Origin: Branchiostoma floridae
Taxonomy: Eukaryota > Chordata > Leptocardii > Amphioxiformes > Branchiostomatidae
NCBI RefSeq assembly: GCF_000003815.2
Contig: NC_049987.1
Span: 24,139,824 to 24,203,823 of the forward strand
Direction of reading: 5' to 3'
Length of the DNA: 64,000 nucleotides
Shown here: positions 1 through 64,000 of the stretch, one piece after another
Position numbering within the stretch: the stretch's first letter is position 1
How the letters are laid out: each line of letters starts with the position of its first letter
Notes under the pieces: model-generated
The model's input: the letters and a program-made list of their open reading frames with translations, nothing else
Told to the model about the DNA's origin: nothing
The model's database searches: none
Made by a program: the position numbers and the translations under genes

Positions 1-146
1 TAGCCCACACGTGCATGGTTGAATTTCAGTAATAGGGTAGCCCACACGTACATGGTTGAATTTCAGTAATGGGGTAGCCCACACGTACATGGTTTAATTT
101 CGATAACGTGGAAGCCCACACGTACATTGTTGAATTTCAGTTTACA
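1..146. repeat. 37-bp minisatellite, end of array (copy A)
   Basis: About four units of a 37-bp tandem repeat, each with the core GCCCACACGTACATGGTTG followed by AATTTCAGTAA. The array runs off the left window edge. The same unit makes the larger array near 17.4-18.1 kb, and both arrays are followed by homologous flanking sequence, so this is one end of a segmental duplication. Confidence 0.95.
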
Positions 147-1230
147 ATCAAGATATTAGAGAACACAAAAAGTAGGCAAAGAAGCTGAAAGTCCTATTTT
201 TTGACGCTCCAATGCTGAATATCCCGCTTAGCTTTGTCATGTGACCCAGGCAGTGAATAACCGTTTTGCCTAAAAAAACTTGTAAAAGATTCGCTCTTTT
301 CACATGGTGATGCGTGCCTATCAAATATGTAGCCAATTGTCAATGGTTAGGCATAAATATCAGTGCAGTGACATTTATGGTGATTCACAAATACCTGTCG
401 GGCTGTTGTTTCTGATATTCAACTCCATATCGTCAATACTAAACGTCTCGATAGACCTGGCACACATAAATTCTCTGTAGTGGAATCAAATACGTAAAAG
501 GATCAGAGTTTGTTCTTCAAGGCCATCCTCATCCAACAACGACTTGATGTTAGCACATACGAAGTAACTTATAACGCAATAGATGGATACGAGTCAGTGT
601 TACTGTTTGTCAGCAGTAGACATTTTTTTTATACAAACAGTTCAGTGACATAGAGCACAAAACATGGCTCTTAGTTTGAGCTACATATATCAAATTGTGT
701 AAACATGCACAGAGTACATGCCGGTACCCAATTAGTTCTTTGTGTACAAAGTCGACAATATCGGCAGTCTCGATCGAACCCTGGGTGATAAGCCCTGGTT
801 CGGTTAAAGGGTATCGCAGTGAACCAATAGAACAATAATCCAACAAAAACCTTTGAACGCGTTATCAACTATACATGCAATATACAGCCTTCCAAGAAGC
901 TTCTGGGTTTTGGTTGGGGATTTCCCGTTTTAATTCACAGGTGGGTACAACTGACTTAGCCAAACGACACGGAAAAAAAACACAATCGGGTCGAAAACGA
1001 TTGTATTTAGCAAAAGTTACTGTTTCCATTCAAGACTCATTGGAAAGGTTGTTGTCCCTCAAAACAACACTTCCCATATAAACACCAACCGGACCCTCTT
1101 CAATAACGACCGACCCCAGTGATCACGAGGCGAGCAGGTGACAGTCACACTGTAACAAGTAAGTGGAAGACAGACGACAGACAAGTTGCGTCATTAGCAC
1201 CGCACAGTCACAGTACAGCTGTGGTAAGTA
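147..1230. repeat. Segmental-duplication flank, copy A
   Basis: This stretch matches about 18,290-19,345 with point changes and small indels. For example, both copies contain TTTACAATCAAG, TCGACAATATCGGC and GAACGCGTTATCAACTATAC. I see no gene in it; the short reading frames here are not preserved between the copies. It lies about 2.3 kb upstream of gene 1. Confidence 0.85.
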
Positions 1231-3489
1231 CCTATCTGTCTTATGCATATCCAGGAAAGTCCGATGCTGAAGTACTGAAAGTACTGACATGATCTGTCAT
1301 GTTTTCGATGGATTACCCTTGAAAGAAAATGCGGCGTTTCCCATAACAAAAATCACAGTTGAGCTAATCTCTTATGTGCGCTTCCACAGTTGAACTTCCC
1401 TCCGCAGATCAAAGGCGCGATGCCGAAATCAAAGGCCCTTTAACGACGCCACCAACAATGCATACACTAGTACTGTAACAAAGTTTTTGTTATGGGTTTC
1501 TCATTCACTAGTTACAACAAGTACCATGGCCCAACTATATTAAAAATCGGAAATAGTTCAGAAAGGATAGGATAACATTAACCCAAGGTTGTTGAGTACA
1601 AACACCGAAGACTTTAAGTGCACATGTCTGTAAGGATCAAACAATTGTGCTCAGGGCAAATAAAATCGATTTGGTTCATATTTTGCGCAGCAATAGTACG
1701 TGGACCCGTACAACCTTCAAAATAGTTTTTTTTTGTCAAAACTCATTGTTGCCTTGGCAACAAGCCACGCTAGTTTTGAGGCTATTGTCACAGATTTATC
1801 CATGTCAACAACATGAAAATTGGCAAAAGGGAAGTTAATGACCCAATCACCTCCAAATGCTTCAACATAATTTCTGACGTTTCCAATATGTTGTAGTGCA
1901 ATATCTATGTTCACTTCACCACTGACACGTCCGATGCCAGACGCACAAAATTATAGCACATGCTATATAACATCAATAAAAGTATTATACAAGGTCTTCT
2001 GTGGTCATATTGTCAGTCTTCTTTTCTAAAATGTGTAAAAATTGCTGTGTGTATAGTTTGTGTTCTTATGTTTGTGTGACTATTATCTATGGGTTGCATA
2101 CCTGAAATAATCAAATTCATACCAAAAAAAGGTTCCTATTAGACTGAAAAAATCTAAACTTGAACAAAATAGTTCTGAAGTCGATGTATCGATAGCTTTC
2201 AGTCCACTGGCAGTCTCAAAACAATGCGAGGATTTCAATAATCGCAAAATAAGGGGGTTTGTCCAATTGTGAAAGTATAAAACATTTTGCTTGAAGCAAA
2301 TATATAGATTTGCAACAAATAAATAGATACATAAAATAGCCAATTGATTCATCCTTCAAAGTTTGTCTTCTTGTCTTGTTAGTGCATGACTGTTACTAGA
2401 AGTGGGCCACTTTTAGTGATTTCGGGAAAATGTACTATTATCAATTTGATGCTTGCAGAAGTTAGGACAAATTTCTCTTCGAGTGTAGCTAACCTGTCAC
2501 CGGACAAGAATCCAAACTTTGCTATGATTCATATCATAGCTATTCTATGTATCTATGCAGCTTTGTAACTTACTGCTCCTCAAATGAGAGGAGAGATCAA
2601 TTTTCAAGCCTTAAAACATCGCTTTGTTTTGAGGCTGACTGTGGACTGAAAGTTATCTGTATTTCGATTATTTTGCGCAAGGACCCTTTTCTCTTTTTTG
2701 GCCAGTTTCCATGTTGTCGACATGCAACAATCTGTACAAATGGCCTCAAAACTTGCTTGGACTCTTCCAATTCTTACAATGAAGTTTGACCGGAAAAGAA
2801 GCTTTTTTGAGCTGTTGTTGGCCACGATTGCTATGCAAACTAAGATTGAATCAATTATTCGACCTTGAGCTCATATTTGCAGACCCCACTTTGTCAACAA
2901 ACCTTCAAAATGATGTTTTTATGACACGCAGGCAAAAACAAACTTTGTGACTAACTGTTTAAGATTTGGTAGTTTAAAAAAAACGTAAATGGAAGTTTAG
3001 TAGTGATGCTGACATATACTTCAACAATTCGACAAAATAAAAACAGCGACTAATTCAACTAAATGAATATGATTAAAAACAACATAACATTTTATCGGTG
3101 AAATTCGTTGATCACTTTGTCAAATCACTCCACCGCAGCAACGCTGCCAACTTACTGCAGCTTCAGTGAGATACCTCCTTTAGGATTAGGCCCTAATTGC
3201 AATTCTAGTTCTCGTCAACCACAAATTTGACCCGGTGGACTGCCGGATACCGGGGATACCACTCAGTCACGGCTTCAATTTGTTCCCGGGACCCAGGTCA
3301 ACCCGGTGCCCGGTCGGAACAAAAAATGCCCCATGAGCAGCAAGATGTCCTACGGTACCACGTAGGAGTCACGCGCGCCAGAAAGTGCAAGAAAAAAAAA
3401 CAGCCCGGCAGGGCCCCTTTCTCGAATCGTTACCTAAGCCGTAGTAAGCATGTACCCTGTTTTGAAACAGGGCATCAATTCCATGCAAG
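1231..3489. other. 5' flank of gene 1 with no recognised gene
   Basis: Mostly AT-rich sequence without a recognisable gene or RNA. It contains an inverted duplication (listed separately). The last 250 bases are more GC-rich and lead into the gene 1 start. The promoter and transcription start of gene 1 presumably lie here, but I see no convincing TATA box. Confidence 0.5.
1700..2860. repeat. Inverted duplication of a coding-like fragment
   Basis: The minus strand of about 1,717-1,850 and 2,160-2,250 resembles the plus strand of about 2,610-2,680 and 2,697-2,860. The similarity holds at protein level. The minus arm reads FHVVDMDKSVTIASKLAW and the plus arm FHVVDMQQSVQMASKLAW; further out, CFETASGLK pairs with CFEADCGLK. 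Neither arm has an intact gene around it. I do not recognise the family. It could be a pair of exon fragments from a broken gene or pieces of a transposon. Confidence 0.6.
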
Positions 3490-3495
3490 ATGGCG
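3486..3495 (+). promoter_or_regulatory. YY1-like motif over the start codon of gene 1
   Basis: CAAGATGGCG overlaps the ATG. It matches the core of the YY1 consensus, which often sits at or just downstream of transcription starts in animals. The identical ten bases overlap the start of gene 2. An out-of-frame ATG lies 7 bases upstream (3,483). Function is inferred only. Confidence 0.35.
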
Positions 3496-4948
3496 AGTGC
3501 TGAAAGTAGCGACTCCAGTTCTACAGCATGGTTTGTCTATCCTGAGACGGGGCTTCGAAGGAAACTGAAGCTGAAAAATGCAACCCCGAAGAAACTAAAA
3601 CAAGCTCTCAAGCTGCCGGGGTATCCTGACCATCTTATCGACATAGAAGAGGAAGAAGCCATCTTCTTAGACGAGGATGGTAATGACAGCCTGTTCCCAG
3701 ACTTGGTGCCCGACAAAGAGTACGAAGTCCAAGTTGGAGATGTTGGTGACGTCACTGGTAAGTTAATAGTAAGGTGGAAGGTGCGTTATTTTACACTTGG
3801 TGAATATGTTGCGCATTAGATAAGAACAAGTCCATCTTGATGTAGGCACACGGGTTGAAATTAGCTGGACACTGTTGTGTATTTGACATACGCATGTCGT
3901 GTACTTATAGATGACTGTGTAAGTATGACATTGCTGTCTCAAAATATTGTCCTTGTCATATTTACACAGACCTGCCTCTGCCAATTCCGAACATAGACGG
4001 GCTGGCTTATATATATAATCAATCAATCAATCAAATAATGGTGACACCGATCACAAAATCACCATATATGGTGACTTTCATAAGTAAATTACAAAACCCA
4101 TCGGACGGAAAACGACGAACTGTGTATTCTATTCCATTCCAATCTGTTCTGTTTTGTTCCATTCCATTCATTCTGTTTAATTCATTAAATTCATTACAAT
4201 TATATTCTATTCTGCTTTATTTGGGGTTGTACCCTTCGAAGCTCACACTAGCTGTTGTGGTGGTTATACTCGTTTTATGTCAGTCAGACGTATCTTACCG
4301 ACGTTCTTACCCCTGTCTCAGTGAACACAGCTGAGAAAGTCCCTACCTCGAAACCAAAGAACCTGCGGGCAGGGGACATCCAGCGCGCGTTGGTGTGCTG
4401 TCAGGCTGTCTATGAGGAGACACCAGAAGCCGTACAGGAGTTCCTGACCACAGAACTGACGAGCCATGACTTCGGCAGTGCTTCTGTGTCCTGCTATGGG
4501 CCAGTGTCGTACATGGTGGCTGAGACTGAGGACAAGGATGAAGTCTTTATTGCCTTTAGGGGTAAGGCACTACATGTAATAATATACTAAGTACTATTTA
4601 TTATTGCGGTGTTTGTTTATGGGTACGCTCGCGCCCGTGTATGTATGCTTACTGCTGTGTGTGTCTGTGTGTGTGTGTGCGCGTGTGTGTGTGTGTGTGT
4701 GTGTGCGTGTGTGCGTGCGTGCGTGCGTGTGTCTGTGTGTGTCTATGTGTGCGTGTGTACGTGTCTCTGTGTGTGCGTGCGTGCGTGTGTGCGTATGTCT
4801 GTGCGTGTGTGTGTGTGTGTGCGTGTGTCCGTGTGTGTGTGTGCGTGTGCGTGCGTGTGTGCGTGTGTCTGTGTGTGTGTGTGCGTGTGTGCCTGCGTGT
4901 GTCAGTGTGTGCGTGTCTCTGTGTGTGGCGTGCGTGCGTGTGTGCGTA

Positions 4949-4989
<41 letters not shown>

Positions 4990-5015
4990 CGTGTGTGTGC
5001 TTGCGTGTGTGCGTG

Positions 5016-5070
<55 letters not shown>

Positions 5071-8000
5071 CATATTTAACGTTTGTATTCATCAGATATA
5101 GTCTTATGAACAACTGTTNNNNNNNNNNNNNNNNNNNNNNNNNNNNNNNNNNNNNNNNNNNNNNNNNNNNNNNNNNNNNNNNNNNNNNNNNNNNNNNNNN
5201 NNNNNNNNNNNNNNNNNNATGATACTCAGGCTAAGTAGTTGGTACACAACCCCTCAAAACAACAAACTTTCTGCTCAGAACCCTCGTAGCTATGACAACA
5301 GGCCAATGGAATTTCTAGGCCATGTTTTTAGATTTTGGACTTTCAGGGCTTTTAAGTTGGGCAAAATTTCAATTTTTTTAACCGGAAACAGTGTATTGTA
5401 TTCAGGTTTCCCGAGACCTAAACTTACAGAACATTAACTTAACTGCTATTTCATACAAGTTTGGACTTTGCTCTAATCTGCACATTCTGATTCACGTTAA
5501 AGCATGGATGCAGTGACAGTGTTCCAAAGTTGGAAAATTTCATGTTTTTTATATGTAAAAATCTGGGAAAATGGCAAAGAAACTTTTTGGGCCTGTTGCC
5601 ACAGCAATGACAGGTTCTAAGCAGAAAGAAATCTATTTTGAGGGGCTGTGTACCAAGCACTATTACTGTGCAAAACAAAATGGGCCAAATTGATTTTTGA
5701 ACGGTGCCACCATTGTTTGACCCTTGCAAAAATCCTCTCTTTTTAACATTCATCAGTTAAATACAGCATTTCTACTAACAAGACACACAATATTTTCAGG
5801 CACCGGTAAGTTAACGGACGTGATGGCCAACTGTTCCGACTGGCAGCAGCTGGCATCAAGCGGACCTGACGAAAGCCAGACTGCATTGGGAGGGCGGTGC
5901 CATGCCGGGTTTCTTAAACTGGCCTCTACCATCCCAGTCGACCCCTTCTTGCAGAAGTACCAGTCATACAGCCCTGCTGACAATGCAGAAGGGTGCCATC
6001 GCATAGTTCTGTGTGGACACAGCCTTGGTGGTGCCGTGTCGCACATCGTCGCGCTCAACATGCTGGTGGAGCTAAAGAGAAGGGAACTCCCCACCGACAA
6101 CATCATGTCCATCGCGTTCGGGGCGCCTTTCTTCGGTGACGAGGGCCTCCGTTCCTACGTGGAGGAGCAGAACCTGTCCGACTGCCTACTGACCGTGGTG
6201 AACCAGAAGGACCCTGTGCCGCGAATTCTACGATTGGCGGAAGCCGTTCAAACTGCTGTGACAACAACATCTGCTAATTATAAGGAAAGAAACTATTCTA
6301 TTAAAGTATACGTTTTCTGCATGGAAAGCTGTGACTTATTGCATACGGTATCTATATATGACGGCTGGTTCTTGTAATAACTTTTTACACGGTTTACACG
6401 AGGCAAACAATGTCTTATGACTATCGACGCGTCCTAGGACACGCGCCGCGCGTCGAACGTCGTGGGACATTTTCGCGTCGTGTAAGGCCCGATTTACACG
6501 AGGCAAAGGCCGAATTTACACGAGGCACTTTGAACGACGTAAGTCGTTTGTCCTAGGAAAGTGACCTAGGACAGTTTTCGTTTTACACACACCCTTGCGG
6601 TGCGCCGCAGCGCGTCGCGACGTGCCACAGTGCGTCGTGTTGCCATGAACTCTGGTGACCCGCCTTGACGTACGTCGTTTGATTTTTTGCCTCGTGTAAA
6701 TCGGGCCAAAAAATCAAACGACGTATGTCGTTCGACGCGCGCCGCGCGTCCTACGTCACTTTTTTTCCCGTGTAAAAGCGAAAACGACGCGCTTTGGGGC
6801 GCTGTGGCGCGACGCAGTGTGGCACCTCCAGAGGTGACTTACGACGCTCCGCGGGGAGTTTGCGGCGCCGCCCAACCTCGTGTAAACGGATCCGCGTCGC
6901 AGGTAGCCCATTTCTGCGGTGCTGTGAGCGCTCCTGGTGGTATACTCTCGCACCCAAACTGCTCGGTTGACATTTCCTTGAGCTTCAATCATAGCATCGA
7001 CAGCACAGAAGGCTGCCCGTTGAATGTCGTGGTACCGGTCCCTACAACGTACAAGCCGTCTTCTGCGCCATGCCCGGCGCTGCATGTACGCGCGAGTAGA
7101 GAAGAAAATCATCATCTGTCAGATGAACAATAACAACAGGACTTGTTCTATGATCCCGCCATTTTAAAAACGCGCGCTGTCAAATGTCGGGCGGGAACCT
7201 TCACGGCAACGCGACGCACTGTGGCGTGTCGCGACTCGCTGCGGCGCGCCGCAGGGGTGTGTGTAAAATGAAAACTGTCCTACGTCACTGTCCTAGGACA
7301 AACGACATACGTCGTTCAAAGAGCCTCGTGTAAATTGGGCCTTAGTTATTATGGTGTGATGATTACGTATTTCCAAGTATTAGATGATATCTGACATTGT
7401 CTTTGTCATTGTCACATTTCTACAGGTAAAGAAGTACGTGAAAGACGTGAAGCCGTTGCTCACCCCTATACTGGATATCATATCGTCCTCTGGGGTTGGC
7501 GGTCCTGTCATTGCGGCTGCAGATGTGCCTGCCGGCGCCATGTTGGATCATCTTCCCGCTGCCATGGATGAGCTGGACGGACTGATACGGCAACACGGCG
7601 TAACCCTACAGGAGCTGAACTCCATCTACCGGCCTGTAGGGTGGTACATGTTCATCACGTGCCAAGAGGCTCCTGGCGGTTTGCGCACAACGTGGGATGT
7701 AGGCTACATCCGAGAGGAAGGAGAGATCAACAGGTTCATATCGGACAGCGGACATCTCACTCGTGAGTACGGAAGAATCTTTGGAATATACTGTTTTACC
7801 AAGCATACGAATTCTGTTTCAGGTTGTTAATCAAGTATCCACTCTCTTGATTTCATAATTTTAACTTTTTTGTACGCATTTATTTTGCTATTGGAAAAAT
7901 TCAGCTACTTATTTGCATGCAGAGTTAGGTACGTGACTTCAAGGCCTACCTAATAATCAATGTACTAAATCCCAACATAGAAACAAACGTAGAATGGACT

Positions 8001-9191
8001 CATGCTTTTCTTTGCAAATGGAAATTTTCTCATTAGACATTTCTAGTTTCTTTCTTTTTCTTTCAGGGGAGAAGATACATGCACACAAAGCTGTGTGCTA
8101 TGCAACAGCCTTCTACAACGTGTCGACCAAGAAGGAGTACGACACAGTCCTCGCAGTTTACGATGTAGTTGACAGCTTGGCCCCCGAGATATGGAGCGCC
8201 CGGAACATCTCCATGGAAGCAGCCTTCCCTCCACGTGTCAGTAAAGTTTTTCTTGTCAGCATTGGTACGTAACTCTTATACATATGGATACGATCAATTA
8301 GGTCGGATGGTTCCAATACCATGTAGAATTGAACCATGAATATGGAATGAATCCTTCCCTTTATACTAAAGTGTTATGATTTTTAGTCATCTTTTGGATA
8401 CCTTTACATTTCTTAACCTACTCCCATCCCCAGCCTTTTCCTCTCATCAGTATCAACCTCTGTTACTCCCTCCCTACATGGTGAACAATCTTTGCATCTT
8501 CCTATTTTTGCTTCCAACGACAACATTAACAGGTAATGAGAATGTGTTGTTTCATTTTTGTCAAAGCAAGCCAGAAAGGGGACACGGATAGTGGGAAGTT
8601 GTTGGTGACCATCGACGGTGAAAACCTAGACTTCTTTGTCCCATTGAAGAACCCTTTCACAGGTAACCATCACTTAAATGTACTAGCTTCCATTTTCATG
8701 CCTGTTATCTCTGACAATGTCATAGATGTTTACTGGACGTGAACAATTGTCAGATTATGCAGGGTTGACTGTATGGGGTTTTCGTAATTTATTGTTGTGG
8801 ATAGCTATTTTCCACACATAAACAAATGAAACGGAGATGATGGTGCTGTGGAACGGCATCTTAACACTTATTTCCTCTGTGGAAAATGACCTGTTCCTCT
8901 TCATGGTTGGAACTTCACTTTATTTGATATGATTTGTTCAGGCGTTCCCTTTGACGAGACGAGGGGAGTTTCTGTGAACTTCAAAAGTTCTCGCCAAGTT
9001 GTTCTGGAGTGTTACCTTACTGATGGAGCGTTCGACCCTCTTCCCACCGTCACGGTGAGAACTCACTTTCAGGAGATCCTGTATCAGATCACGGCGGATG
9101 AATTCAAGGTAATTACATCGCCAATAACTTTATATTTTGGGTAGCGTTTGTATGTGTGTGTGAGTGTGTGTGAGTGAGTGAGTGAGTGTGC

Positions 9192-9277
<86 letters not shown>

Positions 9278-12200
9278 CCTCAGTTGCAGTCTTCAAACGG
9301 GGCTGGCTTCGCCCCGTCTCGAGACAGAAAGGGCTACCACGTAAAATTAACATTTGTTTGGCATTGTTTCCAAGAGTATTGAGATCAACTAAATGCCCAA
9401 GTATCCCGGGAAGCTTGCCAAAGAGGACTGAGCGCTGGTATGCATAGGTAGGGCACTGCAATAGGTAATGACTAATGTGTAACCGCAGCTGCAGGCGTCG
9501 TGAATTGGGACTACGGGGGAGTTGAGAACCTTAACTAAAATGGCTGAATTTGGTAGGGCGTACCAATTTGAAAAGATGTGTCCCGATTGTTCCAACTAAT
9601 GATGGAATATGGACTAAAAGACCTACCAAAGCGGTCAGTCGAAAATTTGATAGGTCTCTAATATTTCTGCTGTTTCTCAAATCGTACATTAGTACATATC
9701 CCAATAATTGCATACGGAAGTAAAGTAGTCAGATATTCACGAGTAAGTCCGGCCATTTGACGTTTTGTACCTCACAGCAAGTGAAAGGCTGCACACTGGG
9801 TCAGCTGGTTGTCGGGCGGTTGAAGCCTGAGCTGCTCATCAAGGCAACACAGCGTTGCTTGGCAACAGTGATGATGATGCCAGAATCCATCCGACAAAAG
9901 GAACTTGCAAAGAGCGCCATGATGACGTACCTGGACAAGCTGGACAAGAGCAGACGTAACGTCAGAAATGGTTAGTTCTTGAAGGAGTATTATTACGACT
10001 TCCTTATACAAAGAAATCACAAAATATAGCAAAATCAATCAATAAAAACCTGCTGTCAGGTATTTCTAAATGATTCATATCTCCTTCGAAGTGGGACCGG
10101 TAGCGCAGTGGCAGCATGTTCGCCTCGGAACCGAGAGGTCTCCGATTCGATTCCGACTGCCATGTCACCGATCTTGTGCCCTTGGGAAAGGCACTTTACA
10201 CGACTTTCCTCACTTACTCAGGTAAAAATGAGTACCTAGCTTCGGCTCGGGCCGTCCCTCGGATAGGACGTTAAATGGAGGGCCCGTGTCTGGGGAGAGC
10301 CACACCCTATGCACGTTAAAGATGGGATGCGTGCGGTGTGAGATGGCATAAATCCTTCCGTCTGGGGTTGGTGATTCACTTCAAAATCAACCGGATGGAG
10401 GCCTGGCGAACCTCTGTCTCGTACCACGGTGATTAACATCATTCACCCGGACGGGAGACCTGGCGCATCCCCATCTTGTAGTTATACAGCGAAAGGGTAT
10501 GTCAACCCGTAAGGAGCGGTATGACTCCGTCGTGTGTCAACATGTGCGAACATCTGTGATCACGTCGACCAATGATGATGATGATGATCTCTACCCTCGT
10601 TTTAATATAGGGTTAATGAGCTTTATTATTTATGGCCGATCTCAATTGCTACCGAATGAAGCTAACGATCGAAGCGAAGGATGAAGTGTCATTAATGTTA
10701 ATATCATATAAACATTATGTTAGTGTCCTTGCTTTACGTATCAATTAACTAGACGTGGCCTCTATGAGCTGAAATGTGCTGTGGCTACGTAGTGTCGCTC
10801 GTGCCAAAAGTTGTTAACGTTACATCCTCTACTCACTTATGGTTGACAATACCCTGAGAACGAAAACACTGGGGTGTTAATGACCTGGGCGAAGTGGGTA
10901 AAATGGAGCCTTCTGATTGTCTGGATCACGTGTGATAATACTTCATCTTTGTTATGTGTGTACCAAAATTGACAAAGTATTTTTTGTCAAAAACATTTCA
11001 CATATTGCCCTGTTTAGGTAACAAGAAACCAGAGCTATTCAACATGGTGGCAGATGCCTTATCTGGTGGCCTAGAGAAGCTCCAAGACGAAATGCTGCTA
11101 CCTGTGGTGGGTGAGATTGTGGCTGAAGTTGGTGACCATCTAAAGGTGACATTCCCTATGCGTTGGAGAGACTGGGTTCTGGGAAGTCTGCTAGGGCTTA
11201 CAGCCGTCGCTGGAGTGGTATTCACAGGTAAGATATTTGTAGTAAATCTAATAAATTTTTCGAAGTGTAAGTTCCCCATCTCTGATCTTTAACTGCATTT
11301 TTCTGTAATGAAAGGGGGCGTTGGTGCTGCATACATCGGAGCCATCGGTGTGACGGGAGGTGGAGCCATTGCCGGCGGCGCTGCAGGCATAATGGCTGCC
11401 GGAGCCAGTCTGTACGGCAAGGCCAAGCTGGATCAGTATTTCATTGAGGTGGAGCGTAATTACAAGGGTGTTCTCAGGTAAGAACAGCAGATTACATTCA
11501 GTAAAAAGTAGCAGCTTCATATTGGTTTCGCATTTTTTAAGATAAGGGGTTCAGTATTGGATGCGATTATTAATTAAACACAGATTTCCATACTTTATCA
11601 CAGAGCTCTGTTGGAGGAGCTTCCATTTGTTAATGATGCAAGTACTGAGAACTCGATCCACGACCAGTCACTGAGCGACGATGTGTATTGCCTGGAGTCG
11701 GCTCTTATGACCAAGTATAAGGTGAGATTAAAGCCAATGTTTCGTTAAGCTAATAGCGAAACAGCCTGAATTGCATTGTAATTTACATACATTTGTAACA
11801 TTTGAACATCAGAAAATTTGTTTTTAAAATTGACACGGTTACACAATATAATTTCGAATCAACTAATAATCTAAAAACGTTGAGTATACTAGCCTCCATA
11901 GCAGACTCTCTGTGGCCTTTTTCGGCTCCTAATACACTCTTGCTGGCAATTTCTTTTTGTATTGGGACGCTAATTTCCGGCAGTCCCTGATTACTGGCCC
12001 AGGGAAAAAGTGTATTAGGAGCCAACAAAAGGCCCCAAGGAGCCTGCTATGGAGGCTGGAGTATACAAGTATTGTTGCCAGACAACAACTTGTCTAGCAA
12101 CGATGCCTATGACGAAAAGAAACATACGTAAAAAAACATAGATTACTTTTAAAGTGTGTGCGTCTTTTAGATGCTAGGGTTTCTTGACAGCGACATCGAC

Positions 12201-14768
12201 GCCATCATAAAGACAACGCCCTTCAAGTCCAGTCGGGGAGGGAAGCTGACAAACGCGACTCTGGAATCACAATTGGATGCACTGAGACGCTGTCAGATGA
12301 CCTGTGACCTGTTCCGGATCCGTCAGCTGCTCATGAAGACTTGCTTCGTGGGTCTGATCGGTCCGCAAGACGCAGGCAAGTCAACACTCATCAAGACGCT
12401 CTGGGGAATAGACGAGCTGAAAGACATCGGGTTCCAGAAGCACACCAAAACACCCGTGCTTTACAAGGCCAGGGGCACGGAGAGGATGGTGGTAAGAGGT
12501 TTAAATCATACCGATCTGTGCGTGTGATTGACACATGTTTGTTCTGACCTGGTATTTATTATCTCCATGAAAAATGGAGTTATAAATTTTAGTTTTGGGT
12601 GTGTCTGTGTACATCTGTCTGTCTGTCTGTGTGTCTGTGTGTCCGGATTTTTGTAGTGAGCATAACTCAAGAAGCTCTAGATTGATTACGATGATATTTG
12701 GTTTGTGGGTAGGTGTTGGGAAGACAAAAGTCAATTTGGGGCCACCTGGTATGTGAAATTGGTACTGCGGCAGAAATTTCATTTTTTGGATCTTTTGAAC
12801 TGGATGTGCTACGGTCTTGATTTTTGGATGGCAGATAGCTTGTGACATAAGGGATATTTTACTTCACCTCAGGACAGTTCGTACAGTCTTCGTCGGGAAG
12901 CCCGATACAGGGCATCTAGAAGTAAAACGAAGCGACATGAGATGTCATTTGCACCCCGTTCTGTAAGATTGCTGTACGAAAGTGCTAGATGATCGGTAAA
13001 GAATGTTGATTCTGTCATGTGTATTTTCTTAATCCGATTGCTGTCTAATTTTAAATGGTGTAAATGTATTAATGTTTTAAAGTTGATTCTGTGACTGATG
13101 ACGTATTTCATGTGTATATACATGCCATTTCATCCAGGAATAAAGCTGAATCTGAATCTGAATCTGATATGTGGTGTATATTTGGTCCCCCTAGCAGGTT
13201 GCTCTGGAACTGCAGGGGCATTTTTGTCAAAATCTTCTTAGGTGGATATCTGAAGAAGGGAACGACAAATTTACATGATATTTGGTATGTAGGTAGCTTA
13301 GACAGAGATGCACATCATGAAATGCAAATCAGGTAAACTGACACTTTATTTGCATATTTAATGAGGAAAATCTGTATTTGCAGTGTTTCCTTTATAGAAC
13401 TCAAATACATGCAATATATGTAGTTTGTGGCAGGTGGAACATTATCAGATACCATTTATGCAAGTCATAACTTTGCATAATTAATGCAAAAGTGTCATAA
13501 TTTTCGATGTGGTAAATAATTGGACAATCAACACTGTAACCAGCGTAGGTTATTTACAGGTATAAATAACTAAGCATAGATTATGCAAATGTGGAAGTCA
13601 TTAACATAATCAGACTATTTCATGGAGATATGAGGTCTCCGAACTCTTGTTGGCTCTGTCTTCAACAACCATTTGAAACATTGATGTTTGTAATGTTTCT
13701 ATGCCTTTCCGTAAATAGTTTTGTTTGTAAATAGGTAGGTTAATCAATTGAACATAGTTTTCTCATATACCCTACCGTATTTGTTTCCGCTACACAAACA
13801 ATTCGACAGTCTTCTCTACTGTCTTCCTTGTTGTAAAAATGACTTTTACACTGCGTAAGCCAGCAGGGAAGATTTACTGTTGAATTGTTTGTGTCGAATT
13901 GTTTGTGTAGCGAAAACAAATACGGTAGGGTACCTCTTTTGATGCAAATATATATCAAATGCAATTATTGCATTGAAATACAGTATCCATCCATCTTGAT
14001 ATTCAGATTGTGGACTTTCCCGGCACGACCACAGTTGATACCCAGGTGGCCACGCTAGTGAACCACTGCGGCGGACTCGCCAGTTTCTTCATACTCGTCA
14101 TGCCGTTTACGAGAGATCCCAGTAAGATAAACATTGATCAACTCAACAAGGTCAAGAACTTCGGTTGTTCCTTCATCGTCTGTATCAACCAGTGTGGACG
14201 CTTCCTCGACGCTTTTAAGGTATGGCGTTATTTGTATTTGAACAATTACTTTGGCACTTTGGCATTCATTTCAATTTCTAACGACTAATCTGTTCCTTAT
14301 AGTCCCATTTCGTTCTTGTAATGAAAACAGACGTCAATCCACAGTTGTACAAATTGAGCTTTCTTCCAACACAAAGGAAACACGTTGCCTTTCCGGAAAC
14401 TGCCATGGAAGTGTGATGACGTCAGGAGTGAATCAAATACAGCATGACGATGGAATCTAACACCGTCACAGTTGTTCTTTCCCAGTCGTTTATTCACCAG
14501 TGATTTTCTTCCCTCTCAGACTAAGGAAAACACAAACAAGTACTGTGCCGACTTCTCCGAGGTACTGGAAGTGCAACCTTCTGACATCCTCTTCACCGAC
14601 TTCGTGGCCTGCACCCCGGAGATGCGCGCAATGGGGCTGGTGGGGGTGGATGACGTCAGGCGGTGGATCAAAGACTGGCTGGTGAGGTATGACGTGTTCG
14701 AGAAGGACGAGCCTGAGCTGAGTAGGGCTGTGAACGAGCAGGCAGCTGTGAAGGGTACAGATGCTTAG
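3490..14768 (+). CDS. Gene 1: lipase class 3 / transmembrane hairpin / P-loop GTPase fusion protein
   Basis: Fourteen exons give an open frame of 1,092 aa: 3490-3757, 4322-4561, 5800-6305, 7426-7762, 8067-8264, 8567-8662, 8942-9108, 9778-9970, 11018-11227, 11315-11477, 11604-11721, 12171-12491, 14007-14219, 14520-14768. Residues 1-89 form a small domain, possibly ubiquitin-like (LDEDG, then LVPDKEYEV). Residues about 95-420 are a class 3 lipase: FRGTG, nucleophile elbow GHSLGG (Ser244), [16 protein letters not shown] (Asp307), and PVGWYMFI near 408-415, which recalls plant EDS1-type lipases. Residues about 450-670 are beta-rich and unassigned. Residues about 720-772 form a Gly/Ala-rich membrane hairpin. 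Residues about 885-1092 are a GTPase with GPQDAGKST (Lys902) and DFPGT (942-946). Expected role: membrane-bound lipid hydrolysis under GTPase control (inference). Intron phases equal those of gene 2. Uncertain points: exon 2 could start at 4331, and the exon 3 donor at 6306 is weak. A normal G4 (N/TKxD) is absent. Confidence 0.85.
4640..5069. repeat. TG/CG-rich microsatellite in gene 1 intron 2
   Basis: About 420 bases of (TG)n with frequent CG and TCTG interruptions. It ends 50 bases before an assembly gap. It produces long spurious Cys/Val and His/Thr reading frames in all six frames; none is a gene. Confidence 0.97.
5119..5218. other. Assembly gap (100 N)
   Basis: Exactly 100 N, the usual placeholder for a gap of unknown size. 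It lies inside intron 2 of gene 1, next to the long TG repeat, and does not interrupt any predicted exon. Confidence 0.99.
6382..7344. mobile_element. Composite CpG-rich foldback (MITE-like) in gene 1 intron 3
   Basis: The left side (from 6,484, AAGGCCCGATTTACACGAGG) is matched in inverted orientation by the right end at about 7,180-7,344 (CCTCGTGTAAATTGGGCCTT). Arm similarity extends about 150 bases, through CTTTGAACGACGTA and TTTGTCCTAGGA to a block with GTCGCGACGTGCCACAGTG. A further end-like copy sits at 6,689-6,712, and a partial one at about 6,386-6,400, so elements of one family are nested. The interior is dense in CG dinucleotides such as CGCGCGCCGCGCG. No transposase is visible. Confidence 0.8.
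9150..9275. repeat. (TG)n microsatellite in gene 1 intron 7
   Basis: An almost pure (TG)n run of about 90 bases, preceded by TGAG repeats. It lies 40 bases downstream of the exon 7 donor. Confidence 0.97.
10093..10588 (+). mobile_element. tRNA-derived SINE in gene 1 intron 8
   Basis: The head resembles a tRNA gene promoter, with an A-box-like TAGCGCAGTGGC at 10,101 and a B-box-like GATTCGATTCC at 10,144. The conserved body piece CTTGGGAAAGGCACTTTACA follows, then about 300 bases of body and a (GAT)n tail at 10,573-10,588. The same body piece occurs in two minus-strand copies downstream of gene 4. The head does not fold into a complete tRNA, so this is a SINE rather than a tRNA gene. Confidence 0.8.
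11883..12066. mobile_element. Short MITE in gene 1 intron 11
   Basis: Terminal inverted repeats AGCCTCCATAGCAG and CTGCTATGGAGGCT lie about 150 bases apart. The arms extend inward (CTCCTAATACACT pairs with AGTGTATTAGGAG) and outward (GTATACT / AGTATAC). Non-coding. Confidence 0.8.
12559..13630. mobile_element. Interspersed repeat with ATCTCCATGA ends in gene 1 intron 12, containing a LINE tail
   Basis: The element begins ATCTCCATGAAAAATGGAG and ends TTTCATGGAGAT, inverted with respect to the start. Its left 280 bases match copies at about 23,668-23,905 and 63,577-63,885, sharing TCTGTCTGTCTGT, AACTCAAGAA and GTGTTGGGAAGAC. A second element (next entry) is nested within it. Confidence 0.7.
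12847..13172 (+). mobile_element. 3' end of a non-LTR retrotransposon (LINE) fragment
   Basis: About 320 bases of non-coding sequence end in CATCCAGGAATAAAGC and a (TGAATC)n tail at 13,147-13,168. Short tandem tails after an AATAAA-like motif are typical of CR1/L2-type LINE 3' ends. No reverse transcriptase is present; this is a 5'-truncated copy inserted in the surrounding repeat. Confidence 0.55.
13768..13932. repeat. Long hairpin in gene 1 intron 12
   Basis: Arms of about 40 bases are almost perfectly inverted. The left arm starts TACCCTACCGTATTTG and the right arm ends CAAATACGGTAGGGTA. The inner part pairs CAAACAATTCGACAG with TGTCGAATTGTTTG. The loop is about 75 bases. Likely a small MITE. 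Confidence 0.85.
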
Positions 14769-17430
14769 ATCTCTGTGTCTCTGCTTTCCAGCATAAACAT
14801 AGCCCTACAGACCGTAAATAGTTTCATCAGGTAGGTAGATCAATTGAACAAAGTCTTCTTCGTTACGCAACCGTCTTTCATACTTCAATAGACGTTTCGG
14901 CGACTATCTGTCACCTTTACAAATACAAAAACTGTACTTGTGTACTGATGAAGGTGACATATGGCCGGTTAAACTTTTACTGAAGAATAAAAGAGGTTGG
15001 TGTAAAGGAGACTTTGTTCAATACAGAGTCCTACAGAAATTTACGAAAACAAAACATGTTAGTTGATGTATAATAAATCACCCAACAAGCATCTGTGAAC
15101 TCAAGGTACAGATTCTTAGATTGGTAGAGCTGAGTCACTTTCCTGCTTTCCAGCATATAGTACAAAACAGAGATTTTTGCATTAATAAATTGTCTATGAC
15201 CAAAAGGGGATCACTGCCTGACATTTGGCGTGGTGGCTTCATTTTGACATGAGATAAATAAACAATGTGGTGTGTATTTGTGTAAACGTGTGCTGAATGG
15301 AATCAAACTTGTAATGAAATTTTGATACACTCTTATATCAATAAGGCTAATGCATTTGCCATTGTACCTTATCAGTTTATATAATTGCAGACTCTTATGT
15401 TGTCTCCATATCTCAGTAATTGATACAGAATTTTGTCTTTGCAAAGTAACAAAGGAATTTATTTTCATGGCTCGAATGCGCATTATAACTTTATAGAATG
15501 CATTAGAAATAGTTTTGCTACACTTTGTAATTGCTACAAATTGATTGTCCTGGATATGGATGTAAATCATAATGTTATATTATCATAAGTTTTTAAGATA
15601 ATCGATGCATTCAGATTCCTGTAGGCATTGAGATTTTAGTTGATTATTCAAAAGGAAGAAATCTGCGAAGCTCAGGTATTCACCACATATTACCCGGTGT
15701 ATCGTCATGTTCTCCTTTGCTGTTTATAAGATTTTTCTGATTTGAATAAATTAGAAAAGCTGAACGTGTTTTTGTGATGTTTGCGCTCTAGTACGGCTAT
15801 AAGTAAAGGCCAGCTGCAAGGAACAGAACCGTAAATACACGCACTGTTGTAACTTCCCGTAGCCTCAGGTGAGCTATGGTACCATAGATTTGCCCAAGCT
15901 ACTTAGTGGAGGAAGGATGTTCAAAAAATAATGTTTGAAAAATAATGATAAACTTGCCAACGGTCTGGAATTATGGAGTTGCTGGATAAATCAGCTGCAA
16001 TGCATTTCAGATCCGCATGAAGTTGCTGGGTAGAAGAATTAACCCATGAAACACAATCCAAAATTGGAAGTGCAGAGTCGTTTAATAACTTAGGGTTAGT
16101 TTCCACATACATATATCTCCCTGGAAGACTGTACATGGCCAGTTTTGGGAATCATTCGAACACCAAGTGATTAGATTTGAATTATCACTAGAACCGCATC
16201 AGAGCACAATTTTTCTTTAACCTTCGACAAGGATTTTATGTTGTTACTCTGTGACACTGGAGGGTAACCTCCAGTAACAGAGTATTGTTAACACTTTGTG
16301 CGTTGAGTACTAGTGTTCGCACCTATATCTCTATGTTCCGTATGCCGCAATCGCATGTGGATTGGCATGTCGCCTGTACTCGGTTAGGAAATGATGCACG
16401 TTATTTTGTTTTCGCCGAAGCTGTTTTTATTTTGGATGTAATAATTTCAGTTTTCACCCCTACGTCTTCGGTATATTGGTCCATGTCTTCGTTATGATCG
16501 TGCTTGTGGTCATTGGATATCGTCAAGCAGATGTTGTCCTCGTCGGAAATTGACAACAGCTGTGCTACCTCGTACCCGGGAAAAGTAGGCATTTGATTGA
16601 CAGGGGTCTTTAAAGGAACATAAAATCCGGTTCTCAATGTGCCAGGAAGATAAATATATTCCAGAACAGCTGTTGGAGATGAACTCTGCGATAAGGTTTT
16701 GTCAACAACTCGGGAATAAGCAGATACTAAGTTAAACGTAAAGACACAATTTTAACCCACTTAACCCACTCCCAGGTGTCTACACCCTATGCAGACGCAG
16801 ACTTAGCGATACGGGGCCAGAATATGTACAAGGACATAGGCGGTTATTTAGGTACAAGGCCCATGTCCCTAATCAGAGCTTAACATACAAGTCAATCAGG
16901 GTGGTGGCATTGTGACGGTCTCCAAGCAGACGTTGGGAAAAATCGTAACTATTTGTAGCAGGAATGATTTGCACTAGCACGTACCATATCAAGAGCTCGT
17001 TTCTACACATGAATTCTGTGTCGTTCGTTTGAGATGCTGATTTTGCTGTTCTTGCGTACAGGACTGTGGAAGTGAGTTTAAATTTGGAAGTGATAGGCAT
17101 GTTAGCTTTTAAGTACTAAGTTTTTGGTACAAGGCGATGATGTGTTCTGTATGCGATAAAAACACCGAGTCATACACCACAGAAAACATCACAACCAACA
17201 CAAACCATAGTTAGGTCACAGAGTATGTTACCTACGGTCACTTGTTGATTTTGTTGGGTTTGGGGATCAGGGCTGTCACCTGATATGATATTTGACCAGC
17301 ACGTTACAAGCTAACCATCCTTATTTAGTAATGTACAAAAACGCTGCAATTACTGATGTAATATGTGTAAAACTAAATTATCAAACTATCTTGAAACGTG
17401 ACAGACATTTTTTTCTGAATTGAAATTCGG
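14769..17430. other. 3' flank of gene 1; intergenic, no gene seen
   Basis: Parts of this region (about 15,540-15,830, 15,940-16,090 and 17,220-17,390) resemble the 3' flank of gene 2, which places them inside the duplicated unit. A small hairpin lies at 16,244-16,288 (TACTCTGTGACACTGGAGG and its inverse). No conserved reading frame, RNA gene or intact mobile element is visible. Confidence 0.6.
15745..15750 (+). promoter_or_regulatory. Candidate poly(A) signal, gene 1
   Basis: AATAAA in the context CTGATTTGAATAAATTAGAAAA, aligned with a similar signal about 1 kb after the gene 2 stop. Earlier AATAAA hexamers at 14,986 and 15,072 could be used instead. Confidence 0.4.
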
Positions 17431-17434
17431 CAAC

Positions 17435-18055
17435 GTACTATCCCACATGTACATTGTTCGAATTTCAGTAATAGGTGGCCCACACGTACATGGTTGAATT
17501 TCAGTAACGTGGTAGCCCAAAAATACATGGTTGAATTTCAGTAACGGTGTGGCCCTAACGCACATGGTTGAATTTCAGTAATGGGGTAGCCCTCACGAGC
17601 ATGGTTAAATTTCAGTAAGGGGGTAGCCCACACATACATGGTTGGATTTCAGTAATGGGGTAGTCCACACGTACATGGTTGAATTTCAGTAATGGGGTAG
17701 ACCACACGTGCATGGTTGAATTTCAGTAATGGGGTAGACCACAGGTGCATGGTTGAATTTCAGTAATGGGGTAGCCCACACGTGCATGGTTGAATTTCAG
17801 TAATGGGGTAGACCACACCTACATGGTTGAATTTCAGTAATGGAGTAGCCCACACGTACATGGTAGAATTTCAGCAATGGGGTAGCCCACACGTGCATGG
17901 TTGAATTTCAGCAATGGGGTAGCCCACACGTACATGGCTGAATTTCAGTAACAGGCTAGCCCACATGCATACACACACAGCTTGAATTTCAATAACATGG
18001 TACCCACCATCCTCACAGTTTGAATTTCGGTAACGTGGTAGCGCACATGCACACG
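17435..18055. repeat. 37-bp minisatellite array (copy B)
   Basis: About 16 tandem units of the 37-bp repeat seen at the window start. Central units are nearly identical and those at both ends are diverged. The units are directly repeated without unique spacers, so this is not a CRISPR array. It marks the left end of the second duplicated block. Confidence 0.95.
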
Positions 18056-18289
18056 TTCAGTGGTGTTTTGTTAAACTAGGTAAGACTATTACACTATAGT
18101 TAAATGTAATTTTGCAAAACGACACAATGTGCTGTCCGTCGTTTTATGGGTCTCGGATACCAACAATGCTGTTCCATGTAATGATTGTTGACGTCTTTGG
18201 AAACTATGTATCTAACAGAAATCTCCCCCTAATATAAGGCAGCACATTTTTCTTCCTGACTTACAAGCCTGTACATGTCTGGTTTGAAA

Positions 18290-19345
18290 TCAGATTGTAG
18301 TTTACAATCAAGCTATTAGAAATCACAAAAAGGAGACTCTCTTTGGCTGAAAACCCGAAATGTTTGACGTCCCCATTTTGAATACCCCGCTTAGCTTCGC
18401 CATGTGACCCAGACAGCGAATGACAATTATGCCTACAAAGACTCGTAAAAGATTCGCTCGTTTTAAATGGTGATGCGTGCCTATTAAATATGTAGCCAAT
18501 TGTCAATGGTTAGGCATACTCGTAAATACCAGTGCCAGTTATAGTTTGGCACAAATACCTGTTGGGCTGTTGTTTCCGTTATTTAACTCCATATCGTCAA
18601 TAATAAACACCTCGATTGACCTGACACACATAAAGCCCAAATGTCTCTGTAGTGGTATCAGGTACATAAAAGGAGCAGACTTTGTTCTTCATGGCCATCC
18701 TCATCCTACAACGACTTGATGTTAGCACATACGTAGTGGCTTATATCGCAACATGTATACGACAGTCAGTGTCACTGTTCGTCAGCAGCAGATGAACAAA
18801 CAGTTCAGTGACAATTATAGCGCAACATTGCGCTTATTTTGAGCTATATAGATCAATTTGTGTAAACAGGCACAGAGCACATACTGGTATCCAATTAGTT
18901 CTTTGTGTACAAAGTCGACAATATCGGCCGCCTCGATCGAACCCTGGGTGATAAGCCCTGGTTGGGTTAAAGGTGAACCAATAGAACAATAATCTAACAA
19001 AAACCTTTGAACGCGTTATCAACTATACATGCAATATACAGCCTTCCGAGAAGCCTCTGAAGTTTTGGTTGGGGATTTCCCGTTTTAATTCACAGGTGGG
19101 TACAACTGACTTAGCAAACGATACGAAAAAACACAGTTAGGCCGAAAACGATGATATTAAACAAAAGTTACTATTTCCACTCAAGAATCATTAGAAAGTT
19201 GTTGGCAAATCAACAAAACAACTGAACCGACCAGACCCTCCCCAACAGCGAAAACGACCAGCCCCAAGAAGGGGCGAGCATGTGACTCTGTGACTTAGTA
19301 GAAGTTAGACGACTGAAAATCTGCGTCGTGAGGCCCGCACTGTAC
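18290..19345. repeat. Segmental-duplication flank, copy B
   Basis: Homologous to about 140-1,230, in the same orientation and following the same minisatellite. It shares long identical stretches, for example around GAACGCGTTATCAAC and CTGACTTAGC. No gene seen. Confidence 0.85.
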
Positions 19346-20595
19346 AACTGTGAGTTGTATTTATTTTTAGAAAGTATAAGAATGATATAAGACCGGGTGG
19401 GCGGGCGGCCGGGCGGGCGGCCGGAAGGCGAGTGTGTGTTTGGTTATAGAGACTTGCCAGACAGGCTATAGCTAGAACCACAAGTCTACTCTCTTCCGTG
19501 GATAGTAGGAAAACACTCTCTGGTTGCAAAATGTTAGAATGTGAAATTTCATCTAATTCACCTTGCACCTTTGTAGCTTAAAATGAACATGAATCATTGA
19601 AACTGCGGTGGAAGGGTGCCTACTACAAAATTGACAAAGACACTGGAGCCGGCATGGCATCTTCAGTGCTACGTACGTTTTGCTTCTCCTTGGAAAAATA
19701 CAGCGATATAAGTGCTAGCGCTTGTGTTGAGTAAAGAATATTGCTCTGATCTTCAGAATGCAATATTTGTCAGTTGATTAATATTACTTTTTTCGTACGG
19801 ATGGCCGGCCGCGGGTGGATTTGTTTGTGTTTTGGTTTAACCACGACTAACGTTACACGTGAGTTGTGCTATTTTAAAAGTACCCAAATGCTAACTCTTG
19901 CTGGAAGAGATCCTATTAGAATTACACATGACGGCTTGTGATCGCTGCGGATGAAAATCAATCAGAAATTCGATAGTTTATCATTAGTTATTAGGTTTTT
20001 GTTGCAATGGGGAGGGGGGCGTTTTTTTTAGTGTCTTGACACATGCCTAGTTGACCCCGTTAGTTCGAATTGTTCGGGATAACATCCAACAGAACGTGCA
20101 TTTGGTGGATTTGGATGATGGTCGGCAGGAATTGAACAATTTTACGGTTAAGATCGGTCATAGTTTTCTGGACGTAATGAGGAGGGTGAGCTCTGTTTGC
20201 ACTTTGCTCGAAGATCGATGATTTTATGCACCTGGGCAGCTCGACCCCTTATCAACCAGGACGGGTCGGGTCTTAGCATAGGAAAAGTCGACACCATACT
20301 CAGCACATAATTTGTGTACTTTGGGCTTGATTTAGCAGCATGATAAGTGAAAAAAAGTTCAGAAACTAGAGTTCAGCAACCTACCTCTATGAAATAGATT
20401 TTATGCAGAAGATTTACATAATGCATACATGGTGATGTTCACCCTCGACTAACCTTCACAGGTCACAAGTAATAAGGTTGAATGTATAATCCATAATCAA
20501 GCATCTTTGCCATGTTTGTATTGATTAACTATGCAAATTAGCTCCTCGTATTGCATTTATTGCAGTCTACTTATGGAAACCCAGAAATTATAGAA

Positions 20596-21780
20596 TTTTC
20601 TAATTAATTATGCAAACGAAGTCCTCAATTGCATAACATGTGCCTAATTGTGTATATTTCTGCCTACGCTACCTTCATGCATAGAATGATAGAAATCTGT
20701 CACCACTTTGTGCTGACGTGAAAACCTATGTGCCACCCAAATGTCAATACCATACATTTCCGGGTTGAGATACATTGAAAAACTGGTATTTTACAATCCC
20801 CAATATCAATAACGTATAACTGCTGCCCTGTATTTGGAAAGTCATGTTGAGCAGTGTCATTTTGAAAACATTTTGAGAAACGTTTCAAGTGAGCAGTTTG
20901 ACCACTGTTATTCAACCACGTGTGTGTACATGTCTGTGTGAATGTCTCTATGTGTGTGTGTATATATATATACATATATCATAGGGGAGATTGAAATCCT
21001 CCTAGGGGAGATTGGAATTCCATTCTCTCCTAGGGTAATTCTTCCCTAGGAGAGATTGGAATTCTTATAGAGACCATTATGGGTTAGTGACTCAATGTTC
21101 TCAACCGTTTTTTCCCAGTTAGCTATGTTGCATTATTGTTTTGGCATCCTTGCTTTTAGCCTTGTTTTATATTCTTTGTTTGAAATTGACGAGATAGAAT
21201 GTAAAAATGATTCAGTCTATTTTCCAAAAGAATTTCATCTAATCTGAAGTTCTGGTGAAATCAAAGATTGTCCAATTTGTCCAAAAATTTTCTAATTAAT
21301 TATGCAAACGAAGTCCTCAACTTGCATAACATGTGCCTAATTGTGTACATTTCTACCTACGCTACCTTCATGCATAGAATGATAGAAATCTAGATCTGTC
21401 ACCACTTTGTGCTGACGTGAAAACCTATGTGCCACCCAAATGTCAATACCATACATTGAAAAACTGGTATTTTACAATCCCCAATATCAATAATGTATAC
21501 CTGCTGCCCTGTATTTGGAAAGTCATGTTGAGCAGTGTCCTTTTGAAAACATTTGAGAAACGTTTCAAGTGAGCAGTTTGACAACTGTTATTCAACCACT
21601 TGTGTGTGCATGTCTGTGTGTATGTCTCTATGTGTGTTTATATATATACATATATCACAGGGGAGATTGGAATCCTCGTAGGGCAGATTGGAAATCCATC
21701 CTCTCCTAGAGGAGAGATTGGAATTTTTATGGAGACCATTATGGGTTAGTGACTCAATGTTCTCAACCGTTTGTATATTT
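20596..21780. repeat. Direct duplication, two copies offset by about 692 bp
   Basis: 20,596-21,090 and 21,288-21,780 match closely. Both contain ATGCAAACGAAGTCCTCAA, TGTGCTGACGTGAAAACC and a terminal block with (C)CTAGGGGAGATTGGAAT-like repeats. The linker (about 21,115-21,265) is itself repeated at about 23,447-23,600. Confidence 0.85.
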
Positions 21781-21889
21781 CAGCCATACCATAGGTATGG
21801 TGAAATATTTTATATTCGTAATGTTTCTTCTTTCTTCTTTCTCCTGTCAAATCTTCAGAACACGGTATCTCCGTTGTTCTTCAACAGAA

Positions 21890-22480
21890 TGACTTGAAAT
21901 TTGGCACAAGGGTAGAGTGGGCCAATACCCTCGGACGTTTTTTTTCCATTTTATTCATATCTGTCTCTTAAATGATTTTATTAAGGTTTTTTGGTCATCT
22001 TAAGACCAAAACTGTATATTTTGGCCCCCTGTACCCTGGTATTATAACCGAATGAGCTGAAATTTGGCACAGATGTGCCTTGATAATTCCCCCATATAAA
22101 TTCAATATCACTTTTGGTGTACAGTATAACGAAATGCTTATTTTTGCGATTGGTCATTTTTTTACCAAAAAAGGACACTTTTGGCTCCTGTATCCTGGTT
22201 TTAGAACCGGATGACCTGAAATTTAGTATAGGGGTGCCCTAGACATATGCGCACATGGATTTATTAACACTTGAGGCATGCAGTACAACAAAATGCTTAA
22301 TTTTGCGATTATTTGGCCATTTTATGACCAAAAACGTACACTTTTGGCTCCTGTGCTCTGGTGTTAAAACCAAATGACCTAAATTTGGGTAAAAGGGTGC
22401 ACTAGATATTTATTCAAATGACACATGTACAATTTTTGGCATAAACCACTTCAAAATGATATATTTGGGGATTTTGTTTG
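21890..22480. repeat. Degenerate satellite, about 150-bp period
   Basis: About four diverged units share GACCTGAAATTTGG, GACCAAAA, TTTTGGCTCCTGT and AAATGCTTATTTTTGCGATT. No reading frame is preserved. Confidence 0.65.
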
Positions 22481-22689
22481 TCATTTTCCAATAGCCAGAG
22501 GGGTCAATGACCTTAAGGTCGTTGACCCTCCACTTGCAGATTGCACCTACTCTCATGTACGTTTATTTAATCTAATCAGATAGGTAACCAATCACTTAGT
22601 CTGATACTATATCCTAAAGAGAGGGGGTGGCAGCCAATCAGTGAGCCCGGCGATATCTGGAATAGTCCATTCTTACACGGAGGGGTTCA

Positions 22690-23370
22690 TTTTTTTTAAT
22701 TCATCATTGGACTGGTGAAGTCTTTCAGTGGGTGTACTTTTGGACAGGTCTATTTGGCAATTTTACAGAAAGTGTGCTGGAAGAGTCTATTCTCGCACAG
22801 AGGGGGGATTTTTAAAAATTCATTTTTGGACTTTGGTGACTACAAGTTTGTCGAAGTCTTTCAGTAGGGTTATTTTTGGACTGGTCTAATTTGCAGTTTT
22901 ACATGGGTGTGCTGGAAGAGTCCATTCTTGCATGGAGGGGGGCTTTTTTAAAAATCAATTTTTTGGACTTTAGTGATTATGTCAAAGTCCTATTTTTGCA
23001 GATGTATTTTTGGACTGCTCTACTTTACATGGAAGGGTCCGGAACTGGGTTTGCACACGGAAGGGGATTTTTCAAATTCAGGTTTGGACGGGTGATGATT
23101 CAAAATTCAATTTTTAGTGGAATGTTTTTAGACTGGTCTATTATACCTTTTCATGCACTGGGACCTTTTTTTGCTAAATTCAATTTTGGATTTGGTTTCT
23201 TATTCAAAAAGCCAAGGTTTCAGTGGGAGTATTTCTGGACTGGTCTATTGTGCAAATTCACATAGGGTGCACTGGAGTCCATTCTTGAACGGGGGAATTT
23301 TGTAAGATTCATTTTTGGGTTAAACCGTCATGAGTAAAAGTGATTTTTCAAATGGGTGATTTTGAAATAG
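22690..23370. repeat. Degenerate satellite, about 130-bp period
   Basis: Several diverged units share TTTTTGGACTGGTCTA, GTGCTGGAAGAGTCCATTCT and AGTCTTTCAGT. An open frame of 129 codons across it reflects low stop density in the repeat, not a gene. Confidence 0.65.
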
Positions 23371-23599
23371 TCTATTGTTGCATGGGGAGGGAGATGGCTG
23401 AAATATGCTGTATTTGCTCTCAAGCAAATGTCGGCCTTTCTAGTTTCCAGTTAGCTTTGTTGCATTATTTTTTTGGCATCCTTGCTTTTGGCCTTGCTTT
23501 ATATACCAGCTTCATTGTTTGAAATTGACTAGATAGAATGTAAAAATGATTCAGTCTATTTTCCAAAAGAATTTCATCTAATCTGAAGTTCTGGTAAAA

Positions 23600-23680
<81 letters not shown>

Positions 23681-23905
23681 TGTTTCCGTGTTTCCGGATA
23701 TTTCTGGTCACCACAACTTTAGAACCTCTTGATGGATTTTAATGATATTTAGTATGTAGGCAGGTGTTAGGAAGACGAATGTTAAGGTCAAATTTGGGCC
23801 TCCTGATCTGCGACCTTAGTACTGCAGCAGAACTTTTTTCGTATCTTTGTCGTGGACATGTTATGGTCTTGATTTTATTGTGGCAAATATTTTGTGATAG
23901 CAGCT
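23600..23905. repeat. (TG)n microsatellite and interspersed repeat copy
   Basis: (TG)n at 23,600-23,679 is followed by about 230 bases similar to the repeats at 12,600 and 63,600. Shared pieces include GGCAGGTGTTAGGAAGACGA and TAGTACTGCAGCAGAA. Confidence 0.75.
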
Positions 23906-24050
23906 TTTTGGATGATATTGTACTTACTAAAACGGCTTTTTGAAGAACCAATACTACCAGCAGAAGTAATAATCGATCATTGAAACAATACATTCCTTTT
24001 ATTGGCCTTTTGCATAGGTTATCATCTCCTGTCTTGGGCTTGGGGGGAAG

Positions 24051-24060
24051 CAAGATGGCG
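24051..24060 (+). promoter_or_regulatory. YY1-like motif over the start codon of gene 2
   Basis: CAAGATGGCG, identical to the same position in gene 1. Conservation could reflect the shared coding sequence (Met-Ala-Ser-Ala), so regulatory function is only a suggestion. Confidence 0.35.
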
Positions 24061-27000
24061 AGTGCTGGAAGCACCGACCCAAGTGCTACAGCATGGTTCG
24101 TCTTTCCTGGAACGGGGCTACGAAGGAGACTCATGCTGAAGGATGCAACCCCGAAGAAACTGAAAAAAGCTTTCAAGTTGCCGGGGTATCCTGAGTTCCT
24201 CGTCGACATAGAACATGACCTGGTTGTCTTCGTAGATGAGGAAGACAGCCTAATCCCAGATTTGGTGCCCAACAAAGAGTACAAAATAGAGGTTGAAGAT
24301 GTTGGTGACACCGATAGTAAGTTGGTCAGAATAAAGCTGTTTATTCCTTAGATACACCAGTGCCAGTTTCTACTCCAGCCCTATCTACATCATGATTTCT
24401 TGCTAGGGAGGCATTGATTGTGTATTGCGAGGAAAGCATATTTTTTCTTTCTTGTTTTCTTTCTTTCTTTCAATTTCTCCTGTCCTTTTCATTCGTAAGC
24501 TTTTATGGTATGAAATATTGATTCCTGAGGTAGAGATACCTTTTTTCTCACTTTCCTGTGTTACTACATGAATTACGGGTATAATTAACAGTTTCTTCCC
24601 CCTCTAGGCTGCCATAATAGTAAAGAGAGAGGGTAATTGCCACTATTATTCAGGTGGAGCAAGGTAGAGTAGGTCAGAGTTCTTCGTCATTAGCATAAGG
24701 ATATGCAAATTGAATGCATATACGTTTGTAGTAGTCAGCTGTGTTCTGCTGCTGCAGTGATCTATGTTAACGATATATGATATATGTTAACGATATGACG
24801 ATATAACGATATGTCAACATGGTTCATTCCTGACGCCTACCCTTACCCCCTAGCCTCAATATCTGCCATAGCCAATATGGTGTTCAGCAAGGGTGCATAG
24901 CAAGGGTGCACAAGGGACAATAGACCATGGGGCCTGTTGCTTGCGAATGTCGCTGACGCCGCATTGATACGCTATTGACTATCTGCTTCTCTATTTTCTA
25001 TCGTCAAACGTAATCGTTTAGGCTTGGCGCCACGCTGCTTAATCTACCCTTCAAACATTTTACCGCAGTGCCGCAACGCCTTCCTCTTCGCGCTTTATGA
25101 ATCCTTTATAGAGCTCCGGGACCCTCGGACAAGTCCAGACGAACAATAGGGGATGTCAGTTTTTTTTCTTAATCACTAAAATATTCACAGCGTCCAAGAC
25201 ATATTCAAACATGCTGCCAAAAAACAATAGGTGACGGCATAGGGTACCCGGGAATTTCCCAAATATAAAGCTTCTGTTCACGCAAAGGAAGGACAGAAGG
25301 CAAAAAAAATACTTAGGAATGTTTTGATCCAGTCATGTGAGTCAATTCGAAGCGATGTTGTATTCACAGATGGACCATCTAAGAAAGCTCCATCCTCGGC
25401 AACGCCGCCCCATCTGTCGGACGACATCCAGAGGGCCATGATGTGCTGCCAGGCTATCTACCAGGACGGACCCGAGAAGGTCGTGCAGTTTCTCAACAAA
25501 CCGGAGAACCTGTGTCTGCACAACTTCGGGGAAGTCTGCGTGTCCCGGCACGGGAGACTCACCTACATGCTGGCTGAGACGGACGATAGGGACGAGCTCT
25601 TCATAGCCTTCAGAGGTAAGAACTTAGTAGTAAAGAAGGGGCTAACTATGACATCTTCCTGGGGCCAAGAAAAAATCATCATTGATTTCATAGAAAACAT
25701 AATATACCAGAACTCTATGACCACCACTTGCGGCTGCAAATTGTAGTTATGATGCACATTAACGCATATATGATTTTTATGATAAAATTACACCTACCAA
25801 ACCTGACACAACCCCCTGCAGAAATTGGTACATCCAAACGACCGACATCGGAAAGGTGTCAATGTAATATACAGACTGAAATGTGACGAACCCAACAATA
25901 AGAACACTTACATCGGTGAGACCAACCAGCCGGTGCAAATAACATTGCAGACCTAGCACTAACGACTACTCCTTGACCATATTCCACCACATGAAGCACA
26001 ACCAGGGACACTCCTTCAATCTCCAATTCACAGACATCCTAGACCGCGAACCCGACTGGTTCGAACTTCAGAGAGGCTATATATGAGAGAACATACAATC
26101 CCAGGAAATAGGGTCTAAGTGATGAACTTTCCGGGATCTAAATCCCCCTCCCCCAACCCGCGACCATACTTTAGCTCCTGTACTCAAAAAGGAGCTAATT
26201 GACTCATTTGCATCATGCATCATTGGACTATAAAAAAACTCTCGTCATCCTTTTGCACGTCAATTCATAGGCAGGTAGAAAACCTACTCTTCTTCAACCA
26301 GTTTCCTCAGTTTTACAGACAAAAGGTAGTGGATGCTACCTGAAACGTCTGACTGTTTCCAAAATCATATCCAGACGTTTCAGTAACTGTTTTTGGCATA
26401 TCTTATTACCTTATAACTTCATCGACGAAAATTACACCTTTCCTTTTTTGAAACATCTCTCCGTAGGCACACAGAGCTACGAAGATATACTCTCGGATCT
26501 GTCCATTTGGCAAGGGTCTGGTACGAAAAGGGAGTCTTCCATGGGCGGGAAGTGTCACGCCGGCTTCCTGCAGCTGGCCTCCTGTTTTCCCGTTGATCCT
26601 ATTCTGCGTAAGTACGTGTACGGTAAGGATGGCGACAACTGCGCGCGTATTGTTGTGTGTGGGCACAGCATGGGAGGCGCTGTGGCTCACATTGTCACTC
26701 TCAACATGCTTGCCGACCTAAAGAGATGCAGTCGTGACACAGAAAAGGTCCTGTCCATCGCCGTCGGAGCGCCGTACTTTGGTGACCGCGAAATGCGCGA
26801 CTACGCAGAGAAGCACGACCTGTCGGACAACCTGCTCACCATCGTCAACCAGAACGACCCGGTGCCGCGGCTGCTGCAGTTGGCGGAGGCATTTCAATGC
26901 GCTACAAAGGCTGGAACATGGAAGGTATAGGCAAGAAAAATAGAGTTCAACGACCTCATAGCTTCGCTAAATGATGTTAACCTTTTCCCAAAATATGGAA

Positions 27001-30000
27001 GTTTTATCTGAGTAAAGAGGGTCACTGTAGCATTTATTTTTAATAATTTTGTAAACGGGACCCTGACTTGCATTTACACAAGTCAATCTAAACTCAGACT
27101 CAAAATTAACAAAATACCTCCGTTTTTACCTTCTGTTTTCTTTGTTGTAAAAATGATTCTATGATATCTCCGACAACACAACCGGGCATACTTATTTTGA
27201 CTATGCATTTTACCATGCAGGTAAAGAGGATTGTCAGGAATGCCTTGCCGACTCTAAGACTGGCTTTACAAGCGCTCTCGCTCACCGGCGTCGGAGGCCA
27301 AGTAGTTGCCGCCGCTGCTGCAGCAATCGCTATGGTGGACCAACTCCCCACATACCTTGAAGACATCAGCAAGTTGCTAGGAAGTTATGTGGAAGCTGTG
27401 GGAGACGTCCTGAAATACACCCCCCTGGGCTGGTACATGTTCATCACACACCACAGGCCTCCAGGCGCAGGGACGAATAACCAATGGCACGTGTCCTACA
27501 TGGCAACTGCAGAGGAAGTCGTCCAGGCCATGAAGGAGACCGGCGAAATGAAGTGGCCAGGTAATGTTTTCCTGGTCAGTCGAATTAAACTACAGACTCA
27601 GTTTAGCTCCCAATAATACTAGTCATGTACATCATCATTACGAAACTTAGATTCATTGAAGGCTAGTAGCTTAACCATAGTTTCTGACTCATATCTAGCC
27701 TATATGGTAGCTACCTGTACATTCTGCATATTTCAGTGGACAGGATGAACGAGCACAAGATCAGCGAATACGCAACTGTCTACCCAACGACCACAGCTCT
27801 GGGGCAGCCAACGAAGTTCGACATCGCGCTGGAGGTAGTCAGAGAGAGCCTGGAGACATCCAGCTTACAGGACAATATCAAGAAACCCCGAGAAGTTGTA
27901 CATTACAATCCTTTCGAGCTTGTCATCAGTGGTGTCAACGTGGGTAGAGTTGGTGAGTTTTCTTGCTTTTCGTGTTTTTTTTACGTTTTACTTGATTGTT
28001 ATCCCTGGGCGACCGATTTGGCTGTGTGTTGCCTGTGTACCAACCTCTGATGCCGACCTGTCGCTTGACTTTCTCGAAGGATGTATTGTGTAAACGTCGG
28101 GCTGCCAATAAATGAATCCACATACAAATAGAGGCACAAATGTAACGAGTTAGAATAATATGATACAACTAAATGTCAACCATTTGGCATTTAAGCGTAA
28201 AAAAGGCTTGTTCATATTCAACGAGGGTGTCTAACATTCATTACTAGTGGAACCGAACCTATTGTGTAGTTCAAGCTCTCAATTCTCCAGGAGTTCTGTT
28301 TTCCTGAGCGTAACATATCACCATTGCTCACAATTGTTGACTGTTGTCATTGTTAAGTTGCCTTTACATTTGGTCCCATACACCAGGTGCTGAGGGGTCA
28401 AAGAAAAGGGGAAAGAAACTCCAGATAGTCGTCACTGGGCAAAATCTTGAGTTCTTCAGTTTGCCAGAAAAGCCTTTCACAGGTAAGAGGTTGTAACTTT
28501 ACCGCAAGACAGAGTTAGCTATTTATCTCATTCTTTTAGCTCAAAAAAGTATTTCTCATGAAAAGCTTGATAATTACAAAATATGTGATAGTGATAAGTA
28601 AAACCTTGTCTCATTTTTTCGCCAACAAGGATTTTCATTCTTCTTCTGGAGAATAAATGTGATAGCAACCCCCTTATCACATTGATTCTCCAAAGAGAGA
28701 ACCAGAATTCTTCTTCTGGAGAATAAATGTGATAGCAACCCCCTTATCACATTATTTCACCAAAGAGAGAACCAGAATTCTTCTTTTGGAGAATAAATGT
28801 GATAGCAACCCCTTTATCACATTAATTCTCCAAAGTGAGAACCAGAATTCTTGGGTTGCTATCACATGTATTCTCAAGAAGAAGACTCCTGGTTCACTCT
28901 TTGGAGAATTAATGTGATAAAGGGGTTGCTATCACATTAATTCTCCAGAAGAAGATTGTAGTAACACTCATTTGGTGAATTAATGTGATATGAAAACCTA
29001 AATCCTTTATCACAACTTTTTCAGTTATCACGACTTTCATTTTAAATACTTTTCAGTGCTAAATGTAATAATCATAAGTGATCATGTGGTACTAAAAAAT
29101 GCAACAACTGTGAGCAAATACAGCGCATTTTACTCACGTCGGTAGTTATGAAAATAGGGTATTTTTTCTTCAAGGAATTCCAGCTGACATGAAGAGGGGC
29201 ATAGAGACGAAGGTCTATGCTGATGAGGTCACTCTGGAGTGTGAGCTGGAAGCGGAAGAGCTGGTCGACCCCGTACCAAAGGTTCACTTCACAACTCATT
29301 TTGAGGAAAAGGAAATATCACTCACCAGAAAGCAAGTCAAAGTAAGTAATGAAATCATTATATGTAAAGGATATCCAATCCTGAAGTATAAAGTAGAAGG
29401 TAATTGATTACTGATTACCCACTCTTTCAGCCTAATTCATACTCGAGAACTAGGGAAGATTGAGCTGTGTGTTGTATAATCTATTTCAGGAAGCCAAAGG
29501 CCTGACCATTTCCGAGTGTGTTGTCAACGACCTCAGCCCAGTCCAGCTGGTCAAAGCCATTGAACGAAGTTTGTCCAACATCTTACTGGCAGCAGACCGA
29601 AAGAAAGCGACGGAGTCGGATGGTCTATTGAAGTTCCTCATTCGTCTGGATGAACAACGCAAATCGGTGAAGGAAGGTCAGTAAACGCTAATCTAATCCT
29701 AGCAAAGGTGCCTATGGTTATCAAGATTCATCCCAAGAACCTTATTTACAGCATTAAATTAAAAACGATTTCTACTATCAAACTTCTCTCAAGACCATCA
29801 AAATTTGAAATACGTTTGGAACAATAAGCAAAATACCACTAGCTGTCTGTGATAGTAAACTGTCTCCCTTTAACCACTTTGTTTTGTTCGGTCGTAGGTA
29901 AAGACAATGTAAAGCTGAAGAAAATGATTGACGAGTCAGAGAGTTTAGACGATCTGATGCAGGACAAAGATTTGCTCCGAGTAGTTGTGGAAATCTTGGC

Positions 30001-33000
30001 AGAATTTGGTCAATACTTGAAGGTCGAGTACCCGTTCAGTCCGGCACACTGGCTAATGGCTTCGTTCATGGGGCTGGTGACCATTGCGGGTATTGTGGCA
30101 ACAGGTATGTATATATATGGCCATCCTATCATTTCTAGAATGTGGTGTTCTGAAGAATGTCAGGTTCTCTTCTATTATCTTGTGGTTTTACTATTCCTGT
30201 ACACTGTGAGTCACTCGTGTCGCCGCCAACTTGCGCTTTAAGTGTTCTTTTGGTTATACTGAACCTTTGATTCGCCTGTCCTTAGCACATAGTTAAATAA
30301 CCAAGCTGCAAGGGTGCCTAAACCACATTTCTCTCACATGAAGGTGGAGGTGCTGCCATATTCTTTGGAGCGATCGCCTTGAGTAGCGGGGCAGCAATCG
30401 TAATTGGGGCTGGAGGCGCCACTGCTGCCATCGCCAGTTTAGGCTTGAATGTCTGGTACCACAGGCTGTTCAGGGACTATGAGAAGAACTACAAAGCTAT
30501 TCTGAAGTAAGACACTCCTCTTTGCTTGTCTTTAATCTCAAAGGTAGTAATCACAGTCAATGTTTTTGGCAGTTTTGTTAAGTATTTAATTGAATAATTA
30601 TTTGTGAAATCATGTTTGACATTGTCCTAGCTTCAGTGGAGATCAGTAGATGTTTTAATTTACATGATTTGATATTTTCAAGAACATATATGATTTTTAT
30701 CAGCTTACCGACCAACAAAAATCAATCTTCTTGCTTTTAAGCAAGAAAATACTTAAAAGTCGTCCAACCCATTTATATATGAAAATGTTGGACAATTCAT
30801 CCTCTATTGCATACGGAAAAAGAAGTCAAACCCATCAAATAGCTTAAGTAGAAATTGATTTAGTTTAGACGTTATTCCCTTTTGATTTATCTATGATTAT
30901 CATTTCCATTGTTAATTATGTTTATGTATACCACTACTACTTTACTTTGTATGCAATTAGCCCTTGCAATAAAGATATATATGTCACAGTAGAGATGTCG
31001 ATCCAGTAGAATCGTCGATTCTCCTATCAGAGATCTCGATCGGAGCTGGTCCTAGGGCCAGCTCCGATCGGAGTCTCTCCTAGGAGAATCGACGATTCTA
31101 CTAGTATAGATTGCGATCGGGGTCTCTCCCAGGAGAATAGACGATTCTACTAGGAGAGACCCCGATCGGAGTTGGCCCTAGGACCAGCTCCGATCCAAAC
31201 TCAAAGGATACTAAGATATAGGAAACAAGCCATACTTTTTTGATAAAGAATGATTTTATTTAGTATTAATGCAGTATTAGGCTTGTGTGTAGTTGTTAAT
31301 GAGTTAGTAGGTTTGCATTAATACTAAATAAAATCATTGTTTATCAAAAAAAGTATTGCTGTTTCCCATATCTTAGTATCATTTGAGTTTGGATCGGAGT
31401 TGACCCTAGGAGAGACCCCGATCGCAATCTATACTAGTAGAATCGTCGATTTTCCTAGGAGAGACCCCAATCGGAGCTGGCCCTAGGACCAGCTCCGATC
31501 GAGATCTCTCCTAGGAGAATCGACGATTCTACTGGATCGACATCTCTACTGTGACATATATATATATATATATAAAAAATCAGAGGATGGAGTAGTGTTA
31601 ACATACCCTTTGCTAGGTGAAACATTATGGTAAGACATTGTCATATTGTCAAAACTTTAGGATGCTGATTAAGGAGTTACCTGAGCCACAGAGTCAGAGG
31701 AAAGGTGGCGCTAATGCCGATGACGGAACATTGTACGGCTTGGAACGCGCCCTTTACACCAAGTACGAGGTCAGACATATTTTACTCATATATGCGTGCC
31801 AACAAAGGTCTTTCCATTCTATTGACTTCAATTTTGAATGAAATGCTGATGGCACAATCCCCGATTTTTATCTGTATCCCACGGCCTCTGGTCATCGCCA
31901 TCTCCGGAAAATAACCGAAACAAAATGATGAGAGAAATATTTTAGGTAGAAAATTACAAAAAAACATGAGTGCAAGATTCATCATCATGACATAGAATTA
32001 TGTTTGCCTCTTCAATGGAGCTATCCTATGCTGTTTGCGCACTTTGATGAACTTGTCTGTATAATAATCAAAATGTAAACAATATTCTGTTACCCTTCAA
32101 TCGATTAGGATGCAAGCCATAGAACGTCTTGCCCATGGAAAATATGATGATGATCGTAACCTGTAGAGGACAATCATACAAGAATATTTCTTAAAACACC
32201 CTGATACTTTCCAACCTAGGGCCTCGGTTATCTCAACAGACCTGTTGATGAAGTTATGGATAAGAAGCCCTTTGAAGACTCCCCTAAGCTGCAAAATGCT
32301 AAAGAAGAGTCCCAGAAGGAAGCTCTCCGACGCTGCCAGATGGCTTGTGACCTGTTTGCCATTCGCCAGTTGCTGCAGAAGTCCTGCTTCGTCGGATTAT
32401 TTGGACCGCAGAATGCTGGTAAATCCACGCTCATCGAAAAGACCTGGGGTGTGTCTGTGAAGGAGAGGGGGTTCAAGACCCACACCTCGGCTCCAGACCT
32501 GTACAAGGCGAAGGGGACGGAAAGAATGGTGGTAAGTGTTGGGGACGACATTTATGTGGAAGCCTGAACGTGTTCTAGATGAAAAATTACACTTTTATTA
32601 CCTTGTTCTTATTATCTTGTACACAACCAGGATGTACTCACTGTGCAGAACTCCAGTCAGAAGCTCTGAGGAAGGTGTCTGATAGACACCGAAACGGAAG
32701 CACAGCAAGTACATCCTGGTTGTGGACATTAATTCTGCTATATCCTCTTATATCATACGTTTCATTACCGTTTTTAATTAAACCTGTCCGGCTTCTTTAA
32801 GATCATAGACTTTCCGGGCACCACTACAATCGACGATCAAGTTGCTAACCTGGCTAACAACTGCGGGGGGCTGTCTAGCATCCTCATCCTCGTCATGCCG
32901 TTCCAAGGAGACACCAGCACGGACCACGTCACACAGCTGGAGAAAGCTAACAAGCTGGTAGAAGATTTCGACTGTTCTATTCTCCTGTGCATCAGCCAAT

Positions 33001-33643
33001 GCGGTCGTTTCAAGGACATATTGAAGGTGCGCCCGAAAACATTCTTCTACCTACAATTTATCAGCGTGAGAGATGTGCTAAGCTGTACGTCCATTGTTTC
33101 TGATTGAAGCTTGTCAGCTAGAAACCAATGATACTCACTTTTTATAGTTGCTCAAGAAATAATCTATATCTTTTTTTCTCAGGAATGTTCAAAACACGTT
33201 CAATAATGATCACTCAAAGCATACTGAAGTCCATGCATCATAACAACAATCTCAAGCTCTGAGTCATGATCTATATATATATGATGACATTTGACACAAC
33301 ATCTATTACTTCATGATGATCTATTTATTAGTAGCTCATTTTTATAACTATGCAAAACGATCATGCCTTCGATATTGTTTCTTATTGTTGTTGTTGTTGT
33401 TTTTGTTGTGTTCAGGACAAGGAAACTGTGGATGTCTTCAGGGAGGACTACACAAAACACCTGAAGATCGACGCCGCCAACATCCTCTTCACGGAGCTTG
33501 TGGAGACCGAGGCCATGGAGAGCAGGGGCGTGGTCGGGGCAGATGGGGTGAGGACGTGGTTGAAAGATTGGCTGATTAAATATGATGTGTTTGAAAACAA
33601 TGTTGATGAGCTCTACGCAGCTGTTAACATGAGCAGGGAGTGA
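24055..33643 (+). CDS. Gene 2: lipase class 3 / transmembrane hairpin / P-loop GTPase fusion protein
   Basis: Paralogue of gene 1 with the same 14 exons and intron phases, 1,071 aa: 24055-24316, 25370-25615, 26467-26924, 27221-27560, 27737-27952, 28387-28482, 29175-29341, 29490-29676, 29898-30104, 30344-30506, 31661-31769, 32220-32531, 32802-33026, 33416-33643. Exons 6, 7 and 10 have exactly the gene 1 lengths (96, 167, 163). The lipase part shows FRGT, GHSMGG (Ser237), VGAPYFGD, NQNDPVPR (Asp300) and PLGWYMFITHH (His399/His400 are candidates for a catalytic histidine). A two-helix hydrophobic hairpin spans about 709-760. The GTPase shows GPQNAGKST (Lys885), DFPGT (924-928) and ISQCGRF where the N/TKxD motif is expected. 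All 14 exons are open and the splice sites are good, so the copy looks functional. Substrate and role are not known from sequence. Confidence 0.88.
25780..26400 (+). mobile_element. Penelope-like retroelement remnant in gene 2 intron 2
   Basis: A broken frame from about 25,858 reads NVIYRLKCDEPNNKNTYIGE, resembling the start of a GIY-YIG endonuclease domain. Downstream fragments include HHMKHNQGHSF and ILDREPDWFE, which fit the same C-terminal region. It ends with a non-coding tail containing CCTGAAACGTCTGAC. Stops and frameshifts show that it is dead. Similar tail pieces occur near 47,560 and 62,970. Confidence 0.6.
28636..28956. repeat. Direct-and-inverted repeat array in gene 2 intron 6
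   Basis: Three direct copies of a unit of about 72 bp are followed by two inverted half-copies. Each unit is itself an inverted repeat: GGAGAATAAATGTGATA, a short AACCCCC loop, then TTATCACATTGATTCTCC. Strong cruciform or hairpin potential. No coding content. Confidence 0.85.
30975..31565. mobile_element. Near-perfect 590-bp palindrome (foldback element) in gene 2 intron 10
   Basis: Arms of about 270-280 bases are inverted copies. The left starts ATATGTCACAGTAGAGATGT and the right ends ACATCTCTACTGTGACATAT. Shorter palindromes such as CTAGGGCCAGCTCCGATCGG are nested within each arm. The left arm has about 50 extra bases. The centre pairs ATTTTATTTAGTATTAATGC with its inverse. It is flanked by TA-rich sequence, consistent with insertion into a TA repeat. 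No transposase. Confidence 0.9.
32618..32722. repeat. Small hairpin in gene 2 intron 12
   Basis: ACAACCAGGATGTACT near 32,624 is inverted as AGTACATCCTGGTTGT near 32,708. The middle contains GTCTGATAGACACCGAAACG, a short piece also found near 39,014 in gene 3 intron 4. Confidence 0.7.
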
Positions 33644-35921
33644 GCAACCTCACAATGAGTAACTCTCCAAGGTTCGTCTCGGTTTTATGTATATTTATCG
33701 GGCTTTCTATTTTGTACTGTTTGTCCGGAGGCCATGAAGAAAATGGCACAAAATAGAAATCCCGACAAAATGCCTAACATTACGACGAAAACAGAGCCGA
33801 ACCTCTGCTTTTGAGAGTAACTCTGAGAATAACTTTGTTGATTTATCAGAGATACAACTTTACTCTCAGGCGTCTCTAGCTGCAGACAAGAGAACGACAG
33901 GAGGAAGTGATAGGAACCTGTGTCATGTAATGACATTAGACAGATTGTGATAACATTTTTCTGCCTATCTGGTAGTGCTTAGGACTTGCCAAATACATTT
34001 TAAGTTTGTATTGATTTATACAATTCGTTATATCCACACAGTATCTTATAATCGTGCACAATTTGCGTGCTAATATTGATGTGTAGTTTTGCCTGTTTTT
34101 TGACAAGCTTTGGGTAGGATAATTTGTTATGAAATTGGCATGAATGTTTGCTGTAATTGTTCTGCCGTTGTATATCTTCATCAAATGTACTCCTTTGCAT
34201 CTGGGCTATAACATTACTATTAGCAGGCAATTGTAATGGCATAATTGTGACAGTAGATAAAGCAGTATTTGTGTTGACTTGTGCTGAATGGAGTCAATCT
34301 TATATATGGAATGTTGATATGTTCAACACCGTTACCATGTGCCTTACAAAAGTGACAACAAGACATCATTCTAAAGAAAGATAGATTTTGGGACATGATT
34401 GTTTTATAGTACCTATAATGTCATAATGTAAGTTTTATTGCAACTTAAATGCCATGTGCACAGAGGCTGACTAATGTATGACTTAATGAAGGAGAGCTAA
34501 TGCACACTTAGATGCAAACTTGTAACGAATATGGGTGTAAATCATAGGGATATATGATAATAATTCATAATTATGTATACAATCAGATTTCTACTTGTTA
34601 TGAAATGAGAAGGAAGCGGCGTCAGATCAGTGAAATGGACACATAATATGTCCTCCCTGTCTTAGAAGTTTCTACTGGATATACTGGGTTTCGCTGCCCA
34701 CATGATTCGCTGATTTAAATAAAAGTAGAAAATTTTGTTTCTGTACGTTTTTTTTGGGGGGGGGGGTTGTGCTCTGATACTGTCATGAGTGAAGACTAGC
34801 TGCATCGGGAATAGAACTGTAACTCGGGTACTGTAGATTGCCTATCAAGGTATCAAGGCAGAAAACATTTGTTTCCTTGACTCCTTGCTTTCAGCAGCAA
34901 GGCTATGGAACAGTGTAGGTAAATCTTTTGGACCGGTCATCAAATCTTTTAGTGACGAAAGAATCTGCTCAGCCTTTGAATATATGATAAACGTGCATAC
35001 CGGCGGTCTGGAATAATATTTGTGCTGGGGGAATTAGTTGCAATGCACTCAAGTTACGCAAGACGTCGCTCAGTAGATGAAGAAGCCCGTGATCACAAAC
35101 CAAAATGTGGAGAACAGGGTCGTTTTGTCGCTCAGGACTAGTGTCGACGTGAATGTGCCTATCTGTATGAGATTGAGAATGAACTATACCTGGCTACTTA
35201 TATAAATCATTCGAACACTGCATGGAACCCATGCCTAGTTTAGTCTGATTTGAACCCACCGTATCAGTGCATACTGCAGATGTTTTCTTTCACGTTCAAC
35301 AAGGAGGTAGTCACCTGATATACTATTGTACCAGCACATCACAATGTAATCATGCGAATCCTTATCAAATAAACAGCTCAGAACTGTAAATAACTATGGG
35401 CATTTGCATACATCAACATTCTATCATGTCATTTTTTTTTCATAATACCACGTTGTAGTGAACAATGGCCACGACTAGAGATGGTACACTATAAAGCTTG
35501 TGTAGTACTTAATCAGCTGTCAAGTGTTCTTGCATCTTGAGAAGTTGGTGATGGGCCCGAGTCTTAAAAGCGTGGCCATGGAGTCCACTTCCAGTGATGT
35601 CTCTGTTCGTGACCCTATTCAATGTAGTAACTGCTGCGTTTATGCAGCCATGCGTCAAATTCGCGTATCGGCCAAAGTTTTTGTGTAGAGACCCTGTTGT
35701 ACACCTGTTAGCCAATGGGTCACTTATTATCGTCTCAGTGCGCCCTACGCGGCGGTACAGCCGATTAAACCCTACATGACCTCTGAGGGCAGACCAAGGG
35801 TGAACAACACAAAAGGTGCCGCGGATGACAACACATGTACAGTCGGTAACAATAAATCTTTCCTGGCAACTTTTGAAACCCTGCAGATTTTTCTTAAAGA
35901 AGCACAACCCATCTAAGAGAC
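33644..35921. other. 3' flank of gene 2 and intergenic region before gene 3
   Basis: About 34,500-35,400 resembles the 3' flank of gene 1, marking the right end of the duplicated block. A minus-strand open frame of 152 codons at 35,509-35,967 has no recognisable domain and overlaps the gene 3 first exon, so I do not call it. A run of G lies at 34,757-34,766. Otherwise I see nothing. Confidence 0.55.
34718..34723 (+). promoter_or_regulatory. Candidate poly(A) signal, gene 2
   Basis: AATAAA in CTGATTTAAATAAAAGTAGAAAA, aligned with the candidate signal of gene 1 at 15,745. Shared position and context support it. Confidence 0.45.
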
Positions 35922-38900
35922 ATGGGGAAGAAGAGGAAACAAGATCTTGAAGGTTAGTGACATTCAATTTGGATTAGCAATGAAGTGACGATTTAAAAAG
36001 ATCCACGTAGCATGCTTCTCATGATCAACCTGGCGATGACTAGTCTGCATGTCATGTCTTCGCCATCTTCTTTGTAGAAGTATTTCTACAAAATGAACTA
36101 TGAGTATCGTGAAACTTTTATTACTCTTGCAAGCCACTGTTTACGTTTCCAACAAAACAATTAGGAAAGGATCACTTCAGCGTGCTTAAAGAGTTGCTCC
36201 TAAACCATAAGTACCTGACTGTGACATTCTGCAAGATTTATCCACATTATTTTCTTTGTAGATGAATTCCTATTAAATACAAATAAATAATACAAATAGA
36301 TAATAAAAAATACAAATCCTATAACTATACCGTGCTTTTGCAAGCCACTGTTTCCAACAAAACCATGCTAACGGTGGGCTTGCAGACTTCCTCCTTTTGG
36401 TATTAATGATTTTTTTCAATACGCTTTCTGACTCAAGCAAACTATATTGCACTCTACAAAATCACTTATGGCCTCATAAAAAGCCCAATGATCGCAAATA
36501 TCGGGGTCTCTCAGTCCGGTCTACACAATTGCAGTGCAAACAGAGACTAGCTGATAAGAAAACACACGGATGTGCTGTAACAACAAAACAAGGCAATTAG
36601 AAACCGCGCTATGTGTCGGAATTCTGTTATGTATGACATACGTGAAAGCTAATGGTTATGGAAATGGTACAGTTTACAACATACAATTGCTACGGCCAGT
36701 AATTTTTCTTATCAAAATTGATGAATAATCTGTATGTGACAGTCAACAATCTCCAGAATGGGTCTCCAGAACCAACTGGAGGAAGTATGCCCACGGCAGA
36801 CCTACCTGGCGCGAACTGTCTGTTGCCGCCGTGCATCAGACTATGATGCCTGCGAATGATTGATTGACAGTAAACAATAGCCAAATCATCAGAGAGAAGT
36901 ATGATTGCTCTATGTGATCTATGTGCAATTTTTTCTGCTTCTAGGTGTCTGCAATGGCGCTTCGGATTTTTCTGATCTGACAATGACAAGAAAAGCATCT
37001 TTCACCAGTGATTCTTCTACAAAAATCACTACGACGCTTTCCACCAATCACCTGGTCACCAACACGTGTAACGCCCTCTCGCCGACAGATCAAGAACTGC
37101 AAGCCGTACCACTGGATGGAAACACTCACGCTGATAGCCATGGCGTCAAAACCTCGTCACCATCTCCGGACGAAGTGTCCTCCATCAAAAGGCACATCAT
37201 CATCAACCTCCTCATCCAATCCTTCGGCTTCCTCCTCCTCTTCACCGCGTACCAGTCACTACAGAACCTGCAGAGCAGCATCAACAGGTAACGTGCGTAG
37301 TGAGTTGAATAATTTGCATAAAGCTGTCTATACATATATAAATACATTACGTTTTGTGCCCGAACTAGAAGCCCAAAATTCGAGTCCGGTTGTGTCCCTT
37401 ACCCGACCTTCATGCTACTGGAAAAGTTTGCAGCATGTAGGACGGGGCGTTAAGCCGTGGTCCACTGTTCATTTTGATTGTCAAAAAGAGCTATTTCCCT
37501 TGGTACAATAGACTTGTAAATTCTGTACATGGAGTCCGTCTTCTCTGTCACAACTAGTGGAAGAGTAGATCTTCGCTGACTTAATCTATCACGCTCAGTT
37601 TCTTTAATTTCTTTCTTTCAACAGAGCCCGCGGTCTCGGGCTGACTTCTCTCGCCGTCCTGTACGGGACCCTGATCCCGGCCGGCCCGTTCCTCGCGCCC
37701 GTGGCCATGCGGTACTTCGGGCTGAAGTGGACCATCACGGGCTCCATGGTCACCTACGTCATCTTCAGCCTCGCGAACTACTGGGCGGAGTTTTACACCA
37801 TCATCCCCGCGTCTGTTCTCATCGGGGTGGGGGCGGCGTGTCTGTGGGCGGCCAACGGCGCGTACCTGACCCGCCTGGCCACCAGGCATGTGTTTGTTTG
37901 TTTGTTTGTTTGTTTGTTTGTTTTCTTTGATGGCACAAATAATAACAATAACAGTGAGATAAAGAAAAGTATTCTGAAAAGTACATGGAGAGTGGAAGAA
38001 ACCTACAAGGCTCATATGATGCATTCCTCCATTTAACGTAACTAAAATTAATCAAAAATAAAATGTAATAGACATAAGGTGGAAGAAAGAACATAATGAA
38101 TATATGACAACATTCGAATATAGATCAGTAGATTACTAATGAAATATAGGCCATTGTTAAGGCATATGCAGTGACAAAGGATTACAAAACAAGAAAATGG
38201 ATATGATAACAGCAATACTCAAAATGGATATAATGCTGATATTTTACAGTTGAAAATAACAAATATGAAAAGTTGACGTTCTTGCCCGTGGGATAATTGC
38301 AAGTGACAAAAGATAACAGACAAACAATGGTTAACAGTATAGTAAGCAAATACTCTTACTAGTCTTTGATTCTAGTGCTAAACTGTATCTTATCGGGTTT
38401 GACTTCGTTTTCTGAAACAATAGAAGACGAAGGATCTCACCTTTTCTACAATATGTGTGTTTTGTATTTTTAAGGAGAAAAATACGATAAAGATCGAATA
38501 CAAATTACTATATCGCAAATGATGTCTTGTTTTTATGACATCAGGTATGCTTCAGTGACCGGTCAGGACAAGGCGGCAACCATCTCCATGTTCTTCGGCA
38601 TCTTCTTCGGCATCTTCCAGACGTCTCAGATCTGGGGAAACCTGATCTCCTCCCTGGTGCTGCAGCAGGGCGCGGAGGAGCAGGGTGCTCCATCGACGGC
38701 GAACATCTCATCCTGCGGCGCCGCCAACTGTCCAGGTACTGGTGGAAGCATGACGATCCTATGTGTACAGATGTTTATGACTGTTGTAGAATTTGAGCTT
38801 TGTTGCGAATCACCCTGAGTTTTCCTCCTCTGTCAGACGTCTGATTCACTGCGCTGACTTTCCAAACGTCAATGCGATGACGTCAGAAGTGAATCAAAGT

Positions 38901-41900
38901 TTGGCGAAGGTCCGATGCATGCGGAGAAGACACTATCCCAAACGTTCTCACTGTACAAGCACAACGGTATAGCGAAAAGAAGCATAACTCCAGTTAGAAA
39001 CTCTAAAGGGAGATGTCTGATAGGCATTGAAACGTCAGCAGGTGTGTAAATATAGAATACAACACGGTGTATTCCGTATCACCCGAGGTACCAGCCCGAC
39101 CGCGGGTCGGATCGCACGACGGTCATACCCATCGGTTGCCCTCGAAAAAAATGGTTGCAACAGTAATGTTCCAACGTCCGAATCAGATATTCGAACTTTC
39201 GATGGCGCCGTACTCTGCCCACTCGAAACAGTTCGATTATTCGAATGGAGCCCGTGTGATAAGCCCGGGCCGTACGGAAGTTATCACCCGGTCCGGAACA
39301 CCCGTATCGAACGTTTTTGCGTCACAGGTATGACATAAAAGAAAACTCTAACATCCTATGCTCTACCAGCCTGATGAGATTATTTTCGCAACTGTCCAGG
39401 TGGTAGCGCCGGCAACCTGGTGATCCCGCCCTACAACCTGCGTGTGACCCTCATCAGCATCTACCTGGCGTGCGGCGTGCTGGCCGTGATCATCATGGCT
39501 CTGTTCGCCGACAGGGAGGCAGGGAAGGGAGTCTTCTCCTGTGGGAAGACATCCAAGCCACGCGGAGGAAAAGGTTAATCTTTAAAAAAAACCTTGTCCT
39601 GCTGAGGCTTTTTTGTCAATTAACCCCTCTGAACTGGTTAATTAATCTGAACAGTAAAACTTGACCTATTCTGTGCTACTGCTGCAGATTTACTTTCCCA
39701 ATCAATGTAGTTTGCTGCGGTATGCGAGAAATGCCCCGAACCCTATAGATAATGGACCCCTATACAGGCATTATATGTGTCCATCCCGTATATATACGGG
39801 CTCATCGGCTGGTTTCCAATGGAACTCTGGATCAATATTCAACAAATCAATAAACATAAACTTTACCTTTCAACACAAAATAAGTTAAACATTAACAACT
39901 CAAAATCACAGAGCTTATCACATCAATAACCACATAACAACAACAAACTTCAAAATCAATTCATTTTCAAACAAAATACTAGGTCTGCCATCAGAATTTA
40001 CCTGGATTGCAAAGACGGCCGTCTCTGCGGTCAAGAGCAAGTAGGCAGGTAGCCCCTCGTAGCTCCTCTTCTCATCTTTTGCTGGATGTACTTGTTCACC
40101 TTTATCCATGGGGTAACCTATATCCGTTGTTTATAAAGACAGGCTATTTTTGTATACCAAGTCGAAGGACTTTAAAATATTTTGAAAATGTTCCAGTTTG
40201 CAGTCGATATCCGTCGACATGATATCCATAGATACCCTGTTTTTACAATCAACGGATATAGGTTACCCAACGAATAAAGGTAAACCGGCGTTATATACTT
40301 GTCGATACTGCATTTAAATGATGTATCGATGTTGCAGGAGATGATGGACAAGCTCATGGCGATGAGGAAGATGAAGAAGAGACACCAGCTGACTGCCAGC
40401 ATCTCTGTGAGAGGTTCCTGTCAGCCTGGAGGTTCATGTTCCGGGAGAAGAGGATGATGCTGCTCATCCCCCTCATCATGTACGGGACCATGGAGCAGGC
40501 CCTCAACGTCGCCATTTTCACACAGGTAATACACACGTCTTTCAGGATATGACAATGAAGCATAGGAGTCCTTGAGACACAAATGGTCCATTCAAATGTC
40601 TAGTTCGTGAATCACCTTCAAAATACTGCCAATTCATAACCTTGCGTTATCATTATTACCACCCATACCATCTGAGGCAAAACAACAATGTGTCCTAAAG
40701 TTTCTGAACGTATTGCTGCTACCTATTAGTAAGTAAGTACCAAGCTTGTACAACTCTAATTGTACTGTATCCTTGTTTGTTTACTGATTGTCAAATATGA
40801 CCTATGGCAAAGTAGTCAATATCTATCATTGCTATATCTTTTTCTACCCTAGGCGTTTGTGAGCTGTACTCTGGGGACACAATGCTTCGACTAAATGATC
40901 ATCTGTTGCAACAGACAGAAAACAAGAGTAGTGTTTAAAAAACATGCTCGCGACTTTGACTTATTATAATTTCATCATATCCTTCCCCACCCAGGCGTTT
41001 GTGAGCTGTACCCTGGGGATCCACTGGATCGGCTGGGTGATGATCTGTTTCGGCGTGTGTGACGCCATCAGCGCGCTTCTGGTGGGCAGGCTCAGGAAAT
41101 GGGTACCAAGGTGAACTTCGACTCAACTAAAACAAGAGTAACAGTGTTCAAAAATACACACCGGCGACGTGAGGGTTACTAGGAAGGAATTGATAAGTTT
41201 CGGTCTTTGTCGTTGAAGGTGGTATGGAGTACATATGGACCCAGGTAGTATTTGATTCGCTATTGGTGTGCATGCTCAAGATATGGGTACATAGGTGAAA
41301 TGCAATTTAAAGAAAACAGGAAAACTCCGGAAACTGACATGCAGTGGGGAGGGGTATAAATGAACACTTATGTTCACTAACAAAAGGAAAATCGTCTTGA
41401 ACGCATTGTGAACAATGAATACTACGTGTGTCTATCTTTTAATTGCAACAACTACGATGAGTAGGCATAGTTGGTCCCTTACCTTTCACCTTTCTTCTCC
41501 TTCCAGACAGGTGCTGTTCGGGACAGCTGCGGTGCTGAACCTGGCCCTGATGATTGAGATGCTGACCGTGAAGCCGCACCCTGACCTCACCGCGCTGTTC
41601 TTCGTGCATGCCGGGCTGTGGGGCGTGGCGGACGGCATCTGGCAGACACAGATCAACTGTAGGTTTCGTTAGATCTAGACTAGCGCTAGTTCACCTTTAT
41701 CCGCGGGGAAACCTATATCCGTGTTTTTAAAGCCACCACACATGGCATTTAGTGATATGAAGCCGACAGGCGGTGCAATATGTTTTTAAAACATTGCAAT
41801 TTGAAACCATCGTCCGTCGACTTGATATTCCAAATACCCTGTCTTAAGTAATAACTGATCTAGGTTACCCCTTAGATAAAGATAAAGTAGCGTTACTTTT

Positions 41901-42469
41901 TCAGCAATCTAGAGAAAGTAGAAAGGCACTATGACACTTATAACATTTATATATCCTGGTAAATCCACGGCCGGAAACACAATTTTTCCGGTAGTCTTGA
42001 TGCTAAAACGTTTGCCACCGAGGAAAAGAATGGCCTCTAGGCTACCTTCATTGTCTATTCATTTGTGTGTTTGTTAGTTTGTTTGTTTGTTAGTTTGTTT
42101 GTTTGTTTATTTAATATTTGTCCGTCAACTGTAGTTGTTGTCGATCAGATGGTTTGATCCGCATAGAAGGTCAGTAAATCCCCGTTTTGCTTACGTGGTT
42201 GACACCCAGCTTCCTTCCCATCATCCCTAGCGCTGTACGGCGTGCTGTTTCCGGGGCAACAAGAGGTGGCCTTCCCCATGGACGGGTTCTGGGGCGCCGT
42301 GGGGTACACCATCTCATTTGCATATGGCGGGTACCTCTGCGCTGACGTCAAGATCGTCATCCTATTGGTCCTGCTCGTCGTTTCTATGGCAACTTACGGC
42401 GCAGTGGAGGTGATGGAGAAGAAAAGGTCGAAGGAGGATGGAGAGACCGCAGAAGAAAAAACGGAGTGA
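35922..42469 (+). CDS. Gene 3: UNC93-like multi-pass membrane protein
   Basis: Nine exons, 564 aa: 35922-35952, 36945-37287, 37625-37885, 38545-38735, 39400-39573, 40338-40525, 40995-41110, 41507-41658, 42231-42469. The first exon codes for only MGKKRKQDLE plus one base. It is chosen because it ends in GTTAGT in the required phase and matches the 31-nt first exon of gene 4. A hydrophilic N-terminus of about 100 residues is followed by the UNC93 signature [20 protein letters not shown], then repeated membrane helices, a luminal loop with NIS and Cys residues (CGAANC), an acidic cytosolic loop (GDEEDEEE) and C-terminal helices (LYGVLFPG, FWGAVGYT). UNC93 proteins are MFS-fold membrane proteins; UNC93A function is poorly known, and UNC93B1 escorts Toll-like receptors. 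Intron 3 appears to start with GC. I cannot tell which vertebrate paralogue is closest beyond UNC93A-like. Confidence 0.87.
37886..38544 (+). other. Probable GC-AG intron (gene 3 intron 3) with (TTTG)n at its 5' end
   Basis: Exon 3 must end after CCACCAG at 37,885 to keep the frame into YASVTGQDK, which aligns without gaps with KYAQVSKEN in gene 4 and RYAGMVGET in gene 5. The intron then starts GCATGT, not GT. The GT two bases on would need an acceptor at 38,568 and would delete the conserved YAS segment. A (TTTG)n run begins five bases into the intron. Confidence 0.7.
40094..40286. mobile_element. MITE family M, copy 1 (gene 3 intron 5)
   Basis: Ends are GTTCACCTTTATCCATGGGG and the inverse-like TAGGTTACCCAACGAATAAAGG. 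Inner arms pair CCTATATCCGTTGTTT with CAATCAACGGATATAGG. Two related copies lie at 41,684 and 50,911. Non-coding, about 200 bp. Confidence 0.85.
40852..40960 (+). pseudogene. Decayed duplicate of gene 3 exon 7
   Basis: CTAGGCGTTTGTGAGCTGTAC at 40,849 repeats the start of exon 7 at 40,995, including an acceptor. It diverges after CTGGGGA and reaches a stop (AFVSCTLGTQCFD then TAA). Following bases (CTTCGACTAAA, AACAAGAGTA) match sequence just after exon 7. The ancestral unit therefore held the exon and its donor, and this copy has lost most of the exon by deletion. Confidence 0.75.
41684..41893. mobile_element. MITE family M, copy 2 (gene 3 intron 8)
   Basis: Begins CGCTAGTTCACCTTTATCCG shortly after the exon 8 donor and ends AGATAAAGATAAAGTAGCG. 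It shares the CCTATATCCG block, AACCATCGTCCGTCGACTTG and GATATTCC with the other copies. Confidence 0.8.
42062..42112. repeat. (TTTG)n microsatellite in gene 3 intron 8
   Basis: About 50 bases of TTTG/TTAG repeats, the same tetranucleotide as at the splice donors of gene 3 intron 3 and gene 5 exon 3. Confidence 0.9.
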
Positions 42470-42592
42470 CGAAAATGCGGCTGAAAAGGATTCACAACTT
42501 CAATCATTCGTATGAAGCTATACATTGCTGAACGAAGACTTGTTGGTAAGCGCTTTAGTTCGTGTAAGGAAATTTCGCGTAAAGTTTTTATC

Positions 42593-42732
42593 TTTTACTA
42601 CGTCGATTTTCGTCACAAATTCTCTCTAGAATACACTCTAGCAGTGCGACAAGGTTCATCACTGATGATGTGTCCTGGCATTGTCGGACAGTTTTCTAGA
42701 GAGAATTTGAGATGAAAGTCGACGTAGTAAAA
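42593..42732. mobile_element. Hairpin MITE in the 3' flank of gene 3
   Basis: TTTTACTACGTCGATTTTCG at the left is inverted at the right as GAAAGTCGACGTAGTAAAA. The arms continue through AAATTCTCTCTAGA / TCTAGAGAGAATTT. The loop is about 55 bases. If the gene 3 3' UTR extends to the signal at 43,385, the transcript would contain this hairpin. Confidence 0.85.
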
Positions 42733-43384
42733 AAATTAAACTTAAACACAAATTTGCTTACAAACAAGCCTTCGGTCATTCATGAGACCCTTCTCAAGTT
42801 CAACTGACCAAAGGCCTGTGTCACGTGAGCATAACGGAAGTGTGAACAGCAAATTAAAATGTTGTCTCCTATGTAAATAGACCAACAAATTGACCTCCGG
42901 ATCATAAATGAACTGTAACAGGACCTTCGAATTCAAAGGAGGTTGTTTACATGTCCTTGATATCCTCCCTGTATCTGGTATATTAGTATATTATGAAGTA
43001 CAAAACCAAGCCTCACACCGAGAGATGAGTAGTAAACAAATAAACACATAAACAAAAGAGATTGAACACAAACGTTGTCCGAAAATTAGCTGCTTCTTAG
43101 CGGTATTGTGTAAAGTCAAGTCAAGTACCATCGTTTTGATGTGTTGTATATTGATGTTCTTATACATATTGTGTACGTATACATATTGTGTACGTATACA
43201 TGTTGTGTACGTATACATGTTGTGTTTGGTACATAAAAGCTCGTATACATACTGTGTAAGTTCATTTGATATATATGGATGTTTAATTGTAGCTATATAG
43301 ATCAAATCACATGTACGTGTTTGTAAATGTATGATAGATCATGATAGAATTAGGTTTTTGTAACACTTAACGTTAAGTGTGTGT

Positions 43385-43390
43385 AATAAA
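43385..43390 (+). promoter_or_regulatory. Candidate poly(A) signal, gene 3
   Basis: AATAAA in GTGTGTAATAAAGTTC, about 0.9 kb after the stop and followed by a T/A-rich stretch. It is the best signal in this flank, but no transcript evidence is available. Confidence 0.4.
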
Positions 43391-43659
43391 GTTCATTTTT
43401 AGAATAATGTCTGTCTTACTCATTACGCGTTGTCTCTGCTGTTGAATTACTACGAGCTTTATTGACACGACAAAAAGTAAAGTCACTTTTATCTATTAAT
43501 TGGGTAGTGATAATGGGGTACTTTTGCTCTCCATGCAGGGGTTAGGCTCAGGCTGTTTTGTGGCACCTTATTATGCGTTTATCGGGCTTCGGAGGGGGGG
43601 GGGGGGGGTATGTATAGCTAGGTAGTCGACAAAAACAATCCTACTTATAAAATGCCTAC

Positions 43660-44400
43660 AAAAACGTCAAACAGCCAAAGCTATGAGGATAGCTTTAGCA
43701 ATCCCCAAACCCGTGTACAAATGTTAAGCTTAATACGGCGACCTTTTTCTGTTAAAATTCTTACTTTTTGGCTCACTTACATGTTTTGCATCAAAAGATC
43801 AGACAGTCCTTCGCTACCAAAGTTTAGTCGAAAAAAGACTTGCTTGTGTTGTTATATGCTTGTGGAGTAGGGTACTTGATTAAGAAATCCAAAAGACGCG
43901 TACTACGCACGCTGTGTTTTGTTGAGATTCTTATCTTATAGCTCACTTAATATGCCTTGCATCAAAAGATCAGCCAGCCAATCGCCATCAAAGTTCAGTC
44001 GAACGAAAGACGGCCTTCACAGTACGGCACGTCAGACCCGCTTTGCCGATCGCAGCAGAACCGACGCCGTCACCCGCGCCAGACGGATGTGAGAAAAACA
44101 GCCAAAGCCTAACTTATGAGGGTAGGCTACTTTAGCAATCCCCAAACCCGTGCAAACTCGTGGACACTTTTTAAGCTTGATACGTACTCTACTTTGTTGA
44201 GATTCTTATTTTATAGCTCATGTTTACATGTTTTGCATCAAAAGATCAGCCAGCCAATCGCTATCAAAGTTCAGTGGAACAAATGAACAAAAGACGGCCT
44301 TCACAGTACGGCACATCTGACACTCATTGCCGGTTACATCACAACCGACGCCGTCACCCGCGACAGATGAATGTGAATAAAACAGCGCGACAGACCTTGC
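43660..44400. repeat. Irregular tandem repeat just upstream of gene 4
   Basis: The block TTTTGCATCAAAAGATCAG (with changes) starts near 43,785, 43,966 and 44,231. The associated pieces GCAATCCCCAAACCCGTG (two copies) and GACGGCCTTCACAGTACGGC (two copies) show that the repeats are parts of a longer unit with deletions. It ends about 200 bases before the gene 4 start codon, so it may lie in the promoter. Confidence 0.75.
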
Positions 44401-44612
44401 TCCTGTTTAGCGAGAGTAAACAATAAGTTACCGATGAAGGCGGGACGGAGCAGCGCGACCGGTCACACGACAGAATCTTGTGTAAGAGCCTCGGAGCTAG
44501 GAGGGCGGCTGAAGTGTCGCATGGCACTAAACGTTGTCCATGTGTATGTTTACCCTGGATAAACAGTTCTAACTTCAGTCTTCAACTGCTGAGAACTGCA
44601 GAACAAGTACTC

Positions 44613-47600
44613 ATGGAGGGGGCAGAAAGACTGGATTATAGAGGTAAGACTTCTGTACGAAATTGACAACAAGTGTCAACAATTGTATTCGCGTTTATGT
44701 TACTGTGAGTAGGTATGAATCATATAAGAGCACTTTTATGGCTTTCCTATCAGTTGTCGCATCATAAGTAGCATTATTGTTTTGATTAAGATGTGATACG
44801 TTGTTAAAAATGACGATGAATCGTGTATGTTACGTATATACACAATACACTAGCCGATTCAAAATGGATCAATTCATTGCAAATATTGAAGTTGGAACAA
44901 ATATTTACGTTTAAGTCTCATGATGCAGATATCATGAGACAAAAATCGTTGGCAGAAATTGAGCGCTATATGTAGAATAGGTTACGTCTTTTATATCTAA
45001 TAACCAAAGCTAGTTGTAAGATTTCCAGACTGTCCTTTTGAACAGCATGTTGCTCCGTTTGTTTTTGTGATTCGGGGTGACCAGAGTCAACAGGAGGTCC
45101 CAGGTATGAATGGATTGGGACAGCGTTACTATGGAGATGGTGTAATGATTGACGTCAGGGCCTCCAGCAATGGCGACGGCGCACGTCCCAAGGATTAACA
45201 GAACCATTCTATTTCCACACACAAAAATACCACAACGATGCTTCAAACCGCATTTTCACCATCTTCACGTCTAAGCAAGGGTGTTACGATGTTCAAATCA
45301 TAAATTTTTGATAGTTTTCATACGAAAGTTTTTTTTTTCACAAACACTCCAATAACGCTGCCTATTATGCAGATCCTATTAGACAGATTGCCATAATATT
45401 GACGTTCCTACTGGCCCACCCTTTCATCCATCCCGTTTATATGACACGGTGTTTGGCAGTATCATTAACAACCGCAATGATTTATAACCAATTACAAAGT
45501 TTGCAGTAAACACAGACCTTTTAAACTCATTTCCGCGTGTTTTTATCGCCATATACAAAGACACGTATTAATAACGAACAGTGGCGCCACGCTCTTGAAA
45601 ATACTGCACAACAGGAGGGAAATATATTCGAAAACATAAAACATGTACATGTTATGGGATCGTACAAACGAGGAAATGTAAGAAGGTACAACTCATTTGT
45701 CAGTCACAACTATACTAACAGATGCTCAGTAATGAACAACGGACGTGCCTATATTTAACATATAAAAATCGAAATATTAACAATGTTAACAATGACGATT
45801 CATTATGAAAATGTTTGGTTTCTTACAGTTACAACTTTTTAAAGCCATAATAATTATGTCTAATCAAAGAAAACCAAACGTGATCCTCTGAGTAGACTAT
45901 ATACGGTAGGAATTTCAGATAAAGTATTTATATTCAAAATTGAAATACACAAATTTTCCATATTTTGACGTTTCTGTTTGCCTAGGAGTAGAAGGGACCG
46001 ACAACGTCGCCTTCGACTTCTCGGACATGCGGAATTTCTCTGACATGAGGATGACCCGAGCGGCGACCCTGGACGAAGCAGAACTGGACCAGCTCACGGA
46101 CCTGTTTTCCGACTTTCCCCTGGCCGGAGAGGAACAGCCGCCGATTTCCCTGGAGCCTTTACCTTCCAACCACTCAACAGACAACAGGAAAGACAATAAA
46201 AACGTCAACGGCACGCCAAACACAGAGGCTGTGGAAAACAATCGTCCTCAGCGCGTTTCGGTTACATCCAACACTGCGTCGTCTGCCGCAAAGAAGCGGA
46301 GGCTCATGATTAACCTCATTGTGCAGAGCTTCGGGTTCCTCCTGCTCTTCACCGCCTACCAATCGCTTCAGAACCTACAGAGCAGTATCAACGACGACCG
46401 GAACATCGGTCAGACTTCTCTCGCCGTTCTCTACGGTGTCCTCATCCCCTCCTGTCCATTCCTAGCGCCGGTCGTGATGGGCCTCTTGGGCCTCAAGTGG
46501 ACCATCACTGGATCCATGGCGTTGTACGTTGTCTTCACCATCGCGAACTATTGGTTAGAGTTCTACACCCTGATCCCTGCGTCTGTGCTGGTCGGGGCGG
46601 CTGCTGCGTGTCTGTGGGCGGCGAACGGCGCGTATCTTACCGAACTGGCCATCAAATACGCACAGGTAGGGAGACCAATGTCAAATGCTCCTGGGCAGCA
46701 TGTTTGAAGGCACACAACCATTTAAAAATACCACAAAGAACAGTCAGTAAAAATTGCAGACTCATGCAATGTCAGAAATTTGAATTTTAATAACTTTGAA
46801 AATGGAGAAAATTACAAATACAGCAGAAGCCGCTTAATTGCACGGCCTATTTGCCAGTGAATTTCGTGCAATTATCCAGCTGGTACAATAATGTACTAAT
46901 GCGAAGTTGTCTAGCTGGACCGCACCAGTTAGGGATTTGGGGGATTCCGTGAAGTTAACAGAAGTGTGCTTTAATCCGTTGTGCAGTTAGCTAGCTTCTA
47001 TTGTATTTCTCGCATAATTGCCGCAGGTCAGCAAGGAGAACCTCTCGGTGGTCATCACCCGATTCTTCGGCATCTTCTTCGGCATCTTCCAGACCTCCCA
47101 GATCTGGGGTAACCTGATCTCCTCGCTGGTGCTCCGGCAGCGCGCGGAGAGCCCCGGACCGGTCCCCGAGGCGAACCTGACCCACTGCGGCGCGTCTCAC
47201 TGCCCGGATGCCGGGGACGTTAGTTTTACTCTCCCGCAGGGCCATTCTCTCCGCGTGACGCTCATCAGTATCTACCTGGCCTGCGGCGTTCTGGCTGTGC
47301 TTATCATGGCTCTGTTTGCCGACAGGATGAAGGAGTCGGAGCTACAGGTAAGTTGTATTATTTACTCCACATAATGGCACAGAATGAAAGCAGTTTGCCG
47401 ACAGGATCTAGGTCAAGGGACTAGGTAGTAGGTAGTAGTAGTAGCCAACAGGATGAAGGAGTCGGAGCTACAGGTAAGCTGTACTATTTACTCCACAACA
47501 TTGGCAGAGAATGAAAGCAATCTTACGCCAAATAGCAATTTCTCAAGCAAATGGATATACGTTTGGAAAGTTTCCAAAATCATATTCATTTGGTTGAGTA

Positions 47601-50357
47601 ATTGCTATTTGGCGTATCTCATTGCTTGGATGCCTATATAAACCTTCATCTTGCAGTCGGGTGGGGGGATATATTACATAACTTTACATAGTGTTAACTA
47701 TAACATTATTATACGAATGCCAAGTAGACGTGTTACAACTACTTCTAAGTTTATATACAGACAATACAGACAAAATACGTCACATTTAAAGACCAATTTA
47801 AACCATTTACAACATATTATTTTTACATTGTGCAGACATAGATATATATTGACTGTCAATACTCCCCTAGGCTACAGCGAATCTTGAAGAACAGCTCAGT
47901 CATAATATTAAAAAAAGATGGGACAGGGCTAATACCGCTTTATTTCAGTGCTTTGATGTGATATCAGATCTCAGTTTCCGTCGCTGTTTCTTCTGTTATA
48001 CTAGATCCACATTTATATCTGTCTTGTTACGTTATTTGATTTTCTGTCATTTGTATGGGCTCCAGGAAGAATAGATTTCACGTGCAATTTATCAGACCTA
48101 ATAGAGATCGAAATCAATAAACCGTTTTGTCCCTACAGCACCACTGCCTGAGTATCTGCAGACGGAAGCCTCCACCTGACACTGCACCTGAGGATCCAGT
48201 CGCTCAGCAAGCGGTCGCTGAGCAACAGGAAGACGCTCCGGCGACGGACTGGAGACTGCTGTGCGACCGGTTCATCGTCGCCTGGAGGTTCCTGTTCGAG
48301 GAGAAGCGGATGATGCTCCTCATCCCCCTCATCACGTACGGTACCATGCAGCAGGCTCTCAACGTGGCCGTCTTCACAAGGGTAGGTACCAGTTCCTCAT
48401 CCCCCTTTTCACGTACGGTACCATGCAGCAGGCTCTCAACGTGGCCGTCTTCACAAGGGTAGGTACCAGTTCCTCATCACGTACGGTACCATGAAGCAGG
48501 CCTTAAATGTCGCCATCTTCACAAGGGTAGGTAGTACTAGTGACGTCTCATGAGCCTTTTAGTGTGTGAACATTTATTCTCAACATGGTAGAAGCTCATG
48601 AGGCAATTGACAGTGCTAGACATTATTGTAAAAGAGACTTGTTAGATACCAGTGTTGGCCGTATCTTGGTAAGTTTTAGTTTGACTTGACTTGATTTTCT
48701 GGAATCAGTAGAAGACAAAGAATAAGATTTCAAAGAACAAAGTAGCATATCTAGACGGCTCAGTGGTTATCGAGCATTAACATACAATCTTTTTGGAGTA
48801 TGTTGAAGATGGCTCCCAATGATAGCTTTCTTAGATTGTGCATTAAACATTAAAGTTAAGTTGGTCGGTACCTTGGTGTTCATGATGATGTATTTTCTGA
48901 ACACAGCATTTGTTTTTCCAGGCGTTTGTCGGGTGCACCCTGGGAGTCCACTGGATCGGCTATGTGATGATCTGTTACGGCGTGTGTGACGCTTTCTCCG
49001 CATTTCTCATCGGCAGGATTCGCAACTGGGTTCCGAGGTAAAGATATTTACAGCATCGATAAAAGTGTCTCTGCCTGTAAGTGTTCTATATGAGAAAAGT
49101 ATGGAAGCGGATCCTTCTTGATTCATAAAGAAGTAATTGTTTTCTCTTTGGTTCCAATGTCTTCCTGTGTGACTGTCTAAAATGGTTTTACCATTGATAT
49201 GTCTTACTTGACTCTCTTCTACCAAGCAGCAATGAATTGAACACTGTTTTGGACAGAATGATCTTTTTCATTCTGTCACTCATTCTGTCAATCATTCTTC
49301 TATTCCCTCATTCCCCACCAGACAGGCGCTGGTAGCTGTAGGCGCAGTGCTGAACCTGGGACTGATGATCCACCTGTTGGCGCTCACGCCCCACCCCAAG
49401 TACGCTGCGGTCTACTTCGTGCACGTGGGGCTGTGGGGCGTGGCGGATGCCATCTGGCAGACACAGATCAACTGTAGGTCCTTCCTTCGCTTGTTTGTTT
49501 GAACCCTTGTTGTACCTAGTAGCCCTTTGGGAGCACGAGTGCTTCGTACACATGTGAGAACAGTAAGCCCTTTCAAGGCACAACCAAACATATCATTCAA
49601 GCCAACGTTTCGCTGTAACTGCTAACAACGGGGTTACAACTGAACCTCAACAAAGCACCTTTAGTTCCTTTCGTACTTTTGAGGCATCGGGCCGTCCTAG
49701 TCCACCTATCACTTTGTTGTGCTTTTCTCTGTACCAGGAGTTCAAGCGGCTTCTCTAAATTTGATCACCACGTCAACTGTGAAGTATCGTGTAAATCTTC
49801 CACCTGTAAAGTCATCCACCCGAGCGGATCAAACCATTCCGGCCGAAATAGGGGTAGGGAATCTCCCGGGCAGCCATCGTAACCCCTGCTTCGCCTATTG
49901 GGTCAGTTTGTCCTCACTCATAGTGAGCAATTGGGCTGGTCTCAATCATGATGTTTCTGACCTAGGGCGAAGAGTTGCTGTTACAGTTCCAATCATGTAA
50001 CCCGTAACCTTGAGTGGCCTTCAGGCCTTGTTACGTGGTGACCATTGAGTAAAAAAAAAAAAAGTATTCTCCTCCGTTTCTATAGCTAGTGACGTAATTA
50101 CCCACCTAATGAATCTCGTTCCTCCTGCAGCTCTGTACGGAGTGCTGTTCCCCGGATGTCAGGAGGTCGCCTTCTCCATGGACGGCTTCTGGGGCGCCAT
50201 CGGCTACACGGTCGCGTTCGGGTACGGCGGTTATCTCTGCGCAGCCGTCAAAATCTACATCCTCCTGACGCTCCTCTGCGTCTCCATGACAACCTACACT
50301 GTGCTGGAGGTGATGGAGTGGAGAAAGGCGCTACAGGAGTCAGCTGAGGCACGATGA
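44613..50357 (+). CDS. Gene 4: UNC93-like multi-pass membrane protein
   Basis: Seven exons, 589 aa: 44613-44643, 45986-46665, 47027-47347, 48139-48381, 48922-49037, 49322-49473, 50131-50357. The first exon is a 31-nt mini-exon (MEGAERLDYR plus one base) ending in GTAAGA, in the phase needed for exon 2. Protein layout follows gene 3: hydrophilic N-terminus with FSDM motifs, [66 protein letters not shown], a loop with NLT and CGASHC, a Pro/Gln-rich cytosolic loop, then AFVGCTLGVHWIGYV and the last helices. Exon 2 combines gene 3 exons 2-3, and exon 3 combines gene 3 exons 4-5, so two introns differ. The donors of exons 3 and 4 are duplicated downstream (separate entries). Likely an integral membrane MFS-fold protein; substrate or partner unknown. 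Confidence 0.88.
46800..46960. mobile_element. Possible DNA-transposon fragment in gene 4 intron 2
   Basis: CAGCAGAAGCCGCTTAATTGCACGG-like sequence followed by related short pieces (GTGCAATTATCCAG, CTGGTACAATAATG) resembles the ends of pogo/Tigger-type elements. No transposase and no clear second end were found, so the call is weak. Confidence 0.35.
47315..47510 (+). repeat. Tandem duplication of the gene 4 exon 3 end with its splice donor
   Basis: The exon 3 end ACAGGATGAAGGAGTCGGAG plus CTACAG/GTAAG and about 40 intron bases recur about 126 bases downstream (donor at 47,474 versus 47,348). Reading through the first donor meets a stop before the second, so the extra donor cannot extend the protein. 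Confidence 0.9.
47520..47640. repeat. Inverted repeat with Penelope-like tail sequence
   Basis: TACGCCAAATAGCAATTTCTC at the left is inverted as GAGTAATTGCTATTTGGCGTA at the right. The middle has TTTCCAAAATCATATTC, matching tail sequences near 26,358 and 62,990. It lies in gene 4 intron 3. Confidence 0.65.
48330..48540 (+). repeat. Triplicated exon 4 end and splice donor (gene 4)
   Basis: ACGTACGGTACCATGCAGCA through TTCACAAGGGTAGGTA occurs three times, with GTAGGT donors at 48,382, 48,459 and 48,527 (spacings 77 and 68). The third copy has several changes at codon-wobble-like positions. The spacings are not multiples of three, so using donor 2 or 3 would shift the frame; the first donor keeps the frame into exon 5. 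Confidence 0.92.
49475..50130. other. Gene 4 intron 6 with A-tailed repeat candidate
   Basis: No exon seen. A moderately GC-rich stretch ends in a 13-base A run at 50,050-50,063 (after GTGACCATTGAGT), which might be the tail of a retroposed element. No target-site duplication was recognised. Confidence 0.35.
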
Positions 50358-50885
50358 CGTACCGTGTTCGTTCGTTGACGTTGTTAGTTTTTTTCTGTTC
50401 TATTCTGCTTTTGGACAGACTTTCTAGTAATTAGAAAGTAAAGGTAGTCTTTTACCTCCCCGACCGAAGTCAGGTACCCATTTTTTACACCTGGGTGAAG
50501 TGAGAAAAGTCATGTAAAGTGCCTTTCCCAAGGACACGACGTCGGGGGCACGGCGAGTATCGAACTCGGGACCTCTAGATTCCAAGCCGGACGCTCTGCC
50601 AGGAGTCAGCTTCGGCTCAATGACGCACCGTGTTCGTTCGTTCGCTGTTGGTTGTGTTTTTCTGTTCTATTCTGCTTTTGGACAGACGAGGACAATGTGG
50701 CACTGCACTCCAGTTAGTAACTAGAAGGTAAAGGTAGTAGTTTACCTCCCCGACCGAAGTCAGGTACCCATTTTTACACCTGGATGAAGTGAGGAAAGTC
50801 ATGTAAAGTGCCTTTCCCAAGGACACAACGTCGGGGGCACGGCGAGTATCGAACTCGGGACCTCTAAATTCTGAGCCGAACACGT
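50354..50885 (-). mobile_element. Tandem 266-bp duplication holding two minus-strand SINE copies after gene 4
   Basis: Unit 1 (50,354-50,619) begins in the gene 4 stop codon region (ATGACGTACCGTGTTCGTTC) and unit 2 (50,620-50,885) repeats it (ATGACGCACCGTGTTCGTTC). Each unit contains, on the minus strand, a tRNA-like head (GAGGTCCCGAGTTCGATACTC, a B-box-like region) and the SINE piece CCTTGGGAAAGGCACTTTACA. Most of the gene 4 3' UTR is probably within this duplication. Confidence 0.85.
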
Positions 50886-50910
50886 ATGCTGTTTCTTGAG
50901 ACCCATGTAA

Positions 50911-51114
50911 CGCTAGTTAACCTTTATCCGTTGTTTTTTTAAAAACAGAGCATTTAGGGACAAAACAAGTCAAAGGACGATGGTTTGAAATTACGATATT
51001 TTCAAAATAATCCTGTTATATTCCTATGTTGCACTACCGTTGGCTTGATATCCCTAAATACGGTTTTTTAAAATACCGGATATAGGTTACCCCACAGATG
51101 GAAATGAAAGTAGC
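50911..51114. mobile_element. MITE family M, copy 3
   Basis: Starts CGCTAGTTAACCTTTATCCG and ends AATGAAAGTAGC. It shares the GGATATAGGTTACCCCA block and GACGATGGTTTGAAATT with copies 1 and 2. Confidence 0.85.
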
Positions 51115-53379
51115 ACATAGGGCAGCAGGTTTCCTTGCTGTTTCAGTAGCAGGGTATATCTTAGAGGCGGGGGCTGATAGTCCTTTAACTTACTCGAAGC
51201 ACCTCTTCAAACACTGCTACCGGTTGAGCTACAGGGACACTCCTAATGTTTCGTGCAGTTTTTATCTAGATCGCTGGTCGAAGGTCGTTTCTAGCGATCC
51301 TTCTATTTCATAAGTTGTATGCTAGAAAATATTTCGCACCAGTAAATTCAAGGCAATTTTGATCTATTTAAGTATCTAAGTCTAACGACTTGCTGTAAAA
51401 AGCAAGAAGAAGAAGACGGCAGTACATGTATATATGCTGGCGTATATACACCTTAAGCGTTCATCCTTCGTAATGCAGCTAAAAGTATTATTTTGCTCAT
51501 AAACTTTGTTTAGAGCCTTTTTCATTTGTTTCTTGTTTTTCTACAAAGAAGGTTGTCTCAGTACAAGGCAATGTAGATCTGCCAACCTATCGTTAGTGAA
51601 AATAAGTATGTGTTATCTGGAAAAGCTTGTATCCCAAGATACAGTTGTGTCGTTAATAAAGGAAGCCGTGTGCAGACGGTCTGATCTTGATTTTTCTTTA
51701 ATCGGTATTCAATCAATCACTCATAGATGGAGTATATCTTAAAGACTTACGAACTAGCAGTGTGTTAGAAGATTTAACAAAAATCATTATTAAAGCACCC
51801 AAGGTACAGCGACTTTCGTAAGGTGTTTTGTTATACGTATTTTCCAGCAGTGTGACGTAACGTTTCCGGGAAAGTCATCCCCCCTCTTTTATGGAGAGAT
51901 CAAGGCGACCTGTCGTCATGGCAACCTGTTGTCATGGCAAATTGTTGATTCTTGTAACGAAAACCACTTGACGAGAGGTCGGAGTTCATCAAAACAGTCG
52001 GCTCCTCCAAACCAAGAGGTTACAGCAAGGGCGGTCAACATGGCGAAGTGTTTAGTACTAATGATTAACAGGTTGTTTAGGGACTGTTCATTGATGGACG
52101 TGTTGACTGATTACTGTTCAAATAGGGCGAGCCCTGCGATCAATGTAGAGCGTAAACAACGCCTTTCTCGCTGACTCTAGCCTGGTAACCATACCACCGG
52201 GAGCTAACCGCGCCGCTATCTCTACGGTGTTCAGAGTGTTGCCCACCCGCACAGTTTGTCAGCTTAGAGTTTTTAGATCTTTTTACGGGGTTGGCTTCAG
52301 TTACATCACTCACCAAAACGGGAAGATAACTCGAGAGATTACTAAAAGACAGGGTGCCAGAAACAGGCTTGTGCTTAGCAGACTGGGCGCTGTATAAGGC
52401 CGTTTAAAAAAAGTAGAGAGAATTGATGACATAGGTGTAGAAATCTAGGACTTAGAGGAGGATAGACTGGATACCAAACCCCAGCTCGATAGAGATAGAG
52501 ATGGGGCTGGAGTCTGGAATCCAGGCTAAGGGGAGGAGTGAAGCCTTAGGACAACAGGACTGAGGGGGTTTAAGTAGTCAGCACTCAAGACTGAGGGATC
52601 TGCAGATCTAGGTGTCATCAAACTCTCCACCCCTCTATTTTATTGGAACGGTCCATTAAACACCTCTACCAGCGGAGAAAAATACCAGGCTTGTCACTTC
52701 GTCAGAATGACGTGACGTGACAACCGAGGCCACACATTCGGGGCAGCGACCACCGGGCGGACTTTACACTGAGGTAAATATATGCAGAGGTAAATACTGT
52801 ATGTGCGGAGGTAAATATTGTATATGCAGAGGTATCGCTGACCTCTTTCTGTAACCCCAGTAACGGTTTACAAGAGTCGTTAATCGTCTGGAGCGTTGAT
52901 AACTCCAACACGCCTTTAAGTGTTTGTTCTCCCGTCGTTACTGCGCTGAGAAGGTCAGAGGGAAGGAATGACCAGCGTCAAAGGTAAGGAGTACGAACTC
53001 ACACACGCTCCATGGGCGTTTGTGTCGTCCAAACTAGAACCATATGTTACTAGTACTTAGCGGTGTCGCAGCCAACTTTCAGGGCCAAACAAAAGTTTTC
53101 AGCTGCCGGGCTTGAGATGGCGTCGGTCTTGGTCACTATAACATGGCCTACGTGATGGTGAATGATTAATGTTTAGTTGTTATGGTTCCTTTACTCTTTG
53201 ACTGCCAGTGTTAACATGTTAATCAGACTTGTATTCAGAGTTCATAGCTTTTCTGGTGATTGTATTATTTACTTTAAAAGTCAAGCCGAGAGAGCTCGAT
53301 TCTTGATCATTCTTTGCTTTGCCCCACCCTTTTACAAGAGTGGAAGAACATTTTATTCATTCCTGGTCGTGTATGTATG

Positions 53380-53730
53380 TATGCGTGTGTGTGTGTGTGT
53401 GTGTGTGTCTGTCTGTCTGTCTGTCTGTGAGATAGAGCGCGTGCGTTGCTGAGTGAGTGAGAGACAGAGAGAGATTTGCGATTATCTTCTTTGCCACACC
53501 CTTTTGCTAGGTTTCCAACGCTGTGTCTAGGTGAGTGTGTGAGAGAGCCAGAGAGAGAGTGAGTGAGTGAGTGAGTGAATGAATGAGTGAGTGAGTGAGT
53601 GAGTGAGTGAATGAGTGAGTGAGTGAGTGAGTGAGAGTGAGTGAGTGAGTGAGTGAGTGAGTGAGTGAGTGAGTGAGTGAGTGAGTGAGTGAGTGAGTGA
53701 GGGAGTGAGTGAGTGAGAAGAGAGGAAAAG
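53380..53730. repeat. Microsatellite cluster (TG, TCTG, GAGT)
   Basis: (TG)n and (TCTG)n at 53,388-53,428, then (GAGT)n with GAAT variants at 53,548-53,715. The minus-strand reading frames rich in His-Ser-Leu-Thr are artefacts of the tetranucleotide repeat. Confidence 0.97.
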
Positions 53731-56089
53731 GATAGAGGGAGCGAGAAAAAGTGAAATGTTGCTTCGTCTTTGATGGAACCTCCTTGGTTAAACCCAAACA
53801 TGCTCCACTGGCTCCAGGGTTCACGCAGATGTCAGCTCCAACAGGCTGCAGATCTCCTCACAGACATTCCAAGACTGGCCGTCCCAGGCCGTCTGTAATA
53901 ATACTTCATGTCAGACGACGTTTCCCATCTGGTAGCAGTGTACTAGTGATGCATTACCGATCTGTTACCGATCACTGGTCTTGTCAGTTTACTCTAGCCT
54001 GATTTCATCGCGCTTCTTAGTTCAGGCCCGACCTACATTGCCGCGGGGAGGAGCCTACCAGCTCCGGATAGGCGGAGTTTGCGATACACAGACTAGGTTT
54101 ACTCAATCTTCAATTAATACAATTTGTTTCATACGTAGTACGTAATGACCATAGCATACATAGTACTTTTACGAAATCGGAACGAAATACGGCATGCGAC
54201 AATTCATAATTACATTCTTTTCTTCACGTGAACTCCAAGTCATCTGTACGTTGAAGAAATAACACTTTATTGTGAGATTTTCTGAGGGAATACCGTTGTA
54301 CTTGTCGGCTTTTTGACCCGCCCAAAGCAAAGAACACCAAGGTTATTTATGACATCCTAGCATAGCCCACACTGGAAAGAATGTTTCACAAACGATGCCT
54401 CTTTGCTGCTATGATACAATTAATGTACAATGTCTGCCATTCGCATTACCCTACGAGGGTTAGTTAAACTTCTGATCATCATAGCGTTTTGTGAAGAGGT
54501 ATGATTGATTCAAATATCAACAGCCGTCTTTATGACTCATTCTTAGCTACTTATCTATCTTCTAACATAAGAACGAAAGACGGTGTATAGAAATTGAAAT
54601 TGCATCGCCGTGATATGTCATATCCATAATATGAACTCCAGGTTCATTGAGGAAGGAACTATTCTGAGCTTTAACGAGTGAAAACCGTTGTATTTGTCCG
54701 CTTGTTGACCTCCCTAAAGTAAAGAACGCGTGTGTTATTTATGATACTATAACGTACGTGCAATTCGCCACTACTGATGTAGCAAACCCACAGCAGACGT
54801 GAGGTAAGGTGAGGCGTTGTTACGTTCAAGTTTACCATGTACAGACAAACCTGGGTTCGGCAACCACTCAAGGACTGAGGAATATTGTTACTGAGGACAG
54901 GGTGGGGTTATCTATGTGGGCGGTACTTTTTATGTGACTTGTGACTGAGGGTCTTTACCTGTGCCAGGTGGTTGCCCGAACAAGTTCAACTGTGTCTCTG
55001 GTATATAGGTGTTGGTGCTCAGGCCTAGGGGGAAAGGGTTGTGTTCACGGTTACCAGACTGACCGTAGGAAAAACCTGCTGCGAGAGGGGTACGTAAACC
55101 TTTCGATGTGACATTTGAGTGATGAAAATTTCAAAACAGAATTCCACGTAGTCCAGGGACCATATTTTTCAGATCAATTTGCTAGGCTTCATCGTAGCTT
55201 TAATGTTAGCATTAATGTAGTACAGGTACAGTTGCTATGGCTTGACTCGATGTTTATTGCCACTTCTGGATTTGCCATGTCCGGGTTTGACGATAGGAGT
55301 CTATCGCTTGTTTACTTTCTTTAATTGCAGTTTGTTTACCCTACGTTGTTTACACTTTCTACGTTAGCCCGGACTCCTTGCGGCAAGTCTCTTCCATAAG
55401 CTGTGACAGTTGAAAAATAGTCGAAATTGGCCAAATAGACTGAACAAGTTGGACGACTATAGAAGTATAGTTTGCAATCTAGGGTGTACTCCTACTGCCA
55501 GCTAGCTCCTATGAATTTATTCAATATATTTGGACAATTTATACTTTTTTTCAGCTGCCTGTGAAGTCGGTGGTAGAAAGTTAGCTAGGCTACCATCTTC
55601 AGTAGTAACCGATGTCTCAATCTTTCTGTTGTTTTCTTGTAAGCAAGAAACAGGATGTTTACGGAAATGAAAACAAAGTGTTTATCAATGAATGTACAAA
55701 TTATGCTGATGACTATTTTTCTCGATATGTTCTGTACTGCTGTTTTTTTTTCGGTGTCCTTCATATCATACTTTTTATTCCCGAACTGAGCAGCCCGACT
55801 GGGCCCTGGTTCGGAAATGTGACCGTAGCCAAACCCCTGCACCTCTCAACGGTAGCAAGTAGCGACAGAGTCATTTACCAGTCGTGAGTTATGACGACAT
55901 TCGTGCCCGGGTAAGCAAACAATGTAGCGCCAGGTTACTGTTGCACTTGTCATGGATATTTACCGACACTTTATGATATTCGTTCTACTCGAATCCGTTA
56001 GTCGTTGGGAGTTTTACCTGGTCCACGGTCCTTCTTTGTTCGTCTAGGGATGAAAATTATTGCAGAAGACGGGAGACTTAGCACAATCT

Positions 56090-56860
56090 ACTGTTTTGGG
56101 AAAGACGGTGCACACGAGTTGGTAGGTGTTCAAAATATTTGTATAATACGTATATCCCGTGCAGGGGAATGGACAAAAGTTATAGATATGGGGACAGACA
56201 GTTATATCAAGGAAGTCTGTCAACTTTTTACAATATTCGTCTTTCAACGAGGGCCTTACATGGCGCTACGATCCTGCTCTTTCATTCTGTTCGTCTGGAG
56301 CCCAAACTGATTGCAGTAAAACTGGTGACTGGCACTACCAGATTCTGGTTGGAAACAATGCAGCGCGACACGTTGTAAACCATTGACAGCTTGGCGTTTG
56401 TCCAAAATATTTGTAACCTATGCGGGGGTGGGGGCATAAATGTGTTTAATATCATGGATATGGGAAATGAAAATATAGCTGATTCGAAGAAATTTACCAA
56501 TTTTTACTACATGTTTTTCGCTAAAAGTCAAACTAATCGAAGCAAAACGAGTGACTGGTACTTCAATTTACAGTTTGAAAAAGAAGAACAGCAAGAAGTT
56601 GTAAACCATTGACAGCTTGGCATTTGTCCAAAATAGTAAAGGCGTCTTATTTTGTCTGATATTACATTCTGTATACATGTGTGGTGAAATACAGTTGCGT
56701 TGTGGATAGCTACCAATGTTCACAATATCTTTTTGTAAACAAATCAAAAAGCAAAACGGGTGACTGGTACTACAATCTAATAGTGGCAAAACTGTTGTAA
56801 AACAGTAGTAGCTTGGCAGTTGTCCAAAATGTGCGCACCCCACACAGGGGAGGAGGGCAT
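56090..56860. repeat. Diverged tandem repeat, about 200-230 bp, upstream of gene 5
   Basis: TTGTAAACCATTGACAGCTTGG followed by (C/A)(G/A)TTTGTCCAAAAT recurs near 56,373, 56,598 and (diverged) 56,793, each preceded by GTGACTGG(C/T)ACT(A/T)C. A more diverged unit starts near 56,100. Non-coding. Confidence 0.75.
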
Positions 56861-57261
56861 GAAATGCGCCTATAGCTAATCAATATAGGGAAAACACAGT
56901 CGCAGTGACAGTTAGCATATTGTGATTGGTTCTACCGTTACTGGAAATCTTATTTATAATCAACTTTCCGAGGAATTGTTTCCTGCATTTCATATTCGCA
57001 ATTGTTCGGCACTTATTGCTACTTCTACTACTGCCAATCAGTACCACAATGTTTGTGTTTTTGCTTGTGTAAGAGCTGTTTTCTTTTCATCCATTTGTTT
57101 GTTTATCTATGAGTTTGTTTGGGTTGTTTAATGGCATCAGTAATAGAATGCGATGTTTTCGTGAACATAACGTATAAGGAAAGAGTGATCATTTTGACGA
57201 CTATCCTATTCTCCTGTCTCTGATCTTACAGGTAGGAACGCCACACCTGTAGAGCCCAGCC

Positions 57262-60200
57262 ATGTCCTTCTCTGACCTGTCCATCACGCGGAAACACTCC
57301 CTAGGCGAAGAAAACGGCTCAGCCGATCACCTGGCCTACAGAAACTCCCACGCCATGAGCGGCATAGACAACTTGGAGTTTTCGGACATTGCGAAGAAAG
57401 ACGACGCAAACGCTGACGTCACGCCTAGCTACCAGAACGCTGCTGACGTCACGGTTCCCATGGAGACGGTGGTGCCGAAGTGGCGCATCTGGAAGAATCT
57501 TCTTGTCATCTGTATCGCGTTCCTCTTCAACTTCACGGCCTTCCAGTCCCTACAGAACCTCCAGAGCAGCTTGAACTACAGCGAGGGCCTGGGCGTCGCC
57601 TCTCTCAGCGTCATCTATGCCAGGTTCTGTCTTACATCAATTGCTGTATCTAGACAAACTTTGTCTCAAAGTTAGTTTAACTTATCTATTGTCATATTGA
57701 TGTTTTTATTATGCATGCTCCGACGTACACTACCAAAAATGGTTTTTCTTATTTTTCTTGTTTTCTTATGGAGAGAAAGATTTTCTTCGGTAAAGAAAAT
57801 TCAAGTTAAGTAAGAAACTCTCTGCAAAATCTCTGTATGTTAGTTCTTGGAGAAAGAGTTTTTCTCTATTTTTTCTTAAGTGAAGAAAGTATTTCTATTA
57901 AGATACTTGCCAACAAGAATTTTCTAGAAATTTAAGAAAAACTTTATTTTTCAATCTTACCATAAGATTCATTTTCTCTAAGATCAAACAGAGTATTCCA
58001 CAGATTCTAACCGTAAGATCTTTAATCTTGTCATTTTTCAATTTCTACATAAAATCTTGGTTTGCTAGAAGAACATTCTTGACTTTTTTGATTTTCTTAT
58101 ACAGGGAGTTTGAGAAAGATGATTCTTGTTTTTCTTTCTAACAATTAAGAAGATACAAGAACTTTTTTCTTCACTTTCTTCACCAAATAATGTTAAGAAA
58201 AAGAAGAAAAAAAGAAACTCTAAAACAAGATATGACAAGCATAAAATTCACAAATGTTCTTATTTTCCTTATCCAGAAAGTTTAAGAAAGATAATTCTTG
58301 ATTTTCTTGGTTATGTTTAAGAAGATACAGGAATTCTTTTCTTCACTTACTTGATCAAATATAGGTTTGAAAAATTATAAAATCAAGAAATCAAAACAAA
58401 AAGTTACAACTAGCATAAAATTCTTAATGTTATGTTTTCCTNNNNNNNNNNNNNNNNNNNNNNNNNNNNNNNNNNNNNNNNNNNNNNNNNNNNNNNNNNN
58501 NNNNNNNNNNNNNNNNNNNNNNNNNNNNNNNNNNNNNNNNNAAAGATGCTTCTTGTTTTTCTTGGTAATGTTTAAGATATACTAGAACATATATCTTAAC
58601 TTTCTTGATTGAGAAAAACAAGATATTTTTGGGGGTTCATGGCACCTAGAGATAGTTGCAAGATATAACATTTATAATATAGTTGAATAGTATGGTAACC
58701 TTTCTTTTGAAATTTCTGTTGGTGACCAAGCTATGTTTATTTCAAAGTTATGTTTTGCTTTCCTCAAATCAAAACCCATTTGGTGTCTTTGTTAAGAATT
58801 AGTCTTGGTAACAAGAAAATATTTCTTGATTTTCTAGCATATCTTGTCATGTGACTTTTTCTGAACTCCTGATTGGTTTATTTGTATCTCAGAGTACTGT
58901 TGGGCTACCCCAGGTGGTCCATCTCTATTTTGAACAGTTATAAGAAAATATTTCTTAACATTTCTTGTTTTTCTAGCCTCTCTGGTCATGTGACTTTTTC
59001 TGAACCCCTGATTGGTTGATCTGTATCCCAGAGTACAGTTGGGCTACTCCATCTCCATTTTGAACAGAGTGACAGTTGCAGCAGCTCAGTTCACTACTCT
59101 TTGTATCAGTTGATGACTCGTGCCAGTTTTACAGCCAAAAGTAAGGTAAAAGGGACCATGATCATGTGAGGCACTGGTGACTGGGTTCAATTTGCTAAAA
59201 ATCAACAACTATGCAGCGGAAACAGCTGGGAACAAGATATGAAGGATAAAGTAAGTGTGCCCCCCTCCCCCACCTTGAAATACTTCAAGATAAAAGAAGT
59301 CCATGCATAGACTTTAGAGTATAGGATTCAAAAGCAACAAGGCACAGAATCTTGACAAAGCAGTAGATATGGTGAGGCAAGAGTTGTTTCCATAGCTACA
59401 TGTATATCTACCTTTTGGCTGCCAAATTCTATGTGCACATTGCATGTCTAATCAAAATAATCGTTGGGAGATTCCATTTCATATCACAGGGTTAGTCTGC
59501 TGTATTTTGGTTCAAAAACAAATTTCATTACGGTATCAACTAAACATACATATCTATATGTGTCACCAGTGGGTTAAAGAATAGGTATATAGTACAATAC
59601 ATTACTGAAATTAATATATATTATTCAAAATTGTTTACTTGATACCTTTTTTGTTGTTTTGTGTAAGACTACGAAGTAACAAGGTCTTTCACTTTTTCTC
59701 TAGGTGTCTGGAGGTTTTGACCATACCAAATGTCAAGAATGAAAAGTTCACTGCAAGGGTTTGCTCTGTTTTGGAATGTGATACTCTGAAACCATATGGA
59801 ATAGTTATATCTAAGTTTATAGATTATGGCCTTAGCATATTCCGCTACAAAATAGCTACACTGCCATTTAAGTAATGCAATAATATTGCTGTAAATGCTT
59901 CTTTGAGAAGGGTAATGAATTTGAGATTTTTCTTCTTGTACGTATATCAAGATAAATAATTGGCAATTTGAATGTAAAGGAATTAATATGCTCCTTGGGT
60001 ATTGGTTATATATTATTATAATACTATAGGAAATTCTACCATAATTATTGATGTTTGTCTGGTACTGTCATCGTAAAAGTATTTCCATTCAAAGACTGTT
60101 ACTATTGTGATCATACTTCATAAGTCTTATGTAAGAATGTGGTAATAAACATTCCTATACTATACACATAAGTTGTTGAGATTTCTTCCTCTAACATTTT

Positions 60201-63200
60201 TGTAGTTGCTATTAACTATTTAGTGATTTTCTGTTTTTAAGTATTTGACAGCAGGAATGATTGTTCAAGAAAGTGAATCTCAATGCAAGAGACAATTTCT
60301 TGGTGTGTCTTTAGGAAGGAAGAAATTCTTGAACCAGAAGCTGATTCTTGGTGCAAGTAAAATATTCCTGGTGCAAGATTTCCAGACTTGTACAGAGAAT
60401 CACTGTCTAAGAGTAAGAGTATCAGTCTTAAGATTAGAAAGGAATTCTTGAGCAAGATCCTGAATCTTAGCACAAGACGCATATTCTGTTAACTGGTAAC
60501 TTAGTTCTTTAGGACAGAAAGGTTTCCTTGCTTCCAAATAACTTTCAAGAAACTGATTCTAGGTTTGACCTGCTACCAGAATCTTAATCTTTGTACAAGA
60601 TAATATATATTTGGTTTAAGACATCTATTCTTAAGGACGGAAGGTTATTCTTGTTGAAAGAATCTAAATCTTCATACAAGATACATAATATGGTTAGTGA
60701 AAGAAGCAACAAGAAATTCATTATTAAGGACAGAAAGATTTTCTTGCTACAAGAACCTTTCAAGAAACATAATCTAGGTTTTCCTGCTATAAGATATTTA
60801 ATCTTTGTTCTAGAATAAGATGATTTTTCTTAGTTTAGAGAACATTTATAGGTTTAAAACTATGATTAGATATAAATTCTGTACCACAGAATCATTCTTG
60901 TCACAAGAAGATTTATCTTAAGTTTTTAGTCCCAAAACTTTAAGAAAGAACAGCTTGGTCTGAGAAAAATATTCTAAGAAAACTTTCACCTTCTAACTGA
61001 CATTTTCTTATTTTCTTATTTTCTCACACAGAGAGTAATTTTCTTTGTGGAAGATAACTTTTCTTCCACAAAGATAAATAAGAATGGCATTTTTGGTAGT
61101 GTAATGATTGTGTCTTTGTTGATACTTAACAGTGTACGTAAGTCAGCTGTAGCTGCGATGTACAATGTGAACATTCACCCATTCCTTTCATTCCTTCATT
61201 GATTGATTGATTCATTCATTCACCCATTCATTCATTCATTCACCCATTCATTCATTCATTCATCCATCCATCCGCCCGTCCATCCATCCATCCATCCATC
61301 CATCTATCCATCCATCCATCCATCCATCCATCCGCCCGTCCATCCATCCATCCATCCATCCATCCATCCATCAATCCATCTATCCATCCATCCATCCATC
61401 CATCCGCCCGTCCATCCATCCATCCATCCATCCATCCATCCATCCATCCATCCATCCATCCATCCATCCATCCATCCATCCATCCATCCATCCATCCATC
61501 CACCCACCCATCCATCCATTCATTCATAAATTCATTCCTTTCTTTCCCTCCTTAGCCTGATCGTGTCGTGCATCTTCGTGCCGCCCATCTTGATCGGTAA
61601 GATCGGCTGTAAGTGGACCCTGGTGGTCTCCATCTTCTGGTACTCCGTCTTTACCGCGGGAAACTTCTACGCGTCATGGTTAGTACATAACCTCTACCAG
61701 ACTGACTTCGCTGGTTGTTATAGGTAGCTATAGAATAATTTGCCAGGGGAGTTGTGCTACCTGAGCCTTACCTTAGCCTGGACTGACTGACTTCGAGCGG
61801 CTTTTATCTTATGGGGAGGGGTCACTGGTTAGCGATTTGGCTATGTTCTCTTATGCCAGGAAAGGGAGTTGCCGTNNNNNNNNNNNNNNNNNNNNNNNNN
61901 NNNNNNNNNNNNNNNNNNNNNNNNNNNNNNNNNNNNNNNNNNNNNNNNNNNNNNNNNNNNNNNNNNNNNNNNNNNCCAATTTCTACAATTAGACCACCAA
62001 ACCACGAAGCCTGGTAGAGGCTAGTTTCGCACCGCCTCGAAGTCTGGGAAGGAGGCTAGCTAAGTGTTGATGGTACTATTGTCTTGTTATAGAGCCGGAT
62101 CGGCAATTAAGGAAGGACCGTGGTTCACTCTGTTCCAGGTACACGCTGATGCCGATGTCGGTGACGCTGGGTCTGGCCGCCGCGCCGCTCTGGACGGCCA
62201 AGAGCAAGTACGTCACGACCAGCGGGATCCGGTACGCGGGCATGGTGGGGGAGACACAGGAGGACGTCATCACCATGTTCTTCGGTATCTTCTTCATGGT
62301 ACGTCATGTTTGTTTGTTTGTTTGTTTGTTTGTTTGGTGTTAGAAAGTACGTCACTACCAGCAGGATCAGGTACGCGGGCATGGTGGGGGAGACACAGGA
62401 GGACGTCATCACTATGTTCTTCGGTATCTTCTTCATGGTACGCTTTGTTTGTTTGTTTGTTTGTTTGTTTGTTTGGTGTTAGTAAGTACGTCACTACCAG
62501 CGGGATCCGGTACGCTGGCATGGTGGGGGAGACACAGGAGAACGTCATCACCATGTTCTTCGGTATCTTCTTCATGGTACGTCATGTTTGTTTGTTTGTT
62601 TGTTTGTTTGTTTGTTTGGTGCTAGTATGTACTCACGACTAGCGGGATCCGGTACGCGGGCATGGTGGGGGACACAGGAGGACGCCATCACTATGTTCTT
62701 CGGTATCTTCTTCATGGTACGTCATGCTTGTTTGTTTGTTTGTTTGTTTGTTTGTTTGTTTGTTTGTTTGTTTGTTTGTTTGTTTGGTAAGTACGTCACG
62801 ACCAGCGGGATCCGGTACGCAGGCATGGTGGGGGAGACACAGAAGGACGCCATCACCATGTTCTTCGGTATCTTCTTCATGGTACGGTCTTTGTTTGTTT
62901 GTTTATTTGTTTGTTTGTTTGCTGTTTTGGTGGGAAGGATAAACATCGTGGGGGAGACACTATAGGACATCGTCTGAACGTCTGACCGTTCTCAAAATCA
63001 TATCCAGTTGCTTGAGTAACTGCTTTTTGGCTTACGATTCGGAGATGACTTCCAGACCTTTTGAATGACATCCATCATTTCTCTTCGTCGACTCATTCTG
63101 CCAGTTCTAGTGATGCTGAAGAAGAGTGATGGATGTCGTCTTCAAATTCATACAGTTGTAGAGATCGATTTGACTTAGATGTATATGAAGAACCGATTTT

Positions 63201-64000
63201 GATTGCGACATCATTGGAAACTGGTGCACCTGCAACCCGATGTCGCTTGGTGACGCTTGTGTATCAGTATGAATATCATGATCTGGCATTGAGATTGTAT
63301 ATGTGTTATAGTCTTCTTTTCATATCGATTGTAAGTAAGTTAGATAGTTAAAGTCCTTCCTATATCCGACGTTGCATATGGCGGAACTTGTCTCTGTTTC
63401 GACAACCCTTGGGCCACACAGTTTTATAAAGTAATGTGATCGTGTTCTGTAGTTTCGTTTGGGACCGCCTTATTAGCAGCGCCACCTTGTGCTACAGTGC
63501 GACATGAACCATTATTGCCACACAGAACGTAACAGATGGTCACCAAAATTGGAGCAACTAAAGAACTTTGTTATATTATTATCTCCATGAAAAATGGAGA
63601 TGTAGTTTTGGGTGTGTCTGTCTGTCTGTCTGTCTGTGTTTGTGTTTCCGAATTTTTGTAGTCAGCATAACTCAAGAACTTTACGATGGATTACGATATG
63701 GTATGTAGTATACAGGTAGATGTTGGGAAGACAAAGGTTAAGGTCGATTTTTAGGCTACCTGGTATGTGACCTTGGTACTGCAGCAGAAAGTCTTTTATA
63801 TCTTGACCTGGACGTGCTGTGGTCTCGACTCTTTGGTGACAGATAGATTCTGACGCAAGGAAATGGTGGTGTAAGTTTGGGTCCGCTAGTTCATGTCAGA
63901 ATTTCTCCATACCTGTCCTCCTTCAGGTGTTCCAGTCTGGCCAGATCTGGGGTAACCTGATCTCCTCCCTGGTGCTGGAGCGCAGGAACGTGACGTCACT
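57262..64000 (+). CDS. Gene 5: UNC93A-like membrane protein, 5' part (cut by window end)
   Basis: Four exons are in the window: 57262-57623, 61556-61678, 62139-62298, 63927-end, giving 239 complete codons. The start is well supported: the exon begins after a CAG acceptor at about 57,231, an in-frame TAG lies between, and the ATG has a good context (CCAGCCATGT). The protein has a hydrophilic N-terminus with FSDLSITRK (like DFSDLTMTRK in gene 3), then [92 protein letters not shown] and [15 protein letters not shown]. Layout and loop sequences look closer to vertebrate UNC93A than genes 3 and 4 do (inference). The intron 1 donor GTTCTG is weak. Exon 3 is followed by four extra partial copies of its end. 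No mini first coding exon is needed. Confidence 0.85.
57728..61101. mobile_element. 3.4-kb TA-flanked TIR element in gene 5 intron 1
   Basis: The left end CACTACCAAAAATGG and right end CATTTTTGGTAGTG are inverted and each is flanked by TA, as expected for a TA target-site duplication. Both subterminal regions (about 0.9 kb each) are dense in TTTCTTG / CAAGAAA motifs. The middle has no transposase I can recognise, so it looks non-autonomous, although 100 N hide part of it. TA-flanked ends fit Tc1/mariner-like or similar superfamilies; CACTA ends alone do not decide this. Confidence 0.75.
58442..58541. other. Assembly gap (100 N)
   Basis: 100 N inside the TTTCTT-rich left part of the TIR element in gene 5 intron 1. 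True size unknown. Confidence 0.99.
61186..61530. repeat. (ATCC)n microsatellite, gene 5 intron 1
   Basis: About 340 bases of ATCC/ATTC repeats with three GCCCGTCC interruptions at regular spacing, ending 25 bases before the exon 2 acceptor. The pyrimidine-rich strand may serve as an extended polypyrimidine tract. All long frames here are spurious. Confidence 0.97.
61876..61975. other. Assembly gap (100 N)
   Basis: 100 N in gene 5 intron 2. Exons 2 and 3 on either side splice in frame, so no exon needs to be hidden here. Confidence 0.99.
62204..62930 (+). repeat. Five-copy array of the gene 5 exon 3 end, splice donor and (TTTG)n
   Basis: Each unit has about 92 bases of exon 3 (AAGTACGTCAC to TTCTTCATG), a GTACG donor, then (TTTG)n of variable length. 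Unit starts are near 62,208, 62,347, 62,486, 62,629 and 62,791 (spacings 139, 139, 143, 162). Donors follow at 62,299 in copy 1 and 62,882 in copy 5, with the others between. Only copy 1 joins the upstream half of exon 3 from the 62,139 acceptor. Copies 2-4 are preceded by TTAG or CTAG, which could act as acceptors but in the wrong phase. Confidence 0.93.
62965..63150. mobile_element. Penelope-like 3' tail fragment in gene 5 intron 3
   Basis: GAACGTCTGACCGTTCTCAAAATCATATCCAG-like sequence followed by TTGAGTAACTGCTTTTTGGC and GATGCTGAAGAAGAGTGATGG. It resembles the tail of the element near 26,340-26,400. Only non-coding sequence is present. Confidence 0.5.
63577..63885 (+). repeat. Interspersed repeat copy (ATCTCCATGA family)
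   Basis: Starts ATCTCCATGAAAAATGGAGA and runs in parallel with the left part of the element at 12,559 (TCTGTCTGTCTG, AACTCAAGAAC, GATGTTGGGAAGACAAA, TGGTACTGCAGCAGAAA). It ends just before gene 5 exon 4. Confidence 0.75.

Follow-up and report, generated by a model that had tools for sequence, protein, structure and literature searches.

The locus described here raises the question whether a class 3 lipase and a GTPase are joined in one chordate protein and, if so, what such a protein could do. We analysed 64,000 nt of the forward strand of Branchiostoma floridae (NC_049987.1, 24,139,824-24,203,823), in the following called the window, and give all positions relative to it. A first-pass annotation had described two genes in this window with 14 exons and the same 13 intron phases each, and the spliced models with their open frames bear this out. 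Gene A (3490..14768, + strand) has a spliced translation of 1092 aa encoded by the exons 3490-3757, 4322-4561, 5800-6305, 7426-7762, 8067-8264, 8567-8662, 8942-9108, 9778-9970, 11018-11227, 11315-11477, 11604-11721, 12171-12491, 14007-14219, and 14520-14768 (stop included). For gene B (24055..33643, + strand) the spliced translation is 1071 aa long and the exons are 24055-24316, 25370-25615, 26467-26924, 27221-27560, 27737-27952, 28387-28482, 29175-29341, 29490-29676, 29898-30104, 30344-30506, 31661-31769, 32220-32531, 32802-33026, and 33416-33643 (stop included). Neither spliced frame contains an internal stop, every intron of gene A and altogether 26/26 introns of the two genes are bounded by GT-AG, and the intron phases of both genes read 1,1,0,1,1,1,0,1,1,2,0,0,0. 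We picked the splice sites by visual inspection of the two copies side by side, and the agreement between A and B alone is therefore not a blind test; in gene A, the 3′ boundary of exon 3 is uncertain by about 9 codons. The two proteins are 46% identical and their synonymous divergence is near saturation. The motifs quoted in the annotation are present in both genes, and a Pfam HMM search with the two models gave Lipase_3 and MMR_HSR1 above cut-off in both. A search of the whole window against Rfam at gathering scores gave no match, and no RNA fold was found at the end of gene A.

At least seven further copies are present in the genome, which makes the fusion look like a genuine and conserved family of genes. 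Together with A and B there are at least nine lipase-GTPase fusion genes at three places, seven of the nine lying in one 154-kb cluster; speaking of two fusion genes was thus correct in that each is one open spliced frame, but the number was too low. Each of the nine comprises 14 exons with an open frame and retains the Ser/Asp/His of the lipase, the P-loop, and DF(P/H)GT. In the seven copies other than A and B homology located 97/98 exons. AG was found precisely where the acceptor was predicted in 86/90 cases and GT precisely where the donor was predicted in 78/90, whereas displacing the position by up to 10 bases gave at most 21 AG and 31 GT at any one offset. Over whole genes dN/dS was 0.24-0.37 in the 11 pairs tested, giving no sign of whole-gene positive selection and pointing to purifying selection on the fusion genes. 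At the level of the sequence we regard the fusion, its conservation, its motifs, and this selection as established. A lipase gene and a GTPase gene lying in tandem could also have been read as one, and AATAAA is indeed present between exons 5 and 12 in 8/9 copies (0.26-1.41 per kb; 0 in copy c5). Yet in 9/9 genes at the three places lipase exons are accompanied by GTPase exons on the same strand and in the same order, the splice sites occupy homologous positions, and 27/27 GTPase matches of a genome search fall inside the nine genes (E<=0.01, among the best candidates scored). Nine copies with conserved order and splice positions make an artefactual join, which the annotation had already judged very unlikely, very improbable to us as well, and we reject it. 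Three more lipase genes (C4 relatives) carry the lipase part without a detected GTPase, so that a lipase of this type need not be coupled to the GTPase.

The class 3 lipase region of gene A is encoded by exons 2-5 (4322..8264, + strand; residues ~105-470), with the Lipase_3 match at residues 165-312 and a match to EDS1 reaching the YRPxGxY motif. Lipase_3 scores 68.2 bits in A and 74.4 bits in B (cut-off 22); the model matches 6/6 copies given, and across the genome its cut-off is passed by each of the 12 lipase exons of this type. In gene A the presumed nucleophile is Ser244 (GHSLGG, 6021..6023), the presumed triad acid Asp307 (NQKDPVPR, 6210..6212), and the presumed triad His His457 (IHAHKAVCY, 8084..8086); a further motif (7627..7653; 10 protein letters not shown) was aligned to plant EDS1. 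The corresponding residues of gene B are the Ser of GHSMGG (26667..26669), the Asp of NQNDPVPR (26856..26858), and the His of MNEHKISEY (27754..27756), all sites being on the + strand. The GHSxGG Ser, the Asp, and the His are aligned in 9/9 copies, the His and its catalytic role being assigned by position only.

Among solved structures (PDB) the best lipase matches were EDS1 (E 1.3e-9) and PAD4 (E 1.9e-8), both from entry 8zf0, and the EDS1 alignment spans profile positions 116-297 and extends into the YRPCGTYLF stretch of EDS1 itself. Fungal lipases follow close behind (PDB, E 5e-8), and other EDS1 and SAG101 entries rank lower (E 2.9e-6 to 0.023). Pfam includes an EP model; no EP-type Pfam match was obtained at E<=1 with full-length A and B nor at E<=5 with two pieces of the middle region. 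Membership in the EDS1 family was rejected because the EP domain, the second of the two domains by which that family is defined, was not detected. The parallel to EDS1 which the annotation had drawn has some support in the sequence of the lipase domain, where its margin over fungal lipases is small and the other entries match more weakly. Parts of PMC8813719 describe the EDS1 family as restricted to seed plants and as retaining S-D-H while being reported without enzyme activity; the triad therefore does not prove a lipase.

Exons 9-10 encode a Gly/Ala-rich hydrophobic segment, which may form a membrane hairpin, at residues 726-764 of gene A (11018..11477, + strand; hydropathy peaks 1.83 and 1.44) and residues 710-747 of gene B (29898..30506, + strand; peaks 1.75 and 2.08). 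These values refer to a window of 19 residues and a threshold of 1.4 chosen by us. There are two peaks in 6/9 copies and one peak in 3/9, and the threshold is also passed by a stretch within the GTPase domain in 9/9 copies (1.46-1.74) and by stretches of the lipase region in several. Since just 6/9 copies show two peaks and the GTPase-domain stretch scores as high, the membrane segment is not secure, and the two-helix segment of the annotation is less sure than claimed. Before residue 215 no peak of at least 1.4 was seen in the nine copies.

The TRAFAC GTPase-like domain is encoded by exons 12-14 in both genes (A, 12171..14768; B, 32220..33643; both + strand, as are the following motifs). In gene A we find G1, the P-loop, as GPQDAGKST (12360..12386) and G3 as DFPGT (14013..14027), in gene B as GPQNAGKST (32403..32429) and DFPGT (32808..32822). 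The G4 position was set by aligning the profile to the VNKCD stretch of mitochondrial IF-2, and here NKxD is replaced by NQCG in A (14187..14198) and by SQCG in B (32994..33005). In the alignment the P-loop is present in 9/9 copies and G3 is DFPGT in 8/9 and DFHGT in 1/9; NKxD is lost in 9/9 with (N/S)(Q/H)CG in its place. GTP binding is therefore not assured, the protein may bind or hydrolyse GTP in a changed manner or not at all, and the label P-loop GTPase, which G1 and G3 bear out, has to be used with caution; NQCG would predict a weak preference for guanine.

MMR_HSR1 scores 26.9 bits in A and 29.8 bits in B (cut-off 21.9). Dynamin_N (cut-off 27) gives 28.0 for full-length B, 23.1 for full-length A, and 28.5 for the isolated A domain, so that the description as dynamin-like is borderline, and both models match 6/6 GTPase domains given. 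On these profiles the nucleotide-binding domain sits between MMR_HSR1 and dynamin. The models of LeoA and LeoBC, which are bacterial dynamin-like proteins, match 6/6 GTPase domains as well (best E 1.9e-6 and 2.4e-5), in the A domain from P-loop to G3 only; several PADLOC P-loop families (mad8, AriA) likewise match 5-6/6, and the likeness to LeoA may therefore be mostly P-loop. The NCBIfam models for Era and Obg match B far under their cut-offs. The proposed IRG likeness found no support: Pfam IIGP matched 1/6 members at E 0.051 with 13.1 bits, below the cut-off of 24, and IRG membership was rejected on this result.

Relatives elsewhere were sought in non-exhaustive scans, for which either a handful of short peptide patterns or a single query of 81 residues served, the window's own genome being the only eukaryote covered. 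Viral contigs gave no relatives in three scans, phage records no match, and prokaryote genomes no match to the GTPase profile. With the lipase core three prokaryote loci were found: in two of them, from Pseudomonas, a frame of 747 aa contains a class 3 lipase core, and the third looks by eye like an ordinary alpha/beta hydrolase; GxxxxGK(S/T) occurs in one frame (>=150 aa) of the three loci, as GLNLRGKT at the end of L052, which we take for chance. A2 is not related to A3. In the open-access literature we found no paper on the domain order lipase-hydrophobic segment-GTPase, and the main text of PMC8195603 nowhere mentions lipase, EDS1, or dynamin.

Exon 1 (A, 3490..3757; B, 24055..24316; both + strand) encodes an N-terminal domain of ~75-89 aa, the same in both genes, and is 80% identical between A and B at the nucleotide level versus 42-63% in exons 2-14. 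Pfam gave no match at E<=5 for 3/3 exon-1 proteins tested. In the PDB profile search the sole match below 0.05 was to the repeats of protein H10, no single stretch being significant, and otherwise weak fibronectin-type and other matches were seen. The impression by eye of a CIDE-N/ubiquitin-like domain is unsupported, Pfam giving nothing and the PDB matches being repeat-driven or weak. The middle region (exons 5-8; 8067..9970 in gene A, + strand) matches no Pfam family, and its DNA identity between A and B (42-50%) is among the lowest of the gene. Together with the tandem expansion, exchange of exon 1 between copies would be in keeping with a function in host defence or in some other kind of recognition, though this is a guess.

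What could such a protein do? In our main reading, to which we assign a probability of about 0.5, A and B belong to a cytosolic membrane-associated family with no fewer than nine genes, in which a C-terminal nucleotide switch controls a membrane lipase. From N to C terminus the protein would consist of the small N-terminal domain, a class 3 lipase with EDS1-like features, the fast-diverging middle, the Gly/Ala-rich possible hairpin, and a dynamin/Era-type TRAFAC domain. Both folded ends would lie on the cytosolic face, because the first 200 residues show no hydrophobic stretch and the segment resembles a hairpin. The C-terminal domain would self-assemble on the membrane in a nucleotide-dependent manner and thereby gather and switch the lipase, which would then cut acyl chains of glycerolipids in the same membrane. 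More generally, we infer a membrane-bound, nucleotide-controlled lipase or scaffold.

A competing reading, possible but clearly less probable, takes the lipase domain as a pseudo-enzyme, a scaffold or ligand-binding module as in EDS1, with the GTPase-like domain as a switch for signalling complexes. The two 8zf0 matches and the reported lack of activity in the EDS1 family speak for it. The retention of Ser/Asp/His in 9/9 copies across the near-saturated synonymous divergence of A and B rather fits catalysis, although EDS1 shows that such conservation is no proof, and the failure to find the EP domain also weighs against a scaffold of the EDS1 kind. Alternatively the proteins could serve constitutive lipid remodelling such as lipid turnover at organelle contacts, the dynamin-like domain shaping or targeting membranes, with no immune role. 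ABHD16A, a lipid hydrolase which according to parts of PMC9725753 recruits the mitochondrial fission and fusion machinery, offers a precedent. The dN/dS values also agree with such a housekeeping function. Clustered copies and exon exchange are, however, commoner in defence or recognition gene families, and the seven copies in one cluster and the exon-1 exchange make this reading unlikely to us. Slightly less doubtful, though still speculative, is a single-chain membrane lipase of cell-autonomous defence. A lipase module of the EDS1 type, known elsewhere from the immunity of seed plants, would here be permanently fused to a membrane hairpin and to a dynamin-like nucleotide switch whose base specificity has changed, and the N-terminal exon would serve recognition and be exchangeable between copies.

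Should the protein act as a single machine, in accordance with the switched membrane lipase that we favour, it would link lipid hydrolysis and dynamin-type membrane action directly and physically; in the precedent for this link, as far as parts of PMC9725753 describe it, ABHD16A and the mitochondrial machinery are separate proteins. In a chordate, a lipase domain that resembles EDS1 and retains Ser-Asp-His would moreover offer a setting free of EP domain and plant partners in which to ask whether such domains hydrolyse lipids.

A class 3 lipase domain with EDS1-like features is here joined to a hydrophobic segment and a GTPase-like domain. With plant EDS1, PAD4, and SAG101 the amphioxus proteins share the class 3 lipase-type domain, S-D-H, and the long stretch from the Asp to the YRPxGxYxF motif; they differ in these two additions and in that no EP helical domain was found. 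Fungal and other class 3 lipases likewise show Lipase_3 with GHSLGG, but their matches stop at or before the DPVPR stretch and their chains of ~270-360 residues are too short for an additional GTPase domain. The only remaining Lipase_3 matches in the genome are two short ones with GHSLGAGTA, which we take to be animal diacylglycerol lipases (DAGL); comparing the short exons of this pair only, GHSLGAG contrasts with GHSxGGA of the fusion genes. The Era/FeoB/MMR_HSR1 GTPases are alike in the MMR_HSR1 match of A and B, whereas the amphioxus proteins have lost NKxD and are multidomain lipase fusions. With the dynamin superfamily including LeoA/LeoBC, finally, the amphioxus copies share the P-loop and the DFPGT-type G3, and they differ in their degenerate G4 and in that Pfam identified no stalk domain.

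Genes A (3490-14768, 1092 aa) and B (24055-33643, 1071 aa) were reconstructed by splicing from the window DNA, the splice sites being chosen by eye with both copies compared side by side. Each gene has 14 exons, all 26 introns are of the GT-AG type, the 13 intron phases are identical and internal stops are absent, which confirms the single open frame joining a lipase to a GTPase that the first-pass annotation had proposed for both. The proteins are 46% identical. The Pfam comparison suggested at that time bears the assignment out, since Lipase_3 (68.2 bits in A and 74.4 in B, cut-off 22) and MMR_HSR1 (26.9 and 29.8, cut-off 21.9) lie over the cut-off in both models; Dynamin_N (cut-off 27) is over it in B (28.0) and under it in A (23.1). 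Introns 6 (28620-28960) and 10 (31000-31560) of B contain repeated or palindromic blocks, perhaps remnants of mobile elements. Elsewhere in the window frames with hydrophobic stretches recur at about 36905-50360 and at 57253-57675, with a stretch of 21 residues found at 36905-37291 and 45910-46707 and a similar one of 19 residues at 57253-57675; judged by eye, these tandem frames may be UNC93-like transporters.

Both genes are real, but the earlier count of two paralogs is too low. We searched the window's own assembly (513,431,437 bases, 431 contigs) and obtained 48 exon-level matches with B and 27 with the GTPase part (E<=0.01, best candidates only scored), all 27 inside nine genes; these genome-wide gene and match counts are lower bounds. 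Mapping each exon separately placed the copies c1-c5 together with A and B in a cluster on contig C9 (C9:24019648-24173466), c9b on the same contig (C9:3024479-3036958) and c8 on another (C8:10430442-10459914). All nine spliced copies have 14 exons, an open frame and common phases, with GT at 115 and GC at two of the 117 donors and AG at all 117 acceptors, as obtained with a script restricted to the expected phase and with some exon ends set by hand. The GC donors, in c8 exon 10 and c9b exon 5, are hand-set and stand where other copies show GT. A control on the seven copies besides A and B was run without hand-set choices: 97 of 98 exons were found by homology, AG lay exactly at the predicted acceptor in 86/90 cases (at most 21 at the best other offset within 10 bases) and GT exactly at the predicted donor in 78/90 (at most 31), the tandem copies being mutually non-independent. 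The family falls into two clades, A with c1-c5 (78-94% identity) and B with c9b and c8 (59-65%), with 40-46% identity between them. Beyond c3 a lone fragment resembling the end of exon 14 (C9:24083646-24083727) is possibly the leftover of another copy.

A genome scan with Lipase_3 gave 14 matches, every one above the cut-off, namely the nine fusion genes, three genes on contig C4 (L006, L014 and L022, at 29.26, 29.64 and 29.67 Mb) and, on C19 and C13, two short exons bearing GHSLGAGTA, which we presume to be DAGL-like. Lipase and GTPase were thus found together in 9/12 genes with this lipase. The C4 genes have lipase exons 2-4, of which 3 and 4 share a single reading frame, and are 41-42% identical to B. 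Within 5 kb downstream two of them show a stretch like exon 7 (E 1.7e-7 and 6.9e-4) and, weakly, one like exon 6 (E 0.013 and 0.021). No GTPase was found in these 5 kb, a short span; the distance from lipase to GTPase reaches about 18 kb in the nine genes. The better evidence is the genome-wide search, which found no GTPase on C4 (E<=0.01, best candidates scored). Possibly the C4 genes represent the older GTPase-free state, or have lost the GTPase. Two 747-aa frames of Pseudomonas (L052 4783-7023 and L053 3124-5364) also contain a class 3 lipase core, which shares 41-42% identity with the core of B, and no GTPase partner was seen adjoining either.

MMR_HSR1 and Dynamin_N each match all six GTPase domains submitted. 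So do the PADLOC models LeoA and LeoBC (best E 1.9e-6 and 2.4e-5), a likeness that is partly one of the P-loop, since mad8 (6/6) and AriA (5/6) match as well. Among the best 60 of 77 solved-structure matches are EttA, mitochondrial IF-2, Era, FeoB and ABC ATPases, all at E 1e-4 or weaker, and an IRG at E 0.33. Judged by these matches the C-terminal domain is TRAFAC-type, its subfamily being unsettled. In the alignment with IF-2, CISQCG stands opposite VNKCD, and NKxD is replaced by (N/S)(Q/H)CG in all nine copies, a point additional to the first-pass annotation; guanine specificity is therefore doubtful.

The Gly/Ala-rich segment of exons 9-10, described earlier as two membrane helices, has two hydropathy peaks of at least 1.4 in six copies and one in three, the threshold being our own choice and unspecific because a stretch of the GTPase domain exceeds it in 9/9. 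The two-helix description is thus less secure than it was given, and the segment might form a membrane hairpin. In c9b, exon 10 (C9:3026341-3026863; 523 bases, about 174 codons) contains an in-frame tandem repeat of 36 bases in 8.4 copies, whose extra Gly/Ala units extend the hydrophobic segment. No hydropathy peak lies upstream of residue 215 in the nine copies, which argues against a signal peptide.

The genes are under selection, with dN/dS of 0.24-0.37 in the 11 pairs computed; the value for A against B, 0.27, is rough because dS is near saturation. By domain this pair gives 0.53 for exon 1, 0.46 for the hydrophobic segment and 0.25 for the lipase. Exon 1 (A 3490-3757; B 24055-24316), the N-terminal domain, is identical between A and B at 80% of bases and the other 13 exons at 42-63%, whereas between A and c4/c5 it reaches just 51-53% against 68-93% elsewhere. 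Therefore this exon alone has probably been swapped or gene-converted among the copies. Neither it nor the middle region gave a family match in Pfam, nor did exon 1 in the solved-structure search. Tandem expansion and exon-1 exchange make an immune role possible.

Most likely the protein would be cytosolic and membrane-bound, and its C-terminal domain may assemble depending on nucleotide and thereby position or switch the N-terminal lipase. The sequences themselves establish the domain order, its conservation, the motifs and selection; hairpin, topology, activity and coupling are inferred. All nine copies keep the Ser (GHS(L/M)GG), the Asp (DPVPR) and, farther along, a His, and Y(R/T)PxG(W/R)YM is likewise present in 9/9; the His, assigned from its position downstream of this motif, would be the catalytic one and the lipase presumably active. 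The main rival is a non-catalytic scaffold like EDS1: according to a review, proteins of that family retain S-D-H without enzymatic activity (PMC8813719).

Each single domain is already known; in the open-access full texts searched we met no paper on the combination, and automatic annotation in eukaryote protein databases could still exist. The parallel to EDS1 drawn earlier finds some support in the sequence of the lipase domain. With a profile built from six copies the top solved matches were EDS1 (E 1.3e-9) and PAD4 (1.9e-8) of 8zf0, followed by lipases, which we take to be fungal, at 5e-8 and weaker; the EDS1 alignment spans a long insert and reaches EDS1's own YRPCGTYLF. A two-sequence profile ranked PAD4 (2.7e-7) and EDS1 (6.2e-7) before the fungal lipases (2.8e-5). 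A close tie to EDS1 is weakened by the small lead and by the remaining EDS1 entries (2.9e-6, 0.003, 0.017-0.018) and SAG101 (0.023), all behind the best fungal lipases. The EDS1 family is described in that review as confined to seed plants and as combining a lipase-like with an EP domain (PMC8813719). Pfam found no EP domain in full-length A and B or in pieces of the middle region, and we reject membership in the family. The A/B-type protein thus shows some likeness to EDS1 in its lipase domain, judged by profile comparison, and differs from EDS1 proteins in giving no match to the EP domain, which these have.
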